Below are positions 1-64,000 of a DNA stretch of 64,000 bases, in pieces (position 1 is the first letter of the stretch; every line of letters begins with the position of its first letter). The stretch is taken from contig NZ_JALKAN010000002.1 of assembly GCF_023015965.1 (NCBI RefSeq), forward strand, positions 930,001 through 994,000. The letters run 5' to 3'. The translations under genes and the position numbers were made by a program. The notes beneath the pieces are model-generated. The model saw nothing but the letters and a program-made list of their open reading frames with translations, had not been told where the DNA came from and did no database searches. Source of the stretch: Allomuricauda sp. F6463D. GTDB lineage: Bacteria > Bacteroidota > Bacteroidia > Flavobacteriales > Flavobacteriaceae.

Positions 1-792
1 CCGAGTGATTATTTTCATCCAAGGAGGTGTTTTAAAAATCCCATCGCCCAAAGAATAAGCCTGGGATAGAAGTTCTGTCATTCCATATTCAGAATGAATT
101 TTAGGTACGCCCAACCCCTTTTTCAAGATTTGGTGTAATTCCTCACGAATAAGTTCTTTGCGACGCCCCTTCATACCTCCTGTTTCCATAACAATGGTAT
201 TTTTTAGTTCCATTGGGAATTGTTCTGCCAAATCCAATAAGGCAAAGGAAACTCCAATTAAAAGTGTCTTGGTTCCTGCTTTATCGAGTTTTTTTAATTT
301 TTGATGAAGTTCTCCAAGATTGTTGAGGTAAAACCCACTGTCCGGATGTCTGGATTCTTGAATGAGTTTATCTACCATGTAAATCAAAGAAGAGCCTTCT
401 CTTTCCAAGTATGAAGGTAAAAGCGCCAAGATGCAAAATTCTCTTGGGGAGCCGTAAAAAGCCTTGAAAGCTTTCAAAAAACTTTCCTCATATAATTGGA
501 GGTAAGGAACATAATGTTTACTAGTTGTGCTCTGTGTGGTGCCACTACTTGTGAATATGGTTTCAGGTATTTTCTGGTAGGAAAGTACCTTATGTGTTTT
601 AAAGAATGAAATAGGCAAAAAAGGAATGTCCCAATATTTGGAAATATTTTCGGGAGTTTTTTTTAGGTAATCACAAAAAGTCCTGTAAACGGGATTGCCC
701 TCATACTGAAAACGAAAAACATCCAAAGCTAAATCATCAAATTCTTTGGCATTGTTTAGATTGAAAATCCGATGGGTGTCAAACTGTTTCAT
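1..792 (-). CDS. LuxE/PaaK-type acyl-protein synthetase-like protein, 3' end cut off by window
   Basis: Reading back from ATG at 790-792 gives 264 codons open to the window edge, so the C-terminus is missing. The start reads MKQFDTHRIFNLNNAKEFDD. A phosphate-binding-type motif TSSGTTQSTT lies about 85 residues in, followed by FCILALLPSYLEREGSS and, later, METGGMKGRRKELIREEL and SEYGMTELLSQAY. The SSGTT loop and the YGMTE motif are the adenylate-forming enzyme signatures shared by LuxE and PaaK families. Such proteins activate a carboxylate with ATP and pass the acyl group to a thiol; the substrate here is unknown. The gene is separated from the upstream minus-strand gene by a strong terminator. 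I am sure of the superfamily and not of the reaction. Confidence 0.82.
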   Translation of the reverse strand, partial: MKQFDTHRIFNLNNAKEFDDLALDVFRFQYEGNPVYRTFCDYLKKTPENISKYWDIPFLPISFFKTHKVLSYQKIPETIFTSSGTTQSTTSKHYVPYLQLYEESFLKAFKAFYGSPREFCILALLPSYLEREGSSLIYMVDKLIQESRHPDSGFYLNNLGELHQKLKKLDKAGTKTLLIGVSFALLDLAEQFPMELKNTIVMETGGMKGRRKELIREELHQILKKGLGVPKIHSEYGMTELLSQAYSLGDGIFKTPPWMKIITR

Positions 793-820
793 TCGTGGGT
801 AAAAGTACCCAAAAATAAAA

Positions 821-842
821 AAGCCCTTCGAGAAAAGGGCTT
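821..842 (-). terminator. Intrinsic terminator after the T9SS-domain gene
   Basis: Perfect 8-bp stem AAGCCCTT / AAGGGCTT with a 6-nt loop CGAGAA. On the minus strand it is followed by a U-rich run (complement of 811-820). It sits 14 bp past the stop of the gene at 856-1179 and before the gene at 1-792. Confidence 0.8.
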
Positions 843-855
843 TAAAAATATGCTG

Positions 856-1179
856 TTATTTTACGACCAGTTTTCGGGTCATTGTTTTTTTCTGTTCTGA
901 TACTTGGAGTACATAAACACCAGGGACTAATCTGGATATGTCCAAAGTATTTGTAGTGATTCTATTGGTCAGTACAACTTCTCCAAAAACATCATATACC
1001 TTTATTTGTTTGGTTCCGTTTGTCTCGGTCGTAATATATACCTCACTGCCATAAGCAGGATTGGGATACATTTTAAAGCCTTTGAGCTGTTGTAATGGCT
1101 CATTGTTTACAGTAACCAGATCTTGACCAAAAGAAAGTAAAGGTAAAGCCATAAGTAAAACAAAGTAAAATTTCTTCAT
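856..1179 (-). CDS. Short secreted protein consisting almost only of a T9SS type A sorting domain
   Basis: I choose ATG at 1177-1179 (MKKFYFVLLMALPLLSFGQ), which begins a clean signal peptide; an upstream ATG at 1230 adds 17 residues that would spoil it. The mature part of about 88 residues contains the hallmark of the type IX secretion C-terminal domain: YPNPA, then a VYD-FGE-V strand, ISRLVPGVYVLQV and the terminal TRKLVVK. Normally this domain of about 75 residues is the tail of a much larger cargo protein and is removed by the sortase PorU. Here almost nothing precedes it. The neighbour at 1327-1638 is a paralogue. Function unknown. Confidence 0.85.
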   Translation of the reverse strand: MKKFYFVLLMALPLLSFGQDLVTVNNEPLQQLKGFKMYPNPAYGSEVYITTETNGTKQIKVYDVFGEVVLTNRITTNTLDISRLVPGVYVLQVSEQKKTMTRKLVVK

Positions 1180-1326
1180 AAATGCAGATTTGGGGTATAC
1201 GTGCAATATAAAAGTAGGTAAACAGTCCAAAGTTTACCATATTATGTTGTGAAAACACTAAAATAGGTTGTAAAGCGTTGAATGCTGTTGTTTAGTAAAT
1301 TAAAAATGGAAATAAAAAGGAGTGAA

Positions 1327-1638
1327 CTACTTCACAATGAGCTTTCTAGTGGCTACTTTGTTATGTTCAAAAACCCTAAGAATGTAGACGCCTTTGTCAA
1401 ATTCAACAAGGTTGAGTTCCTTTCCTAAAATGGTTGTTTCAAGCACTTTTGTTCCTAAAACATCAAAAACGAGGATTTTCTTCGGTGCATTTTGTGTAGT
1501 CTCTATAAAAACCTTGCCTTGTGTAACTGGATTGGGATACAGCTTAAACCCGTCAATATCGGCACTTGACTTCGCGTTTTGTTGAGAAAACCCAAGTGTA
1601 CAGATAAATAATAAAATGACAAGGTAAAAGTGCTTCAT
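1327..1638 (-). CDS. Short secreted T9SS sorting-domain protein, paralogue of neighbour
   Basis: 103 residues starting MKHFYLVILLFICTLGFSQ, a signal peptide ending in a typical SQ cleavage region. The rest is again a T9SS type A sorting domain: LYPNPVTQGKVFIE, ILVFDVLGTKVLET, FDKGVYILRV and terminal TRKLIVK. It aligns along its whole length with the 856-1179 product, so the two arose by tandem duplication. A TAnnTTTG promoter box lies 28 bp upstream of its start and a terminator closes the TonB gene before it, so it appears to be its own short transcription unit with the downstream paralogue. No other domain is visible; role unknown. Confidence 0.85.
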   Translation of the reverse strand: MKHFYLVILLFICTLGFSQQNAKSSADIDGFKLYPNPVTQGKVFIETTQNAPKKILVFDVLGTKVLETTILGKELNLVEFDKGVYILRVFEHNKVATRKLIVK

Positions 1639-1665
1639 ACGTTAATGGTTGCAAACGATATGCCA

Positions 1666-1673
1666 CAAATATA
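1666..1673 (-). promoter_or_regulatory. Bacteroidota -7 promoter box for the T9SS-domain gene
   Basis: On the minus strand this reads TATATTTG, an exact match to TAnnTTTG, 28 bp upstream of the start at 1638. No convincing -33 TTG element is seen at the normal distance. Confidence 0.5.
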
Positions 1674-1740
1674 TAAAAATTGCAATGCGAAAGTGGAACC
1701 ATTTGACAAATAGAGGTTTACTTTTCGATGAAATGCAAAG

Positions 1741-1765
1741 AAAAGTCCCCATTTCGGGGACTTTT
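1741..1765 (-). terminator. Intrinsic terminator after the TonB receptor gene
   Basis: 10-bp stem AAAAGTCCCC / GGGGACTTTT with 5-nt loop ATTTC, 22 bp past the receptor stop codon. The A/T ends of the stem supply a U-rich tail on either strand. Confidence 0.8.
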
Positions 1766-1786
1766 AATTAAATTAATGGGGTTAAA

Positions 1787-4606
1787 CTAAAAGGTTAAAC
1801 TATAGCCCAAAGAAATAGAGACACCAGGTTCCCTAAATGAAAAGTTTTGCTTTGTGGCCCCATAAGATTCATAGAGACTTTCACGGTTATCATTAAGAAG
1901 GTTATTGGCCTTGAAACTAATTTTAGACCGTTGTTCTTTTCCAATTGTTTTGGAAAAATTGAAATTTAGACCGTGAAATGGTTGTGTAAATACATCTGGG
2001 TTTTGACCAAAACCAACTACTTCCAAGGTTTTTCCCTGAACATTGTAAAAAATACCTGTTTCGAGCCCTTTTTCCGTATTGTCGTAATTTAAACCAGCAT
2101 TGATTAAAAATGGGGACTGGCCTTGTAATTGCCTACTGTCTTCAATGGTTTCTCCATCCCTTGCGAAAATTTGTCGGGACTCATATTCTTGATTTTCACC
2201 TCTCGCCATATCAATCTTTGAATCAATTATGGACAGGTTGAGGTTTACACTTAGATTTTCCAGACCTTCAGAAATAAATCCAAAGTTTTTTCTTGCTTCC
2301 AGCTCAACACCGAATACGGTAGCAGATGGAGCATTGCGAGGTGTAAACTGGTTTGGAGCGGTAATGTCGTATGCAACGATTTCTATGGGATCTGTAAACT
2401 TTTTATAAAAGCTACTGATTGCCACCATTTGCGCTTTATCTCCAAATACCTCGAACCTAAAATCAAAATTATCAACATAGGTCGGCTGAAGATCTAGGTT
2501 ACCAAGAAAGAGAATCCCAGTTAATAAATCCGGGATTTGGACTATGGATAGCTCTTTAAAACTTGGTCGTGCCGTTGTTCTGGAATAAGAAAGCCTAAAG
2601 TTGGTATTTTCTTTAAACTCATAAATTAAATTGGCAGAGGGGAAAAAATCCAATACGTCTATGGTTTTTTCATTATCGTACACTTCAGTTCCAGAATTGT
2701 TCTGACCCGTAAAGTATGTAGTAAACTGTTCTGCTCTTAATCCTAGAATGGCCCTGAATTTATCTGCAAACTTAAACTCGTTGGACACATAGAATGCCAT
2801 GGTGTTCTGCTCGGAATCAAAACTGTTGGCGGGTTGAAAATTACCTCTAACGTAGGAACCAGAATTGTTTTCTGTTGTCCAAATAGTTTCATCTGCCAAT
2901 ATAGCATTGGGATCTCCGTCCAAATCAGCAGTTGTATAATTGAAAAATGCGATGTTATAATTATAAATGCTATAGTCCCTTTGTTTATAGCTGTAAAGAC
3001 CTCCAAATTTGAATATGGATTTATTCCCGAACAGCGTATAGTTTTTGGAAAAATCAAGTTTTGCCACCGCATTTACTTCTTCGAGGTCACGCCATAACCG
3101 GGTGGGGAAACCTGCATCTGAACTAATAGTGTAAGTATCTGGGTTTATTATAAAAGTGGTTAATCTCACATCTTTGTCCTGAACGTTAGTCAGGGTTGGA
3201 GAAATACTCCATTCGGTCACAAAAGAAGCATTTTCTGAGGTGTGTTTTCCTGAAAGCAATAGATTGGAAACTGCCCTTTCGGAATACTCCAAGTTGTCCT
3301 TGATTACATCTATGGCATTGGAAATTTCTGTGCGTTGCTCAAATAATGCAGCTTGCGATTCTCCATTTTGAATATGTAAAAGGTTCAATCGATATTTTGA
3401 CTTTCCAGTTTTGTAGGAGAGCCCCGCTAGAGCAGATGCCAACACATTGTTGGTGCCCAGGTCACCGCGCTGTCTTCTGTCGAAACGTAGGTCGTAGATA
3501 TCGCTTTCCGGTGCTTTTTGATAAATACCGTTTTCAAAACCATCATAAAATGTTGTTGTATTTTTATAATCAAGAGAAGCAATAAAGCCTAATTTGTTTT
3601 CGCCTACATCAAATTGGTTTCCATAGCTGAAGCCTAAACTAAAATCTGGCCTTGAATTTTGTTGCTCTGCCGCCATAGTTGGGTCAAAAGAACGTGTGAT
3701 GCCTTCTAGCTTATCGTTGTCCTGTTGATTGGATGGACTCGGAACATCAGCGTTTGGTGAAATAGGCAGTTCTCTTGTGCCATCATCAAAACCTAAGAAA
3801 TCTGTACCACCACCGTTGTAGCTTAAGTAGTTGTCTTGAAAGTGCATATTTGGGTTGTATCCCATGGATGCAGAAAAGGACATTTGCTTTTGGGTGGGGA
3901 AATCTTTGGTGACAATATTTACCACACCTCCGGTAAAGTCTGCGGGCAATTCAGCGGAAGCTGATTTCAATACAATTACATTTTCCAAAATATTGGTAGG
4001 AAAAATATCCATTTGGACCGTGTTTTTGTCTGGATCCAATCCTGGGATATCCATTCCGTTTAAAATGGATTTAGTGTAACGGTCTCCAAGCCCTCTAACA
4101 TATACGTACTTGCCTTCTTGGACCGATACCCCCGGAACCCTTTTTATTGCAGAGGCAATATTACTGGCTCCAGATGCTTTGATGGACTCCAGAGAGAGGC
4201 CATCCATAAGCGTGACTGAGTTTTTCTGAAGGTTTAAAACGGAAGCTTCTGTATTTTTCCTTACTGTTGTGGTAAGAACAACTTCATCCAATTGTGAAGC
4301 TGCAGGCTGTAGGGTTGCATTAACACTTACTGTTTGATTTTCCCCTGCAACAACACCTGTTACTTCCTGTGTAGTGTATCCAAGGAAAGAGAAGGAAACG
4401 GTGTAGGTTCCTGGCTCTACTTCCAAGGAGTAGGCCCCATCAAAATCTGAAGTGGCTCCAATAGTGGTTCCTTTTATCATTACGTTGGCGAAAGGGAGTA
4501 CATCGTTGAACTCACCATCCATAATTTTACCACTAATGGTCCCGGTTTGGGCAAAACACCATTGTGCAAGAAACAAGGTGGTCGCCAAAAGAATATTTTT
4601 TAGCAT
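1787..4606 (-). CDS. TonB-dependent outer-membrane receptor with carboxypeptidase-like N-domain
   Basis: 939 residues. Signal peptide MLKNILLATTLFLAQWCFAQ, then a CarboxypepD_reg-like beta-sandwich at about 21-105 (ISGKIMDG, PFANVMIKGT, YTVSFSFLGY), a plug domain at about 120-240 (VPGVSVQEGKYVYVRGLGDR, GGVVNIVTKDF) and a 22-strand barrel to a terminal aromatic residue (LGYSLTF). Such receptors import a ligand using TonB/ExbBD energy. The upstream gene on the same strand encodes a surface lipoprotein, and the divergent genes encode a PhoB/PhoR-like pair. From that context I infer uptake of a phosphorus compound, but nothing in the sequence shows the ligand. It lacks the long SusC-type signature, and the partner is not SusD. 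A hairpin lies in the 99-bp gap from the lipoprotein gene. Confidence 0.9.
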   Translation of the reverse strand: MLKNILLATTLFLAQWCFAQTGTISGKIMDGEFNDVLPFANVMIKGTTIGATSDFDGAYSLEVEPGTYTVSFSFLGYTTQEVTGVVAGENQTVSVNATLQPAASQLDEVVLTTTVRKNTEASVLNLQKNSVTLMDGLSLESIKASGASNIASAIKRVPGVSVQEGKYVYVRGLGDRYTKSILNGMDIPGLDPDKNTVQMDIFPTNILENVIVLKSASAELPADFTGGVVNIVTKDFPTQKQMSFSASMGYNPNMHFQDNYLSYNGGGTDFLGFDDGTRELPISPNADVPSPSNQQDNDKLEGITRSFDPTMAAEQQNSRPDFSLGFSYGNQFDVGENKLGFIASLDYKNTTTFYDGFENGIYQKAPESDIYDLRFDRRQRGDLGTNNVLASALAGLSYKTGKSKYRLNLLHIQNGESQAALFEQRTEISNAIDVIKDNLEYSERAVSNLLLSGKHTSENASFVTEWSISPTLTNVQDKDVRLTTFIINPDTYTISSDAGFPTRLWRDLEEVNAVAKLDFSKNYTLFGNKSIFKFGGLYSYKQRDYSIYNYNIAFFNYTTADLDGDPNAILADETIWTTENNSGSYVRGNFQPANSFDSEQNTMAFYVSNEFKFADKFRAILGLRAEQFTTYFTGQNNSGTEVYDNEKTIDVLDFFPSANLIYEFKENTNFRLSYSRTTARPSFKELSIVQIPDLLTGILFLGNLDLQPTYVDNFDFRFEVFGDKAQMVAISSFYKKFTDPIEIVAYDITAPNQFTPRNAPSATVFGVELEARKNFGFISEGLENLSVNLNLSIIDSKIDMARGENQEYESRQIFARDGETIEDSRQLQGQSPFLINAGLNYDNTEKGLETGIFYNVQGKTLEVVGFGQNPDVFTQPFHGLNFNFSKTIGKEQRSKISFKANNLLNDNRESLYESYGATKQNFSFREPGVSISLGYSLTF

Positions 4607-4644
4607 TTCGTTGATTTAAGTAGCAATTTTTATTTAATAAAATT

Positions 4645-4675
4645 GTCCAAAGGCCTTTAAAAAGAGCCTTTGGAC
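4645..4675 (-). terminator. Terminator or attenuator between lipoprotein and TonB receptor genes
   Basis: 10-bp stem GTCCAAAGGC / GCCTTTGGAC with an 11-nt loop, followed on the minus strand by AATTTTATT. It lies between the stop at 4706 and the receptor start at 4606, so it probably lowers receptor expression relative to the lipoprotein. Confidence 0.75.
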
Positions 4676-4705
4676 ATTATGTAATTTTGAGTATTTACTT
4701 AGGTT

Positions 4706-7090
4706 TTACAATGCCTCTTCAGAGGATGCAAAAGTCCAAGTGAACACGGATAAATCCGCACCTACAGTTGCATCATCGGCTGAATCAATACTTGAAGCAT
4801 TATCATTGAATTTGCTGGCATCGGCAAGAACAAGATCTCCACCTATGATGTCAGTCAAAAGAACACTCTCTGGCAATACAATTTCCCAGTTAGAAAAAGT
4901 GATTCTATCGTTGGCAAGTTCAGTGGCAGAGTCAGCACCATTAATATTTACTGTAGCATCAGCACCAAATCCGTACGCCAATACATTGTTTAAATCGGCA
5001 ATTAGGCCGTCTCTTAGGTCAGCGTAATAGCTAGAGGTACCTGCGCCAATTAGTGTGATGTCCTCAAAAATGTAACCACCCTCAGTAGCAGCACTTCCTT
5101 CTGGACCATCAAGTTCAAGAGCTGAACCAGATTCTGAAGTCATAATTACTACACCGTTGGTCATGGAACCTGTCCAGGCTTGGTCGGCATCAAAACCGTC
5201 ATCGCCTTGTGCCCATACCAATGCGTTGGTAACATTTACAGTTCCTCCGAACCATTCTATACCATCATCTTGGTTGGCAACAACTTCGATATGATCTATA
5301 GTTGTACCAGTACCTACACCACCAAGTGTTAATCCATTGATTTCGTTATCCTGTCCAATAGTGATACCACCATGACGGATGGAAATATATTTTAGGGATC
5401 CAGAGTCATCCGCTGGGTCAGTGCCACCGTACTGTCCGTAGGACTCATCTGCAGGGATTCCCTCAATTTGAGCAGTTTCAATATCTCCGTTTACAGAGAT
5501 AGGAGCATTACCCAATACAATTATACCTCCCCAAAGACCTGTATCGGCAGTGGTTAATGTACCGGTAGTTTGTCCTTGTTCAATACCATCAAGCACAGAG
5601 GTGAAAATAATAGGGCTAGTAGCAGTACCTTCTGCTATCAATGTACCACCTTGGTCAACTACAAGGGCAGAAGCAAGAGTTTCTTGTCCTTCTGCTCCTT
5701 TAATAATAGTACCTGCCTCAATGGTCAAGGTTACTTGATCATCCACAACTACCTTTCCATCCAAGATATAGATGTTATCCGCGGTCCATGTTTCATCAAC
5801 AGTAAGAATACCTGTTTTTGTAATTGTAGTTCCTAGAGGTTCTGCAGGGATTGCATCCTCCGAAGCAGCTAAAGTCCAACTAAAGACATTCATATCTGCA
5901 CCTACACTACCAGATCCAACTGCCATGGCGTTGTCCAAAAATTTGTTTTCGTCACCTTCAGTAAAGTCTCCTGCAAAAATATCAGCCATTACAAGGCCTT
6001 CTGGTAATACGATTTCCCAATCGGAGAATGTGATTCTATCGTTTGTAAGTTCAGTTGCAGAATCCGCACCAGAGATGTTCACAGTGGCATCGGTTCCGAA
6101 ACCGTAAGCGAACACATTGTTCAAATCAGCGATTAAACCATCTCTAAGGTCTGCATACTTACTGGAAGTTCCAGCTCCGATAAGAGTAATGTTCTCTAAA
6201 GTAAAACCTCCTTCTGTGGCAACACTTCCTTCTGGACCATCGAGCTCAAGAGCTGAACCTGATTCGGAAGACATAACAACTACACCATTGCTCAATGTTC
6301 CTGACCAAGCTTGATCGGCATCAAAACCGTCATCCCCTTGTGCCCATACTAGTGCGTTGGTAACATTTACAGACCCACCGAACCATTCTATACCATCATC
6401 TTGGTTGGCAATAACTTCGATATGGTCAATAGTAGTACCGTTACCTACACCACCAAGTGTCAATCCATTGATTTCGTTATCCTGTCCGATGGTGATACCA
6501 CCGTGACGAATTGAAATATATTTTAGCGACCCGGAGTTGTCCGCAATGTCTGTACCACCGTACTGTCCATAATCCTCATCAGCAGGAAGGCCTTCTATTT
6601 GAGCAGTTTCAATATCTCCGTTTACGGAAATGGGTGCGTTACCCAAAACAATCACACCACCCCAAAGTCCTGTATCGGCAGTAGTCAATGTACCGGTAGT
6701 TTCTCCTGGTTGAATACCATCCAGTACAGAGGTGAAGATAATAGGGCTGCTTGGAGAACCTTCGGCAATCAATTTACCACCTTGGTCAACTACAAGGGCA
6801 GAAGCAAGAGTTTCTTGTCCTTCCTCACCTTTAACTATGGTTCCTGGTTCAATAGTAAGGGTAACATCTTCACTTACTATTACTTTTCCTTCTAAAATAT
6901 AAATGTTTTCAGATTCCCAAGTTTCATCCTCGGTTATGTAACCTGCTTTTGTGATTTCCTCTACTGTTTGACCTGCATCATCATCTGATGATGAATCGTC
7001 ATCGGTAGTGGTTCCACCATTATCATCGCTACTACAAGAGCTCACGGCAAAAGAAGCGATGGTTAAAAAAGAAAAAATCAATTTTTTCAT
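4706..7090 (-). CDS. Surface lipoprotein of two near-identical beta-helix-like halves
   Basis: 794 residues. Lipoprotein signal with lipid Cys19 (VSSC), followed by SSDDN, like the surface-export signal known for flavobacterial lipoproteins. Residues about 20-45 form an acidic linker. Residues 46-414 and 423-794 are two copies of one unit that share long identical runs, such as TTGTLTTADTGLWGG and SLKYISIRHGGITIGQDNE. The unit has the repeating I/V-x-I pattern and DDGIEWFGG turns expected of a right-handed parallel beta-helix. Close single-unit relatives are common in flavobacteria and I recall them carrying misleading names. It precedes the TonB receptor and is divergent from the response regulator, which suggests a surface ligand-capture partner for the receptor. 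Ligand unknown. Confidence 0.85.
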   Translation of the reverse strand: MKKLIFSFLTIASFAVSSCSSDDNGGTTTDDDSSSDDDAGQTVEEITKAGYITEDETWESENIYILEGKVIVSEDVTLTIEPGTIVKGEEGQETLASALVVDQGGKLIAEGSPSSPIIFTSVLDGIQPGETTGTLTTADTGLWGGVIVLGNAPISVNGDIETAQIEGLPADEDYGQYGGTDIADNSGSLKYISIRHGGITIGQDNEINGLTLGGVGNGTTIDHIEVIANQDDGIEWFGGSVNVTNALVWAQGDDGFDADQAWSGTLSNGVVVMSSESGSALELDGPEGSVATEGGFTLENITLIGAGTSSKYADLRDGLIADLNNVFAYGFGTDATVNISGADSATELTNDRITFSDWEIVLPEGLVMADIFAGDFTEGDENKFLDNAMAVGSGSVGADMNVFSWTLAASEDAIPAEPLGTTITKTGILTVDETWTADNIYILDGKVVVDDQVTLTIEAGTIIKGAEGQETLASALVVDQGGTLIAEGTATSPIIFTSVLDGIEQGQTTGTLTTADTGLWGGIIVLGNAPISVNGDIETAQIEGIPADESYGQYGGTDPADDSGSLKYISIRHGGITIGQDNEINGLTLGGVGTGTTIDHIEVVANQDDGIEWFGGTVNVTNALVWAQGDDGFDADQAWTGSMTNGVVIMTSESGSALELDGPEGSAATEGGYIFEDITLIGAGTSSYYADLRDGLIADLNNVLAYGFGADATVNINGADSATELANDRITFSNWEIVLPESVLLTDIIGGDLVLADASKFNDNASSIDSADDATVGADLSVFTWTFASSEEAL
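4709..5824 (-). repeat. Second half (unit B) of intragenic duplication
   Basis: Codes residues 423-794, beginning ITKTGILTVDETW against ITKAGYITEDETW in unit A and ending ASSEEAL against AASEDAI. The copies differ at many silent sites, so they are not an assembly artefact. Confidence 0.85.
5849..6955 (-). repeat. First half (unit A) of intragenic duplication
   Basis: Codes residues 46-414 of the lipoprotein, ending ASEDAI. It matches unit B with few substitutions and only small length differences (369 versus 372 residues). Confidence 0.85.
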
Positions 7091-7177
7091 AATCGTATGT
7101 TTTTTTTCGTTTAATTGAATTGAGAGATTTTAATCTCCGCTATTGGTTGCAAATAAAGCGAGGGGTTGTAAAAGCCG

Positions 7178-7227
7178 TGTTAGTTGTATGTTAAGTGTTT
7201 ATTTCAGTTTCGTTACAATAATGTTAC
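7178..7227. promoter_or_regulatory. Pho-box-like array: GTTA direct repeats in 11-nt phase
   Basis: GTTA begins at 7179, 7190, 7212 and 7223, all in one 11-nt register with only the 7201 position degenerate; three of the four are TGTTA. OmpR/PhoB-family regulators bind tandem half-sites about 11 bp apart (E. coli TGTCA pairs, Bacillus PhoP TTAACA arrays). The array lies between the divergent lipoprotein/TonB genes and the response-regulator gene. The match is to spacing and partial sequence; no binding data exist for this species in what I can see. Confidence 0.55.
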
Positions 7228-7273
7228 TAGATTAAATCAATGTTAACCGTTTAAACCGTAAGTGTATTATCTT

Positions 7274-7281
7274 TACATTTG
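7274..7281 (+). promoter_or_regulatory. -7 promoter box for the two-component operon
   Basis: TACATTTG, an exact TAnnTTTG match, 26 bp before the response-regulator start and downstream of the GTTA array. No clear -33 TTG is visible. Confidence 0.55.
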
Positions 7282-7307
7282 GGCGTTTAACAGAGAAATA
7301 CCATCCC

Positions 7308-7994
7308 ATGAAAAACAAGGACATTAAGATTTTACTGGTTGACGATGAACCTGATATTCTGGAAATTATAAGCTATAACCTTTCCGCTGAGGGGTATGAA
7401 GTCTTTACTGCCAAAAATGGTATCGAAGGTGTGGCCAAGGCGAAAAAGAAAAACCCTCATCTTATAATCATGGATGTTATGATGCCCGAGATGGATGGTA
7501 TAGAAGCATGTGAGATTATCCGAAATACCCCAGGTCTAGACAATACCATAATTACATTTCTAACAGCACGTGGCGAAGATTATTCCCAAGTGGCGGGATT
7601 TGATGCTGGTGCCGATGATTATATTACAAAACCCATTAAACCAAAGGTTTTGGTCAGTAAAGTAAAAGCTTTGTTGAGAAGGTTAAAGGATGATAAAAAA
7701 GAAGTGGAGGATATTGTTAAAGTAGGCGATATCATCATTGATAGGGAAGAGTATAAAATTGTTAATAATGGAGAGGAAATGGTTCTTCCACGAAAAGAAT
7801 TTGAACTATTGTCCCTATTGACCTCTAAACCCAATAAAGTTTTTAAACGCGAAGTTATATTGGACAAAGTGTGGGGTAACGAAGTGGTTGTAGGAGGACG
7901 AACCATTGATGTACATATCAGAAAATTGCGTGAGAAAATCGGAGATCATCACTTTAAAACTGTTAAGGGCGTGGGGTATAAGTTTGTACTCTAA
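7308..7994 (+). CDS. PhoB/OmpR-family response regulator
   Basis: 228 residues. Receiver domain at about 5-122 with acidic pocket (VDDEP), phospho-acceptor Asp56 (IIMDVMMPEMDG) and the conserved Lys in ITKPIKP. A winged-helix OmpR/PhoB output domain follows at about 135-228 (LPRKEFELLSLLTSKPNKVF, GRTIDVHIRKLREKIG). It is a DNA-binding regulator activated by phosphorylation. Its stop overlaps the sensor-kinase start (TAATG), so the two are translationally coupled. The pair has the layout of PhoB-PhoR, and the divergent TonB/lipoprotein genes with an 11-nt repeat array between make them likely targets. The phosphate signal is inferred from kinship. Confidence 0.92.
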   Translation: MKNKDIKILLVDDEPDILEIISYNLSAEGYEVFTAKNGIEGVAKAKKKNPHLIIMDVMMPEMDGIEACEIIRNTPGLDNTIITFLTARGEDYSQVAGFDAGADDYITKPIKPKVLVSKVKALLRRLKDDKKEVEDIVKVGDIIIDREEYKIVNNGEEMVLPRKEFELLSLLTSKPNKVFKREVILDKVWGNEVVVGGRTIDVHIRKLREKIGDHHFKTVKGVGYKFVL

Positions 7995-9070
7995 TGGCCA
8001 TTAAGCTAAAAAAATCATACAAGTTTGCCATAAGGTCCTCTCTAGTTATTACACTTTTGATGACAATCGTGTTCATTGTATTTCATATGGACATTGGATC
8101 TATTAATTGGTTGTATACCATATTTTTTGCCATTATATGTTTTGTAACATGTTTTGCCATAATCCAAATTCGGGTGGAACGGTTTATATATCGACGAATC
8201 AAAAGAATATATGATGATGTGTCCCTTTTGGAATCTACTACTTTTTCTTCCAAACCAGTAACTACGGATATGAGAACTTTGGTTGAAGAAATAGAAAGGT
8301 TTGCCGAAGGAAAAAAAATAGAAATAGACACCCTTAAAATACGAGAGGAATATCGAAAGGATTTCTTAGGAAACGTGTCCCACGAATTAAAAACCCCACT
8401 CTTTACGGTCCAAGGTTATATCTTAACCCTTTTGGATGGAGCTATGAAGGATAAAAAACTGCGTAAAAAATACCTTCAGCGTGCCAATAAAGGGGTGGAA
8501 CGTTTAATTTATATCGTAAAAGACCTTGATTTAATAACCAAGCTCGAAGTAGGTGAACTAAAGCTGGAACGAGAAGATTTCGATATCGTTGACCTTATTC
8601 AAAACACATTTGACCTTTTGGAGATGGGAGCTGCCAAAAAGGAAATATCCCTCACTTTTGATATGGACTACCCCGACCCTATATATGTAAATGGAGACAA
8701 GGAAAAAATACAACAGGTGATGAGTAACCTATTGGTTAATTCCATAAAATATGGCCTGCCAAAGGGAACAACTGAGGTAAGTGTGGAGAATTTGATTAAA
8801 AACAAGGTAATCGTTAGGGTTACGGACAATGGTGCCGGAATACCTAAGCAGCATATCCCTAGACTTTTTGAACGATTTTATCGTGTGGATCAGAGCGGAA
8901 GCCGAAGCGAGGGAGGATCCGGGCTTGGATTGGCCATTGTTAAACACATTGTGGAGGCTCACGACGAAAAAATCTATGTGGAGAGTGAACTAGATGTAGG
9001 TTCAGAATTCTCCTTTACCCTCGAAAAAACTTCGAACAACAGCGAAAAACCCGCTACCGATTCAAATTGA
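7994..9070 (+). CDS. PhoR-like sensor histidine kinase
   Basis: 358 residues. Two membrane helices at about 13-31 and 38-58 with almost no periplasmic loop, a short linker, HisKA domain with His130 (FLGNVSHELKTP) and HATPase_c with N box (NLLVNSIKYG), G1 (DNGAGIP) and G2 (GGSGLGLAIVKHI). The absence of a sizeable extracytoplasmic domain and of a PAS domain suggests it senses the membrane or a partner protein, as in PhoR-type kinases that listen to the Pst transporter. The gene starts inside the regulator's stop codon. Its last 97 bp overlap the 3' end of the convergent glycosyltransferase gene. Confidence 0.92.
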   Translation: MAIKLKKSYKFAIRSSLVITLLMTIVFIVFHMDIGSINWLYTIFFAIICFVTCFAIIQIRVERFIYRRIKRIYDDVSLLESTTFSSKPVTTDMRTLVEEIERFAEGKKIEIDTLKIREEYRKDFLGNVSHELKTPLFTVQGYILTLLDGAMKDKKLRKKYLQRANKGVERLIYIVKDLDLITKLEVGELKLEREDFDIVDLIQNTFDLLEMGAAKKEISLTFDMDYPDPIYVNGDKEKIQQVMSNLLVNSIKYGLPKGTTEVSVENLIKNKVIVRVTDNGAGIPKQHIPRLFERFYRVDQSGSRSEGGSGLGLAIVKHIVEAHDEKIYVESELDVGSEFSFTLEKTSNNSEKPATDSN

Positions 9071-10086
9071 GCCAACCCATCATAATCATCCATCAGGGAT
9101 AAATCCGCCAAAGTAAAAGTATCTTGCCTGCTACAGGGAGCAATTCCTTGTTTTTGCATTCTTTTGGCCAAATATTCCTGTTCATACTGACCAGGGGTTG
9201 GAATAAAAAATGCTTTTTTTTCCAATTTTGCAAGATCCATAATAGTTGTATATCCAGATCTGCATAGCACTTTGGTGCTTCGGTTCAAGGCATTTTCCAG
9301 TTCCATCGATTTCATAAAATTATAAATCAATATTTTTCCATTGGGTAAATGGATTTCTTCTTGTGTTTGAACATCTTCGATTTTGCCTTTCACAAAGAGG
9401 ATATTGCCTTTGAAATTTTGTAATTCAAGCAGTAATTTCTCTTCCAATATAGTGCGTTGCGGCTCAGGACCGGAGAGCAAAACCATTAAATCATGAACTT
9501 TGGGCAGTTCTTTTTTTTCAAACCGACTTAAAGGCCCGATATATGAAATGTTCAATTTGGAATTTTTCAGATGCCCCAGCTTTCCTGATAAATTTGGTTT
9601 TTCTTTTACATCCGGTACCCAACAACCATCAAACTTTTTTATGATATTTTGATGTGCCTTGGAGCTCATCCACGTGGTGTTCCCAGAGAGTACATTAAGC
9701 TGATGCGTAATGAACACACAAGGGACTTTTTTGTAATAAGCACCCAGCCTATTGTCGGAAATAATTCCATCTAAGCCGTGTGTTTTTACTAATCTTTTCA
9801 CCATTTTTTTCTCTTTGGCAATTGCCTTGAACACTTTGGGTGAATCCCAAATCATTTTTAGTTTAAAATTCTTCCCTTTTTCGGCATAAGAAATTTTATA
9901 GGACGGTAATTCGAAAGCTGGTAAATAAGGAAACTCTTTTTTTAGTAAAGAAAGCGCAACCCCATCCGAAGCAATGATTGGTATGTGTCCATGATCTAGC
10001 AATGCATGAATTATTGGTATGCATCTTGTGGCATGCCCCAGCCCCCAATTTAATGGGGCGACCAAAATACGTTTGGAATTTTGCAT
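8974..10086 (-). CDS. MurG-like (GT-B fold) glycosyltransferase
   Basis: 370 residues. The N-terminus ILVAPLNWGLGHATRCIPII is the glycine-rich loop of UDP-sugar GT-B transferases such as MurG and related lipid glycosyltransferases. A C-terminal donor-site region is visible: LVLLSGPEPQRT, then RSGYTTIMDLAKLEKKAFFIPTP-G, close to the MurG SRAGA-T---L pattern. It is predicted to be cytoplasmic or membrane-peripheral and to move a hexose or HexNAc to an envelope acceptor, which is unknown. MurG itself would normally lie in the dcw cluster, so this is a paralogous family. It is convergent with the sensor kinase, with 97 bp shared. Confidence 0.8.
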   Translation of the reverse strand: MQNSKRILVAPLNWGLGHATRCIPIIHALLDHGHIPIIASDGVALSLLKKEFPYLPAFELPSYKISYAEKGKNFKLKMIWDSPKVFKAIAKEKKMVKRLVKTHGLDGIISDNRLGAYYKKVPCVFITHQLNVLSGNTTWMSSKAHQNIIKKFDGCWVPDVKEKPNLSGKLGHLKNSKLNISYIGPLSRFEKKELPKVHDLMVLLSGPEPQRTILEEKLLLELQNFKGNILFVKGKIEDVQTQEEIHLPNGKILIYNFMKSMELENALNRSTKVLCRSGYTTIMDLAKLEKKAFFIPTPGQYEQEYLAKRMQKQGIAPCSRQDTFTLADLSLMDDYDGLAQFESVAGFSLLFEVFSRVKENSEPTSSSLST

Positions 10087-10127
10087 AATATCAAAAAAAC
10101 AAAATGCGAATTACTTTTAGATTTCCT

Positions 10128-10135
10128 TAGTTTTG
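10128..10135 (+). promoter_or_regulatory. -7 promoter box for trmB
   Basis: TAGTTTTG matches TAnnTTTG exactly, 36 bp upstream of the GTG start of trmB. It lies in an 85-bp divergent gap. Confidence 0.5.
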
Positions 10136-10171
10136 CGAAATCATTAATTTTTTGCGCAATAAAATTCGGAA

Positions 10172-10840
10172 GTGGGAAGTAAAAACAAACTCAAGAGGTT
10201 TAAAGAGAATGAAACATTTGGAAATGTGGTTCAGCCTACACGGGAGGATGTTTTGGCTGGATTTGAGCATAAGGGCAATTGGGGAAGCTTTTTTGGGAAT
10301 AATAATCCCATTGTTTTGGAACTTGGCTGTGGTAAAGGTGAATACACCGTGGGTCTGGCTAAAAGAAACCCAAACAAAAACTATATTGGGATAGATATAA
10401 AAGGTGCAAGATTTTGGCGAGGTGCAAAAACTGCGATAGAGCAAGAATTAAGCAACGTAGCTTTTTTGCGCACCCAAATTGAACTGGTGGATCATCTTTT
10501 TGGAGCGGATGAGGTAAGCGAAATTTGGATTACCTTTCCCGACCCACAGATAAAATACAAACGAACAAAACATAGGATGACCAATCCCGTATTTTTGGAA
10601 CGCTATAAAAAAATTCTTAAGCCGGAGGGGGTTATAAATTTAAAGACCGATAGTGAGTACATGCATGGATATACACTCGGGATCATACAAGGGTTGGGGC
10701 ACGAAATTTTATATGCCAATCACGACGTATATAAAAATGAGGGAAGCCCATCCGAAGTTCTGGAAATCCAAACTTTCTATGAAAATCAGTATCTTGAAAA
10801 CGGAAAACCAATCACTTTCATCCAATTTAGGATAACCTGA
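10172..10840 (+). CDS. trmB: tRNA (guanine-N7)-methyltransferase
   Basis: 222 residues. TrmB uses S-adenosylmethionine to methylate N7 of G46 in the tRNA variable loop. Visible motifs: SAM-binding LELGCGKGEYTVGLA at about 49-63, IGIDIKGARFWRG, and the family-specific WITFPDPQIKYKRTKHR. The start codon is GTG at 10172, chosen because MGSKNKLKRFKENETF is the conserved flavobacterial N-terminus. A 3-bp gap separates it from the LysE-family gene downstream, and the next gene follows 1 bp after that, so the three form one operon. Confidence 0.95.
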   Translation: MGSKNKLKRFKENETFGNVVQPTREDVLAGFEHKGNWGSFFGNNNPIVLELGCGKGEYTVGLAKRNPNKNYIGIDIKGARFWRGAKTAIEQELSNVAFLRTQIELVDHLFGADEVSEIWITFPDPQIKYKRTKHRMTNPVFLERYKKILKPEGVINLKTDSEYMHGYTLGIIQGLGHEILYANHDVYKNEGSPSEVLEIQTFYENQYLENGKPITFIQFRIT

Positions 10841-10843
10841 CCA

Positions 10844-11479
10844 ATGACCCACGTACTTATTCTTTTTTTTGCCACCTTTTCTGCAGCCTTTATGGCCACG
10901 GTGCCTCCCGGGTTGCTAAATATGAATGCGGCAAAGGTTAGCGTTGAAAAAGGAAAGCTTAATGGGGTTATTTTTAGCTTAGGAGTTTCTAGTACTATTA
11001 TGGTACAGGCCTATATCGCAGTTTATATTTCTAAGTTTTTATACAGAAATCCAGAGGTTATCGATATTTTGTTTAAAATAGCTGTAGCGGTGTTTGCCTT
11101 TTTCGCTATCTACTTCTTTGTTATGGCAAAACGAAACAAAACCCAGACTCAGGCCATAAAGGAGGTTAACCTTAGTAAAAAAAACAGTTTTTTTAAAGGG
11201 ATTTTGTTGGCAGCACTTAATTTATTGACCATTCCATACTATAGCGGCCTTAATGCTATGTGGAACGAGGCGGGTTGGATCAAATTTGAGGCCAAGGATA
11301 TTACCACCTTTGTTGTAGCTGCTGGGGCAGGTACATTTTCAGTACTGTACCTCTATACCTTTTATTTTGATAAGATGGAGACCAAGACCAATCGTTTCTC
11401 AAAGAATTCCAACTATATATTAAGTGGCTTAATGCTACTGTTGCTAATCATTACACTTATTCGGATAATGTACCGTTAA
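10844..11479 (+). CDS. LysE/RhtB-family translocator
   Basis: 211 residues with about six hydrophobic helices. The N-terminal helix holds the family motif VPPGLLNMNAAKVSVEKGK, matching the PGP-x6-GR pattern of LysE exporters in relaxed form. Members export amino acids or small metabolites. A central basic loop (MAKRNKTQTQ) separates the two halves, as usual. Nothing shows the substrate. It sits between trmB and an alkyltransferase-like gene with gaps of 3 and 1 bp. Confidence 0.82.
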   Translation: MTHVLILFFATFSAAFMATVPPGLLNMNAAKVSVEKGKLNGVIFSLGVSSTIMVQAYIAVYISKFLYRNPEVIDILFKIAVAVFAFFAIYFFVMAKRNKTQTQAIKEVNLSKKNSFFKGILLAALNLLTIPYYSGLNAMWNEAGWIKFEAKDITTFVVAAGAGTFSVLYLYTFYFDKMETKTNRFSKNSNYILSGLMLLLLIITLIRIMYR

Positions 11480-11480
11480 G

Positions 11481-11804
11481 ATGGAAGAAAAAAATTTCTT
11501 TGATAAAGTGTACGAAGTGGCCCAACAAATTCCTTATGGTAAAGTCACATCTTATGGGGCCATTGCCAAATATCTCGGTGCCGCACGAAGCGCTAGGATG
11601 GTCGGTTGGGCCATGAACAATTCCCATGCCAAGGATGTCCCCGCACACCGCGTGGTAAACCGCGTTGGCGTGTTAACCGGAAAGCATCATTTTGATGGTA
11701 CGAATATTATGCAACAACTCCTCGAAAATGAAGGCGTTTTAGTAAAGGACAATCAAATCGTTGATTTTAAAAAGTACTTTTGGGATCCTTCTAAAGAGCT
11801 TTGA
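11481..11804 (+). CDS. Alkyltransferase-like protein (MGMT fold, catalytic Cys replaced)
   Basis: 107 residues matching the DNA-binding domain of O6-alkylguanine-DNA alkyltransferase: VAQQIPYGKVTSYGAIAKYLG, the arginine finger region AARSARMVGWAMNN, then PAHRVVNRVG at 54-63. In true MGMT the motif is PCHRV; here Ala55 takes the place of the alkyl-accepting cysteine. This is the mark of ATL proteins, which bind O6-alkylguanine and hand the lesion to nucleotide excision repair without removing the alkyl group. The gene stop directly abuts the stop of the convergent amidase. Confidence 0.9.
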   Translation: MEEKNFFDKVYEVAQQIPYGKVTSYGAIAKYLGAARSARMVGWAMNNSHAKDVPAHRVVNRVGVLTGKHHFDGTNIMQQLLENEGVLVKDNQIVDFKKYFWDPSKEL

Positions 11805-13466
11805 TCAATATCCTGGCGGATGCAATTCATCAAACGAAGTCTCGTCTTGGAATGCTTTGGCCAATAATAAAATACTTGCTTCATCATACAGATTTCCCAC
11901 AAATGTCATGCTTGTTGGATGATTTTTCTTATCCAACCCAGTAGGGACCGCAATTACGGGATGCCCTGTAAGATTGGTCGCCAAAAGTTGGTCATTTCCA
12001 AAAGTTGGGGATATCAATATATCGTAATCCTTTATCAAATCTTCCATTTTTTGAATAAGGACCTGTCGTTGTCTATTAGCTTGTAAATATTCCACGGCGG
12101 GTATAAATCTACTTTGCCTCAATGAATTGGCTCTTGACCTACGGTCTTGTTCCACCATTATATCTACCCCTTTGGAACGTACAAGTTCATCAAAAAAGGC
12201 TCCAGCTTCTGCTCTGAGAATGATATCGAAACCTCGGTAAGGGACATCTTTTGGCATGTCCACAGCGGTAGGTACAATGCCTATTTTTTTAAGTGATTTA
12301 AGCGCATTTCTGAGATTATCGCCGGAGGCTGTTGTATCTTTTTCAATATCGCTTTTTAAATAGGCAACCTTCAATTGTTTGATATCCTTTTTCCAATCAA
12401 CTCCAAAAGGAAGGTCTACCGTTGTTAGATCATTTTCGTCTTTACCTTGAATTGTTTGGAATACTATAGCGCAATCTTCTGCATTTCTTCCTAATGGGCC
12501 TACTTTGTCCATAGACCAGCTCAAACTCATTACGCCATGTCTACTTACACGTCCATATGTTGGTCGAAGACCGGTAACCCCGTTTCGTGTACTTGGGGAT
12601 GTAATGGAGCCTAAAGTTTCTGTTCCCAAAGCAAATGGAACAAGACCTGCAGAAGTTGCAGAACCTGATCCCGCTGAAGAACCACTAGCTCCTTGGGTAG
12701 TGTCCCATGGGTTTTTTGTTTTACCATTAAACCAAACATCACCACGAGCCAATGCCCCGGAAACCAATTTGGCCACTAAAATAGCACCTGCATCTTCCAA
12801 TTTTTTTATAACTGTGGCGGTTTCTTCGATCATTTGACTCTTGTATGGAGCTGCTCCCCATGTGGTCGGATATCCAGGGACGGCCATAAGGTCTTTGGTG
12901 CCATAGGGTATGCCATGTAAAATCCCACGATAGTTACCGTTTTTAATTTCTTCATCGGCCTTTTTTGCTTGTTCCAATGCCAAGCTATCGGTAATGCTGA
13001 TACTGCACTGCAGAGCAGGTTGATATTTTTTTAAACGCGCCAGGAAAAACTTGGTAAGCTCTGTGGAGGTTATTTTTTGATGTTTGATGAGTGATGCCAG
13101 TTGTGGGATCGTATAAAATGCCAATAGGTTGTATGGTTCAGGTATTTCCACATTATCCGGAATATTCCATTGAGTCCCATTTTGTTGCTCTGGCATGGTG
13201 AAGCCAAAAGGTGTGGGGTCAAAACGGATTGCTGGAAAAACATCATTCCCTATGGGATATTTTCGTAACGAATCAAAACCACTTCGATTCCTTTTTAAAT
13301 ACGGATAAAGAGTGTCGATATCTTGCTTAGCAAAATGAAGACCGATCAATTTTTCCGATTTTTTAACATCTTTCTTGGTAAAGGTGTTTTTGTTGGTGGA
13401 ACAAGAGAACCAAATCAAGGAAATAAGTAATAAAATAAAAAGAGAGATTCTGTTTGTAGTTGGCAT
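11805..13466 (-). CDS. Lipoprotein amidase (amidase signature family)
   Basis: 553 residues with lipoprotein signal, lipid Cys22 (IWFSCSTNK). The catalytic core shows the Ser-cisSer-Lys triad: Lys in GIPYGTKDLMAVPG, and the glycine/serine-rich signature GASGSSAGSGSATSAG followed by FALGTETLGSITSPS. Family members hydrolyse carboxamides (peptide amides, amino-acid amides, indole acetamide). An N-terminal extension of about 100 residues precedes the core. With a lipid anchor it would act in the periplasm or on the surface. Substrate unknown. It is transcribed alone, convergent with the ATL gene. Confidence 0.9.
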   Translation of the reverse strand: MPTTNRISLFILLLISLIWFSCSTNKNTFTKKDVKKSEKLIGLHFAKQDIDTLYPYLKRNRSGFDSLRKYPIGNDVFPAIRFDPTPFGFTMPEQQNGTQWNIPDNVEIPEPYNLLAFYTIPQLASLIKHQKITSTELTKFFLARLKKYQPALQCSISITDSLALEQAKKADEEIKNGNYRGILHGIPYGTKDLMAVPGYPTTWGAAPYKSQMIEETATVIKKLEDAGAILVAKLVSGALARGDVWFNGKTKNPWDTTQGASGSSAGSGSATSAGLVPFALGTETLGSITSPSTRNGVTGLRPTYGRVSRHGVMSLSWSMDKVGPLGRNAEDCAIVFQTIQGKDENDLTTVDLPFGVDWKKDIKQLKVAYLKSDIEKDTTASGDNLRNALKSLKKIGIVPTAVDMPKDVPYRGFDIILRAEAGAFFDELVRSKGVDIMVEQDRRSRANSLRQSRFIPAVEYLQANRQRQVLIQKMEDLIKDYDILISPTFGNDQLLATNLTGHPVIAVPTGLDKKNHPTSMTFVGNLYDEASILLLAKAFQDETSFDELHPPGY

Positions 13467-13623
13467 ATTGGTTGAGAATTTCGAAATGATACTCCTAAAC
13501 TACATTTTTTCAAAAAAATGAACACTAATATCTATGTTCTTTATTTATAATTCTGGGTAGAAATCAAAAGTTATTTTTTTTAAAATTCAACAGTTCAACA
13601 TTCTAAATCTAACACCAACATCG

Positions 13624-13631
13624 TATCTTTG
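13624..13631 (+). promoter_or_regulatory. -7 promoter box for the mrp operon
   Basis: TATCTTTG, exact TAnnTTTG, 44 bp upstream of the mrp start in a 209-bp divergent gap that holds no other gene. Confidence 0.6.
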
Positions 13632-13675
13632 TAGTTTAGAATCAGTTCAAACAACTGATTGCAAAATTTGGATTA

Positions 13676-14815
13676 ATGAAGTTGAACAAAGCAGACATTC
13701 TCAAGGCATTGGAAATGATTTCGGCTCCAGGCGAGGGCCAAAATTTAGTAGAGAGCGGTTCCGTAACCAATGTGCAAGTATTCGGAGATGAGGTTGAAGT
13801 AGATGTCACCATTAAAAACCCCAGTCTTCAGGCGAAAAAGAAGACAGAGGTAGAGATATTGAAAATCATTCACAGTGAGGTATACGAGAAGGCGAAAATA
13901 AAAATCAACCTTAAGGTTGATGCTCCTGCAAAACCCAAAGTGAACCAGATAAAGGGTAACCCAATACCCGGAATTCAAAATATAATTGCGGTAGCATCAG
14001 GTAAAGGTGGTGTAGGTAAATCTACGGTAACCGCAAATTTAGCAGTCACATTGGCCAAAATGGGCTTTAAAGTGGGGCTTTTGGATACGGATATTTATGG
14101 GCCATCCATGCCTATTATGTTCGATGTGGCTGCAGAAAAGCCATTGTCCATCAACGTGGATGGCAAAGCCAAAATGAAACCTGTCGAAAATTATGGTGTA
14201 AAGTTACTTTCCATCGGATTTTTCACCGAGCCAAATCAAGCAGTGATATGGAGGGGGCCTATGGCAGCTAAAGCATTGAATCAAATGATTTTTGATGCAC
14301 ATTGGGGTGAACTCGATTTTCTTTTATTGGATTTACCGCCCGGTACTGGAGATATACATTTGAGCATTATGCAATCTTTGCCTGTAACAGGTGCAGTGGT
14401 AGTGAGTACCCCACAAGAAATTGCGCTGGCCGATGCCAGAAAAGGAGTTGCTATGTTCCAACAAGAAGCGATTAGTGTGCCTGTATTGGGAATCGTGGAG
14501 AATATGGCGTATTTTACACCAGCGGAGTTGCCAGACAATAAATATCACATTTTTGGCAAGCATGGTGCAAAAAACCTATCTGAAGATCTGGATGTTCCAT
14601 TTCTAGGAGAAATTCCTTTAGTTCAGAGCATTAGGGAGGCCGGTGACGTAGGAAGACCTGCTGCTTTACAGACAGCTACCCCAACAGAAGAAGCCTTTGA
14701 AGAACTTACAAAAAATGTGGTTCAGGAGTTGGTGAGAAGAAATACAGATCTCCCCCCGACCGAAGCTATTAAGATTACAACAATGGCTGGTTGTGCAGCT
14801 GTTAAAAAGAAATGA
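13676..14815 (+). CDS. apbC: Mrp/ApbC-type Fe-S cluster carrier ATPase
   Basis: 379 residues: an N-terminal DUF59/FeS-assembly domain (about 5-80) fused to a MinD/ParA-like P-loop ATPase with deviant Walker A GKGGVGKST at 109-117 and LDTDIYGPSMP. Mrp/Nbp35 proteins deliver 4Fe-4S clusters to target enzymes in the cytosol. The usual CxxC pair that bridges the dimer is absent at its normal place (NMAYFTPAELPDNKYHIFG); a single cysteine lies near the C-terminus (MAGCAAVKKK). The stop overlaps the start of the Nfu gene by 4 bp (ATGA), a coupling consistent with a shared role in cluster transfer. Confidence 0.92.
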   Translation: MKLNKADILKALEMISAPGEGQNLVESGSVTNVQVFGDEVEVDVTIKNPSLQAKKKTEVEILKIIHSEVYEKAKIKINLKVDAPAKPKVNQIKGNPIPGIQNIIAVASGKGGVGKSTVTANLAVTLAKMGFKVGLLDTDIYGPSMPIMFDVAAEKPLSINVDGKAKMKPVENYGVKLLSIGFFTEPNQAVIWRGPMAAKALNQMIFDAHWGELDFLLLDLPPGTGDIHLSIMQSLPVTGAVVVSTPQEIALADARKGVAMFQQEAISVPVLGIVENMAYFTPAELPDNKYHIFGKHGAKNLSEDLDVPFLGEIPLVQSIREAGDVGRPAALQTATPTEEAFEELTKNVVQELVRRNTDLPPTEAIKITTMAGCAAVKKK

Positions 14816-15063
14816 GCATGACAACAATGACATCAGAAGAGACAAAAAGTAATGTGGAAAAGGCGTTGGAAGAGATACGACCTTTTTTGCAGAGCGATGG
14901 AGGAGATATTACCTTGATATCCATAGAGGACAATACCGTTAAGGTGCGTTTGGAAGGCAACTGCATTGGATGTAGTGTCAATCAAATGACTTTGAAGAGC
15001 GGTGTGGAAATGACAATAAAAAAATATGCGCCCCAAATTGAAGAGGTCATCAATATCAGTTAA
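14812..15063 (+). CDS. Nfu/NifU C-terminal domain Fe-S scaffold
   Basis: 83 residues, a stand-alone NifU-like domain: IRPFLQSDGGDITLISI, then GNCIGCSVNQMTLKSGVE with the CxxC that binds a bridging 4Fe-4S cluster in a homodimer. It overlaps the Mrp stop by ATGA and precedes a ferredoxin reductase and a ferredoxin, giving a small Fe-S assembly and electron-supply cluster. Internal ATGs at codons 3 and 6 could also serve as starts; I keep the first because of the overlap. Confidence 0.92.
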   Translation: MSMTTMTSEETKSNVEKALEEIRPFLQSDGGDITLISIEDNTVKVRLEGNCIGCSVNQMTLKSGVEMTIKKYAPQIEEVINIS

Positions 15064-15126
15064 CTGATAAAAATCATTAATCCTTTTTTGGGCAAGTCTT
15101 AAGTTGCAAGCCAAAACTTTTACTTT

Positions 15127-16185
15127 ATGATCAAAACCGATATTCTGATAATTGGAGCGGGACCTACGGGTCTCTTTGCTGTTTTTGAGGCAGGTCTGTT
15201 AAAACTAAAATGCCATTTAATTGATGCTTTGCCACAACCAGGTGGGCAATGTGCTGAGATTTATCCAAAAAAACCCATTTATGATATTCCAGGGTTTCCC
15301 GAAGTTTTGGCGGGAGATTTGGTGGATAATTTGATGGAACAGATCAAACCGTTCCAACCTGGTTTTACGCTCGGAGAACGTGCCGAAACCATTGATAAAT
15401 TAGATGATGGGACTTTTGTGGTCACTACCAATAAAGGAACCAAACACCATGCCCCTATAGTTGCTATTGCTGGGGGACTGGGTAGTTTTGAGCCTAGAAA
15501 GCCACTATTGGAGAATTTGGCAAAGTATGAGGATAATGGAGTGGCTTATATGATCAAGGAGCCCGAGATTTACAGAGGTAAAAAAGTATTGATTGCTGGA
15601 GGCGGTGATTCTGCTCTCGACTGGTCTATCTTTTTGGCAAATGTTGCCGATGAGGTTACCTTGGTGCACCGTAGAAATGAATTTAGAGGTGCTTTGGACT
15701 CTGTTGAGAAAGTACAGCAGCTTAAAAATGAGGGTAAAATTAATTTGATAACCCCTGCAGAAGTTGTCGCCCTAAAGGGTGAGAACAAATTAGAGAAAGT
15801 TACGGTAAAAAATACAACCACCTCCGACCTAACCGATGTAGAGGTAGATAATTTTATCCCGTTGTTTGGACTTTCACCTAAGTTAGGGCCAATTGCCAAT
15901 TGGGGATTGGAGATAGAAAAAAATGCCATCAAAGTGGATAATACATTGGATTATCAGACCAATATTCCCGGTATATATGCCATTGGTGATGTCAATACCT
16001 ATCCAGGTAAGCTAAAATTGATTTTGTGTGGTTTTCATGAAGCTACCTTAATGTGCCAAAGTGCTTATCAGAAGATATTCCCAGATAAAAAATACGTAAT
16101 GAAATATACTACCGTTGGTGGTGTAACCGGGTTTGATGGGAGTAAAAAAGAAGCGCCGAAAGCAGTTGTAAAAGCTATCGACTAA
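15127..16185 (+). CDS. Thioredoxin-reductase-like ferredoxin-NADP+ reductase
   Basis: 352 residues. FAD-binding GAGPTGLFAVFEAG at about 10-23, NADP-binding GGGDSALDWS at about 158-167, and a C-terminal FAD contact GIYAIGDVNTYPG. It has the thioredoxin-reductase fold but lacks the redox CxxC between the domains. This, together with the C-terminal extension, is the pattern of Bacillus YumC and Chlorobium-type FNR, which pass electrons between NADPH and ferredoxin. The 2Fe-2S ferredoxin encoded 57 bp downstream is its natural partner. It probably feeds reducing power to Fe-S assembly by the upstream Mrp and Nfu proteins; that link is inferred from neighbourhood. Confidence 0.9.
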   Translation: MIKTDILIIGAGPTGLFAVFEAGLLKLKCHLIDALPQPGGQCAEIYPKKPIYDIPGFPEVLAGDLVDNLMEQIKPFQPGFTLGERAETIDKLDDGTFVVTTNKGTKHHAPIVAIAGGLGSFEPRKPLLENLAKYEDNGVAYMIKEPEIYRGKKVLIAGGGDSALDWSIFLANVADEVTLVHRRNEFRGALDSVEKVQQLKNEGKINLITPAEVVALKGENKLEKVTVKNTTTSDLTDVEVDNFIPLFGLSPKLGPIANWGLEIEKNAIKVDNTLDYQTNIPGIYAIGDVNTYPGKLKLILCGFHEATLMCQSAYQKIFPDKKYVMKYTTVGGVTGFDGSKKEAPKAVVKAID

Positions 16186-16242
16186 ATACCAATGAAAACC
16201 AGCTTATAACTAACCACTAATTCCTACTTCCTTAGAAATATA

Positions 16243-16575
16243 ATGAGCGATATCAAGTTAAAGATTATAGACCGAGACGGCGAACTACACGAAGTAGACG
16301 CCCCAACTGATATGAACATGAACCTGATGGAGGTAGTGCGTTCCTACGAACTTGCACCAGAAGGAACCATAGGAATTTGTGGAGGCATGGCGATGTGTGC
16401 CTCTTGCCAATGCTACGTGAAATCCGACCATCAACTTCCTGAAAAATCGGATGATGAAGAGGCGATGTTGGCCGAAGCCTTTTTTGTGGAGGATAACAGC
16501 CGATTGGGTTGTCAAATCCATATCACAGAGGACTTGGATGGTCTGGAAGTGGAGTTGGCACCTGCCGAAGATTAA
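16243..16575 (+). CDS. Adrenodoxin-type 2Fe-2S ferredoxin
   Basis: 110 residues with the cluster ligands C-x5-C-x2-C (ICGGMAMCASCQCYV) and the fourth Cys in RLGCQIHI. The fold and the acidic C-terminus (DLDGLEVELAPAED) match ISC-type/adrenodoxin ferredoxins that supply electrons to Fe-S assembly or to monooxygenases. It follows the FNR-like reductase on the same strand. Its TAA stop shares the palindrome TTAA with the stop of the convergent ABC transporter gene. Confidence 0.93.
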   Translation: MSDIKLKIIDRDGELHEVDAPTDMNMNLMEVVRSYELAPEGTIGICGGMAMCASCQCYVKSDHQLPEKSDDEEAMLAEAFFVEDNSRLGCQIHITEDLDGLEVELAPAED

Positions 16576-18308
16576 ATTCTTGCTTGATAGGTAAATAGGT
16601 TATAGTACCTTCCTTCCGAAGCAATTAAGTTTTCGTGGGACCCTTGTTCTAAAATATGCCCATTTTCTATTACCAAGATTTGATCAGCTTTGCGAATGGT
16701 ACTTAATCTATGTGCTATCACAAAGGTTGTTCTACCTTTGGTAAGCTCACCCAAACTTTTCTGAATCAATGCTTCGGATTCCGTATCCAAGCTGGAGGTT
16801 GCCTCGTCCAAAACCAAGATTTTTGGGTCCGCTAAAATAGCTCTTGCAATGGCAATTCGCTGTCGTTGGCCACCAGATAATTTTACGCCACGTTCCCCGA
16901 TCAAAGTGTCCAAACCTTTATCAAAACGGTTGGTAAACTCATCTACATAAGCTGCTTTTATTGCTTCTTGTAATTTTTCTTCACTCGCATTGGGGCGAGG
17001 AAAAAGTATATTTTCCCTAATAGTGCCCTCAAACAAAAAATCATCTTGCAGCACTACACCCAAGTGTTGTCTAAAACTGTTCAAGTTCACGTTGGAAAGA
17101 TCATGCCCATCAATGGTGATGGTTCCTGAATCAGGATTTAAAAAACTAGCTGCCAGCCCCGCAATGGTCGATTTTCCCGAACCAGAGCTTCCTACTAGGG
17201 CGATAACCTGTCCAGGTTCTACATCAAAAGTAATGTTGTGTAATATCTCCTTGTCTTCTTCATAAGAAAAACAGACATCGGAAAAAGACATTCTGCCAAC
17301 CACATTATCCAAAACAATTTTACGATTTTCATCATCCGACTCTTCTTCCAAATTCATTAATTCTTCGGTACGGTCCAGTCCCGCCAACGCTTCGGTCAAT
17401 TGACTGCCCACGCTGCTCATTTGAACAATCGGCGCAATCATAAGACCCAAAAGCACCGTAAATTCTACGAATTCCCCTACTGTAAGTGTGCCCTGAATTA
17501 TTTTGTAGCCGCCAAAACCCATTACACTTGTGGTTGCTACGCCAAGCAAAAAAGTGGAGGAGCTCGTCATAAAAGCGGTGGTCGTCAAACTCTTTTTTAC
17601 GTTTTGATATAAGCGGTCAACACCACCTTCAAAAACTTCCTCTTCCTGCTTTTCCGCATTAAACCCCTTAATTACTCTAATGCCGCCCAATGTTTCGGTC
17701 AATCTACCTTTTACTTCAGCATTTATTTTGCCACGACTCCTAAAAATCGGCCGAATTATTTTAAAGGCTTTTAATGCAATTATGGCAAATATGGTGAGTG
17801 GGATAAAGGTAAAAAGCGTCATAAAAACACTGATTCTCATGAGAAGGGTAAGCGATACAACCGCCGTTATTACTCCACCTACCAATTGTACCAAACCAGT
17901 ACCTATTAAATTCCGAACTCCTTCAACATCGGACATAATCCGGGATACCAAGGCTCCCGACTTCGCATTGTCAAAAAACCGGACAGGAAGGGCAAGTACT
18001 TTTTTTTGCACTTGAGCCCTTAGTTCAGAAATTAAATATTGGGCCTGCACACTTAGAATTTTTGTCAATAAAAAGGAAGTGACGGCTTGCACTAAAATGG
18101 CCAACATAACGCCCGCAACCAAATAGTTGAGCATGTCCAAATCTTTATTTACGATAACATCATCAATAAGGTATCTGGATGCAATAGGAGCAACAAAACT
18201 GGCTGCTTTGCTTATGGCAATCAAAAATAGACCCAAAAAAACTAACTTTCTTTTAGGCCAAATAATCGTTTTAAAAGCGGTGAGGATGCTTACTTTTTTT
18301 TCGGGCAT
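16572..18308 (-). CDS. MsbA-like ABC exporter (fused permease-ATPase)
   Basis: 578 residues. Six membrane helices across about 20-310, then a nucleotide-binding domain with Walker A GSSGSGKST, Q loop VVLQDD, signature LSGGQRQR, Walker B ILVLDEATSSLD and H-loop IAHRLS. Homodimeric half-transporters of this kind flip lipids, LPS precursors or drugs across the inner membrane. Its length and layout fit MsbA-type flippases, but a drug exporter cannot be excluded. Transcribed alone, divergent from the TPM gene. Confidence 0.92.
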   Translation of the reverse strand: MPEKKVSILTAFKTIIWPKRKLVFLGLFLIAISKAASFVAPIASRYLIDDVIVNKDLDMLNYLVAGVMLAILVQAVTSFLLTKILSVQAQYLISELRAQVQKKVLALPVRFFDNAKSGALVSRIMSDVEGVRNLIGTGLVQLVGGVITAVVSLTLLMRISVFMTLFTFIPLTIFAIIALKAFKIIRPIFRSRGKINAEVKGRLTETLGGIRVIKGFNAEKQEEEVFEGGVDRLYQNVKKSLTTTAFMTSSSTFLLGVATTSVMGFGGYKIIQGTLTVGEFVEFTVLLGLMIAPIVQMSSVGSQLTEALAGLDRTEELMNLEEESDDENRKIVLDNVVGRMSFSDVCFSYEEDKEILHNITFDVEPGQVIALVGSSGSGKSTIAGLAASFLNPDSGTITIDGHDLSNVNLNSFRQHLGVVLQDDFLFEGTIRENILFPRPNASEEKLQEAIKAAYVDEFTNRFDKGLDTLIGERGVKLSGGQRQRIAIARAILADPKILVLDEATSSLDTESEALIQKSLGELTKGRTTFVIAHRLSTIRKADQILVIENGHILEQGSHENLIASEGRYYNLFTYQARI

Positions 18309-18371
18309 GGTAATTTTTAAAAGAAAGTTGCAAGTTACGGGAAATTAAGGGGACGTCTAATTCCAGAGCAA

Positions 18372-18404
18372 TTGAAATTAGAAAGAATACAAATGGTATA
18401 TTTA
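18372..18404 (+). promoter_or_regulatory. Possible promoter of the TPM-domain gene
   Basis: TTG at 18372-18374 and TATATTTA at 18397-18404 (one mismatch to TAnnTTTG) with 22 bp between, 23 bp before the start at 18428. Confidence 0.35.
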
Positions 18405-18427
18405 AATATTCGAAATAGGAAAGGAAT

Positions 18428-19465
18428 ATGCTTAAAGCACAATGTTTTGCTTTTTTATACTTGATGTTTTCGCTGTGCACTGCGCAGGAAAATTATCCGA
18501 AGTTGACCGAGATAGTTACCGATAATGCCAAAATATTTACAGAAGCACAGCTTGAAGGGCTTCGCGCTAAGTTGTACCAGTTTGAATCCGAGACCACAAA
18601 TCAGGTGGTGGTTTTGACGATAAATGAACTGGGAAACGAAACCATTGAGCATTATGCTCTTGAGGTTTTCAACCAGAATAAATTAGGTCAGGAGGATAAG
18701 GATAATGGAATTCTTTTTCTTTTCTCCAAATTGGACAGGGAAGTCAGAATAGAGGTCGGATACGGACTGGAGTCATATATTACGGATGCTGTTGCTTCTC
18801 GAATTATCCGCAATACAATGATTCCACGGTTTAAGGAGGAAGATTACTTTGAAGGAATTGATCTTGCCACGGAACAAATCATTGAATTTTTGGAAGATCC
18901 AGAAGCATTGGCAGAATTCAATAAAGTGATTGAGGCAGAAGGCAAAATTTCTTGGTGGTTAAAAGTAATCATTGGTCTATTCTTGATAATATTCATGACT
19001 GCAGGGGTATTTGCTTTTTATAAAGGGTATACAGCTGTAATCGAAATACTCCATGGTATTTTCATTGGAAAATTAGCAGTTTTTCGAGGGGTTTTTATGG
19101 CTGCCTCGATGCTATTTCTGTTGTTGTTCGGAATTGTTTTCATGGCTGTGCCCATTGTATTTATTTTACTTTTTCTTGGTTTTGAGGATTTATTGAATCG
19201 TTTGATTAATGATTTAACCTGGATGCTGTATGTTTTTCCTGCTTTCGTTGTTATTACTTTACTGTTGGTTATTATTAAGATTAAAAGAAACGGAAAAGAA
19301 GACTTTAAGCTATCATTTTTTAAATCCGATAAAAGTTATATCAGCAAAACCTTTTCCGCTTCGGGCACACACTCCTTTGGTTCCAGTTCTGGCGGAAGTT
19401 CTTCCAGTAGTTTTTCCGGTGGGGGAGGTAGTTCTGGTGGAGGAGGAGCAAGTGGAAGTTGGTAA
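18428..19465 (+). CDS. TPM-domain (YgcG family) membrane protein
   Basis: 345 residues. Signal peptide ending near CTAQE, then a TPM domain at about 25-160 (VTDNAKIFTEAQLEGL, VVVLTINELG, REVRIEVGYGLESYITD), three hydrophobic helices between about 175 and 285, and a C-terminal tail very rich in Gly and Ser that ends GASGSW. The TPM fold is linked to photosystem II repair in plants and to envelope processes in bacteria; no catalytic role is settled. The start is ATG at 18428 after an AGGAAAGGA stretch. A lipoprotein acylase follows after 49 bp on the same strand. Confidence 0.85.
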   Translation: MLKAQCFAFLYLMFSLCTAQENYPKLTEIVTDNAKIFTEAQLEGLRAKLYQFESETTNQVVVLTINELGNETIEHYALEVFNQNKLGQEDKDNGILFLFSKLDREVRIEVGYGLESYITDAVASRIIRNTMIPRFKEEDYFEGIDLATEQIIEFLEDPEALAEFNKVIEAEGKISWWLKVIIGLFLIIFMTAGVFAFYKGYTAVIEILHGIFIGKLAVFRGVFMAASMLFLLLFGIVFMAVPIVFILLFLGFEDLLNRLINDLTWMLYVFPAFVVITLLLVIIKIKRNGKEDFKLSFFKSDKSYISKTFSASGTHSFGSSSGGSSSSSFSGGGGSSGGGGASGSW

Positions 19466-19514
19466 TTCTTTCGAATTTGATGTATTTTCACAAAACTAAC
19501 TAAACCGTCTCGAA

Positions 19515-21683
19515 ATGAGAATTTCTATACTTGCTGCACTTTTTTTATTCCTTTCTTGTTCTGAAAATCCACAAACTGAAGTAGAACAATGGGAGGCTCA
19601 AGCTGAAAAAATTACGATTATCCGGGACGATTTTGGAGTGCCCCACATTTACGGAAAAACAGATGCAGATGCTGTTTTTGGATTATTGTACGCACAATGC
19701 GAGGATGATTTTAACCGCGTGGAACGAAATTATATTTGGGCTACAGGGCGTTTAGCGGAAGTTGAAGGTGAAGATGCTCTGTACAGCGATTTGCGAGCAA
19801 AACTTTTTATGACCGAAGAAGAAGCTAAGGCCAATTACGAAAAAAGTCCCGATTGGTTAAAAGAACTATGCGACGCCTTTGCCGATGGGATTAATTATTA
19901 TTTACACACACATCCAGAGGTGAAACCTAAACTTTTGGACCGTTTTGAGCCTTGGATGCCGATGTATTTTAGTGAAGGCTCCATTGGCGGGGACATTGAA
20001 CGGATTTCCTCTCAAAAAATCAAAAGCTTTTATGAGAGTGGCATGGAGATTCCAGAAATGGAAGCGCTTCAACTCAAAAAAGAAGCCGAAATGGCCGAAC
20101 CACAAGGTTCTAATGGAATTGCCATTTCAGGGGATTTAACGCAATCGGGGAATGCGATGCTTTTAATAAATCCACACACTTCATTTTATTTTAGAGGAGA
20201 GGTGCACGTGGTAAGCGAAGAAGGTTTGAACGCTTATGGTGCAGTGACTTGGGGACAGTTTTTTGTGTATCAAGGTTTTAACGAAAAAACAGGTTGGATG
20301 CATACTTCAACCTATACCGATGTCATGGATGAGTTCAAAGAGACGATTGTTAAGAATGATGGAAAGTTGTTTTATCAATTTGGTGAAGAATTACGCCCAG
20401 TGGATTCCAGCGAAGTAACCTTGAAATATAAAGAAGGAGAAAGTTTACGCGAAAAGACATTCCCAATGTACCGAACGCATCATGGGCCCATTACCCACCA
20501 GGTAGGGGACCAATGGACGGCCTCCGCTATGATGTGGGAGCCCGTAAAAGCATTGGAGCAATCCTATATCCGAACCAAGCAAGATGGCTATGATGGTTTT
20601 AGAAAAATGATGGATATTCGAACCAATTCCTCCAACAATACCGTTTACGCTGATGCGGGAGGTAACATTGCCTATTTCCACGGCAATTTTGTTCCAAAAA
20701 GAGATACTATTTTTGATTATACCAAACCTGTTGATGGAAGTAATCCTAACACCGATTGGCAAGGTTTGCACACCGTTGATGAAAATATCTTAGTGCTGAA
20801 CCCAGAAAATGGTTGGATACAAAATTGTAACTCTACGCCATATACCTCTGCTTTGGAGTATAGTCCAAAGCGGGAAGATTTTCCAAAATATATGTCGAGG
20901 GATCAGGAAAACTTTAGGGGCATTCATGCTATTTCATTATTGACCGGTAATAACGGTTACACATTGGACAGCTTAATTGAAATGGCCCACGACCCATACT
21001 TGCCCGCCTTTGAGGCCTTGATACCAGGGTTGGTAAAAGCGTATGATTTGAATCCGACGCCTGAATTAAAGGAAGCTGTTGATATTTTTAGGAATTGGAA
21101 TTTTACCACTTCCAAGGAATCCATTGCTATGACTTTGGCCCATTATTACGGAACGCTTTGTTATTCCAAAGCGGAAAGGCCGGAGGGAATGTACTCCATG
21201 CAATGGGTAGAATATTGGGGTGATGAATGGGACGATCAGAAAAAATTAAGCTTTTTAAAAGAAACATTGGATAGATTGGAAACTGATTTCGGTACTTGGA
21301 AAATGCCTTGGGGCGAGGTCAACCGTTACCAACGTTTAAACGGTGACATCCGCCAAGCTTTTGATGATGCCAAACCAAGTATTCCAATCGGTTTTGCCAG
21401 TGGAACTTGGGGAGCGTTGGCTGCCTACGGAGCTCGTTACGATAATAATACCAAAAAGATTTATGGTACAAGGGGCAACAGCTTTGTAGCTGCAGTGGAA
21501 TTTGGAGAAAAAGTAAAAGCGAAAACGATGTTGGCCGGAGGTCAGAGTGGTGACCCGGAATCACCCCATTTTAATGATCAAGCGCAGCGCTATGCTGATA
21601 AGAAATTCAAAGATGCTGCCTTTTACAAAGAAGATGTGTTGAAACGTGCAAAGGTAACTTACTCGCCAGGTGAGAAGTATTGA
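19515..21683 (+). CDS. Penicillin-acylase-family lipoprotein (Ntn hydrolase)
   Basis: 722 residues with a lipoprotein signal (FLFLSCSEN, lipid Cys15). The alpha chain carries DDFGVPHIYGKTDADAVFGL. The autoprocessing site is EPQGSNGIAIS, with nucleophile Ser199 becoming the N-terminus of the beta chain. This is the family layout of penicillin G acylase, cephalosporin acylase and N-acyl-homoserine-lactone acylases: single precursor, excised linker, alpha-beta heterodimer. The physiological substrate may be an acylated amine such as an AHL signal or an acyl-peptide; the sequence does not settle it. It ends 7 bp from a convergent gene. Confidence 0.92.
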   Translation: MRISILAALFLFLSCSENPQTEVEQWEAQAEKITIIRDDFGVPHIYGKTDADAVFGLLYAQCEDDFNRVERNYIWATGRLAEVEGEDALYSDLRAKLFMTEEEAKANYEKSPDWLKELCDAFADGINYYLHTHPEVKPKLLDRFEPWMPMYFSEGSIGGDIERISSQKIKSFYESGMEIPEMEALQLKKEAEMAEPQGSNGIAISGDLTQSGNAMLLINPHTSFYFRGEVHVVSEEGLNAYGAVTWGQFFVYQGFNEKTGWMHTSTYTDVMDEFKETIVKNDGKLFYQFGEELRPVDSSEVTLKYKEGESLREKTFPMYRTHHGPITHQVGDQWTASAMMWEPVKALEQSYIRTKQDGYDGFRKMMDIRTNSSNNTVYADAGGNIAYFHGNFVPKRDTIFDYTKPVDGSNPNTDWQGLHTVDENILVLNPENGWIQNCNSTPYTSALEYSPKREDFPKYMSRDQENFRGIHAISLLTGNNGYTLDSLIEMAHDPYLPAFEALIPGLVKAYDLNPTPELKEAVDIFRNWNFTTSKESIAMTLAHYYGTLCYSKAERPEGMYSMQWVEYWGDEWDDQKKLSFLKETLDRLETDFGTWKMPWGEVNRYQRLNGDIRQAFDDAKPSIPIGFASGTWGALAAYGARYDNNTKKIYGTRGNSFVAAVEFGEKVKAKTMLAGGQSGDPESPHFNDQAQRYADKKFKDAAFYKEDVLKRAKVTYSPGEKY

Positions 21684-21690
21684 AAATAGC

Positions 21691-22356
21691 CTAGTTGCTT
21701 TTTTCTATGCCGCTATCCTCTTCTTTTATAATAATTAGGCTGGCCTTGGATCCAGTGGAAAGGTTCCATCGGTTGTTGTGTATAACTACCCCTTTATCGT
21801 CGGTAACAACTACTTGTGCAGTGTTTGGCCCAGAGGAACCTTGGTTGAGCGCTTCAAACTCTATTCGGTTGAAACCTTTGACCAAATCCAGATTGATGCC
21901 TTTAAAAGACCCACCGAGCAAAAGATTATATTCAGCGACTTCCCCGTTTACGTATATTTTTATTCTGTCACCATCTACAAATTCATGATCCCTTGCTACA
22001 ATACCCACAAATTTGGCGGTAGTTTTAAAATCGCCTAAATATTGGTCTCCAAAATGCTCTTTGGCGCCTTTTTCTTTTTTTTCAATCACTTTGGGATCTA
22101 TGACCATATCATGTCCGGCTTGTAAAAGTTCTCTGTCTGGAAGCATTTTAACGCCAGGTTTTTCATTTTTCGAAGTGAGGTCTTCATCTAAAATTGATGG
22201 CATACGAAGTAAAGTACCTTGGTTGCTTGCTTTTACATCGAGCTTATTGTTGTCCCCTATTTTTAAAGGTCGTGTTGTGGGCAGGTCCGACGATTGCGCG
22301 AATGTCATAGCCATTCCAAAAATTATTCCCAGTAAGGTAAAAACCAGTCTTTTCAT
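21691..22356 (-). CDS. Secreted protein of unknown function
   Basis: 221 residues with signal peptide MKRLVFTLLGIIFGMAMTFAQ. I do not recognise a family. The N-terminal half is polar (PTTRPLKIGDNNKLDV, GHDMVIDPKVIEKKEKGAKE); the C-terminal half from about residue 110 looks like a small beta-sandwich with alternating strands (KFVGIVARDHEFVDGDRIKI, LVKGFNRIEFEALNQG, QVVVTDDKGVV). It is most likely periplasmic or surface-associated. It stands between two unrelated genes and is probably transcribed alone. Confidence 0.75.
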   Translation of the reverse strand: MKRLVFTLLGIIFGMAMTFAQSSDLPTTRPLKIGDNNKLDVKASNQGTLLRMPSILDEDLTSKNEKPGVKMLPDRELLQAGHDMVIDPKVIEKKEKGAKEHFGDQYLGDFKTTAKFVGIVARDHEFVDGDRIKIYVNGEVAEYNLLLGGSFKGINLDLVKGFNRIEFEALNQGSSGPNTAQVVVTDDKGVVIHNNRWNLSTGSKASLIIIKEEDSGIEKSN

Positions 22357-22432
22357 AACAAGAGTAAGGAAGTATCTTGTTATAAAATTAGCAAATACCT
22401 TGCCATCAACATGATAAATTGTAGTTAAATCG

Positions 22433-23575
22433 TTAATCGGCAGGCTTTTTTTTGGCTTTACCTTTTAAACCAAAAAGTGGATGCAATATGCGGATTCTTA
22501 AAATTATCAGGTCATAAATGAGCCAACTAATGCCAAATGTCCCCACGATTAATATCATTGCCTTTGGAAAAAGTCCCCAATCCAAATCCTTCAAATAGTA
22601 GGCAATACCTACGGTAATGGTCTGGTGAAGGATGTAGAAGGGATAAACTGCCCTGTTTGCATAGGAAAGTCTTTTACTTGGTTTGTTGAGGTATTGGGAA
22701 GCATAAGCGAAGAGTACTAAAATCCACGACCAAATGTTGACCACTTTTAACAGTGCTTCGCTAAAGTGGATTACATAACCGTCTTCAAAAAACAACCAAA
22801 TAATTACTTGACCTATAAATCCGATCACTCCTAAAACCAGCGCTTTTTTCTTTATTCTGGCCAATGCCTGCCAAAACGCATCTCCCGTAGCAATCAATAC
22901 AAAACCATAAAAGAAGAGAATTATGCTGAAAATAAAATTGAACCAATCATCTACCAAAGCGTGGGTGATATCGAAAAAGGGTTCGATCAGCGATTCTACA
23001 AAATACAGCGGAATCACAAATAGATATATGCCCCAAGTTTTTTGGACTATCCCTTTTACCCAGTCAATAAAGCGGGTATTTTGTTTGCGCAAATAAACAA
23101 ACATTGGAGCCTGAATCCATGAAAAAACTAAGAGGTAGGGTAAAAACCAAAGGTGGTGCCAACTTAAATTTCCTTCGGGGTAAACTCCATCAAAAGCAAT
23201 TGTTGTAAAATATTCCCAGTAAGAACCTGAGAATGTACCCTCGACCAATCTTTCAAAATATACTTGTGGAGGTACGATTAAAATCATGCCAACAACTAAA
23301 GGTATGCCTAAACGGAGAAAACGTTCCCAAACAAATTTGCCCATACTTCTTTTTCCCAAAGCATAATAGGTGCCCATGCCAGATATTACAAAAAGTATGG
23401 GCAAGCGCCATTGGTTCAGGAACAGCATAGGCCATCGGAGCCAATCATAAATTTCGTTGTTTTTTACATGCCATCCCCATGGCACAAAGAACATCCCTAC
23501 GTGGTAAAGTATAAGTAGCCCAAATACAATAACCCTTAACCAATCCAAATCGTAACGTCTTATTGTAGTTTTCAT
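22433..23575 (-). CDS. Acyltransferase-3-family membrane protein
   Basis: 380 residues, about ten hydrophobic helices. The N-terminus YDLDWLRVIVFGLLILYH holds the family D-LR and H residues of the acyltransferase 3 (OafA/OpgC/NodX) group. A further marker is GMGTYYALGKRSMGKFVWER followed by LRLGIPLV. These integral membrane proteins transfer acetyl or succinyl groups onto glycans, and OpgC modifies periplasmic glucans. The gene upstream on the same strand is a membrane-bound HTH regulator (90-bp gap), a possible controller. Confidence 0.85.
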   Translation of the reverse strand: MKTTIRRYDLDWLRVIVFGLLILYHVGMFFVPWGWHVKNNEIYDWLRWPMLFLNQWRLPILFVISGMGTYYALGKRSMGKFVWERFLRLGIPLVVGMILIVPPQVYFERLVEGTFSGSYWEYFTTIAFDGVYPEGNLSWHHLWFLPYLLVFSWIQAPMFVYLRKQNTRFIDWVKGIVQKTWGIYLFVIPLYFVESLIEPFFDITHALVDDWFNFIFSIILFFYGFVLIATGDAFWQALARIKKKALVLGVIGFIGQVIIWLFFEDGYVIHFSEALLKVVNIWSWILVLFAYASQYLNKPSKRLSYANRAVYPFYILHQTITVGIAYYLKDLDWGLFPKAMILIVGTFGISWLIYDLIILRIRILHPLFGLKGKAKKKPAD

Positions 23576-23665
23576 CTTAAGAATTTTTCCTAAAGGTGAT
23601 CAGAGCCAATGAAAAGGAGTTGTTTTTGGGCTAGCGAAACGTCCTGAATTGCAATTATGGAGAAA

Positions 23666-24829
23666 TTACCCCCTTTTTTGCTTCATAAATGCGGAAGGGG
23701 ATTGCCCTGTATGTTTTTTAAATGCATTGTAAAACGCAGATTTGGATTTGAATCCAACGGATTGTCCAACAGCTTCCACGGTGAGATGCTTGTATTCATC
23801 ATCCATCAACCTTTTCTGTGCCAATGCAATTCGTTTTTGGTTGATATAGTCGTTGAAATTGTTTCCAGTTTTGGAGTTGATCAATTTAGAGACTGTATTA
23901 CCATTGGTATTCAGTTTTTCTGCCACGTTTTTCAGCGATACATCTTGATGGGAATAGTATTTTGATTCCGTCACAAAGTTATCTATGGTATCAAATTCGA
24001 TGGAATTGCTGGCTAACGTTTCATATTTATCTGCAATCCATGATTTTTCAAAAAATCGAGATTCCGAAAGGATAAAAAAGGAGGTGATAAAAATAGTCAC
24101 AGTCTGTATGATTCCAATAATATGGTCTCCTCCGTCATCCTCATAATTCATATAAATAAGAAACAGGCTTAGCAACAGTACCAAAAAAACAACGACTGTG
24201 TTTCTGGAAAAAACATACTTGTCCATTTTTACGTTTTTAGGAGGAATCCATCCTTTTTTTCTGGTTTTTATCACTAATAAAAGGGACAAAACAAGATAAA
24301 AAGCGAAACTGAACAGTACCAGCCATCTAAACTGATTTTTAATGAGGTGATAGGAGTAATTCATGTTTCCAGGAACGTCCACAAAACCCAACTCTCTGTG
24401 GTAAGCACCTAAATAGGCATTGAGTTTCACCTCGATAGGACTTGAATAATAGTTCGTTTGGGAAACAGCATACAGTATAGGCAATACAAAATGTGGCCAA
24501 TGTTTTTTGAAGGTGATGGGTTTTCGTTCCAATAAAGTGTACAGAAAAAAGTAAAGGGTAGGAGTAATCAAAAGCACGAAGAACTCCGTGGAATCGTTTA
24601 AGTGGATCATGTATTTGATGAGCCCGGTGTAACAGAGGTACACATCCAAAAAAACCAAACATTGCACCAAAAGGGACCAACCGAACAAATTGATGGCCGA
24701 CTTTAGTTTCGCCCTTAAAAAAATAACAATGGCCAAGAAAAATCCTTGAACAATGCCCAAGAGCATAATATGCGATGCAAGATCGTGCCTAATGGAGATT
24801 TGATCAAATATGACCTTTACATTATCCAT
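23666..24829 (-). CDS. Membrane-embedded AraC-family regulator
   Basis: 387 residues. Seven or eight hydrophobic helices at about 20-260 are followed by a C-terminal AraC/XylS DNA-binding domain at about 285-385 (VSLKNVAEKLNTNGNTVSKL, then VGFKSKSAFYNAFKKHTGQ-SPSAFM). Known flavobacterial proteins of this layout are annotated only as helix-turn-helix proteins; a transcription factor held in the inner membrane presumably reads an envelope or lipid signal. It is upstream of the acyltransferase on the same strand and divergent from the aminotransferase gene, either of which it may control. This is inference. Confidence 0.88.
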   Translation of the reverse strand: MDNVKVIFDQISIRHDLASHIMLLGIVQGFFLAIVIFLRAKLKSAINLFGWSLLVQCLVFLDVYLCYTGLIKYMIHLNDSTEFFVLLITPTLYFFLYTLLERKPITFKKHWPHFVLPILYAVSQTNYYSSPIEVKLNAYLGAYHRELGFVDVPGNMNYSYHLIKNQFRWLVLFSFAFYLVLSLLLVIKTRKKGWIPPKNVKMDKYVFSRNTVVVFLVLLLSLFLIYMNYEDDGGDHIIGIIQTVTIFITSFFILSESRFFEKSWIADKYETLASNSIEFDTIDNFVTESKYYSHQDVSLKNVAEKLNTNGNTVSKLINSKTGNNFNDYINQKRIALAQKRLMDDEYKHLTVEAVGQSVGFKSKSAFYNAFKKHTGQSPSAFMKQKRG

Positions 24830-24908
24830 GTTTTCTGGGTATGTTGTATCTTGAAGTCAAAGTAATATCGAAAAATACCATTCTTTTTTTAATCAACCCA
24901 TCATCAAA

Positions 24909-26168
24909 ATGAAAAAGAGACAGTTCTTACGCTATATGGGCAATGCAGCCATGGCAGCCCCACTTTTTCCAATAACCTTTGAGAACATTCCTGTTGACGA
25001 ATTCCCTTATCCCGATAAAGACAGTGAAGCTTTTTGGGCCCGTATAAGAGAAGATTATCGATTGAAACCTGATTACATCAACTTGGAAAGTGGTTATTAC
25101 AATATTGTACCCACCCCGGTTCTAAACAAATACACCGAACATATTAAAGAAGTGAACTACCAGGGGTCTTATTATATGCGTACCGTGCAATGGGATAACA
25201 AGAAAGAAGTGGCAGCCCGTATGGCAGCATTTGTTAATTGTTCCGATAAGGAATTGATCATAACCCGTAACACCACTGAATCCTTGGATATGATTATAGG
25301 AGGGTATCCATGGAAGAAAGGGGACGAAGCGATTTTTGCGGTTCAAGATTATGGTGCAATGCAGGTTCATTTTCACCAAATGGAAAAACGCTACGGTATT
25401 GTTTGTAAAAAAATATCCTTGCCCAATCACCCTGAATCGGACGAGGAAATTGTTTCCCTTTACGAGTCCCAAATTACACCGAAGACCAAGTTGTTGATGA
25501 TTTGCCATATGGTAAACGTTACCGGTCATATTCTACCAGTCAGAAAAATTTGTGACATGGCACATTCACACGGTGTTGAGGTAATGGTGGACGGTGCACA
25601 TTGTGTGGGGCATATAAATGTTGATTTGGCGGAGCTGGACTGCGATTATTATGGCGCGAGTTTGCACAAGTGGTTATGTGCCCCTTTAGGGGCAGGCGTA
25701 CTATATGTTGCCGAAAAAAATATTCCCAAAATTTGGCCTTTGTTGGCGGAGCACGAAGATGATGAAACCAAAATACGGAGGTTGAACCACACGGGAACCC
25801 ATCCCGTGCACACGGATTTGACCATACATGATTCTTTGGATTATTTGGAAATGATCGGGATGGAACGCAAGGAAAATCGAATGCGATATCTACAACGATA
25901 TTGGAGCGACCAATTACGAAATGTAGAAAATGTGGTGATCAATACTCCGATTGAGTCACATAGGAGTTGTGGAATTGCCAACGTTGGCCTTGTGAACATG
26001 AAACCTGCCGAAATGGCCAAAACATTGTTGGATGAGTTCCAAGTTTGGACGGTGGCCATAGATTTTGAAAATGTCCATGGATGTAGGATCACACCAAATG
26101 TATTTACCACTACGGATGAGTTGGACCACTTTGTGGATGCCATAAAGACCATGGCAAAACGAACTTAG
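24909..26168 (+). CDS. Exported class V aminotransferase-fold PLP enzyme
   Basis: 419 residues with an N-terminal export-like segment MKKRQFLRYMGNAAMAAPLF. It resembles a Tat signal but has KR in place of the twin arginines. The core is class V aminotransferase-like: VNYQGSYYMR, ITRNTTESLDMIIGG, MVDGAHCVGHINVDL, and the PLP-binding lysine in YGASLHKWLCAPLGAG. Relatives are isopenicillin-N-epimerase-like and cysteine-desulfurase-like proteins; several racemise, epimerise or cleave amino acids. The reaction here is unknown. Its stop overlaps the stop of the convergent phosphoesterase gene by 4 bp. Confidence 0.88.
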   Translation: MKKRQFLRYMGNAAMAAPLFPITFENIPVDEFPYPDKDSEAFWARIREDYRLKPDYINLESGYYNIVPTPVLNKYTEHIKEVNYQGSYYMRTVQWDNKKEVAARMAAFVNCSDKELIITRNTTESLDMIIGGYPWKKGDEAIFAVQDYGAMQVHFHQMEKRYGIVCKKISLPNHPESDEEIVSLYESQITPKTKLLMICHMVNVTGHILPVRKICDMAHSHGVEVMVDGAHCVGHINVDLAELDCDYYGASLHKWLCAPLGAGVLYVAEKNIPKIWPLLAEHEDDETKIRRLNHTGTHPVHTDLTIHDSLDYLEMIGMERKENRMRYLQRYWSDQLRNVENVVINTPIESHRSCGIANVGLVNMKPAEMAKTLLDEFQVWTVAIDFENVHGCRITPNVFTTTDELDHFVDAIKTMAKRT

Positions 26169-27061
26169 TTGTCTATATAATCACGAAGCTTTTCAGGTCC
26201 TTCCAATAAAACCCGTACAATCTGAAGGGTACCATCAGGTTTGGTGTCTATATACCATTTGATGAGGGAGATTTTTCCGTTTTCAATCTCAATACCTGTT
26301 ATACTTCGTGGATGAACACAACTCCCATCGTTAAAAAATGGAATTTGGCCGGGTTCGGGAAAACGAGGTCTATGGGTGTGCCCTGTTAAGGTAATGAGCA
26401 GCTTTTTTTTAAGAATCCACCGTTTAATACGTTTTTCAATACGGATTAGTTCTTTATAGTTTTTGGCTGGACTAGTGGGGTCTGCAATACCCACTACTTG
26501 GAGCGGTTTCCATAAAACCCGTACTAAAAATCGGCCAATACGCCAACACACATAATTCCACCAATCTGCTTGGTGGCCATGTACACAGAAAATTTCTTGG
26601 CCAGTATCTGCATGCTTTAGAATAAGTGCTTCGTGATAGGTGATGCCTTCAAAAAGTTGTTTGTCCGATCCATCAATAGGTTCAAAATAATGGGAAAGAT
26701 TTTTGTTCACATACTGCGGATCTTGATATACCATATCGTGATTTCCCCAAAGCATATGGAGCCGTTTCTCCAAATGGAACCTTCTCAGTAGTTGGTACAC
26801 ATTTTTATGCGCCTCAAAAATAGCGTCAAAACTTAGGTTTTCCCACAGTTCGTCCCCGTCTCCAAGTTCAATATACTGGAAACCCTCACGGTAATATTGG
26901 TTGAGTGCATGAAAGTAAATGTTTCGATTGTTGGCAAAGTCGTCTGCAAAACTGTTGTCACCCCTATGGCAATCACTAAAAAAAATAAATTTTGAATGAT
27001 CATCAAACAAAACGGTTTTGGCGTTTTGGTAGGCTCTGTCTAACCGGTTTGAAGAGGACAT
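26165..27061 (-). CDS. Calcineurin-like metallophosphoesterase, LpxH-like
   Basis: 298 residues from ATG at 27059-27061 (MSSSNRLDRAYQNAK). An upstream ATG at 27130 adds 23 residues with no visible role. All five metallophosphoesterase motifs are present: SDCHRGD, GDGDELWE, WGNHDMVY, CVHGHQADWW and LTGHTHRPRF. The spacing is like UDP-2,3-diacylglucosamine hydrolase (LpxH) and related membrane-associated phosphoesterases, but the family is wider and the substrate is open. Divergent from the GAF protein gene. Confidence 0.88.
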   Translation of the reverse strand: MSSSNRLDRAYQNAKTVLFDDHSKFIFFSDCHRGDNSFADDFANNRNIYFHALNQYYREGFQYIELGDGDELWENLSFDAIFEAHKNVYQLLRRFHLEKRLHMLWGNHDMVYQDPQYVNKNLSHYFEPIDGSDKQLFEGITYHEALILKHADTGQEIFCVHGHQADWWNYVCWRIGRFLVRVLWKPLQVVGIADPTSPAKNYKELIRIEKRIKRWILKKKLLITLTGHTHRPRFPEPGQIPFFNDGSCVHPRSITGIEIENGKISLIKWYIDTKPDGTLQIVRVLLEGPEKLRDYIDN

Positions 27062-27177
27062 GTATATTTTTTTGCTAAATATCTTTAAAAATGGTGATTT
27101 GTCCATAAATATATCTAGAAAAGGACGCACATATTTACTTTTTGTAACTTTACTTTCTAAACCTCGACTAACTGGGT

Positions 27178-29553
27178 ATGAAGCACGACTACCATTCGGA
27201 AAGCCCTTTGGTTCAATTAGTAAGTTTCAATAAATTATTGGAGCATTATGATGAACAACTCACGGACTCCAATCCACAAATTGCTGAGCGGGCAAAATAT
27301 GTGTTGGATACACAGGCCCCTTATCCAGAATTAAGGGAAGGTATTTCCGATTTGTCCTTACTGCACAAACACAGGGATGTAATTGGTGTCATACTGGAAG
27401 ATTCATTTGCTCCCATTTTGACAAAGAACGAGATTAAAACCGCATCTACGCCTTTTGAAAATCTGGTCTTCAATTCATCTGAACGTTTTCGTCAAATCTT
27501 AAAGGATGCTGGAGATGATTTTGACCTGGAAATAACCAATATACCCCGCGAATATGGGTATATTATGAGGTGTACGGTAATACTTAAGTTTTATTACGGA
27601 TACAATCTGGATTTTAAGCGCCCTTTCTTTTACGATATTCCGGATACGAATGGTGTAATGCGTAGGTACCGTATTCTATATAATGCGGATTTTATGGAAA
27701 TCATCCCCACAGTTAAGGCCAAGGAAATTACCCAAACGGATGTGGACGAACTGTTGGACAATTTTTACAATTTAGACCTTTGGAAAGAGAAGATTCCTCC
27801 AAATAGTTTTGTCGCCAAAGGCTTTGTTATATCCAATATGTTCGATGTAACGGCAGAGCATTCCGTTTCGGAAATAAAATCATCCTTGATTGGCAGAACC
27901 CAAAGAGGCAAGGAGTCATTCATGGAGAATTTTGAGGATACGTTTAGGTCATTCTTCAATCTAAACGGGATAAAGGTGGGGTTTGCTGGATATGATTCAG
28001 GAACAAACCACTTTTTTAAGATATATGGCAAAGGTATGGACAGCTATATTCTTAACGGAAAGGAAAAAGAGGAATGCGACTCTACATTTTGCACATATTC
28101 TCATGGAAAACTATTTAAGGAAAACATGTATTTCGCCATTTCCAATGTGGAGAAATACTACGAAAAGACCGAGGGGAAGGTTCAGCCCTATAAAAACTTG
28201 ATGGATCAAGGTATTAAGAGTGCCATTTTAGCCCCAATTTCCGTAAATGGAGAATTATTGGGGGTACTCGAGCTGGTATCCGGAAAAACCAATGAGCTCA
28301 ATAGTGTCAACGCAAATAAGTTGGATGATGTAATGCCATATATTATCGCTGCGGTAATGAGAACCATTGAGGAAGAAGAAAATCTAATAGATGCTGTTAT
28401 ACAACATGAGTGTACCTCGGTGCATCCATCCGTATATTGGAAGTTTCAAGAAGAGGCGAAAAGATTTATGGCGGACGAATTAGCCGGAAACGAACCCGTC
28501 TTTAAAGAAATCGTTTTCAAGGATGTGTATCCGTTATATGGCCAAATAGATATAAAAGATTCTGCAAAACAGCGTAACCTGGCCATTCAGAGGGATTTAA
28601 TGATCCAGCTTTCCGAAATCAATGATGTACTGCAGATTGCATTTGAAAAATACAAGCTCCCAATATATGAGGAGTTGATGTTTAGAGTGAACAATTATTT
28701 AAATGAGGTCAAAGAAGCGCTGTACACACACACCGAACAGGCAGTTTTTGATTTTGTAAAAGAAGAGGTGGATCCCGTATTCAATCATTTTCAAAAAGAA
28801 GATACAGAGATAGCGGCCCTATTGGATACGTATAACCAGAAAATCGATAAGGTCACAGAAAGCTATTACGATCATCGCAGGAATTACGATAACAGTGTAA
28901 TGGAAGCGAACATGAAACTGGCAGCCCTATTGGATAAAAAACAGGAAGAGGCACAGAACATGTTTCCACACTATTTTGAACGCTATAAAACCGATGGGGT
29001 GGAACATAATATATATATAGGAAGTTCTATTGCAAACGGTAGAGAATTCAGCGAACTATTTTTGAGCAATCTAAGATTATGGCAGCTCCAGACCATGTGC
29101 GAAATGGAGAATAAATATTACGCTTTAAAACCTTATTTGCCAGTTAAATTGGATGTGGCATCTTTGGTTTTGGTATACAGCACCTCTTTGGCAATTCGTT
29201 TTAGAATGGATGAAAAACGTTTTGATGTTGATGGCACATATAACGCCAGATATGAGGTTATTAAAAAACGAATAGATAAATCCTATATCAAGGGGACCAA
29301 CGAACGCCTTACACAAAAAGGGAAGCTTGCAATTGTATATTCACAACGTAAGGATGAAAAAGAGTACCTAAGGTATATTGGTTTTTTAAAAGCCAAAGGT
29401 TATTTCACCAACAATATTGAAATTGTGGAACTGGAAGGGGTTCAGGGAATATCAGGATTAAAAGCCATTCGAGTTGAGATTTTATATCAAAAAGATAAAA
29501 AATCCGAGCGTACCTATACCTATGATGATTTAATGGCAGAATTAAACGCGTGA
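27178..29553 (+). CDS. Large GAF-domain protein
   Basis: 791 residues, no signal peptide. A GAF domain lies in the middle (about 270-400: FRSFFNLNGIKVGFAG, SAILAPISVNGELLGVLELV), flanked by long regions without recognised motifs; the C-terminal third is rich in charged helices (VTESYYDHRRNYDNSVMEAN). GAF domains bind cyclic nucleotides or other small ligands. I know this as a conserved flavobacterial protein of unknown role. It converges with the HD-Pycsar-type gene with a 1-bp gap. A cytoplasmic ligand-sensing protein beside a putative nucleotide-responsive effector is suggestive but unproven. Confidence 0.85.
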   Translation: MKHDYHSESPLVQLVSFNKLLEHYDEQLTDSNPQIAERAKYVLDTQAPYPELREGISDLSLLHKHRDVIGVILEDSFAPILTKNEIKTASTPFENLVFNSSERFRQILKDAGDDFDLEITNIPREYGYIMRCTVILKFYYGYNLDFKRPFFYDIPDTNGVMRRYRILYNADFMEIIPTVKAKEITQTDVDELLDNFYNLDLWKEKIPPNSFVAKGFVISNMFDVTAEHSVSEIKSSLIGRTQRGKESFMENFEDTFRSFFNLNGIKVGFAGYDSGTNHFFKIYGKGMDSYILNGKEKEECDSTFCTYSHGKLFKENMYFAISNVEKYYEKTEGKVQPYKNLMDQGIKSAILAPISVNGELLGVLELVSGKTNELNSVNANKLDDVMPYIIAAVMRTIEEEENLIDAVIQHECTSVHPSVYWKFQEEAKRFMADELAGNEPVFKEIVFKDVYPLYGQIDIKDSAKQRNLAIQRDLMIQLSEINDVLQIAFEKYKLPIYEELMFRVNNYLNEVKEALYTHTEQAVFDFVKEEVDPVFNHFQKEDTEIAALLDTYNQKIDKVTESYYDHRRNYDNSVMEANMKLAALLDKKQEEAQNMFPHYFERYKTDGVEHNIYIGSSIANGREFSELFLSNLRLWQLQTMCEMENKYYALKPYLPVKLDVASLVLVYSTSLAIRFRMDEKRFDVDGTYNARYEVIKKRIDKSYIKGTNERLTQKGKLAIVYSQRKDEKEYLRYIGFLKAKGYFTNNIEIVELEGVQGISGLKAIRVEILYQKDKKSERTYTYDDLMAELNA

Positions 29554-29554
29554 T

Positions 29555-30745
29555 TTAAAAAACCAACCTTTCTGGGCCAAAAAACCTAAAGGCAATGCCA
29601 AAAGCAATTACCGATATTATTATACCGAACATAAAAATATTATAGGTAACTCGAAGAATCTTATATTTTCTATTTAGTACAATACCTAAGTAGTAAAGGT
29701 CTTTTGTCAGGGACGAGTATACATAATCCTTGTCTTTAGTCAGTTCCTGTAGAGCCCATTCATATTCTTCGAGCTTCATTTTATGGAAATTCCCAAAAAA
29801 CAAAAGGTTCACCCGCTTTTTTTCTACATCCTCCTTGGTAAACTTACCACTTGTAATATTTGGTCTTGTAGCTAAAACAGACAGTACCATGGAAATAACA
29901 CTAAATAATATTAATATAAACGTGGGATAGATCATATAGGTGTTGGAAGGATTATCCAGTTTAGTGAGCAAATTGGCCAGTACCAACGAAATAATAATGG
30001 CATTTACGGATAACAAAATATTTGCTTTGGTATCGGCAATATCACTGAGTTTAAGGTGGTTCCTCAAAGTAACCCTATATAAAGTCTGTACACTTCTGTC
30101 AGGGCTTTCACTTTTGTATTTTGCTTTGAGAGCTTCTTTTTTTGCGATTTTTTTCTCTTCTTTCTTTTCTCTGAGCAGTTGGTTTAAATTTTTAAGTTTC
30201 CCAACTTCCCAGTTCTCCTTAGCATAATCGGTATAAAAAGTGTGTTTGCGGAACATTTTAATATTTTTTTCCCGCCATTGTTTGGGTGTATAATCGGCAA
30301 TCCCCAATTCTCTGAGTTCATCTCTTAAAAAGTCAGTTGTTTCCCAATAACTTTTCTGGGCAAAATGAGAGATATCCGCATCTCGAATTATCTCTTCCAT
30401 TAAATTGGAAGGTTCGTGGCACATCTTTGTTGCAAGAATCAAGGTGCACACCTTTTCAATCCCTTTTGGGTCGTAATCGTTTTTTTTGAGAAAATCGGAG
30501 GCTATTTTACAACCTATTTCTTCGTGGTCCGTCATTCCTTCTATATGGCCAACATCGTGGAACCAAGCGGCAAGCAGTATTCTTTCTTTTTCTGTCTCGC
30601 TCAGCTTACAATAATTGAGCAATTCTTTAGTACTTTTAACCACCCGTTGAGTATGTCGCAAGTTGTGGTATAAGAACCTGGAGTCAAGCTTCTCAGTTAA
30701 CAACTCAGAAACAAAGTGTTTAGTTTTAGAAACAATTTCCGACAT
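29555..30745 (-). CDS. HD phosphohydrolase fused to Pycsar-type transmembrane effector domain
   Basis: 396 residues. Residues 1-170 are an HD domain with metal ligands His31 (HNLRHT), His63-Asp64 (WFHDVGH) and Asp122 (RDADISH). A basic helical linker (190-215) leads to a DUF5706/Pycsar effector domain at about 219-390: TLYRVTLRNHLKLSDIADTK before helix 1 (243-262), helix 2 (272-291), and helix 3 (366-388). In Pycsar anti-phage systems such membrane proteins respond to cCMP or cUMP made by an adjacent cyclase and damage the inner membrane. No cyclase gene lies nearby. The HD half could degrade or sense a nucleotide. Domain calls are from remembered family motifs. Confidence 0.88.
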   Translation of the reverse strand: MSEIVSKTKHFVSELLTEKLDSRFLYHNLRHTQRVVKSTKELLNYCKLSETEKERILLAAWFHDVGHIEGMTDHEEIGCKIASDFLKKNDYDPKGIEKVCTLILATKMCHEPSNLMEEIIRDADISHFAQKSYWETTDFLRDELRELGIADYTPKQWREKNIKMFRKHTFYTDYAKENWEVGKLKNLNQLLREKKEEKKIAKKEALKAKYKSESPDRSVQTLYRVTLRNHLKLSDIADTKANILLSVNAIIISLVLANLLTKLDNPSNTYMIYPTFILILFSVISMVLSVLATRPNITSGKFTKEDVEKKRVNLLFFGNFHKMKLEEYEWALQELTKDKDYVYSSLTKDLYYLGIVLNRKYKILRVTYNIFMFGIIISVIAFGIAFRFFGPERLVF

Positions 30746-30799
30746 ATCTCTTAATTAAGATATCCAAATTACAAAATTTTGGAATCAACCTTGTGGGAT

Positions 30800-33700
30800 A
30801 TGAAGAAACATTACTTACTTGCCTTGTTAGTTGTTCTGGCATATGGTTGCGCCACCTACGAAACCAAGTATGCTGAACCCTTTATCCATTCTGCCGATTT
30901 AAATAAAAGGGAGGTGGAACATACTTTTTATCTAATTGGTGATGCGGGCAAATCGCCCATGGGAGAATTGAACCCTACCTTAAAACGGTTTAAACAAGTT
31001 CTTGATGGGGCCAATTCAAATAGCACAGTAATTTTCTTGGGTGATAATATCTATCCAGCTGGATTTGTGGACAAAGATGCCGATAAGGAAGGATACGAGC
31101 GTTCTAAACATTATTTGGACGCACAGTTGACCACACTGGAAAACTTTAAGGGAAAAACAATTTTTATCCCGGGCAACCATGATTGGTATAGTGGCGGTCT
31201 AAAAGGACTTAAAAGAGAAGAAGAATATATTGAGGATGCATTGGATGATAAGGAAGCTTTTCAGCCTGAGAACGGTTGTCCCATTGAAAAAATTGAAATC
31301 AATGAAAATATCATGGTCATTGCCATTGACACGGAATGGTACCTTGTTAATTGGGACAAGCACCCTACCATAAATGATGAATGTGAAATAAAGGATAGAG
31401 GTCGGTTTTTTGAGGAACTAGAGAGTTTAATCAAAAAGAACAGGGATAAAACCGTGCTAATTACGTTGCACCATCCCATGTTCACATATGGTTCACACGG
31501 CGGACAATTTTCTTTTGAACGGGGTTTGTATCCCAGTGCTGGTAAGGTACCGTTGCCCATTTTAGGTTCGGTAATCAATCTTTTGAGAAAAACTTCGGGA
31601 GCCACTGCAGAAGACCAGTCCAATGTGAGGTACAATGAATTAAAGAATAGGATTGTGACCCTTTCCCAATATTCCGATAAAATTATTTTTGCTTCGGGTC
31701 ACGAACACTCCCTTCAATATATTGAAGAGTATGGAAAACCACAGATAGTGAGTGGTTCTGGAGCCAAAACAGGGGCAACTCGATTGTTGAATGGCAGTAA
31801 GTTTTCAACTGGAAAAAATGGTTATGCCATATTGAGAATATTCAAAGATGGTTCTTCCCAAGTAAACTATTATAGTGCGGATGCAAGTACCAATACATTA
31901 CTGTTTCAAACAGAGGTGTTGCCGCCAGATAGATCAACTAAAAAAATAGAACTTTTAAATGATTTTCCAGCCTCAAAAATGGCATCAGTATACGAATCTG
32001 AACAAATAGAGGTTAGTGGATTTCATAAATGGTTGTGGGGCGAGCGGTACAGAAAATATTATGGCACCAAGGTTAAAGCACCCACGGTACGGTTGGATAC
32101 ATTGTTGGGAGGTCTAACCGTAGTTCGTAAAGGAGGCGGGAACCAATCCAACTCTTTGAGATTAGCTGATGAAAAAGGCAGGGAATATGTGATGAGGGGG
32201 TTAAGGAAAAGTGCTGAAAGGTATCTACAGGCAATTGCTTTTCAAGATCAATACATTATAGGGCAATTTGAGGACACATATACGGAAAAATTATTGTTGG
32301 ATCTATATACGGGTGCACATCCTTACGCCCCATTTACCATTGCCAAATTATCGGATGCACTTGGAATGTACCATACCAACCCTAAGTTATATTATGTGCC
32401 CAAACAATCTGTTTTAGGTGATTTTAACAAGGAATTTGGCGATGAACTGTATATGATTGAAGAACACGTATCCGATGAACACGATAATTTGAAAAGCTTT
32501 GGATACACTAAGAAGATTGAGAGTACGTACGACCTTATGGAGAAACTGAGGGAAGACGAAGAATATAGTATAGATCAGAAGGAATACATAAAAGCACGAC
32601 TTTTTGATATTCTTGTTGGGGACTGGGACAGACACATAGATCAATGGCGCTGGGCAGAATTTGAGAATGTAGATGGTGACAAGGTGTATAAACCAATTGC
32701 AAGGGATAGAGACCAAGTGTTTTCCCGTTGGGGGGATGGTCTAGTTATGAATTTTGGTTCCAGAGCAGTTCCTTCCCTTCGTATTTTTGAAGGGTTTTAT
32801 GAAAAAATAAGAAGCGTAAAAGGGTTTACATCATCACCAAAGACATTTGCACTGGATATGGCTTTGCTGTCCGAAGCGGATATGGATATGTGGATAGAAC
32901 AGGCAACATTAATTCAGCAAAATTTGAATGAAGAAATTATTGATGAAGCCTTTTTGGAATTCCCCGAAGAAGTCAGGGACAAGACTACGACCGAAATCAA
33001 AAAAATACTTCTTGCCCGAAAGGAAAACCTAATAGAAACAGCAAAGGAATATTACGCTATCTTGAATAAGTATAGTGTGATTACCGGAACCGATAAAGAT
33101 GATTATTTTGATATTGTTTCGTTGCCTAATGGCAATGTAGCGGTAAGCGTATACAGAATCAAAGGTGGGGAAATCACAGATCTTTTCTTTAATAAGGAAT
33201 ATAATCCCGATTATACCAAAGAAATCTGGATTTACGGTTTGGATGATGATGACGTATTCAATGCCAAAACGGAAACCTCAAAAATAAAAGTTCGCATTGC
33301 TGGAGGTCAGAACAATGACATTTACAAAACCACAGAAGATTCCAAAAAGTTAACAGTTTACGATTTTAAGACCAAAAAGAATACTTTGGATGAGGCCTAC
33401 GGAGGTAAAATCCGGCTCATTAACGATTACGAAAGCAATACGTACCAATTTTTAAATATTAAGGGAAGTAACAACCAACTATTGCCAACAGTGGGGTATA
33501 ACCCGGACGATGGTGTAAAAATAGGACTAGCCAACACCTATACATTTAATGGGTTCAGGAAAAATCCATTTACCCAACAGCATACTGTAAATGCAGCATA
33601 CTTTTTTGCCACCAATGGTTTTGATTTCGGGTACCAAGGAGAGTTTGCACATATATTCAACAAGGTTAACCTTGAGATAAATGCCAGATTTACAAGTCCT

Positions 33701-34513
33701 AATTTTACACAGAATTTTTTCGGTTTCGGAAACGAAACCGTTAACAATGATGATGACGAGTCTTTGGGAATGGATTACAATAGAGTTCGTATTCAGACAT
33801 TGAAATTTGCCCCTTCCTTGGTATGGCGTGGATTTTTTGGATCTAAAGTGCGATTGGGGTTGGTATATGAAAACATTGAGGTCGAAGAAACCGAAAACCG
33901 CTTTATCAATCAGTTCTATGTAGCAGATGGAGAGGAAAATCACTTAAACTTTTTGGGAGCGGATGTGGAATACAGTTATTTTAATACCGATAATGAAGCA
34001 TTTCCAACCATGGGAATGGGGTTAACTTTGGAAGGTGGTTTCAAAACCAATTTGGATGATACCTCAAAGTCATTTGGTTATATTATCCCATCCTTTTCCA
34101 TGGACCATAAACTAACTTCAGATGGCAAATTGGTCTTGGCCACCAAATTTAAAGGGCATTTTAATATTGGAAATGGGTTTGAATTTTATCAAGGAGCCAG
34201 TATAGGAGGTGATAATGGACTCCGCGGTTTCCGTTTTCAACGATTTACTGGGAAAACAGCGTATTTTCAAAATACCGATCTACGATATAGTTTTAGACGG
34301 ACAAAAACGGGTATTCTGCCAGTTACACCAGGCTTGTACGGAGGTTTTGATTACGGTCGTGTTTGGTTGCCAGGAGAGGATTCAAATAAGTGGCACAATT
34401 CTTATGGTGGTGGGTTTTTCCTTAATGGAGCGGATGTACTGTCTATTAATTTTGGACTTTTCAACAGTACTGATGGACTACGTTTTTCCTTTGGCCTTGG
34501 TTTTGGGTTTTAG
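30800..34513 (+). CDS. Metallophosphoesterase, kinase-like domain and Omp85/BamA-type barrel in one protein
   Basis: 1237 residues from ATG at 30800 (MKKHYLLALLVVLAYGCAT, lipoprotein-like signal); a TTG 21 bp upstream is less likely. Domain 1 (about 40-340) is a calcineurin-like phosphoesterase: LIGDAGKSP, FLGDNIYP, IPGNHDWY, LHHPMF, ASGHEHSLQY. Domain 2 (about 420-720) has RLFDILVGDWDRHIDQWRW at 600-618 and PIARDRDQVF at 632-641, resembling the catalytic and metal-binding loops of Fam20/HipA/PI-kinase-type atypical kinases. The C-terminal about 400 residues are beta-strands ending in aromatics (FSFGLGFGF) with GLRGFR, as in BamA/TamA surface antigens. Probably outer-membrane; substrate unknown. 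Confidence 0.87.
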   Translation: MKKHYLLALLVVLAYGCATYETKYAEPFIHSADLNKREVEHTFYLIGDAGKSPMGELNPTLKRFKQVLDGANSNSTVIFLGDNIYPAGFVDKDADKEGYERSKHYLDAQLTTLENFKGKTIFIPGNHDWYSGGLKGLKREEEYIEDALDDKEAFQPENGCPIEKIEINENIMVIAIDTEWYLVNWDKHPTINDECEIKDRGRFFEELESLIKKNRDKTVLITLHHPMFTYGSHGGQFSFERGLYPSAGKVPLPILGSVINLLRKTSGATAEDQSNVRYNELKNRIVTLSQYSDKIIFASGHEHSLQYIEEYGKPQIVSGSGAKTGATRLLNGSKFSTGKNGYAILRIFKDGSSQVNYYSADASTNTLLFQTEVLPPDRSTKKIELLNDFPASKMASVYESEQIEVSGFHKWLWGERYRKYYGTKVKAPTVRLDTLLGGLTVVRKGGGNQSNSLRLADEKGREYVMRGLRKSAERYLQAIAFQDQYIIGQFEDTYTEKLLLDLYTGAHPYAPFTIAKLSDALGMYHTNPKLYYVPKQSVLGDFNKEFGDELYMIEEHVSDEHDNLKSFGYTKKIESTYDLMEKLREDEEYSIDQKEYIKARLFDILVGDWDRHIDQWRWAEFENVDGDKVYKPIARDRDQVFSRWGDGLVMNFGSRAVPSLRIFEGFYEKIRSVKGFTSSPKTFALDMALLSEADMDMWIEQATLIQQNLNEEIIDEAFLEFPEEVRDKTTTEIKKILLARKENLIETAKEYYAILNKYSVITGTDKDDYFDIVSLPNGNVAVSVYRIKGGEITDLFFNKEYNPDYTKEIWIYGLDDDDVFNAKTETSKIKVRIAGGQNNDIYKTTEDSKKLTVYDFKTKKNTLDEAYGGKIRLINDYESNTYQFLNIKGSNNQLLPTVGYNPDDGVKIGLANTYTFNGFRKNPFTQQHTVNAAYFFATNGFDFGYQGEFAHIFNKVNLEINARFTSPNFTQNFFGFGNETVNNDDDESLGMDYNRVRIQTLKFAPSLVWRGFFGSKVRLGLVYENIEVEETENRFINQFYVADGEENHLNFLGADVEYSYFNTDNEAFPTMGMGLTLEGGFKTNLDDTSKSFGYIIPSFSMDHKLTSDGKLVLATKFKGHFNIGNGFEFYQGASIGGDNGLRGFRFQRFTGKTAYFQNTDLRYSFRRTKTGILPVTPGLYGGFDYGRVWLPGEDSNKWHNSYGGGFFLNGADVLSINFGLFNSTDGLRFSFGLGFGF

Positions 34514-34529
34514 CAGATTTATATAAATC

Positions 34530-36629
34530 CTATTGAGCCTTGTTTTCTTCTAAAAAGTACAATGCCATTCTAATTTTCCAGTAAGGGATTTGTTCCTCAA
34601 AATGTGTAAAAAAAGGTTTTAAACCTTCTGTTTTGCCATCCAGAACAGCTTTTGCAGCCTGGATATGCTCAACCTCTTCCTCAGAAATAAATTGGTGAAG
34701 GTCAATGGCTTCCCCTTCTTCGTGGGCCTTTGTAAGGTGGCCATAAATGGTATCTTCTTTCAATTCCCGTTGCAAGGCTATTTCGGGCACCTTCACCCCT
34801 TTTTTGAACAATGAAAAAGAGACCATATGTGTACTTTTTTTGGAGTCGTGCCAAGTATTGATAGCCTTGAGGAAGCGCTGGGCATACTTATCTTTTTTGG
34901 CTTCACCCACACCGCTTACCTCCATAAACTCTACTTCAGTTTGGGGTAGCTTTTCTTCCATGTCACGTAAAGATGCATCGCTGAATATGATATATGCCGG
35001 CACATTTTCTTCGCTGGCAATTTCTGAGCGAAGAGCTTTTAATTTGTCAAATAAACCATCGGGAGACGCTTTTTCTGTGCGTTTGCTCTGTATTTTTTTC
35101 TCCTCTTTTTGAAGTGTGGCAAGCTGTACCTTTCTATTTTTGAACAAAATTTGTTCTGCCAACGGAGTGAGCAATAAACGGCCATTTTCATGAAACCGAA
35201 TCTCTAAAATACCCTGATTTACCATTTGGATGATGTATTGTTGCAGATCCTGCCAAGAAACATCTTTTATGGCACCATACGTTTTTATGTTTTGATAGCC
35301 TTTTTCCAATACTTGCGCATTTTGTGCGCCTCGGAGCACATCTACCAGCATGGTTAATGCTACCTGTTCTCGTAATCGATATACAGCAGAACAGACTTTT
35401 TGGGCCAGAATAGTGCCGTCAAAAAAATGGGGAGGCGATTTACAATTATCACAATTGCCGCAATTTTCGGAAACATGTTCACCAAAATAGTTGAGTAAAG
35501 CGATACGCCGACAGCTCAAGGCTTCTGCAAACTGCTGCATGCGTTCCAATTTGGCCAGCTGCACCTCTTTTGTTGATGAATCTTCAATAAACTTGCGTAG
35601 TTGGATTACATCGGAAAAGCTATAAAACAACAAGGTGTGCGCAGGTAGGCGATCACGTCCACTACGACCAATTTCTTGATAGTAGCTTTCTATGTTCTTT
35701 GGCATGTTATAATGGATTACCCAACGGACATTACTTTTATCTATGCCCATACCAAAAGCAATGGTGGCCACAATTATTGGTGTTCTGTCGTTGATGAAGT
35801 CTTCCTGAACCTTGTTACGGGTTTCAATATCCAATCCGGCATGGTAAGCTTGTGCTGTAAATCCATTGCTGTTTAATTTTTGGGCTAGTTTTTCGGTCCC
35901 TTTACGACTTAAACAATAAATAATACCATTTTGACCATTTCGCTTTTCTAAAAAACGGATAATTTGAGAAAATCGGTTGGTTCCCGGACGTACTTCGAGA
36001 AATAAGTTTTTCCTATCAAAAGACGCAATGTGCCTCTCGGCATTGCTTATGTTTAGCTGTTTTAGAATGTCATCTTGCGTTGCACTATCTGCTGTTGCGG
36101 TAAAGGCTGCAATGGGAACATTGGGCAGTTCCTCTTTTAATTTCCCCAATTGCGTATAAGCAGGCCGAAAATCATGTCCCCATGCTGAAATACAGTGAGC
36201 TTCATCCACAGCGATCAGACTTACAATTTCCTCGTTCAAAATGGGTGTTAAATAAGCTAAACTTTCGGGCGCTATATACAAAAGCTTGACTTCTTTATTC
36301 TGAAGTTTATTTAATATCTCATTCTGAATTTCAGTGGCTTGGCTACTATTATAGAACGCAGCTGGGATACCATTGGCCTTTAAGGAATCAACCTGATCTT
36401 TCATCAAAGCAATTAGTGGTGAAATTACAATGGTTGTTCCTTCATGTAGGAGTGCAGGTAATTGAAAACAAACGGATTTTCCACCACCAGTGGGCATAAT
36501 GCCCAAAAGGTCTTTCCCTTCTAAAACACTGTTGACAATGGCTTCTTGATTAGGTAAAAATGAATCAAAACCAAAGTGTTTTTTTAAGAGTTGTAGGCTA
36601 TGTTGTTGATTGGGAATCATAGTGGCCAA
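34530..36629 (-). CDS. recQ: RecQ-type ATP-dependent DNA helicase
   Basis: 699 residues. Superfamily 2 helicase with motif I MPTGGGKSVCFQLPAL, Ia SPLIALMKDQVDSL, II AVDEAHCISAWGHDFRP and VI QEIGRSGRDRLPA. The zinc-binding cluster reads CRRIALLNYFGE---CGNCDNC, then a winged-helix region and a C-terminal part that includes an HRDC-like segment (ALRSEIASEENVPAYIIFSD). RecQ unwinds DNA 3' to 5' in recombination repair and fork restart. It ends 16 bp from the convergent Omp85-fusion gene. Confidence 0.95.
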   Translation of the reverse strand: MATMIPNQQHSLQLLKKHFGFDSFLPNQEAIVNSVLEGKDLLGIMPTGGGKSVCFQLPALLHEGTTIVISPLIALMKDQVDSLKANGIPAAFYNSSQATEIQNEILNKLQNKEVKLLYIAPESLAYLTPILNEEIVSLIAVDEAHCISAWGHDFRPAYTQLGKLKEELPNVPIAAFTATADSATQDDILKQLNISNAERHIASFDRKNLFLEVRPGTNRFSQIIRFLEKRNGQNGIIYCLSRKGTEKLAQKLNSNGFTAQAYHAGLDIETRNKVQEDFINDRTPIIVATIAFGMGIDKSNVRWVIHYNMPKNIESYYQEIGRSGRDRLPAHTLLFYSFSDVIQLRKFIEDSSTKEVQLAKLERMQQFAEALSCRRIALLNYFGEHVSENCGNCDNCKSPPHFFDGTILAQKVCSAVYRLREQVALTMLVDVLRGAQNAQVLEKGYQNIKTYGAIKDVSWQDLQQYIIQMVNQGILEIRFHENGRLLLTPLAEQILFKNRKVQLATLQKEEKKIQSKRTEKASPDGLFDKLKALRSEIASEENVPAYIIFSDASLRDMEEKLPQTEVEFMEVSGVGEAKKDKYAQRFLKAINTWHDSKKSTHMVSFSLFKKGVKVPEIALQRELKEDTIYGHLTKAHEEGEAIDLHQFISEEEVEHIQAAKAVLDGKTEGLKPFFTHFEEQIPYWKIRMALYFLEENKAQ

Positions 36630-36738
36630 ATGTCAATAATATATTGATTAAAAACAAATTAGATGAGAATGTTGGTCGAATCTTGAATCCTGCTTCGTGT
36701 TTTATGGGTGTCTTAAAAAAAATCTTGAAGACAATTAA

Positions 36739-37593
36739 TTAAAATCGATATTCATAAAGTTTTCTGCCACCGTGTTTGTTTTCTTCATCCGCAATAAGAA
36801 GCGTTTTGTTGTCCACAAAACAAACCGATTCAATTTGCGTATTGGTATTTAGGTCAACGATTTTTAATGAAGATTCGGTGAAGTCCGGAGCACTAAAATC
36901 CGTAAGCAAAAACATAAACCCATAGCTTAGCAAAGCAATTGTTTTGCCATCAGGAGAAATATCGGCACTCGTTACCGAGCAATGGTCTTGGTCTGCACAT
37001 AAGAACAACGAGCCCAAGAATTCAGCCTCGTATTCCCCTTCTTTATCAGGAACTCTATAAATCAAGGTCTTTCCAGAGTATGGTCTTGTACGGTTTTTTG
37101 TAAATATGTACAGATAATCGTTTAGGTGAAAAAAGCCCTCGGTATCAAAATAAAGACTGTCTTTTTGGGGAGGAAAATCCTTTTGTTGTGGGTATTTGAA
37201 TTCAATTTTGTCAGCATTGGGTTCTTTTTTGTCCATCTCCTCCTTCGGAATTTTATAAATAACCAAATCCTTGCGCTTATTGGCATTATTGCCAAAATCA
37301 CCAATATATAGGTTGCCCGCAATGTCAATGGTCAAATCTTCCCAATCTTGGTTTTTGGCATGGTCTATTTTTAAAGATTCCTTAAGGTCACCATCCTTAT
37401 CAACCCTATATATTTTATCCTTGTTCCCGCTATCTTCAATCACCCATATTTTTCCATCAGGAGTAATTTCCATTCCGGAAACTTCTTTTAATTTAGAAGG
37501 AAGCTTGCCCAACTTGTCCATTTCACCCATGTATGTTTTCTGGGCACAAGCATTTATTGTCATTAAGAGAAAAACAAGGGCAATCTTATTCAT
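36739..37593 (-). CDS. Beta-propeller-like lipoprotein, last gene of the VCBS/haloperoxidase array
   Basis: 284 residues. Signal ends INACAQKTY, lipid Cys16. The body has repeated strand-turn units with D-G-K motifs (MEITPDGKIWVIEDSG, LTIDIAGNLYIGDFGNNANK, ADISPDGKTIALLSYG, FVDNKTLLIADEE), as in SdiA-regulated/NHL-type propellers. The EVSGM motif near the start fits the SdiA-regulated group. Its start overlaps the end of the GyrI-like gene by 8 bp, so it is co-translated with it. Role in the array unknown; perhaps ligand binding. Confidence 0.82.
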   Translation of the reverse strand: MNKIALVFLLMTINACAQKTYMGEMDKLGKLPSKLKEVSGMEITPDGKIWVIEDSGNKDKIYRVDKDGDLKESLKIDHAKNQDWEDLTIDIAGNLYIGDFGNNANKRKDLVIYKIPKEEMDKKEPNADKIEFKYPQQKDFPPQKDSLYFDTEGFFHLNDYLYIFTKNRTRPYSGKTLIYRVPDKEGEYEAEFLGSLFLCADQDHCSVTSADISPDGKTIALLSYGFMFLLTDFSAPDFTESSLKIVDLNTNTQIESVCFVDNKTLLIADEENKHGGRKLYEYRF

Positions 37594-38485
37594 TGGGTTC
37601 TTTTATGGGCATAAATATTTCTGTCGTCCATTCTAGCTCATTACCTCCCATATTTGGGTTATTATTAAAAATTTCAAGTGGTTTGTCCTCAACAGGTATG
37701 TTGTTCTGTTCTGCGTAGTCCAATATGGCATACCAAGCACGATCTGAGGTGATATAATTTCCGTGGTAGACGGCCTTGATGGCGTTCTTACTAAAGATAC
37801 GTTTATATTCAATATCCGGATGGTCCGGAAGCCTTTCGGAGCGAATAATCGGGTTGCAGAAGTTGTAGGTAAGACTATTGTTTTCCAAATCCCAATCCAG
37901 TACTTCTACAAAGGGCGGACCGTTCAATGTTATTTTTTTCTCCAATAAAATGGTGTTTAGAAAATTGTAATTGGCCATCATGCCCTTAGCCTTGTCCTCC
38001 GGTGCTGTTTTGAGTTGTACACATGCACAATAGGACGAGAATGTTTCTTCCTCACCTTCAATGGAAACAGTAAACCCTTTTATATGTTCGTTCAAAAAAC
38101 TATTGAAGTCCAAGAGCAATTTTCGTGAACCTTTCTCAAAATCGGTATCAGAAAATGGTACTGACAAACGATTGCTCATGGAATGGTCTTGATCTTTGAT
38201 ATTGACTTGAACTTTGCTCAAAGAATCGTGTACTGGACTAATCTTCCATTCATATAAATGGACAGAATCGTTCATAAAAATTTTCTGCTTAAAATGTTTT
38301 GGATTTATGTAGACCAGAGGGTGTACAGAATCAAAACCGTTGTTCCAAGCTTTTACAGTTTCGAATATGGTTCCAGGAATTGCTTTTGCTTTAAAATTAA
38401 CCTGATAATCTTGCGGCTTTAAAAACAAGTACCACAAAACTACTCCTACCACAAGGGCTAGAACTATTGAATAAATCTTCCTCAT
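37586..38485 (-). CDS. Membrane-anchored GyrI-like (effector-binding) protein
   Basis: 299 residues. One N-terminal membrane helix (MRKIYSIVLALVVGVVLWYLF) leads to an exported SRPBCC-like region (about 25-150) and a C-terminal GyrI-like small-molecule-binding domain (about 155-295: VEVLDWDLENNSLTYNFCNP, KAVYHGNYITSDRAWYAILD, WTTEIFMPI). GyrI-like domains usually sit on MerR/AraC transcription factors in the cytoplasm and bind hydrophobic effectors. Here no DNA-binding part exists and the domain should face the periplasm. It lies 22 bp from the haloperoxidase-like gene and overlaps the propeller gene. Confidence 0.85.
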   Translation of the reverse strand: MRKIYSIVLALVVGVVLWYLFLKPQDYQVNFKAKAIPGTIFETVKAWNNGFDSVHPLVYINPKHFKQKIFMNDSVHLYEWKISPVHDSLSKVQVNIKDQDHSMSNRLSVPFSDTDFEKGSRKLLLDFNSFLNEHIKGFTVSIEGEEETFSSYCACVQLKTAPEDKAKGMMANYNFLNTILLEKKITLNGPPFVEVLDWDLENNSLTYNFCNPIIRSERLPDHPDIEYKRIFSKNAIKAVYHGNYITSDRAWYAILDYAEQNNIPVEDKPLEIFNNNPNMGGNELEWTTEIFMPIKEPNE

Positions 38486-38507
38486 AATTAACCAACAAAA
38501 ATAGGAA

Positions 38508-39839
38508 TTAGCGCTTTGTCATGTCCAATTTATCCACTACAAATTTTCCGAGGTCCCTACCTTGTTTTACTCCTACTTCTATAGCTGCTCTATAATGGAT
38601 GCCACCATACATTCGGCTAATAGCAGCTTCGTCGGCAGCTTGGTTAAAGGAGGTAAAAGAACGGATTGGAAGACCATAGGCTACTTCTGTATCGTCATCA
38701 AAAGCGAAGTCATCACCAAAGATATCCGTTAAGGCGGTAGCTGCGGCACCGGAGACCACACTGTGTCCGCTGGTATACTCTGGAAACGGTGGTGTTTGTA
38801 ATACAGGCTCCCAACTGTCGTCCAAATATTCATTGATCACAGTTTCTGGACGTATCAGGTTACTTCTGTATTTTTCATCCCAACAGCTTATAAAAGCATC
38901 GGCTATGGCAATTGATGTTTTAGTATAGGCGTAAATTGTTTGGGCATAATCGGCATTTACTTTTCTTGAAGCTATTTTGGTAATCCCTATCCAATGGGCA
39001 CCTGGTGTGATTTTTTTTGTAGCAAACATTAAATGTCCCCTTGATACGGAAACATAGGGGTTACAGTCCCAAAACTGGGCTATTTCTATTTCTTCGGATT
39101 TATCCCCTTTCTCTATCATGCTTTTTCTTACCTCGTACACTTCCATTAACTCCTTATAAAAATCGGAGTCCTTTTCCATGGAGAATTCCGGCGGAGGAAC
39201 AGGCTTGAACTGTTGTGCAGAATCAATAGCAAAAGGGCGTATTTTGTTCCAATGGGGTTCTATTCCGTTCATGTAGGCCGGAGGTGTAGGTTGCCAGCGT
39301 GAGGGGTCTTCAGAGTTTACGGAGAATTTTGGCATGGTACGGGTTTCTTTGTAGTTGTCCTTGTCCATCCATTCGCCTATAAAATCAGCTACTTGTAGGC
39401 CATAATCTTTGGAAGCGTTAAAAACGGGCTCATTCTTATCTGTCCAAATAGTATATAGACTATCACGAAAATTTTCAATCCTATCTTCTGAAAAAATCAA
39501 TCTTTTGTTCAAATCTATATGGGCAATGAGTGCGGCCATTTCAAAATTGATGTTCTCTTCATTTTTTGGTTCAGGAATGCTTTTCAAGTTGGTTACTTGT
39601 CCTGTCAAGGATTTATAATTGTCATTCTTTAAGGCAATGATTTCATATGCTGCAATATTGGGGTATGCAAATATCCTGCTGGCCACTGGGGGTGAAAAGA
39701 TATCGTGAATCATTACTTCGATAACCTTGTCCATGGAAGCATGCAGTTCCTCTGGAGTGATTTCGATGGGTTCCTGTCTTTTTTGACATGAAGTCAGAAC
39801 CAATAACACTATTGCGATGAGACTTATTCCTTTTTTCAT
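38508..39839 (-). CDS. Vanadium-haloperoxidase/PAP2-like lipoprotein
   Basis: 443 residues with lipid Cys18 (VLTSCQK). The vanadate/phosphate pocket of the VHPO-PAP2 superfamily is visible: K-x6-RP at 323-331 (KYRSNLIRP), SGH at 357-359 (EYTSGHSVVSG) and SRMYGGIHYRAA with His415. All helical otherwise. True vanadium haloperoxidases oxidise halides with H2O2; relatives with the same pocket are phosphatases, and the Ser and Gly of SGH do not decide between them. Gaps of 8 and 22 bp to the flanking genes show it is part of one operon with the three UnbV proteins. It would act in the periplasm or on the surface. Confidence 0.88.
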   Translation of the reverse strand: MKKGISLIAIVLLVLTSCQKRQEPIEITPEELHASMDKVIEVMIHDIFSPPVASRIFAYPNIAAYEIIALKNDNYKSLTGQVTNLKSIPEPKNEENINFEMAALIAHIDLNKRLIFSEDRIENFRDSLYTIWTDKNEPVFNASKDYGLQVADFIGEWMDKDNYKETRTMPKFSVNSEDPSRWQPTPPAYMNGIEPHWNKIRPFAIDSAQQFKPVPPPEFSMEKDSDFYKELMEVYEVRKSMIEKGDKSEEIEIAQFWDCNPYVSVSRGHLMFATKKITPGAHWIGITKIASRKVNADYAQTIYAYTKTSIAIADAFISCWDEKYRSNLIRPETVINEYLDDSWEPVLQTPPFPEYTSGHSVVSGAAATALTDIFGDDFAFDDDTEVAYGLPIRSFTSFNQAADEAAISRMYGGIHYRAAIEVGVKQGRDLGKFVVDKLDMTKR

Positions 39840-39847
39840 GATTTGTT

Positions 39848-42800
39848 TTACTTGTTGATTTTATAGACTTGTGCTTTGTCGTTGTTGAATGTAGCTAACA
39901 AATACTTTTTATTATTAAGTGTAATTGTTTTTAAATGCCGAATTGATTTTTTGGTAAAATCCAACCCCAATTGATTGCCCAATAGAATATCGGTTTCATT
40001 TTTGAGTAGGGCTCCAGGAAATGAATCCAGCCTGCCATGATAGGGTTTTACTCCAAAATAGTTACCGCCGAGCAATACTTCCCGATTGCCATCACCATCA
40101 AAATCATCTACTAAAAAGGACATGATCGGTGATATTTGGAGCTCATTCTTAAAGGGAACAAAAACAAATGAACCTCCATCATTTCTCAAATATCCCGATG
40201 TAAGGGTATTTACTTCCAATTGCGTAGATGCTTTTAACATGTCCTCGCCAAAAATCTCTTCCATGGTGACACCTGCAAAAGATTTGTATGTAGTATATTT
40301 CTTTTTCAGATAGACCATTTGAGAGGCTAATCCGTCCAATGTTTCCAATGGATAATATTCACCATTTTTTTCCATGGCAGTTACGGTTTCAGTTTGACCG
40401 TTCTCGTCAAAATCATTAAAATATAACTTCATGGGATGCTCTTGAGATGCCTTGAACTTGGAGTTGGTCCCCCAGTTGCCCAAGAGATAATCGGTGTCTC
40501 CGTCCCCATCAATGTCAAAAGCTTCAATGGCTTGCCAAAGACCGGTAATATTTTCTTGCTGGACTTCTGTGAAAGTGCCATTTTGATTTTTCAAAAACCT
40601 TGGAGCCATCCATTCCCCAACCAAGATGAGATCCGTGATTCCGTCATTATCAAAATCGCTCCAAATAGCATCGGTCACCATTCCTTTGGAAAATTCCTCA
40701 AATGATTTATTCACCTTAAAAGTTCCATTCTGATTCTCCAACAAATAGGAACTGGCTAGAGTTCCAAATTTGGATGTAATGGTATGTCCACCCACAAAAA
40801 CATCCAAGTCACCATCACCATCAAAATCAAAAGGTTTTACCACAGATGAGTTTTGATAAAACTCTGGCAACTCAACACTGGTAAAAACGGTATCTTTTTG
40901 TATGTAATATGCATCCATCAAAGGAGTGGCCTTTCCAAAAAAGTCGCCCCCTCCCGAACTAACAATCAAGTCATTTTTTCCATCTTCGTTAAAATCTGCT
41001 ATAGCTGCAGAGACATTTTCTCGAATCCTATCTTTTATAATGGTATCGTATGGCCGGTGTATAAAAACAGAGTCTTGTTGAAGATAGATTTGTGAGGGTT
41101 CGTATTTAGATCCGCCAAAGAATACATCATCTTTTCCATCTCCGTTTAAATCACCGACTGCTACAGCTGGCCCTCTATCGGAGACTTGATAGGGAATCAA
41201 TTTTTCACGGTTAAAATCGGTATAGTTGTCCTCTTTGTGAGTAAAATTAAGACCTAGATTGTTGGGTACGGGACTGAACAGTGGTTTTTTGGTTACGTGT
41301 AACGAATTATAATCAAAAGGTATTGTGTTTTTTGGAGCTACGGTCAGTGTTTGGTTTACGGGCACGTTTTTAACAACCTGATAAGTTTTGTTCGGCCAAA
41401 TAATTTTAATGGAATCGATTTGTTCCACTTTTTGATATCCAAAATGGATTATCGGTTCGGAAGATGCTTGAAAACCTCTTGTAGGAAACAGCTCTTTAAA
41501 TTGCAATTGACCGTTGGAATATGAATATACCTTGGTTCCGATGCCATGCGTATTTTTTTGGGTGTAATTAAATTTTAGTTTTATATAATTTCCTTTGCCG
41601 TTTGTTTTGTTAATGTACAGTGTCGCTGGTCGATCAATGTTGTTCGTAACTAAATCCAGATCGCCGTCACCATCGAGGTCGCCCACAGCGGTCGCACCGG
41701 AAATTAGGGTATCTTTTGTAATCCAATCTCCGGACATGTCTTGAAAATTCAAATCTGTTCCGCCTTTAAAAACATAGTTGTGCACATTTCCAGACGGCAT
41801 TAAGTCCAAGGCTTTTTGGTCTACGAGTTTGGTGTTGTCCATTTTTTGCTGGATTTGTTCACTGGAAACAAATTTGATGAAATCCAAGTCGTTGGGTCTT
41901 TTTGGAATCCCGTTGGAAATGAATATATCCTGTTGGCCATCAAGGTCATAATCACCAAAAAGGGCACTCCAGCTCCAATCTGTCGCTGCTATACCACTCA
42001 TCAGTGCGGTTTCCATAAAATTACCGTCTGGTTGGTTCACGAACAACATATTGCGTGTAAACTGATAGTGGTAGCCAAAACGCTCAATCCTCATTTTTTG
42101 GGTCTGGATGTTGTCATCCCCTTCAGAGGATTTTAGGGCCACTTCGTCTTCGGGAAGCATGTCCAAAGAAATAAAATCTGGGCGTCCATCATTATTTATA
42201 TCAGCTACATCGCTGCCCATGGAAAAACGAGAAGTATGTCCAAAGTATTTTTTTAAACTTTCCGTAAATGTCCCATCCCCGTTGTTGAGGTAATAATAAT
42301 CGTCTTCATGGAAGTCATTGCCCACATAAATGTCCGGATACCCATCTTGATTAAAATCGGCAATGGCCAAACCTAGCCCATACCCATTGATTCCTCCATA
42401 AATACCGGCCTCTTCACTTACATCGGTAAAAGTTCCATTGTCGTTTCGTAAAAGTTTGTCACCTGTTTCATAGCGGCGTTCGTACCTAAGATCAAAACGA
42501 CCAAAGGAATTTTGGGTGTGTACTGCATGGTTGAGGAGATAGAGATCGAGATCACCGTCCAAGTCATAATCAAAGAAAGTGGCGTTGGAACTGTAGGAAT
42601 CGAAATCCAGTCCATATTTTGCTGCACTTTCAGTAAAGGTATTGTCCCCATTGTTTATGTACAGCTCATTGAAACCATTAAATCCATTGATGCCAACTAC
42701 GGCACATACATAAATGTCCAAAAATCCGTCACCATTTACGTCGGCCATGGTGGTTCCAGTGTTCCAGCTACTGTTTCCTTCTATCCCAGCGGTTGTTGAA

Positions 42801-43087
42801 ATGTCTTCGAATTTTAAATCACCCTTGTTGAGATACAATTTATTTTTGACTTGGTTTCCTGAAAAGAAAATATCGGGCAAACCATCATTGTTGATATCGC
42901 CGATGGAAACTCCTCCTCCGTTATAAAAATAGAGATAATCCAAAATGCTCAAGTCATCGGTAGATGTAAGGGTATTGGTAAACTGGACCCCGGTTTTTTG
43001 TGGGCCGGGATTTTCAAAAAGACTGCCTTCCTTTTTGCAAGAAGCAATCAAAACTGTTGCTAGTACTATGATGAGAAACCTATTCAT
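39848..43087 (-). CDS. FG-GAP/VCBS repeat lipoprotein with UnbV/ASPIC domain (third of three)
   Basis: 1079 residues, lipid Cys17 (LIASCKKEG). About 14 calcium-loop motifs of the form D-x-D/N-x-DG-x-x-D (DINNDGLPDI, DVNGDGFLDI, DYDLDGDLDL, DFDGDGDLDV and others) mark FG-GAP-like beta-propeller blades, one propeller before and one after a central UnbV/ASPIC segment (HGIGTKVYSY, then FPTRGFQASS and IDSIKIIWPN). The domain order is that of CRTAC1-like proteins. Its start overlaps the stop of the previous gene by 8 bp. Presumed surface, calcium-dependent binding protein; partner unknown. Confidence 0.92.
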   Translation of the reverse strand: MNRFLIIVLATVLIASCKKEGSLFENPGPQKTGVQFTNTLTSTDDLSILDYLYFYNGGGVSIGDINNDGLPDIFFSGNQVKNKLYLNKGDLKFEDISTTAGIEGNSSWNTGTTMADVNGDGFLDIYVCAVVGINGFNGFNELYINNGDNTFTESAAKYGLDFDSYSSNATFFDYDLDGDLDLYLLNHAVHTQNSFGRFDLRYERRYETGDKLLRNDNGTFTDVSEEAGIYGGINGYGLGLAIADFNQDGYPDIYVGNDFHEDDYYYLNNGDGTFTESLKKYFGHTSRFSMGSDVADINNDGRPDFISLDMLPEDEVALKSSEGDDNIQTQKMRIERFGYHYQFTRNMLFVNQPDGNFMETALMSGIAATDWSWSALFGDYDLDGQQDIFISNGIPKRPNDLDFIKFVSSEQIQQKMDNTKLVDQKALDLMPSGNVHNYVFKGGTDLNFQDMSGDWITKDTLISGATAVGDLDGDGDLDLVTNNIDRPATLYINKTNGKGNYIKLKFNYTQKNTHGIGTKVYSYSNGQLQFKELFPTRGFQASSEPIIHFGYQKVEQIDSIKIIWPNKTYQVVKNVPVNQTLTVAPKNTIPFDYNSLHVTKKPLFSPVPNNLGLNFTHKEDNYTDFNREKLIPYQVSDRGPAVAVGDLNGDGKDDVFFGGSKYEPSQIYLQQDSVFIHRPYDTIIKDRIRENVSAAIADFNEDGKNDLIVSSGGGDFFGKATPLMDAYYIQKDTVFTSVELPEFYQNSSVVKPFDFDGDGDLDVFVGGHTITSKFGTLASSYLLENQNGTFKVNKSFEEFSKGMVTDAIWSDFDNDGITDLILVGEWMAPRFLKNQNGTFTEVQQENITGLWQAIEAFDIDGDGDTDYLLGNWGTNSKFKASQEHPMKLYFNDFDENGQTETVTAMEKNGEYYPLETLDGLASQMVYLKKKYTTYKSFAGVTMEEIFGEDMLKASTQLEVNTLTSGYLRNDGGSFVFVPFKNELQISPIMSFLVDDFDGDGNREVLLGGNYFGVKPYHGRLDSFPGALLKNETDILLGNQLGLDFTKKSIRHLKTITLNNKKYLLATFNNDKAQVYKINK

Positions 43088-46000
43088 TCAGAGCGAAAAT
43101 CTTTGGTTTATTGTTGTTAATTGCGGCAATAACATAAATTTTGCCATTTTTATCCTTGAACTGTTTTAGGTATTTCACTTCTTCCCTGATCTTAAAGCCG
43201 CTTGTCTCATAATCTTGCCAGGTAAAATTTAGGTTGCCGTCCCCCAACAATAGGTTTCCTTGGCTTGCATCCAAACGTGAAAACTGCGGTTTAAATTCGT
43301 AATTGTTACCCGCCATGATCAAGTCAAGGTTGCCATCGTTGTTCACATCGGCACAGGTAATATCACAAATACAAGAAAGTTGCACTCTTGGAGGTAGATT
43401 TTTAATGGTAAATTTACCACCTCCTTCATTAATGGCTATTACAGATGCCGAGGTCTCTACTTTCTTTACAATCGACTTGTCCATGACTTCTTTTGGGAAA
43501 AGCTGTTGGATGGTACGGTGGGCATAATCTGTTGCCTTTAGGTTCTGTTTTTTAAGTGAAGGTAGTTGATCGGTAAGCTCTCTTTTTTGATGAATTGGAT
43601 AATCGCCACCATTTTCTTGCATGGTCATGATTTGCTCAATGGTGCCATTGTTGTCATAATCGTTGATATACAATTTCATTGGTGCGTATTCCGTAGGTTT
43701 GTAATGAAGATTGAGACCTTGGTTGCCTAAAATTAAATCTTGGTCTCCGTCGCCATCAAGGTCTGCCGTTTCTACGGTATTCCACCATCCATGAAGACTG
43801 TCTAGGGAACTTGTCATTTTTGTTAATCGCCTGCCGGTGTTCTTATAGATTTTTGGGGTGTCCCATTCTGCAGTAATGATAAGGTCTTTTTTACCATCAC
43901 CATCAATGTCCTCCCATTTGGAATCGGTTACCATACCGGCATTTTTGAGGTCGTACCCCAAGCGTTCCGTTACATCGTTAAAAGTGCCATCTCCCATATT
44001 TTCAAGTAGAAGATGGTCAGGAGATAAACCATACACGCCTACTACACTTCGCGACCCGATAAAAAGATCTACATCTCCGTCGTTGTCAAAGTCATATGGA
44101 GCTATTGTTGCAATATTTTTAAATGTTGAAGGTAGCTCATTTTCAGATTTTGAAAAGTTTCCGTTGCCATCATTTAAATATAATCGAGCTCTGTAATTAC
44201 GCTCCATTCCCACAACATTACCGCCGGAGCCAACGACCAAATCAAGATCTCCGTCACCATCTGCATCAAAAAATGAGGCGGCGACATCTTCAAATTCTTT
44301 ATCTTCTTCAAAGGCCTTTATTGACTTAGGTACTACGTTACCATTGCCCCTATGCATATATATGGTTCCCGGTTGTCCTTTAGCTCCACCAATGTAGAAG
44401 TCTTCATTGCCATCACCATCAATGTCGGCCACAGCTAGTGAAGGTCCTTCTTGGGAAACCTTATGCGATATAAGACCTTCGTAATCAAAATCATTGTACT
44501 TATCTTCTTTATGTGCAGCGACGACACTTGTAGCCAATTCCTTAAGGAAAGGCTTTACCGTTGCTTTGTTTGGTATTGTATAGGTTTCCTCTGCATTGGA
44601 ATAATCTAATACCAATACTTGGTTGGCCGCTACTTTTTCCAATTTTTGAGTAAGGTTATCGGGCCATACAATACGAATAGAATCCAATTGTCCGGTTTTA
44701 CCCAAACCAAATGTCATATCATACTGTACCGAAGATTGGAAGCCTCGGGATGGAATCAATTCTTGATTTATGATATTACCGTTAAAATATAGTTTGGCCA
44801 ATGTGCCAACTGCAAATGGGTTGGTTTTTGGCCCTTTGAATTTTAATTGGATATAATTGTTGTTCAATTGGGTGTCCGTGTTGTTTTTGTAAATAAAGGC
44901 CTGTGTGTTTACATTGTTTATTACTAAATCTAAATCTCCATCGTTGTCCAAATCTGCATATGCGGCTCCATTTGAGCGGGAGGGGAGCTCAAATCCCCAT
45001 TCTTTATTCGCATTTTTAAAGGTGATATCCCCATTGTTTTTGTATGCAAAGTTCGGCTGTGGTTTTACCGGCATTTTGCTGATAATGGAGTCAATGGATT
45101 CTTTCTTGCCTGTTAAAGCCATTTTTTGAACAATTTCGTTGGCAAAAAAGTCTACAAAGTCCAAATCGGTAAGATCGTGGTTTATTCCATTAGTGATAAA
45201 AATATCCTTTAGACCATCATTGTCCATATCAAACATGAGTCCTGCCCAGCTCCAATCCGTGGCATGGACACCACTGTAGTAGGCAACTTCGGAGAATGTG
45301 CCGTTACCGTTATTGAGCTGTAATGTGTTTTGGATATATTGTTGGCCAAAATCTTTGCTTTGCTTTAGGTCAAAAATATTGTAGCCTTCAAACTCCATTA
45401 CGGATTTTACCCTATGTTCTTTTTCGGGTAACATATCTGTAATGAAAATATCATTGTGCCCGTCATTGTTAATGTCGGCTATATCTATTCCCATAGCGGA
45501 TAGGCTCAAATGGGAAGTCCAATCCTTAATTTCTTCATTGAACGTTCCATCTTTTTGATTTATATAGAGGTAATCCCTTTCATAAAAATCGTTGGACACA
45601 TAAATATCGGGGTACAGATCACCGTTAAAATCTGTGACCATTACACCTAGACCGAAACCGATTAGGCTTCCATAAATACCTGCCTCCTCACTAACATCAA
45701 CAAATTTCCCATTGTCATTTCTTAAGAGCATATCACCAACCCCTTTGAAAATGTCGGGCACGCCTTCCCAATCCTGGGCTCTTACTTCCCGTTGTTCGGC
45801 ATAGCCAAGACTACTTACGGGAATGTTGCTGTTGTTGAGAATGTATACATCCAAATCCCCATCTTTATCATAATCAAAAAAAGTGGCGTGGGTTGTGAAT
45901 CCAGTTTTGGCCAAGTTATATTCTTCCGCTTTTTCGGTAAAGGTCAGGTCTCCATTGTTTATATAGAGGTCGTTATCATGGTTGTTGCCTTCCATGTTAC

Positions 46001-46427
46001 CAGCATTACAGACATAAATGTCCAACAACCCATCATGATTAATATCTACCATTACCACTCCTGTGGACCAAGGTTTGTTTCCCAATACTCCTGCACTTTC
46101 CGAGATGTCCTCAAACTTCATGTCCCCTTTGTTCAGATAAAGTCTGTTGGGAACCATGTTACCAGTTAGGTAAATATCTTCTAGTCCATCGTTGTTGATA
46201 TCACCAATAGCAACCCCGCCACCATTGTAAAAGTTTCGGTATTTAAAAATGTTGAAATTCTTTTGGTTTTCAATCGAATTAATGAACGTAACACCTGTTT
46301 CCTCTGGTTTCAACAGGGTAAAAAGTGTATCCATTTCCTTTTCCGCCACTTGTTGTTTTCCTTCATTGTTCTTACAGGACAATAGTCCTGTTAGGAGAAG
46401 GCATACAGTTATATATTTAAGTTTCAT
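43080..46427 (-). CDS. FG-GAP/VCBS repeat lipoprotein with UnbV/ASPIC domain (second of three)
   Basis: 1115 residues, lipid Cys18 (GLLSCKNNEG). About 14 calcium loops (DINNDGLEDI, DINHDGLLDI, DYDKDGDLDV, DADGDGDLDL, DVNNDGNLDL and others) and a central UnbV/ASPIC region (LIPSRGFQSSVQYDMTFGLG, LDSIRIVWPD). It shares with its two neighbours the N-terminal block FYNGGGVAIGDINNDGL and the WSWAGLMFDMDNDGLKDIFI segment, so all three arose by tandem duplication, but they are diverged enough to hold separate roles. It overlaps the upstream paralogue by ATGA. Confidence 0.92.
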   Translation of the reverse strand: MKLKYITVCLLLTGLLSCKNNEGKQQVAEKEMDTLFTLLKPEETGVTFINSIENQKNFNIFKYRNFYNGGGVAIGDINNDGLEDIYLTGNMVPNRLYLNKGDMKFEDISESAGVLGNKPWSTGVVMVDINHDGLLDIYVCNAGNMEGNNHDNDLYINNGDLTFTEKAEEYNLAKTGFTTHATFFDYDKDGDLDVYILNNSNIPVSSLGYAEQREVRAQDWEGVPDIFKGVGDMLLRNDNGKFVDVSEEAGIYGSLIGFGLGVMVTDFNGDLYPDIYVSNDFYERDYLYINQKDGTFNEEIKDWTSHLSLSAMGIDIADINNDGHNDIFITDMLPEKEHRVKSVMEFEGYNIFDLKQSKDFGQQYIQNTLQLNNGNGTFSEVAYYSGVHATDWSWAGLMFDMDNDGLKDIFITNGINHDLTDLDFVDFFANEIVQKMALTGKKESIDSIISKMPVKPQPNFAYKNNGDITFKNANKEWGFELPSRSNGAAYADLDNDGDLDLVINNVNTQAFIYKNNTDTQLNNNYIQLKFKGPKTNPFAVGTLAKLYFNGNIINQELIPSRGFQSSVQYDMTFGLGKTGQLDSIRIVWPDNLTQKLEKVAANQVLVLDYSNAEETYTIPNKATVKPFLKELATSVVAAHKEDKYNDFDYEGLISHKVSQEGPSLAVADIDGDGNEDFYIGGAKGQPGTIYMHRGNGNVVPKSIKAFEEDKEFEDVAASFFDADGDGDLDLVVGSGGNVVGMERNYRARLYLNDGNGNFSKSENELPSTFKNIATIAPYDFDNDGDVDLFIGSRSVVGVYGLSPDHLLLENMGDGTFNDVTERLGYDLKNAGMVTDSKWEDIDGDGKKDLIITAEWDTPKIYKNTGRRLTKMTSSLDSLHGWWNTVETADLDGDGDQDLILGNQGLNLHYKPTEYAPMKLYINDYDNNGTIEQIMTMQENGGDYPIHQKRELTDQLPSLKKQNLKATDYAHRTIQQLFPKEVMDKSIVKKVETSASVIAINEGGGKFTIKNLPPRVQLSCICDITCADVNNDGNLDLIMAGNNYEFKPQFSRLDASQGNLLLGDGNLNFTWQDYETSGFKIREEVKYLKQFKDKNGKIYVIAAINNNKPKIFALNE

Positions 46428-49400
46428 TTATCGTTTTGTTTTTGGACCAAAAAAACGGGAGCACCATTGTTCATTGTAATTATGAACTCCGCATTCCCAT
46501 TCCTATTTATTTTTTCAATTTTTCTGGCTGCGCCGGAAATCCCCAAGTTTTGTTTCCAAGTTATAGTGCCATTATTGTCATTTTGTAATAAAAATCCGTG
46601 TGAAGCGTCCAATCTACCAAGTTGGGTGCTTATCTCAAAATTATTGCCTACCATTAATATTTCATTAATCCTTTCTTCACTGTTTTTTACCAAGTAAATA
46701 TCGTTCACCGAAGAAGATTGCACTAACCTGGGAAGTTCTTTTATGCTAAAGTTATTGTTGCCATCATTTTCAAAATATGAAGTGGCGAGTAGATATACTT
46801 TTCTTTTAGTTGCTTCTTCTAATTTATCATCACCAAATAATTCTTCTAAGGAGGCCTTTGCAAAGTCTTTGTAGAACAGAAATTTTTTATTCAAAAAAGG
46901 CATTTGCTTGGTAAGTTCATCTTTAGATGCAAAAGCAGTTTCCCTGTCCCCATGAAAATGGGTCACTACGGTTTCAATGGAACCATTGTCATCAAAATCG
47001 TTGATATAGAGTGTGATCGGTTTTTTAGTGGAGGCATTGAACTTGGTATTGAGTCCCCAGTTGCCAGCAAGTAAATCCAAATCTCCATCATTATCCAAAT
47101 CGGCAACTTCAATGCAGTTCCACCACCCGTTGGTTTTTGCTAGGCCATTGTCCTTTTGGGGTAATAGTTGTTTTCCGTTGTTCAAGAAGATGGTGACTGG
47201 AATCCAATGACCAACAACAATAAGATCTTGAAATCCATTTTTATCAAGATCTTTCCATATAAAATCTTTTACATTGCCTATATTTTTCAGTTCTGGTGCG
47301 AAGGAAGATGTCACATCCTTAAAATTGCCTTTTCCATCATTTTCCAAAAGGTATTGCTCACTTTTCTCCCCAAATTTCGTTGGAACTGCGTTTGAAGTAA
47401 TAAAAAGATCGAGATCTCCATCGTTGTCAAAATCCACGACGTCAGCTTTTGATGCATTTACCTCAAGTTCCGAGAAGTTTTCTTCGTCTTTGGTGAAAAT
47501 TCCTTTGTTGTTACGATATAGTCTTGGTTGGAGCGGTTTGCCAGTAGTGAATTCATTGCCACCGCTAACTACGATTAGATCTAGGTCTCCATCATTATCT
47601 ATATCGGCAAAAACTTGGTCAATATCTTCGTTGATTGCATCTAGATCGAATAGTTCCGGTTGATGCGCATTGAAGTTGCCTTTTTCATCTTGTAGGTATA
47701 GTTTTGAAGCTTGTGTTTTTCCACCGCAGATAAAAAGATCATCCATTCCATCGTTGTTGATATCTGCTATTGCAGTCGACGGACCTTCATTTGAGTAAGC
47801 AAATGGAATAAGTGGGTTTCGGTCAAAATCCAGACTGGGATATTCTTTATGAACAAATTCAATACTTTGTGAAGAAGGTTCATACTCTGGATTTTTAGGT
47901 GTTATGTTCGTAAAATAATTTCCTGATGCATTGGAATAGCTAACTTCCAATACTTGATTGGCCTTGATGTTATGTAAGGTTTCAAATTTTCCTGCTGGCC
48001 ATATTACTTGGATAGAATCAATTATGGTGTCTTTGCCATGACCAAAGTTTAGACTATTGTCCTTAGCAGACATAAAACCCCGGGTTGCAATGTTTTCTTG
48101 GACAGCTACTTTATTATTGTTGAATACAAGAACTTTAACACCTATCCCAAATTTATTTTTTGGACTTCCTTCAAATTTAATTTTTGTAAAGTTCCCACCT
48201 TCTAATGTGTTTTCCATTACAAAGGCTTCTTGGTTTACGTTGTTTACGACCAAATCCAAATCTCCATCGTTGTCCAAATCCGCATAAACAGAACCGTTAC
48301 TATAGGAGTCTAATTGTGGTCCCCAGGTATCGGTTACATTGGTAAAATCTGTACCCCCGTTATTTTTATAATAATAGTTTTGTACTTTCTTCTTTGGTAG
48401 CCGATCAATAAGAGCCATGTCCTTGTCGGACAGTCCTTTTTCTATATTTTGTTGAATATCCTCGTTCGAAATGTAATTTATGTAATCCATGTCGTTGGTT
48501 ACACCTTGAATGCCGTTGGATATAAAAAGATCTTTGAACCCGTCATTATCAAAGTCTGCCAGTAACGCTCCCCATGACCACTCCGTTGCATCTATTCCAC
48601 TTAAATTGGCAATTTCTGCAAAGTTTTCACCATCTAAATTTAAATGAAGTGTGTTTGCCATGTACTGAGGAGCAAAGCCATTTTTAAGGTATTGTTGGTA
48701 TACTGGATAAGGATATTCCAGACCGGATGTTTTGTACGTTTCCAGATCCTCTGGCAGCATATCCAAGGATATAATGTCGGATAGCCCATCATTATTGATG
48801 TCGGCGATATCGTTGCCCATTGAAAAGTGGGTGGTATGTCCCAATTTCTTATCATCATCAGAGATGGTCTCTTTAAATGTTCCGTCCTGTTGATTGATAT
48901 ATAAATAGTCGTTTTCAAAAAAATCATTACCAATATAGATGTCTGGGTAACCGTCGTTATTTATGTCGCTAATTGCAAGTCCCAATCCATACCCTATAGA
49001 TCCTTGGAAAATACCAGCTTCTTTGGATACATCGATAAATCTACCGTTTTCATTTTTAAAAAGGATATCGCCGGACATGGAGTCTACAATTTTTCGTTTT
49101 GCGCCTTTTCCATAGGAACGATTTGGATTTACCGAATGATTTAGGAGATACATGTCCAAATCACCGTCCAAATCATAATCAAAAAAAGCAGCTTGAGTGG
49201 AATATCCGATAAAGTCCAAACCATACTTTTTAGATTCCTCCTTAAAAGTAGGTATGCCATCTTGATTGTTTCCTTGATTAATATAAAGCAAGTTATGTCC
49301 ACGGATGACACCATGGTCCCCAACTTTGGAAATGTATATATCCAAAAGCCCATCGTTGTTAACATCGGCTTGTGTAACACCTGTAGTCCAGCCAGATTCG

Positions 49401-49729
49401 TTTATGAGCTTAGCAGTCGTAGTGATGTCTTTAAATATAAAATCTCCTTGGTTAAGATAAAACTTGTCTTGTTCCTGATTGGAAGTGAAATAGAGGTCTA
49501 CAAGGCCATCACCATTAAAATCACCAGCTGCCACTCCGGCCCCATTATAAAAATAGAGATAGTTTAAAATGTTAAGGTCTGGGTTCTGGGTAAGTTGATT
49601 GTTAAATGTTATTCCTGTGTGTTGCGAATCTTTTTGAACAAATAGCGTTTTCGTTTCTTTTTTCCCACAACTTGTTAGGGTTAGTACAAAGCCAAAAATA
49701 ATCCAGAGTTGTCCTCTCATTTCTTTCAT
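46424..49729 (-). CDS. FG-GAP/VCBS repeat lipoprotein with UnbV/ASPIC domain (first of three)
   Basis: 1101 residues, lipid Cys21 (LTLTSCGKKE). About 13 calcium loops (DFNGDGLVDL, DVNNDGLLDI, DYDLDGDLDM, DIDNDGDLDL, DLDNDGDLDL and others) in two propellers around a central UnbV/ASPIC region (IATRGFMSAKDNSLNFGHGK, IDSIQVIWPA). An internal ATG at codon 4 (MRGQLW) may be the true start; it would shorten the signal only slightly. First gene after the terminator that closes susD, with its own 5' region holding an inverted repeat. Its stop overlaps the next start (ATGA), giving tight coupling. Confidence 0.92.
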   Translation of the reverse strand: MKEMRGQLWIIFGFVLTLTSCGKKETKTLFVQKDSQHTGITFNNQLTQNPDLNILNYLYFYNGAGVAAGDFNGDGLVDLYFTSNQEQDKFYLNQGDFIFKDITTTAKLINESGWTTGVTQADVNNDGLLDIYISKVGDHGVIRGHNLLYINQGNNQDGIPTFKEESKKYGLDFIGYSTQAAFFDYDLDGDLDMYLLNHSVNPNRSYGKGAKRKIVDSMSGDILFKNENGRFIDVSKEAGIFQGSIGYGLGLAISDINNDGYPDIYIGNDFFENDYLYINQQDGTFKETISDDDKKLGHTTHFSMGNDIADINNDGLSDIISLDMLPEDLETYKTSGLEYPYPVYQQYLKNGFAPQYMANTLHLNLDGENFAEIANLSGIDATEWSWGALLADFDNDGFKDLFISNGIQGVTNDMDYINYISNEDIQQNIEKGLSDKDMALIDRLPKKKVQNYYYKNNGGTDFTNVTDTWGPQLDSYSNGSVYADLDNDGDLDLVVNNVNQEAFVMENTLEGGNFTKIKFEGSPKNKFGIGVKVLVFNNNKVAVQENIATRGFMSAKDNSLNFGHGKDTIIDSIQVIWPAGKFETLHNIKANQVLEVSYSNASGNYFTNITPKNPEYEPSSQSIEFVHKEYPSLDFDRNPLIPFAYSNEGPSTAIADINNDGMDDLFICGGKTQASKLYLQDEKGNFNAHQPELFDLDAINEDIDQVFADIDNDGDLDLIVVSGGNEFTTGKPLQPRLYRNNKGIFTKDEENFSELEVNASKADVVDFDNDGDLDLFITSNAVPTKFGEKSEQYLLENDGKGNFKDVTSSFAPELKNIGNVKDFIWKDLDKNGFQDLIVVGHWIPVTIFLNNGKQLLPQKDNGLAKTNGWWNCIEVADLDNDGDLDLLAGNWGLNTKFNASTKKPITLYINDFDDNGSIETVVTHFHGDRETAFASKDELTKQMPFLNKKFLFYKDFAKASLEELFGDDKLEEATKRKVYLLATSYFENDGNNNFSIKELPRLVQSSSVNDIYLVKNSEERINEILMVGNNFEISTQLGRLDASHGFLLQNDNNGTITWKQNLGISGAARKIEKINRNGNAEFIITMNNGAPVFLVQKQNDK

Positions 49730-49781
49730 TAAAAGCAGTGGGTAATTTAATTAATTCCAGAGCAAGTGGGGCAGGGTAACG

Positions 49782-49809
49782 ATTAATCTTTTTCTAATGA
49801 AAGATTAAT
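49782..49809. promoter_or_regulatory. Inverted repeat upstream of the UnbV operon
   Basis: ATTAATCTTT / AAAGATTAAT, perfect 10-bp arms with an 8-nt spacer, 53 bp upstream of the first UnbV gene. It has no U-run after it, so it looks more like an operator or mRNA hairpin than a terminator. A third partial copy (TGATTAA) follows at about 49813. Confidence 0.5.
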
Positions 49810-49838
49810 GTTTGATTAAGGTTATACCAAATAAAAAG

Positions 49839-49866
49839 GAAAGACCACCGATCGGTGGTCTTTCCA
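49839..49866 (-). terminator. Strong intrinsic terminator after susD
   Basis: 28-bp perfect palindrome: stem GGAAAGACCACC / GGTGGTCTTTCC around GATC. On the minus strand it is followed by TTTTTATTT, 28 bp after the susD stop. It separates the susCD transcript from the UnbV/haloperoxidase operon, or sets the ratio between them by partial readthrough. Confidence 0.9.
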
Positions 49867-49893
49867 TATATAAACGACTTAAACTTTGTTTTA

Positions 49894-51435
49894 TTAATAT
49901 CCTGGGTTTTGTACCAAGTTAGGGTTCGAGATTATTGCCGTTGCAGGTATAGGGAACAAGTTTTTGGTGTCATCCCCAGAGACCTCTTTGTAAGACCATG
50001 GAGCAGTAAACTGCCCGAAACGAATCAAATCGTTTCTTCTCCAAAGCTCACCATACAATTCTCTTCCTCTTTCATCAATAATGTCTTGCTCGGTAACACT
50101 TCCTAATGCAGAAGCTCCTCTCAATGTTCTAAGAGCATTAACCATTGCTGTTGGGTCTCCTCCACTTCGTAACATGGCCTCAGCTTTCATTAAGTAAGCA
50201 TCGGCATATCTGAATACAATCTTGTGATTGGCAAAAGCACCATTGGCAGGGTTGTATTTAATTACCCTAATTCCAGTTCTTTCGTTGTTACCCAACAAAC
50301 CTGGTAATTCTTTTGTGAAGACCAAAGGGGCTCCGGTTCTGTCTGTATAGGGATTACCGTTGGCATCGTACTGTTGTCCAATTAGGAAACCGTTTCCAAT
50401 ACCAAAGTTTGTCCCATCTGTAGGCACAAAACCTCTTCTTTCTTCCTGACCTGAACCAGTAGTGTTTACGTTGGCATCACCTTCAAACAAATCATAGAAT
50501 TCTGCAATCGTGGTAAAACCGTTCCAACCACCAGCTTGATCTGGAACTACTTGATTGTAGTGTAAAGTGTTCCAAATGTTTTCACCAACACCAGCTGTTG
50601 TAAACCAGATAGTTTCAGTATTTAAATCGTTGATGTCTTCGTAGCCTCCATCTTCAAACAATTCAAAATATCCTTCTTTAAGGGCAAATCCTTCAGCTTC
50701 GATATCATCTACTAAACTAATAACTTGTTGCATATCCGAAGCGTCTGGTGTTCCGGAGCCTGTGTATATATGCTTATTCAAGTAAAATTTAGCCAATAAT
50801 ATCATTCCGGCTGCTTTTGAAGCTGAGACCAATTCTTCACTTGGGCCTACAGACGGTAAATCTGGAATGGCTTCGGTCAAATCGGTTACAGCAAAGTCAT
50901 AAGCCTCGGTTCTTGTCATAACTGTTGGATTTACATCCGGTCCTTCATCTGGAGTTCTGAATGGAACTTGCCCAAACATATCAATTAACCAAAACATGCT
51001 ATAAGCTCTTAAAAACTTAGCCTCAGCAACTTGTTGTGTAGTTGGGCTACTTCTACTATCAATAATAGTAGTTGCATTAAATACATTACTATTCTGATCG
51101 TTCCAAACATTTTTCACTCTTTGGTGTGTTGGACTCCAAGTGTGAGAATGCAAAGTTCTCCATACTCCGTTGTCTCCCCAGTCTGTTCCACGAGTTGGAA
51201 CCACAAACTCATCGGTACTCACTTCCGCAAGTGCGTACAAATTTTCTTGTGTTTGTAATTGACCTCTTACTGAATTGTAAAGTGCAGTAAGGCTCGACTC
51301 AGCTTGGACTCCTGTAAATTCACCGCTCAAGTCGGTGAATATCGAATCTGTCTGTTCGATTTCTAAATCTGTGCAACCCAACATACCCAAGGATAGTGCC
51401 CAGATGTAAATTTTATTTAGTTTAATAGCTTTCAT
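49894..51435 (-). CDS. susD: SusD/RagB-family surface nutrient-binding lipoprotein
   Basis: 513 residues, lipid Cys21 (GMLGCTDLEIEQ). The SusD fold is evident: N-terminal helices with TPR-like repeats (AEAKFLRAYSMFWLIDMFGQ-VPFRTPDEG) and the C-terminal motif of the family (IFRYADAYLMKAEAMLRSGG, IIDERGRELYGELWRRNDLIRFG). SusD caps the SusC barrel and captures oligosaccharides or other ligands. It lies 12 bp after susC on the same strand and ends at a strong terminator. The ligand is not shown; a GH13 enzyme across the divergent promoter hints at alpha-glucan. Confidence 0.95.
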   Translation of the reverse strand: MKAIKLNKIYIWALSLGMLGCTDLEIEQTDSIFTDLSGEFTGVQAESSLTALYNSVRGQLQTQENLYALAEVSTDEFVVPTRGTDWGDNGVWRTLHSHTWSPTHQRVKNVWNDQNSNVFNATTIIDSRSSPTTQQVAEAKFLRAYSMFWLIDMFGQVPFRTPDEGPDVNPTVMTRTEAYDFAVTDLTEAIPDLPSVGPSEELVSASKAAGMILLAKFYLNKHIYTGSGTPDASDMQQVISLVDDIEAEGFALKEGYFELFEDGGYEDINDLNTETIWFTTAGVGENIWNTLHYNQVVPDQAGGWNGFTTIAEFYDLFEGDANVNTTGSGQEERRGFVPTDGTNFGIGNGFLIGQQYDANGNPYTDRTGAPLVFTKELPGLLGNNERTGIRVIKYNPANGAFANHKIVFRYADAYLMKAEAMLRSGGDPTAMVNALRTLRGASALGSVTEQDIIDERGRELYGELWRRNDLIRFGQFTAPWSYKEVSGDDTKNLFPIPATAIISNPNLVQNPGY

Positions 51436-51447
51436 AGAAATTATTTT

Positions 51448-54400
51448 TTAAAAAGTTGCACTAACACCTAATGTAACTGTTCTCGACCTTGGGAAGGCGG
51501 TATAGTCGATTCCCAGAGATGGTATATTGTTCAAAGATTTTGGTACGTTAACTTCTGGGTCAAGACCTGAATAATCTGTGATGATAAATAAGTTCTGACC
51601 GATCAAGGATAAACGCAAACTTTGTAAAGTTCCATCTCCGCTCAATGGAACGTTGTAACTCAACGATGCATTTTGCAACCTTAAGAAATCACCTTTTTCT
51701 AAAAATCTTGTAGAAACATCAGCTGCGTTGGCATTGGATTCTCCATTTGTAAGAACGTTTTGGGTAACATTTTTACCTACTCCAATAATACCTGCTGTAA
51801 AATAGGCGTTCTGCGTATTATTATATACATAGAATCCGTACTGTCCGGACAAGAATGCATTAAAGTCCCAATTCTTGTACGAGGCACTTGTACTAATACC
51901 TAAATTAACTTTAGGCAATGCACTCTTATCAACAAATTGTTGAACATCACCATTTGGATAGATTGAGATTCCGTTTTCATCAAATCCTCCAAACTCTCTT
52001 AAATAGTAGGAAAATAATGGTTGTCCACCAGCTAACAACTGAGCAAACGCTCCTGTAAGACCATTACCGTTAATTTCACCTGTTTGAATTTGTCCATCGA
52101 AATCCTCCACCATGTTATCGTTATATGCTACGTTGAAACCTAGGTTCCAGTTGGCTTCCTCCATTTGGATGATATCATAGTTCATGGAAAGTTCTACCCC
52201 TTGGTTAATTACTTTGGCATCTAAATTACCAAAGAAAAAAGGTTGGGGCGAAGGTTGTGCCGCTTCTTGTTGAAGAAGCAAGTCGTTGGTTGTTTTGTGG
52301 TAAAAATCCAACGTACCGGAAAATCTATTATTGTTGATACCAAAATCAATACCAATGTTAGCTTGCGCAGTTTCTTCCCATTTTAAATCATCATTTGTAA
52401 ATGATTGAATTGAAAGACCTGGCGCATTGATATTTTGATTTTGATCTATACCAATATCCGCAAAACGCTGTCTTACGGTGAAATTACCGTATCCTAAACC
52501 TTCCTGGTTACCTGTTATACCGTAACCAACACGAAGTTTAAGAGTAGAAAAAGTATCTCCAATAAAATCTTCCTCGTTCAATTTCCAAGCAAATGCACCT
52601 GAAGGGAAGTAACCATATTGATTATTTGGTCCAAACCTTGAAGAACCATCAACCCTTAAAGTACCAGTAACAATATATTTATTGGCAATAGCATATTCAG
52701 CTCTACCAAAGAAAGATTGTAGTTCATCTGTAGTATCAAAATAATCGCCTGCGACTGCACTAATTGGAACGCCAAGAGGGCTGGTTACATTAAATGTTCC
52801 TGGCTCGTCTACAAATAAACGGTTTACAAACGTTCCTGAATCATTATAGCCGAATTGCTGGTACTCGCCATCGAGTTGACTTTCGATAGTAGAGGTCGCG
52901 GATTCCAAATCGGAAGTCATTTGATTTAAATCTGTTGTTGCAAAACCTAAACCTGTGATATTTTTACCTGCTCTTTGGTAGCTCTGGAAAGAGTAACCAA
53001 CTAATGCGGTTAACTTTGAATCATCAAATTCCTTAGTGTAATTAAGAGTTAGATCTAAAAGTTTACCAGTAACCTCCACGTTACTGAATGCTCCCTGCCC
53101 TTGACCGGGTGCGTTTCCAATACCAGTTGATAATGAAGATTGTACTTGATATTTTTCAGAACTTGAATCATCATAACCTACCGCAACTTTAGCTTTTAAT
53201 TCTTCTGTAATGCTATATTCTGCGGAAACGTTCCCCAAAAATCTATCGGTGTTGGTTACATCATCATAGTAGTTCAACAATTGGAGCGGGTTAATTTCAC
53301 TGCCTCCTGTTGTAAAGTTTGTGCTTGCTGGCCATGTGGGATTGGCAAAATAAGTAGCACCAAGCAAATCTCCAGTAGAGCCCGAATTGTTGCTAATAGC
53401 ACCCCCGTCATCGTTAATTCTTGAAAGTGTCAGGCTTGCATCAATTTTTAATTTATTATCAAAAAATCTTTGTGATGCGTTTATCCTCCCTGTAATTCGT
53501 TCTTGTGCATAACCTTCAACGACACCAAATTGCTTTTGGTACCCGAAAGAAGCACGAACGTTTCCACTTCCATAATTTTTGGCGTAGGAAAGGTTTTGGG
53601 TCTGGGAAGCAGTACTTCTCAAAATAAGTTCTTGCCAATCTGTGTTAGATCTAAAATCTAAAGCGTTAGGGTCACCGCCGTATTCTGGTAGTGCAGTAAG
53701 GAATTCATTTCGGTCTAATAGATTGAAGGTTTTAGCAGGTGTGGAGTAGCTTAAGTTTGATGTAAACTCAAATTTTCCTTGTCCTGTTTTACCACTTTTA
53801 GTTGTGATTATTACAACTCCATTTGCACCACGAGAACCATAAATGGCCGTAGCAGAGGCATCTTTAAGGATACTCATGCTTTCAATATCGTTTGGGTTAA
53901 GGAAGCTCAATGGGTTTTTGGAAGAGCTGGTTCCTGTACCTACATCGGCACCTCCTGCAGAAGTGTCCTCACCTGTAAGTGGCATACCATCGACAACAAA
54001 TAATGGATTATTGTTGGAACGAACGGAACTTGTACCTCGAATTCTTACATTAATACCTGCTCCTGGCTCACCACTGCTCTGTGTAATCTGTACACCAGCT
54101 GTTTTACCCTGGATCAACTGCTCGGGGGATGATATCACCCCTTGATTAAAGTCTTCCGCGTTAACTACAGCAACTGCACCGGTGGCATCATCCACGGTAG
54201 TTTGCCCATAACCAATAATAACTACTTCGTCCAATGCCTGTGCATCTTCTTCCAAGCTAACGTTGATACTGGATTGGCCATTAACCGCAATTTCTACGGT
54301 TTTGTAACCAATGTAGCTGAAAACCAAGGTTGCGGTATCCTCTACATTGTTAAGGGTGAAGTTACCGTCAAAATCGGTCTGCGTACCATTGGTAGTACCT

Positions 54401-54534
54401 TTTACCAATACGCTCGCCCCCGGCAACGGTCCGTTTGCATCCGAAACGGTACCTGATACTGTCTGAGCTTTTACCAACCCAAAGCATAAAAATGCTCCAA
54501 GCAATAAAAAGCTTTTTAGTAGCGTAATCTTCAT
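51448..54534 (-). CDS. susC: SusC/RagA-family TonB-linked outer-membrane transporter
   Basis: 1028 residues. Signal peptide to VKAQ; CarboxypepD_reg-like domain at about 24-100 (VSGTVSDANGPLPGASVLV, FSYIGYKTVEI); the SusC motif LDEVVIIGYGQ; plug domain with GVQITQSSGEPG, VRIRGTSSVRSNNNPLFVVD and SILKDASATAIYGSRGANGV; then a long barrel ending TLGVSATF. It pairs with SusD to import large ligands across the outer membrane. A LacI-type operator lies about 100 bp upstream. The N-terminal part is close to flavobacterial alpha-glucan transporters as I remember them, which is weak evidence on substrate. Confidence 0.95.
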   Translation of the reverse strand: MKITLLKSFLLLGAFLCFGLVKAQTVSGTVSDANGPLPGASVLVKGTTNGTQTDFDGNFTLNNVEDTATLVFSYIGYKTVEIAVNGQSSINVSLEEDAQALDEVVIIGYGQTTVDDATGAVAVVNAEDFNQGVISSPEQLIQGKTAGVQITQSSGEPGAGINVRIRGTSSVRSNNNPLFVVDGMPLTGEDTSAGGADVGTGTSSSKNPLSFLNPNDIESMSILKDASATAIYGSRGANGVVIITTKSGKTGQGKFEFTSNLSYSTPAKTFNLLDRNEFLTALPEYGGDPNALDFRSNTDWQELILRSTASQTQNLSYAKNYGSGNVRASFGYQKQFGVVEGYAQERITGRINASQRFFDNKLKIDASLTLSRINDDGGAISNNSGSTGDLLGATYFANPTWPASTNFTTGGSEINPLQLLNYYDDVTNTDRFLGNVSAEYSITEELKAKVAVGYDDSSSEKYQVQSSLSTGIGNAPGQGQGAFSNVEVTGKLLDLTLNYTKEFDDSKLTALVGYSFQSYQRAGKNITGLGFATTDLNQMTSDLESATSTIESQLDGEYQQFGYNDSGTFVNRLFVDEPGTFNVTSPLGVPISAVAGDYFDTTDELQSFFGRAEYAIANKYIVTGTLRVDGSSRFGPNNQYGYFPSGAFAWKLNEEDFIGDTFSTLKLRVGYGITGNQEGLGYGNFTVRQRFADIGIDQNQNINAPGLSIQSFTNDDLKWEETAQANIGIDFGINNNRFSGTLDFYHKTTNDLLLQQEAAQPSPQPFFFGNLDAKVINQGVELSMNYDIIQMEEANWNLGFNVAYNDNMVEDFDGQIQTGEINGNGLTGAFAQLLAGGQPLFSYYLREFGGFDENGISIYPNGDVQQFVDKSALPKVNLGISTSASYKNWDFNAFLSGQYGFYVYNNTQNAYFTAGIIGVGKNVTQNVLTNGESNANAADVSTRFLEKGDFLRLQNASLSYNVPLSGDGTLQSLRLSLIGQNLFIITDYSGLDPEVNVPKSLNNIPSLGIDYTAFPRSRTVTLGVSATF

Positions 54535-54903
54535 AGATAATTAATTTTAAGTTTAGTTAATTTTAATTCAAGATGTTAAACATATATAAAAAAAAGATTA
54601 ATATTAACCTAAAGTATATTGCAAGACACAACGAAAACGGTTTCGTGTTAATAACTTTCAGGAGTGTTGAATTAACAGATAGGGACAGACCTGTTTGTTT
54701 AAATCCTATTTATTAGGTTTAAATTTGAGAATATAGCAATATCAGCACTAATATAGTGATTTAATTTTTTTTGCCAATTTTAAGAAAACTTGTCATGGGA
54801 TGTAAGTGCTTCCTATTTGTTAAAAAATATTTTTTTATACAACCTCATGTCTTTATTAAGTAATTTACCACAAGAAAATAGTACAGTTTAAAATTGACCA
54901 TCA
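54535..54903. other. 369-bp divergent promoter region between susC and lacI-type gene
   Basis: Very AT-rich. It holds one clear element, the inverted repeat at 54631-54646. On the minus strand TACTTTAG (54609-54616) and a TATGTTTA further down resemble weak -7 boxes for susC, but neither has a proper -33 partner. No small gene or RNA is evident. Confidence 0.6.
54631..54646. promoter_or_regulatory. LacI-family operator upstream of susC
   Basis: ACGAAA-ACGG-TTTCGT, a 6-4-6 inverted repeat with CG-centred arms typical of LacI/GalR operators. It is about 97 bp upstream of the susC start and about 260 bp upstream of the LacI-type gene, the only regulator gene beside it. Confidence 0.7.
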
Positions 54904-55923
54904 TTGAAAGCCAAGATTACTTTAAAAGATATTGCCAGAGAACTTGAAGTTTCCATATCTACTGTTTCAAAAGCACTAAAGAATAGTGAAGAGATCGGTA
55001 GGGATACAAAAGATAAAGTTCAGGCCTTTGCCAAACTTTATAATTATAAGCCCAATAACATTGCGATTAGCTTAAAAAATAAAAGAACTAAAAATATTGG
55101 TGTTGTAATTCCGGATATCGTACATCATTTTTTCACCACAGTAATTCGGGGTATAGAAAAGTATGCAAATGCAAGAGGTTACAACGTAATTGTCTGTCTT
55201 TCAGAGGAGTCTTTTGATAAAGAAGTCATTAATATGGAAATGTTGGCCAATGGAAGTATCGATGGTTTTATAATGTCCCTCTCTTCTGAAACGCAAGAAA
55301 AGGGAGACTACAACCACCTTAAAGAAGTAACGGAACAAGGGATTCCTGTAGTACTTTTTGATAGGATAACGAATGAAGTGGATTGTGACAAGGTTGTTAT
55401 TGACGATGAATTAGGTGCTTATCTCGCTACCACAAAATTTATTGAACAAGGAAAAAAGAAAATAGCCTTAATTACTACAGATGATTATCTGAGTGTTAGT
55501 AAAGCAAGAACCAGAGGTTATCGTAAAGCTTTGGAAGAAAGTAAGCTTGGAGTGGATAATTCTTTGATACTTAAACTTCCTTCCATGGAAATGGATGAAC
55601 AAGCCATTAAAACTTTTTTGAACCGAAAAGAACCCGATGCAGTGTTGTGCGTTAACGAAATCTTTGCCGTATACAGTATGCGTTTGGTTCAAGAAAAAGG
55701 ATATAAAATACCAGATGACATCTCATTTATCGGTTTTACAGACGGCGTTTTATCCAAATATGCAAATCCTAGCCTAACCGTAGTGGCGCAACATGGAGAA
55801 AAAATGGGTGAGGTGTCCGCAAAAATGTTGATAGATAAAGTAGAAAGTGAAGCGGAGCATGAAACGTATCAAACTAAAATATTGGAACCCACTTTGGTAA
55901 TCCGAGATTCTATTGCACACTGA
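54904..55923 (+). CDS. LacI-family transcriptional regulator
   Basis: 339 residues from a TTG start at 54904. The HTH begins at residue 4 (ITLKDIARELEVSISTVSKAL), exactly as in LacI proteins, so TTG fits better than any later ATG. Hinge helix at about 47-60 (PNNIAISLKNKRTKNIGVVI), then a periplasmic-binding-protein-like sugar domain to 339. It should bind the inverted repeat upstream of susC and respond to a sugar or sugar phosphate. The GH13 gene follows after 30 bp in the same direction, forming one unit. Confidence 0.93.
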   Translation: MKAKITLKDIARELEVSISTVSKALKNSEEIGRDTKDKVQAFAKLYNYKPNNIAISLKNKRTKNIGVVIPDIVHHFFTTVIRGIEKYANARGYNVIVCLSEESFDKEVINMEMLANGSIDGFIMSLSSETQEKGDYNHLKEVTEQGIPVVLFDRITNEVDCDKVVIDDELGAYLATTKFIEQGKKKIALITTDDYLSVSKARTRGYRKALEESKLGVDNSLILKLPSMEMDEQAIKTFLNRKEPDAVLCVNEIFAVYSMRLVQEKGYKIPDDISFIGFTDGVLSKYANPSLTVVAQHGEKMGEVSAKMLIDKVESEAEHETYQTKILEPTLVIRDSIAH

Positions 55924-55953
55924 TTTAGGTTTGCATTCTTCATTCATGCCAGC

Positions 55954-57831
55954 ATGAAATTAAAATATATTCTCACTTTTTTGATAATTTTTGTCACAGT
56001 ATATTCATGTGAGCAAAGAAGTAATCATAAGCAAAAGCCCCTACAACCAATAATGGAGAAAAAAGAAGTAGTCTATCAGGTATTTACCCGTCTTTTCGGA
56101 AACACCAAAACTACAAATAAGCCTTGGGGCACAATCGAGGAAAATGGAGTCGGCAAGTTTGTCGATTTCTCGGATAAAGCTTTGGCGGAAATCAAGGATT
56201 TGGGCATAACCCATATTTGGTACACGGGAGTGCCCCATCATGCTTTGATAAGGGACTATTCCGCCTATGAAATTTCCAATGACGACCCCGATGTGGTAAA
56301 AGGGAGGGCTGGCTCACCTTATGCAGTTAAGGATTACTATAATGTAAATCCCGACCTGGCCATTGATCCGTCAAAAAGACTGGAAGAGTTCAAGGAGTTG
56401 ATACAGAGAACCCATAATGCTGGGATGAAGGTGATTATCGACATAGTTCCCAATCATGTCGCGAGAAATTATGAAGGAATTACCAACCCAGAAGGAGTGA
56501 AGGATTTTGGAGCTTCCGATGATACATCCAAGGAATATGATGTAAACAATAATTTCTATTACATTCCAGGTGAGGTGTTCAAAGTTCCACAATGGCAGGA
56601 TGGATATTTACCATTGGGAGGTGATGAAAACAGCTTGGCAGATTCAAAATTTGAAGAAGTTCCGGCGAAATGGACCGGAAACGGTTCCCGATTGGCACAA
56701 CCGCATGTTAACGATTGGTACGAAACGGTAAAAATCAATTATGGAGTTCGCCCAGACGGCACAAAGGATTTCGAGGAGCTTCCAGATGAATACCGCAATA
56801 AAGATTACAAGGTGCATTATGAATTTTGGAAAGATAAAACCCTTCCCGATTCATGGTACAAGTTTAAGGACATAACCCAGTATTGGTTAGATTTTGGGGT
56901 AGATGGCTTCCGTTTTGATATGGCCGAAATGGTTCCGGTGGAATTTTGGAGTTTCCTCAATTCCAATATAAAAATTAAAAACCCCGATGCCTTTTTGTTG
57001 GCAGAAGTGTACAATCCCGATTTGTACCGAGATTATATCTCCCAGGGCAAAATGGACTACCTGTATGATAAGGTAGAACTTTACGATAGTATTAAGCACA
57101 TTATGAAGGGCTACGGGTGGACGGATCATATTCCCGTAGTGCAAAAAGGAATGGCCGATATTGAACATCACATGCTTCACTTTTTGGAAAACCATGACGA
57201 GCAGCGCATAGCCAGTCCAGATTTTGTGGGAAATGCACAATTGGGTAAACCGGCCATGGTAGTTTCTGCCACGATCAGCACTTCGCCCACCATGATTTAT
57301 TTTGGACAAGAAGTAGGAGAGCCCGCGGCAGAGGATGCTGGGTTTGGAAAGCCCACACGAACCTCTATTTTTGATTACATTGGGGTGCCGCACCACCAAA
57401 GATGGGTAAACAATAAGGAATTTGACGGTGGTCAGCTATCCGATGAGGAAAAAAACTTGAGGGATTTTTACAAACGGCTCCTAAACTTCACCATACAGAG
57501 TGAGGCTTTAATGGGTGAGTATCAAGAGATTCATTTCTATAACAAAGAGAAAACTGAAGGTTACGACCACAGGGTACTTTCCTATGTAAGATGGTCCGAT
57601 ACCGAAAAACTCATCATCATAACCAATTTTGATTCCCTGAATAATTATTCCTTCAAATTAAAGGTCCCTGAAGATATAATCACAAAATGGGATTTGAATG
57701 AAGGGGTATATCCATTGACTGAAACCCTATATGCTGCGGTTAATACAAACATGTCGGTGAGAAATGGACAAGGTCAAATACAAGTGGAATTGCAGCCCTT
57801 ACAGTCCTATATATTTAAAGTAGAAAAATAA
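55954..57831 (+). CDS. GH13 alpha-amylase-family lipoprotein
   Basis: 625 residues, lipid Cys19 (TVYSCEQ). TIM-barrel GH13 with region I DIVPNH (163-168), nucleophile Asp322 (GFRFDMAE), acid/base Glu351 (LLAEVYN) and third carboxylate Asp415 (ENHDEQR), so it is expected to be active. No carbohydrate-binding module is seen before the barrel (starting at about 35). A C-terminal beta domain ends near 620. It acts on alpha-glucosidic bonds; hydrolase against transferase cannot be told. Sitting beside LacI and susC makes it the one clear glycan enzyme of the locus. Confidence 0.93.
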   Translation: MKLKYILTFLIIFVTVYSCEQRSNHKQKPLQPIMEKKEVVYQVFTRLFGNTKTTNKPWGTIEENGVGKFVDFSDKALAEIKDLGITHIWYTGVPHHALIRDYSAYEISNDDPDVVKGRAGSPYAVKDYYNVNPDLAIDPSKRLEEFKELIQRTHNAGMKVIIDIVPNHVARNYEGITNPEGVKDFGASDDTSKEYDVNNNFYYIPGEVFKVPQWQDGYLPLGGDENSLADSKFEEVPAKWTGNGSRLAQPHVNDWYETVKINYGVRPDGTKDFEELPDEYRNKDYKVHYEFWKDKTLPDSWYKFKDITQYWLDFGVDGFRFDMAEMVPVEFWSFLNSNIKIKNPDAFLLAEVYNPDLYRDYISQGKMDYLYDKVELYDSIKHIMKGYGWTDHIPVVQKGMADIEHHMLHFLENHDEQRIASPDFVGNAQLGKPAMVVSATISTSPTMIYFGQEVGEPAAEDAGFGKPTRTSIFDYIGVPHHQRWVNNKEFDGGQLSDEEKNLRDFYKRLLNFTIQSEALMGEYQEIHFYNKEKTEGYDHRVLSYVRWSDTEKLIIITNFDSLNNYSFKLKVPEDIITKWDLNEGVYPLTETLYAAVNTNMSVRNGQGQIQVELQPLQSYIFKVEK

Positions 57832-57988
57832 AAAACGTCCAAATCGGATGTTGGTCAGTTACGCATTCTTATTTTAAACCTGTTTCAAGTTTTTTTACCC
57901 CAACCTGGATTTCTTTAATTAGATAAGACATTGATTCCTCTTTTTTTCATTTTCAAATCGTATTTTTAGCCTATAAAACCAAACCATA

Positions 57989-58741
57989 ATGAAGAAGAAT
58001 TTACTTATAACTCTTGGGGCTGTTTTACTTTTAACAAGTTGTGAGATGACAAAATCAAAACTATTGGTAATAGGGCATAGAGGGGCTATGGGCCACGAAA
58101 CCGAGAATACTCTAGCCTCGGTACAAAAAGCGCTGGATTTAGGAGTGGATATGATCGAAATAGACGTGTTTAAAATTAAAAGTGGCGAGATAGCTGTTTT
58201 TCACGATACTACGATAGATAGATTGGCCAACTCTAGCGGAAATATTGAAGAATATGATATTCTTCAGCTAAGAGAACTTACCCTGGAAGGAGGACATAAA
58301 ATACCAATGCTTCAAAGTGTATTAAAACTCATTAACAATCAGGTTGTATTGAATATTGAGCTAAAAGGGGACGGTACTGCTGATAAGGTAAATCAAATTG
58401 TTAACTACTATGTTGAGACCCAGGGTTGGACTTTGGACAATTTTGTGATATCCAGTTTTAAATGGGATGAGCTAAAAGATATGCGGAATCTCAATAAGGA
58501 TATAAAAATTGCCGTGTTGACCTCTGAGGACCCCATGATGGCATTACCGATTGCCAAAGAGCTCGGCGCGGTGGCCATAAACCCTAATTTTAAAACACTT
58601 ACCAAAGAAAATACCCGAAACATTCAAGAAGAAGGATTTAAGGTGTATACATGGACCGTTAACGAACCTGAGGATATCAAAAAAATAACCGATTTTGGGG
58701 TCGATGGCATTATTACCAACTACCCGGAACGTGTGAAATAA
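57989..58741 (+). CDS. Glycerophosphodiester phosphodiesterase lipoprotein
   Basis: 250 residues, lipid Cys18 (LLLTSCEM). GDPD signature: IGHRGAMGHETENT, MIEIDVFKIKSGEIAVFHD, and late YTWTVNEPEDIKKITDFGVD-GIITNYP. It hydrolyses glycerophosphodiesters to an alcohol and glycerol-3-phosphate in the periplasm. The stop overlaps the start of the flavoprotein gene by 1 bp (TAATG). glpF and glpK lie just beyond on the opposite strand, so glycerol and glycerophosphate use are grouped here. A 157-bp gap upstream has no clear promoter (TATTTTTA at 57961 is a near match). Confidence 0.93.
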   Translation: MKKNLLITLGAVLLLTSCEMTKSKLLVIGHRGAMGHETENTLASVQKALDLGVDMIEIDVFKIKSGEIAVFHDTTIDRLANSSGNIEEYDILQLRELTLEGGHKIPMLQSVLKLINNQVVLNIELKGDGTADKVNQIVNYYVETQGWTLDNFVISSFKWDELKDMRNLNKDIKIAVLTSEDPMMALPIAKELGAVAINPNFKTLTKENTRNIQEEGFKVYTWTVNEPEDIKKITDFGVDGIITNYPERVK

Positions 58742-60009
58742 TGTTCGATGTTATAATCGTTGGGGGTGGAGCAGCTGGATTTTACGCAGCCATTCAAATT
58801 GCTGTGCAAAAACCGGAATGTAAAGTTGCCATTTTTGAAAGAGGCAAAACCGTACTATCCAAAGTGAAAGTGTCCGGAGGGGGTCGCTGTAATGTTACCC
58901 ACGGAGAATTTTCACCTAAGGAATTAGTGGCAAACTATCCTCGTGGCGAAAAAGAACTTTTGGGTCCTTTCCATACCTACGCCCCCATGGATGTCATGGC
59001 ATTTTTTGAAGAACGTGGCGTACCCCTTAAAATAGAAGAAGATGGCCGTGTATTTCCAAAAAGCGATTCGTCTCAAAGTATAATTGATTGCTTGGTGGGC
59101 GAAGCTGACCGTTTAGGTGTTAAGGTGTTGAAAAACAGCTCTGTAAAATCAATTTTAAAAACCGAGGAATGCTGGCAGGTAACTACGATGAACAAGCATT
59201 ATCAATGCAAAAAACTATTGCTGGCCACGGGCAGTAACCCCAAAATATGGAAACAGCTGGAAAGCTTGGGACACCATATAGTTCCACCGGTACCTTCTTT
59301 GTTTACGTTCAATATTAATGATGAAAGAATCAGAGGAATACCAGGGCTGAGCACGGAAGCATCCGTAGAGGTATTGCCAAAGAAAACTTTTAATACGGAC
59401 AAAAGTTCGTTAAACCTAAAAAGTAAGATTAAGGATGATGCCGTACTTTATGCAGATGGACCACTTTTGATAACCCATTGGGGGTTGAGCGGTCCGGCAA
59501 TTTTAAAGTTATCAGCTTGGGGTGCGAACATTTTAAATGAATACGATTATTCTTTTAGGATAAAGGTGAATTGGGTTCCAGAATACAGCACGGAATCCAT
59601 GCAGGCTTATCTTAAGGAGATGAAAGAAATCGAAGCAAAGAAAACCGTGGTACGAACCAATGCCACTGAACTTCCAAAACGCCTATGGAGACGGTTAGTG
59701 CAGGCGGCAAAAATAGCACCCGAAGAACGCTGGGCGGATATTAACAAAGAACAACTTTTGGCGTTGGCAGATCAACTGACTGCCGCTTCTTTTAAAGTTG
59801 ATGGAAAAAGCACTTTTAAAGAGGAATTCGTTACCGCTGGTGGCGTGGATTTAAAGGAAATCAACTTTAAGACATTTGAAAGTAAATTGCACCCAAACCT
59901 ATACTTTGCAGGAGAAATCATCAACGTGGATGCTATTACGGGAGGATTCAACTTTCAAAATGCATGGACCGGGGCGTACATTGCCGCCCAGGCTATTATT
60001 AGTTCCTGA
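58741..60009 (+). CDS. HI0933/BaiN-family FAD-dependent oxidoreductase
   Basis: 422 residues. FAD-binding IVGGGAAGFYAAIQIA at about 5-20, the family motif KVKVSGGGRCNVTH at about 42-55 and the C-terminal AGEIINVDAITGGFNFQNAW that closes the flavin site. The group (TIGR00275-like) includes proteins annotated as aminoacetone oxidases and the bile-acid reductase BaiN; the true substrate in most bacteria is unknown. Translation is coupled to the GDPD gene. It converges with glpF with a 3-bp gap. Confidence 0.88.
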   Translation: MFDVIIVGGGAAGFYAAIQIAVQKPECKVAIFERGKTVLSKVKVSGGGRCNVTHGEFSPKELVANYPRGEKELLGPFHTYAPMDVMAFFEERGVPLKIEEDGRVFPKSDSSQSIIDCLVGEADRLGVKVLKNSSVKSILKTEECWQVTTMNKHYQCKKLLLATGSNPKIWKQLESLGHHIVPPVPSLFTFNINDERIRGIPGLSTEASVEVLPKKTFNTDKSSLNLKSKIKDDAVLYADGPLLITHWGLSGPAILKLSAWGANILNEYDYSFRIKVNWVPEYSTESMQAYLKEMKEIEAKKTVVRTNATELPKRLWRRLVQAAKIAPEERWADINKEQLLALADQLTAASFKVDGKSTFKEEFVTAGGVDLKEINFKTFESKLHPNLYFAGEIINVDAITGGFNFQNAWTGAYIAAQAIISS

Positions 60010-60012
60010 AAA

Positions 60013-60741
60013 TCACTTAAGGGCTATGGCTATCCAGGCCGCTACCACTGCTCCCAATATAGGCCCTACAATGGGAATCCAAGCATAGGTCCAGCCATTG
60101 CTCCCCTTATTTTTCAGCGGCAATAAAGCATGGACAATACGCGGTCCCAAATCCCGGGCAGGGTTAATGGCATATCCCGTAGTACCTCCTAAAGAAAGAC
60201 CAATTCCCCATACGATCAACGAGACGGGTAAGGCCCCTAGAGAACCTAAACCTATAATAGCGTTGTCGGGTGAAAGCATGGCATCAGTAAAGTAAAGCAC
60301 AGAAAAAACCAGCACAAAAGTACCGAGTACTTCCGAGAAGAGATTTATAAATGTATTTGGTATCGCCGGAGCTGTGCAAAAAACAGCTCTTTTTGTATCG
60401 CCATCTTTTGTAGCATCAAAATGATCTTTGTTTACTAGCCAAATACAAAATGCAGCCAGCATGGCTCCAATAAATTGGGCCAATATATAAGTTGGAACTT
60501 CGTTCCACGGAAATTCTCCAGCAACAGCAAGCCCAATACTCACAGCGGGGTTTATATGTGCACCACTGTGGGGGCCGGCCACTGCAACACCGGTAAAAAC
60601 GGCAAAGGCCCATCCTGCAGTGATCACAATCCAACCGGAGCCATTACCATAAGTTTTTTGTAGGGAAACATTGGCAACTACCCCACAGCCGAGTACCATT
60701 AGCAAAAAAGTACCTACAATTTCAGATACAAAAGGAGTCAT
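60013..60741 (-). CDS. glpF: Glycerol facilitator (MIP-family aquaglyceroporin)
   Basis: 242 residues, six membrane helices plus two half-helices with NPA motifs: GAHINPAVSIGLAV and GYAINPARDLGPR. The Asp after the second NPAR marks glycerol facilitators and not water-selective aquaporins. It passes glycerol through the inner membrane, to be trapped by GlpK. It is 29 bp downstream of glpK on the same strand, so the order is glpK-glpF. Confidence 0.95.
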   Translation of the reverse strand: MTPFVSEIVGTFLLMVLGCGVVANVSLQKTYGNGSGWIVITAGWAFAVFTGVAVAGPHSGAHINPAVSIGLAVAGEFPWNEVPTYILAQFIGAMLAAFCIWLVNKDHFDATKDGDTKRAVFCTAPAIPNTFINLFSEVLGTFVLVFSVLYFTDAMLSPDNAIIGLGSLGALPVSLIVWGIGLSLGGTTGYAINPARDLGPRIVHALLPLKNKGSNGWTYAWIPIVGPILGAVVAAWIAIALK

Positions 60742-60770
60742 ATATATGTAATGTTAGTGTTTAAAAAAAA

Positions 60771-62267
60771 TTAAGGGTTTTCTGTCCAGAATTCAAGTGC
60801 TTTAATTGCTCTGTACCATCCTTTGATGCCTAGCTCAATTGTTTCTCGTTCTTGCGTAGGTTTAAAATGTACATCGGTCTCCCAAATATCTTGGATTTCC
60901 TCTGGACTTTCCCAATAACCAACGGCCAATCCAGCCAAATATGCGGCTCCCATTACTGTAGTTTCTACTACCTTAGGGCGAACAGTTACTGTATTCAATA
61001 CATCGGCTTGAAATTGCATCAACAAATCATTGACGGTTGCTCCGCCATCTACACGCAATTCTTTGATTGATATTCCAGAATCTGCCTCCATAGCTTTTAG
61101 TATGTCCATGGTTTGGTAGGCTATGGAATCCAACGCAGCACGGGCAATATGGGCATCAGTGCTACCGCGGGTCAACCCAAAAATAGTACCTTGGGCCTTT
61201 TGGTTCCAATGTGGTGCGCCCAGACCTGCAAAGGCGGGAACAAAAAACACCCCATCGGAACTAACTACTGAACTAGCAAGTTTTTCCACTTCCGCAGAGG
61301 TCTTTATAATATTTAGACTGTCTCGAAGCCATTGTACAACCGCTCCTGCAATAAAGATGCTTCCCTCGAGGGCATAATATGTTTTTCCATTGATTTTCCA
61401 AGCTACCGTGGTAAGTAGGTTATTCTTGGAAACAATTGGTTTTTCTCCGATGTTCATCAGCATAAAGCACCCTGTGCCATAGGTGTTTTTTACCATACCC
61501 TGTTTGGTGCACATTTGTCCGAACAAGGCCGCTTGTTGGTCACCCGCAATCCCTGCAATAGGAATTGAACTTGCGAATAAATTAGGGCTTGTATGTCCAT
61601 ATACTTCACTGGATTGTTTCACTTCAGGAAGCATGCTCTTGGGAATCGTTAAGAGACCCAATAGTTCATCGTCCCATTCCATGGTATTTATATTAAAAAG
61701 CATGGAGCGCGATGCGTTGGTAACATCCGTAATATGTAGGGCTCCATCGGACATTTTCCAAATGAGCCATGTGTCGATGGTTCCCAGTACTAAATCACCG
61801 GCTTCCGCCTTCGCTCTGGCACCTTCAACATTATCAAGAATCCATTTTACCTTGGTGCCCGAGAAATAAGAATCTATCACTAATCCGGTTTTTTTACGGA
61901 TCATATCGGATTTTCCTTCTTTCTTGAGTTCATCACAATAGTCTGCCGTGCGTTTGTCCTGCCACACAATGGCATTGTAAACAGGTTCCCCCGTATGTTT
62001 GTCCCATACAACAACCGTTTCACGCTGGTTGGTAATTCCGATGGCAGCCATTTGAGATGCCTTAAGACCTTTTTTGCTCACTGCTTCGGCGGCCACACCT
62101 GCTTGGGTAGACCAAATTTCATCCGGGTCGTGTTCCACCCATCCTGGTTTTGGGAATATTTGTGTGAATTCTTTCTGTGCGATGGAAATAATGGTTCCCT
62201 TTTTGTCAAAGACCACGGCACGGGAACTGGTAGTACCTTGGTCCAATGCAAGGATGTATTGGTTCAT
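60771..62267 (-). CDS. glpK: Glycerol kinase
   Basis: 498 residues, full length for the FGGY kinase family. ATP site [16 protein letters not shown] at 5-20, glycerol-contact [10 protein letters not shown] and [11 protein letters not shown], then [11 protein letters not shown] and [15 protein letters not shown]. It makes glycerol-3-phosphate from glycerol and ATP in the cytoplasm. First gene of a glpK-glpF operon; no glpD is seen in the window. A 59-bp divergent gap separates it from the DUF1697 gene. Confidence 0.96.
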
Positions 62268-62326
62268 TTTATTAATTTAATGCGTTTGAATTTACTAAAA
62301 TTAATTTGGGTTTTAAATCAATTTGT

Positions 62327-62863
62327 ATGAGGAATACATATATAGCATTGCTTCGGGGTATTAACGTAGGTGGTCAAAAGAAAATGAAAATGATTGAGTT
62401 AAGGGCTGTTATGGCAGAAGAAGGGTTTCAAAATGTAAAAACATACATTCAAAGTGGGAATATTGTTTTTGATTGTGATGAAACCAACCAAGAGAAACTT
62501 GAAAATATTATAGTAAACGCTATTTGGCAGCATTTTGGGTTTAATGTGACAACTTTGGTCATTAAATATGATAAGCTTAAAAGAATTGTTCAATCAAATC
62601 CTTTTACTTCCGTAAACTATGTTGAAAAAAGATACTACGTTATGCTCAAAAGACCACCGGAAGATTTATTGGTTAAGGACTTTAAGGAGCTGCATTTTCC
62701 CAATGAGGATTTCCATTTAACCGATACCTGTGTTTATTTATTATGCAATGAAGGTTACGGGAAGGCAAAACTCAATAACAATCTTATTGAAAAGAAGTTG
62801 AATGTGGAAGCCACCACTAGAAATGAAAAAACGATGAAGAAGCTTCTGCAAATGTCCACTTAA
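62327..62863 (+). CDS. DUF1697 protein
   Basis: 178 residues from ATG at 62327 (MRNTYIALLRGINVGGQKK); the TTG 21 bp upstream adds nothing conserved. The start is the DUF1697 hallmark: ALLRGINVGG, then IQSGNIVF. Members are about 180 residues and have no known function. The TAA stop interlocks with the tspO stop in TTAA. Confidence 0.9.
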   Translation: MRNTYIALLRGINVGGQKKMKMIELRAVMAEEGFQNVKTYIQSGNIVFDCDETNQEKLENIIVNAIWQHFGFNVTTLVIKYDKLKRIVQSNPFTSVNYVEKRYYVMLKRPPEDLLVKDFKELHFPNEDFHLTDTCVYLLCNEGYGKAKLNNNLIEKKLNVEATTRNEKTMKKLLQMST

Positions 62864-63336
62864 GGATTGAGTTCCCAAATTTTATAATTTAGTGCAGCGG
62901 CAAATGCTACCCATATCACATAAGGAATCATCATATATGCGGCAGGCTTGCTAATTACCCTAAACCATTTTATCGTCAATATAATCATGGTCAACAAGGC
63001 TAAAATGACCACTAGTCCAAGAAGAGGATTTCTCAATCCAAAAAATACAATGCTCCAAAGCGCGTTCAACAACAACTGGAATACAAAATGATAAAGGGCA
63101 GATTTTACCCAGATATGGTGATATCCTTTGGACCAAACCATCCCGGCCGAAATTCCCATTAAAATGTAAAGGGTGGTCCAAACGGGTGCGAAAAGCCAGC
63201 TAGGCGGCGTAAACGAAGGTTTGTTGAGTGTTAGGTACCAATCGTTTACAGAGCTTTGGGTGGCTATGCTGGATAGGAATCCAATGGCGAGGCAGACCAA
63301 GACGCATATGGATATGTAAAAAAGTCTTTTTTTCAT
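62860..63336 (-). CDS. tspO: TspO/MBR-family membrane protein
   Basis: 158 residues, five hydrophobic helices. The family motifs PSFTPPSWLFAPVWTTLYIL and NALWSIVFFGLRNPLLGL with its conserved Trp and Asn residues are present. TspO proteins bind porphyrins and cholesterol-like ligands and are linked to tetrapyrrole and stress signalling. Divergent from mvaD with a 93-bp gap. Confidence 0.93.
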   Translation of the reverse strand: MKKRLFYISICVLVCLAIGFLSSIATQSSVNDWYLTLNKPSFTPPSWLFAPVWTTLYILMGISAGMVWSKGYHHIWVKSALYHFVFQLLLNALWSIVFFGLRNPLLGLVVILALLTMIILTIKWFRVISKPAAYMMIPYVIWVAFAAALNYKIWELNP

Positions 63337-63403
63337 GGCTGGTGGAACTTCAACTAAAATAAGAATTTATTTCATTCCAATTTCCAGTAAGTTTGTCGCT
63401 GCT

Positions 63404-63411
63404 TATATTTG
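63404..63411 (+). promoter_or_regulatory. -7 promoter box for mvaD
   Basis: TATATTTG, exact TAnnTTTG, 18 bp upstream of the mvaD start; no clear -33 element. Confidence 0.45.
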
Positions 63412-63429
63412 TTCAAATAGCCAAGCCCA

Positions 63430-64000
63430 ATGACTGAAAAAGATTTTTTGCCCGGTGCATATCAAAAAATGCCAAAACACGGCAAAGTAACTTGGAAAGC
63501 ACCCAGCAATATTGCCCTGGTAAAATATTGGGGTAAGAAACCGGTTCAGATTCCAGCCAATCCATCGATCAGTTTTACATTGGACTCTTGTGCAACCACT
63601 ACCTCTGTATCTTTTGAAAAAAAAGCTGACAGTGAACTGTTTTCGTTTGACTTGTTGTTCGAAGGAAAGCCTAAGGATGATTTTAAACCCAAAATCCTGA
63701 CTTTTTTGGAGCGAATTGAAAAATATGTACCTTTTTTAAAAGCGTATCATTTTACCATAGAAACCTCCAATTCCTTTCCTCATAGCAGTGGTATTGCATC
63801 GTCAGCCAGTGGCATGGCGGCTCTTTCGTTATGCTTGATGGATATTGAAAGCCAATTGAATCCAAGCTTGGATAATGGATTGTTCAACGCTAAAGCATCG
63901 TTTTTGGCACGTTTGGGGTCGGGTAGTGCATGCCGTAGCATAAAAGGCAATTTAGTGCAATGGGGTATGCATAAAAATATACCCAATAGTTCCGATTTGT
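63430..64000 (+). CDS. mvaD: Diphosphomevalonate decarboxylase, 3' end cut off by window
   Basis: 190 codons to the window edge from ATG at 63430. GHMP-kinase-fold motifs of MvaD: APSNIALVKYWGKKPVQIPA, NPSISFTLD, and the ATP loop HSSGIASSASGMAAL, followed by ARLGSGSACRSIKG. It decarboxylates mevalonate diphosphate to isopentenyl diphosphate with ATP, the last step of the mevalonate pathway, which flavobacteria commonly use in place of the MEP route. Downstream pathway genes would lie beyond the window. Confidence 0.95.
   Translation, partial: MTEKDFLPGAYQKMPKHGKVTWKAPSNIALVKYWGKKPVQIPANPSISFTLDSCATTTSVSFEKKADSELFSFDLLFEGKPKDDFKPKILTFLERIEKYVPFLKAYHFTIETSNSFPHSSGIASSASGMAALSLCLMDIESQLNPSLDNGLFNAKASFLARLGSGSACRSIKGNLVQWGMHKNIPNSSDL

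Follow-up and report, generated by a model that had tools for sequence, protein, structure and literature searches.

Bacterial vanadium iodoperoxidases have been solved structurally, yet to our knowledge no physiological role has been settled for them. The structure 4USZ_A is the vanadium iodoperoxidase of Zobellia galactanivorans (PMC5064120), and vIPO3, a paralog of this enzyme, was induced on Ascophyllum nodosum according to the excerpted text of a further study (PMC9296495). The Zobellia algal-polysaccharide transcriptome paper contains 0 mentions of iodoperoxidase. Arenibacter C-21 is reported to depend on glucose, O2 and Ca2+ for its H2O2-driven iodine uptake (PMC5064120). For Maribacter, reduced alpha-1,4-glucan PULs with one GH13 and one GH65 are described in the excerpted text of PMC6298971. 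No publication joining UnbV or FG-GAP/VCBS proteins with SusD and a haloperoxidase was found in open-licence PubMed Central, which does not show that such a link is absent from print. Among the best 25 of 213 matches of a broader search, one paper (PMC2668756) mentions FG-GAP, SusD and TonB-dependent once or twice each, and haloperoxidase is mentioned in none of the best 25 of 180 matches of another.

The locus studied here lies in a stretch of 64,000 nucleotides, referred to as the window. In our judgement there is about an even chance that it is, as its sequence suggests, a LacI-controlled operon for the TonB-dependent uptake of alpha-glucosides (maltodextrin-type) in which a periplasmic iodoperoxidase/propeller module is embedded. 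An open reading frame check of the window returned eight frames, all on the minus strand and with the same coordinates as in the first-pass annotation (Table 1). From these coordinates, neighbouring genes overlap by 4, 8 and 8 bp or are separated by gaps of 8, 12 and 22 bp, and the largest gap, 164 bp, separates susD from the first of the UnbV genes. Frames, family matches and spacing all bear out the earlier description of eight tightly packed genes on one strand. Its family labels stood for SusCD, UnbV, PAP2 and GyrI, the VHPO-like protein was narrowed to an iodoperoxidase ortholog, and the NHL label is sub-threshold; relatives of the NHL gene are present in 42 fetched stretches. The membrane anchor of the GyrI protein, like the signal peptides, was assigned by reading the sequences. 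The gene set goes beyond chance, since three of the four UnbV genes of the 3.7-Mb genome sit in this operon and the gene order recurs across the family and partly across the phylum.

Table 1 Features of the locus and its surroundings in the window
Feature	Position	Strand	Basis
NHL-type propeller lipoprotein, 284 aa, final gene in the likely operon	36739..37593	-	NHL, 19.8 bits (cut-off 20)
Membrane-anchored protein, C-terminal GyrI-like ligand-binding domain (residues 159-295)	37586..38485	-	GyrI-like, 28.9 bits
Vanadium iodoperoxidase ortholog, lipoprotein, 443 aa	38508..39839	-	PAP2, 38.8 bits; matches 4CIT/4USZ
UnbA, twin FG-GAP propeller/UnbV-ASPIC lipoprotein, 1079 aa	39848..43087	-	PF07593, 74.5 bits
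UnbB, twin FG-GAP propeller/UnbV-ASPIC lipoprotein, 1115 aa	43080..46427	-	PF07593, 64.7 bits
UnbC, twin FG-GAP propeller/UnbV-ASPIC lipoprotein, 1101 aa	46424..49729	-	PF07593, 62.5 bits
susD lipoprotein, 513 aa	49894..51435	-	PF07980, 74.4 bits
susC, TonB-dependent SusC/RagA receptor, 1028 aa	51448..54534	-	TIGR04056, 691.8 bits (Pfam/NCBIfam)
LacI-type operator ACGAAAACGGTTTCGT, 16 bp, 96 bp upstream of the susC start codon	54631..54646	+	predicted; conservation
LacI-family regulator, divergent from susC	54904..55923	+	family match
GH13 alpha-amylase-family protein	55954..57831	+	family match
MIP channel and FGGY kinase	60013-62267		scan of the window

The predicted operator upstream of susC is new in the present analysis. 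A palindrome scan had flagged it only in one relative; the copy in the window was spotted by eye and then tested. It is the sole exact copy in the whole genome. In the window, and in 7/7 relatives seen with this LacI near susC, the operator precedes the susC that leads the operon; it is exact in six of these eight loci and carries one mismatch in two, and the LacI proteins of the seven relatives are 66-74% identical to that of the window. At the other UnbV-linked loci the operator was found in 0/7, and the LacI nearby, if any, is at most 38% identical. The LacI proteins at L058 (33%), L064 (28%), L169 (35-36%), L174 (38%) and L079 (37%) are other regulators. L103, L122, L123 and L130 carry a LacI of 52-56% identity on the GyrI side of the locus.

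The number of matches alone is not significant (at up to three mismatches, two matches in the window, which are one site on both strands, vs 0.71 expected), so that the evidence for the operator is its exact conservation at one place. Genome-wide, up to two mismatches gave 8 rows at 5 sites, and the reversed control gave 30. Eight sites with 0-1 mismatches were found in 3.18 Mb of fetched loci; six are susC promoters of these loci and the remaining two (L074, L144) are not. An exact copy in genome G153 lies near biotin-type genes, as judged by reading, and away from the peroxidase/UnbV locus, and operator-like sites occur near unrelated genes in G181 (two) and G079 (one). Genome G079 also holds a locus (L255) of SusCD, LacI, MFS, bPGM-like, GH65 and GH13 genes that is headed by a LacI of 57% identity and a one-mismatch operator. 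Since a similar regulator and site also head a SusCD-GH65-GH13 locus elsewhere, the ligand of the operon is probably an alpha-glucoside. The 'unknown purpose' originally assigned to the uptake genes can be narrowed accordingly, as the LacI gene, the conserved operator and a neighbourhood of GH65, GH13 and trehalase genes point to alpha-glucosides.

At the SusCD pair of the window, a sugar regulator and a carbohydrate-active enzyme (LacI and GH13) are divergent from susC. Divergent LacI, bPGM-like, GH65 and GH13 genes adjoin susC in G133 and others, and in several kin GH13 comes after the bPGM-like gene and GH65; the bPGM-like cluster adjoining GH65 was named by reading alone. The LacI gene of the window adjoins neither a bPGM-like gene nor GH65, the single GH65 of the genome being located elsewhere (C11:1500312). 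The gene at 57989-58741 was dropped as a bPGM candidate and is a GDPD. Over long stretches, alpha-glucoside genes were found near 15/17 loci vs 0/13 other SusCD loci of this genome, a comparison which is biased because the loci had already been inspected when the gene classes were picked, and because for 13 of the 17 the stretch examined was longer than for the controls. In the phylum set, such genes occur at 7/20 loci. Trehalase was confirmed by Pfam at L056 and L068; the 'GH37' label also takes in MFS-type proteins of 402-404 aa.

The ligand of SusCD might instead be another small glycoside or sugar (xylose, glycerol glycosides or arabinan), depending on the lineage. At like length (19.5-19.8 kb per locus), alpha-glucoside genes were found at only 8/17 loci of the order. 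Other cassettes at related loci comprise XylA/FGGY kinase with a Na symporter (the 'XylB' label also takes in other FGGY kinases, e.g. glycerol kinase) and FGGY-kinase/GlpD-type genes; L067 carries arabinan-type enzymes by reading only, and the MIP channel and FGGY kinase of the window fit the same picture. However, the LacI/operator pair is conserved and common to a GH65/GH13 locus, and we regard a ligand other than an alpha-glucoside as unlikely.

By sequence, the VHPO-like protein is orthologous to the vanadium iodoperoxidase of Z. galactanivorans, whose crystal structure is known (PDB 4CIT/4USZ) and which it matches with E=4.2e-233 over residues 5-441. K323, R330, S357-G358-H359, R409 and H415 do not vary among 20 aligned proteins, and the alignment with 4CIT shows the same residues; we take this K, R, S-G-H, R, H set to be the vanadate site. 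PAP2-type haloperoxidases and acid phosphatases have the same active-site architecture, and a member of the PAP2 fold family could be a periplasmic phosphatase or another enzyme with a vanadate/phosphate site that never yields oxidised iodine in the cell. The presence of the locus in freshwater Flavobacterium species would fit such an enzyme. Since iodide is scarce in such habitats, iodide is possibly not the physiological donor. The apparently intact vanadate ligands speak against a phosphatase. So does the full-length orthology to the published iodoperoxidase (PMC5064120), which favours oxidation over dephosphorylation for the enzyme of the window, and a phosphatase role seems improbable.

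The first-pass annotation had further suggested a surface machine. In this scenario, SusCD, the UnbV propellers and the peroxidase would assemble into a complex at the cell surface, where a polymer is bound and oxidised ahead of import. UnbV and peroxidase genes are co-operonic with SusCD, large propeller lipoproteins could bind glycans, and outer-membrane utilisomes with surface lipoproteins have reportedly been described in gut Bacteroidetes. As surface signal we used a net charge of at most -2 immediately following the lipobox Cys, a rule derived in other genera, and it was found in 25/26 SusD proteins but only in 3/87 VHPO, 4/67 UnbA, 6/69 UnbB, 3/38 UnbC and 0/23 NHL proteins. The C-x-K-(D/E)2 form is likewise rare (VHPO 4/87, UnbB 4/69, UnbA 0/67, UnbC 0/38). 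Thus, the accessory lipoproteins as a rule lack the acidic export signal that SusD of the same loci carries, which is the case against a surface machine, and we consider such a complex doubtful.

Conservation of the linkage was assessed by gene-neighbourhood comparison, the test on which the first-pass annotation had made its proposal depend. A same-strand UnbV gene lies directly 5' of the peroxidase gene in 81/99 orthologs, and 90/99 have UnbV somewhere in the fetched stretch. Outside the order, UnbV is present at 14/20 fetched peroxidase loci, and 105/119 labelled rows are linked on the tree. The direct adjacency and the loci outside the order indicate that the linkage is not accidental; the unit is conserved far past close relatives and the proposal was not refuted. 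Two Arenibacter species other than C-21 (L092, L109) carry the locus. At L120, a locus of Maribacter thermophilus, bPGM-like, GH65 and GH13 genes are divergent from the peroxidase gene itself, and SusCD and UnbV were not found within 10 kb of it. Neighbourhood frames came from a greedy ORF caller; at L197 it missed the peroxidase gene and two UnbV genes, which tblastn recovered. Unrelated genes merely lying together, as the 9/99 orthologs without UnbV in the fetched stretch (including L057, L141, L147 and L158) might imply, is very improbable and already largely refuted by the adjacency and linkage counts and the overlapping frames.

Under the preferred reading of a LacI-controlled uptake operon with a periplasmic oxidation module, the presence of an alpha-glucoside would make LacI let go of the operator, and the sugar would be captured by SusD and imported by SusC. 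The UnbV propellers, each with 11-13 calcium-type D-x-(D/N)-x-D-G motifs, and the iodoperoxidase would be oriented to the periplasm, the former as calcium-stabilised scaffolds or binders. The peroxidase may oxidise iodide or another small donor with H2O2 arriving with, or made from, the imported sugar, perhaps for local peroxide removal, and the membrane-anchored GyrI domain may act as a sensor of the small molecule in question. None of the operon genes encodes a source of H2O2.

A bolder proposal, which we put forward only as a long shot, is sugar-coupled iodine handling: alpha-glucoside import would supply the reductant for periplasmic H2O2, and the iodoperoxidase would convert iodide to hypoiodous acid, with the calcium-binding UnbV propellers serving to organise or bind either this enzyme or the oxidised iodine. 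If true, it would explain the reported need of Arenibacter C-21 for glucose, oxygen and calcium and might account genetically for iodine uptake in marine flavobacteria that depends on glucose and calcium; sugar-uptake operons throughout the phylum would then play a concealed role in the marine iodine cycle. That iodoperoxidase orthologs in many Bacteroidota are encoded in a sugar-uptake operon, together with twin-propeller partners, gives a testable lead on the role of the enzyme.

Compared to known systems, the flavobacterial alpha-1,4-glucan PULs have LacI, GH13, GH65, a bPGM-like gene, susCD and the operator class in common with these loci. Haloperoxidase, FG-GAP, VCBS and ASPIC have 0 occurrences in the excerpted text of PMC6298971 on such PULs, and in the locus of the window UnbC follows susD with no susE-like gene in between. 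CRTAC1 and other ASPIC-UnbV proteins share the propeller and the UnbV_ASPIC domain with the proteins of the window, but the bacterial ones have roughly double the length, and FG-GAP repeats flank their UnbV domain on both sides. The AlphaFold2 model of UnbB (mean pLDDT 86) has CRTAC1 (9etn) as its best PDB match, with a TM score of 0.73 by target and 0.37 by query, i.e. only a CRTAC1-sized portion of the model matches. The Z. galactanivorans enzyme 4CIT/4USZ is alike over its full length and has the same residues at the presumed vanadate site. It has been described as halide-oxidising, while a sugar-uptake operon setting is absent from PMC5064120 and from the excerpted texts of PMC9296495, PMC8490876 and PMC11871015. 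In the relative genome G133 (L051/L160), an ortholog that is by eye near-identical to the 4CIT chain is encoded in the same operon type.

The eight genes described in the first-pass annotation were confirmed at their coordinates on one strand, and they are as tightly packed as reported there: neighbouring genes overlap or lie no more than 22 bp apart, with the exception of susD and the first UnbV gene, which are separated by 164 bp. The operon holds 3 of the 4 UnbV genes of the 3.7-Mb genome. Another gene of the window, at 30779-34513, codes for 1244 aa and combines a calcineurin-type phosphoesterase domain with a long C-terminal part; 41 fetched stretches contain relatives of this protein near the far end of the operon.

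Operon genes and putative operator in the window
Feature	Position	Strand	Remark
putative LacI operator ACGAAAACGGTTTCGT	54631-54646		sole exact copy in genome
susC	51448-54534	minus	
susD	49894-51435	minus	
UnbV protein (UnbC)	46424-49729	minus	
UnbV protein (UnbB)	43080-46427	minus	middle one
UnbV protein (UnbA)	39848-43087	minus	
PAP2/VHPO lipoprotein (peroxidase)	38508-39839	minus	
GyrI-domain membrane protein	37586-38485	minus	
propeller lipoprotein (NHL)	36739-37593	minus	

Residues 5-441 of the 443-aa peroxidase match PDB 4CIT/4USZ (E = 4.2e-233); the second-best solved sequence reached only 1.8e-05. The residues K, R, S-G-H, R and H, which we take to form the vanadate site, are unchanged across 20 aligned relatives. 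The vanadium iodoperoxidase of Zobellia galactanivorans was reportedly described by Fournier et al. in 2014. A genome announcement gives this name to 4USZ_A (PMC5064120).

Each UnbV protein carries 11-13 D-x-(D/N)-x-D-G motifs. The middle one, modelled with AlphaFold2 (22 sequences, mean pLDDT 86), matched murine CRTAC1 with a TM score of 0.73 by target length and 0.37 by query. The remaining 49 of the 50 structural matches listed were of the DDB1 and spliceosome/CPSF type (TM ≤ 0.23 by query), and none of the 50 suggested an enzyme fold. UnbV also joins SusCD loci without a peroxidase, since the fourth gene sits in another SusCD locus (contig C21:130084-149534; loci L076 and L077), where the order, named by reading, is GH92-like enzyme, UnbV, ROK-kinase/mannose-6-phosphate-isomerase-like fusion and sugar porter. 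In some loci (L055, L159, L195, L209, L211) a lipoprotein of about 200 aa lies between UnbV genes; the one member scanned had no Pfam match.

Peroxidase matches were found in 33 of 296 genomes of the order sample (E up to 0.001) and in 76 of 395 of the phylum sample (E up to 1e-30). A scan of named genomes confirmed at least 592 relatives, and because the best 80 of these were taken, that set is biased to close relatives. Together with the order fetches, and with one duplicate removed, they gave 99 orthologs of at least 45% identity, analysed with a custom ORF caller. UnbV lies immediately 5' on the same strand in 81 of the 99 (gap -47 to 248 bp) and anywhere in the fetched stretch in 90, while a GyrI gene follows immediately 3' in 63. 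Among ten distant peroxidases (<42% identity), UnbV directly adjoins in two (L069, L070). Outside the family, 20 loci were fetched from the 62 genomes with a phylum-sample match (17 best-scoring and 3 lower), and UnbV was within the stretch in 14. In a FastTree tree of 120 peroxidases, UnbV was in the fetched stretch for 105 of 119 labelled rows, requiring 9 label changes compared with a shuffled mean of 13.4 (0/500 shuffles as low). The neighbourhood comparison supports a conserved UnbV-peroxidase unit.

The putative operator was found in the window and in all seven relatives with a LacI near susC that is 66-74% identical to the one in the window (8/8; six exact, two with one mismatch). The identical 16 bases precede the operon-leading susC in genomes G133, G102, G286, G271 and G109, and the one-mismatch version does so in G201 and G167. 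In G271, LacI is divergent from an upstream susC, and the site precedes a second susC leading into the UnbV-peroxidase operon. The two loci there (L165, L055) form a tandem pair of SusCD-UnbV sets, with the operator only at the susC on the peroxidase side. At the UnbV-linked loci of G291, G039, G236, G095, G153, G114 and G181 no such site was found, and LacI genes nearby, where seen, do not exceed 38% identity. In G079, where the peroxidase gene is without UnbV, a one-mismatch site lies 108 bp upstream of susC in a SusCD/LacI (57%)/MFS/bPGM-like/GH65/GH13 locus (L255). Since they are common to this GH65/GH13 locus, LacI and its site class are predicted to belong to an alpha-glucan system.

On the susC side of the window, the divergent LacI is followed by GH13, GDPD and flavoprotein genes. 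In relatives including G133, LacI is followed by bPGM-like, GH65 and GH13 genes, one of which is absent in some. Unlike in several relatives, bPGM-like and GH65 genes are absent between LacI and GH13 here (54904-57831); the sole GH65 of the genome is at C11:1500312, with no SusD match nearby. We counted GH65, GH65-like, GH13, GH37, GH97, GH100-like and bPGM-like genes as alpha-glucoside classes. At least one occurs at 15 of 17 order loci having both SusCD and UnbV, 13 of the 17 read over an extended stretch, and at 8 of 17 within the first 19.5-19.8 kb only (omitted: L057, lacking UnbV; L064, with UnbV but lacking SusCD; L065, at a contig end; L069; L070; the window). Such genes occur at 7 of the 20 phylum loci. 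In this genome, none of 13 further SusCD loci, each covered over 12.5-20 kb, has one. These counts are supportive and no clean test, because the classes were picked after looking at the loci. Cassettes comprise xylose isomerase, FGGY kinase and Na symporter (L049, L050, L052, L053), trehalase (L056, L058, L066, L068; confirmed by Pfam for L056 and L068) or sucrose-type MFS and GH65-like enzyme (L060, L061, L063). The Maribacter thermophilus peroxidase gene (L120) itself diverges directly from bPGM-like, GH65, GH13 and GDPD genes, and its 10-kb flanks contain neither SusCD nor UnbV. For Maribacter, a survey reports reduced alpha-1,4-glucan loci that hold a single GH13 and a single GH65 (PMC6298971). 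Close to some loci (L128, L138, L172 in G039) lie genes for a GMC oxidoreductase, gluconate-dehydrogenase subunit 3 or a TIM-barrel protein, possibly a periplasmic sugar-oxidation set.

In Bacteroidetes, an acidic export signal follows the lipid-bearing cysteine of surface lipoproteins (PMC5080379). Scored as a net charge of -2 or less across positions +2 to +7 in sequences with a recognisable lipobox, the signal was present in 25/26 SusD and 7/9 other SusD of this genome, compared to 3/87 peroxidases, 4/67 UnbA, 6/69 UnbB, 3/38 UnbC and 0/23 NHL (dropped for no recognised lipobox: SusD 7/33, other SusD 4/13, peroxidases 15/102, UnbA 11/78, UnbB 19/88, UnbC 12/50, NHL 20/43). The simple reading is that SusD alone among the operon lipoproteins would be at the surface, which makes the surface machine proposed earlier unlikely.

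Compared to that first reading, the case is weaker for a surface machine and stronger for a conserved operon with, as far as sequence can tell, an identified enzyme and regulator. Judged by its genes, this is a predicted Sus locus of the alpha-glucan type that also carries a module of iodoperoxidase and CRTAC1-like proteins. Most likely, LacI would sense an alpha-glucoside and free the susC promoter, SusCD would bring the sugar in, and the propellers and iodoperoxidase would face the periplasm and work there with H2O2. Peroxide removal is proposed as the simplest role. Iodide may not be the sole donor, because the locus occurs in Flavobacterium species that are presumably freshwater. A bolder proposal is that the operon may serve iodine capture. 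This role would agree with iodine uptake by Arenibacter C-21, for which glucose, oxygen and calcium were reported as needed (PMC5064120), and the locus is present in two other Arenibacter species (L092, L109).
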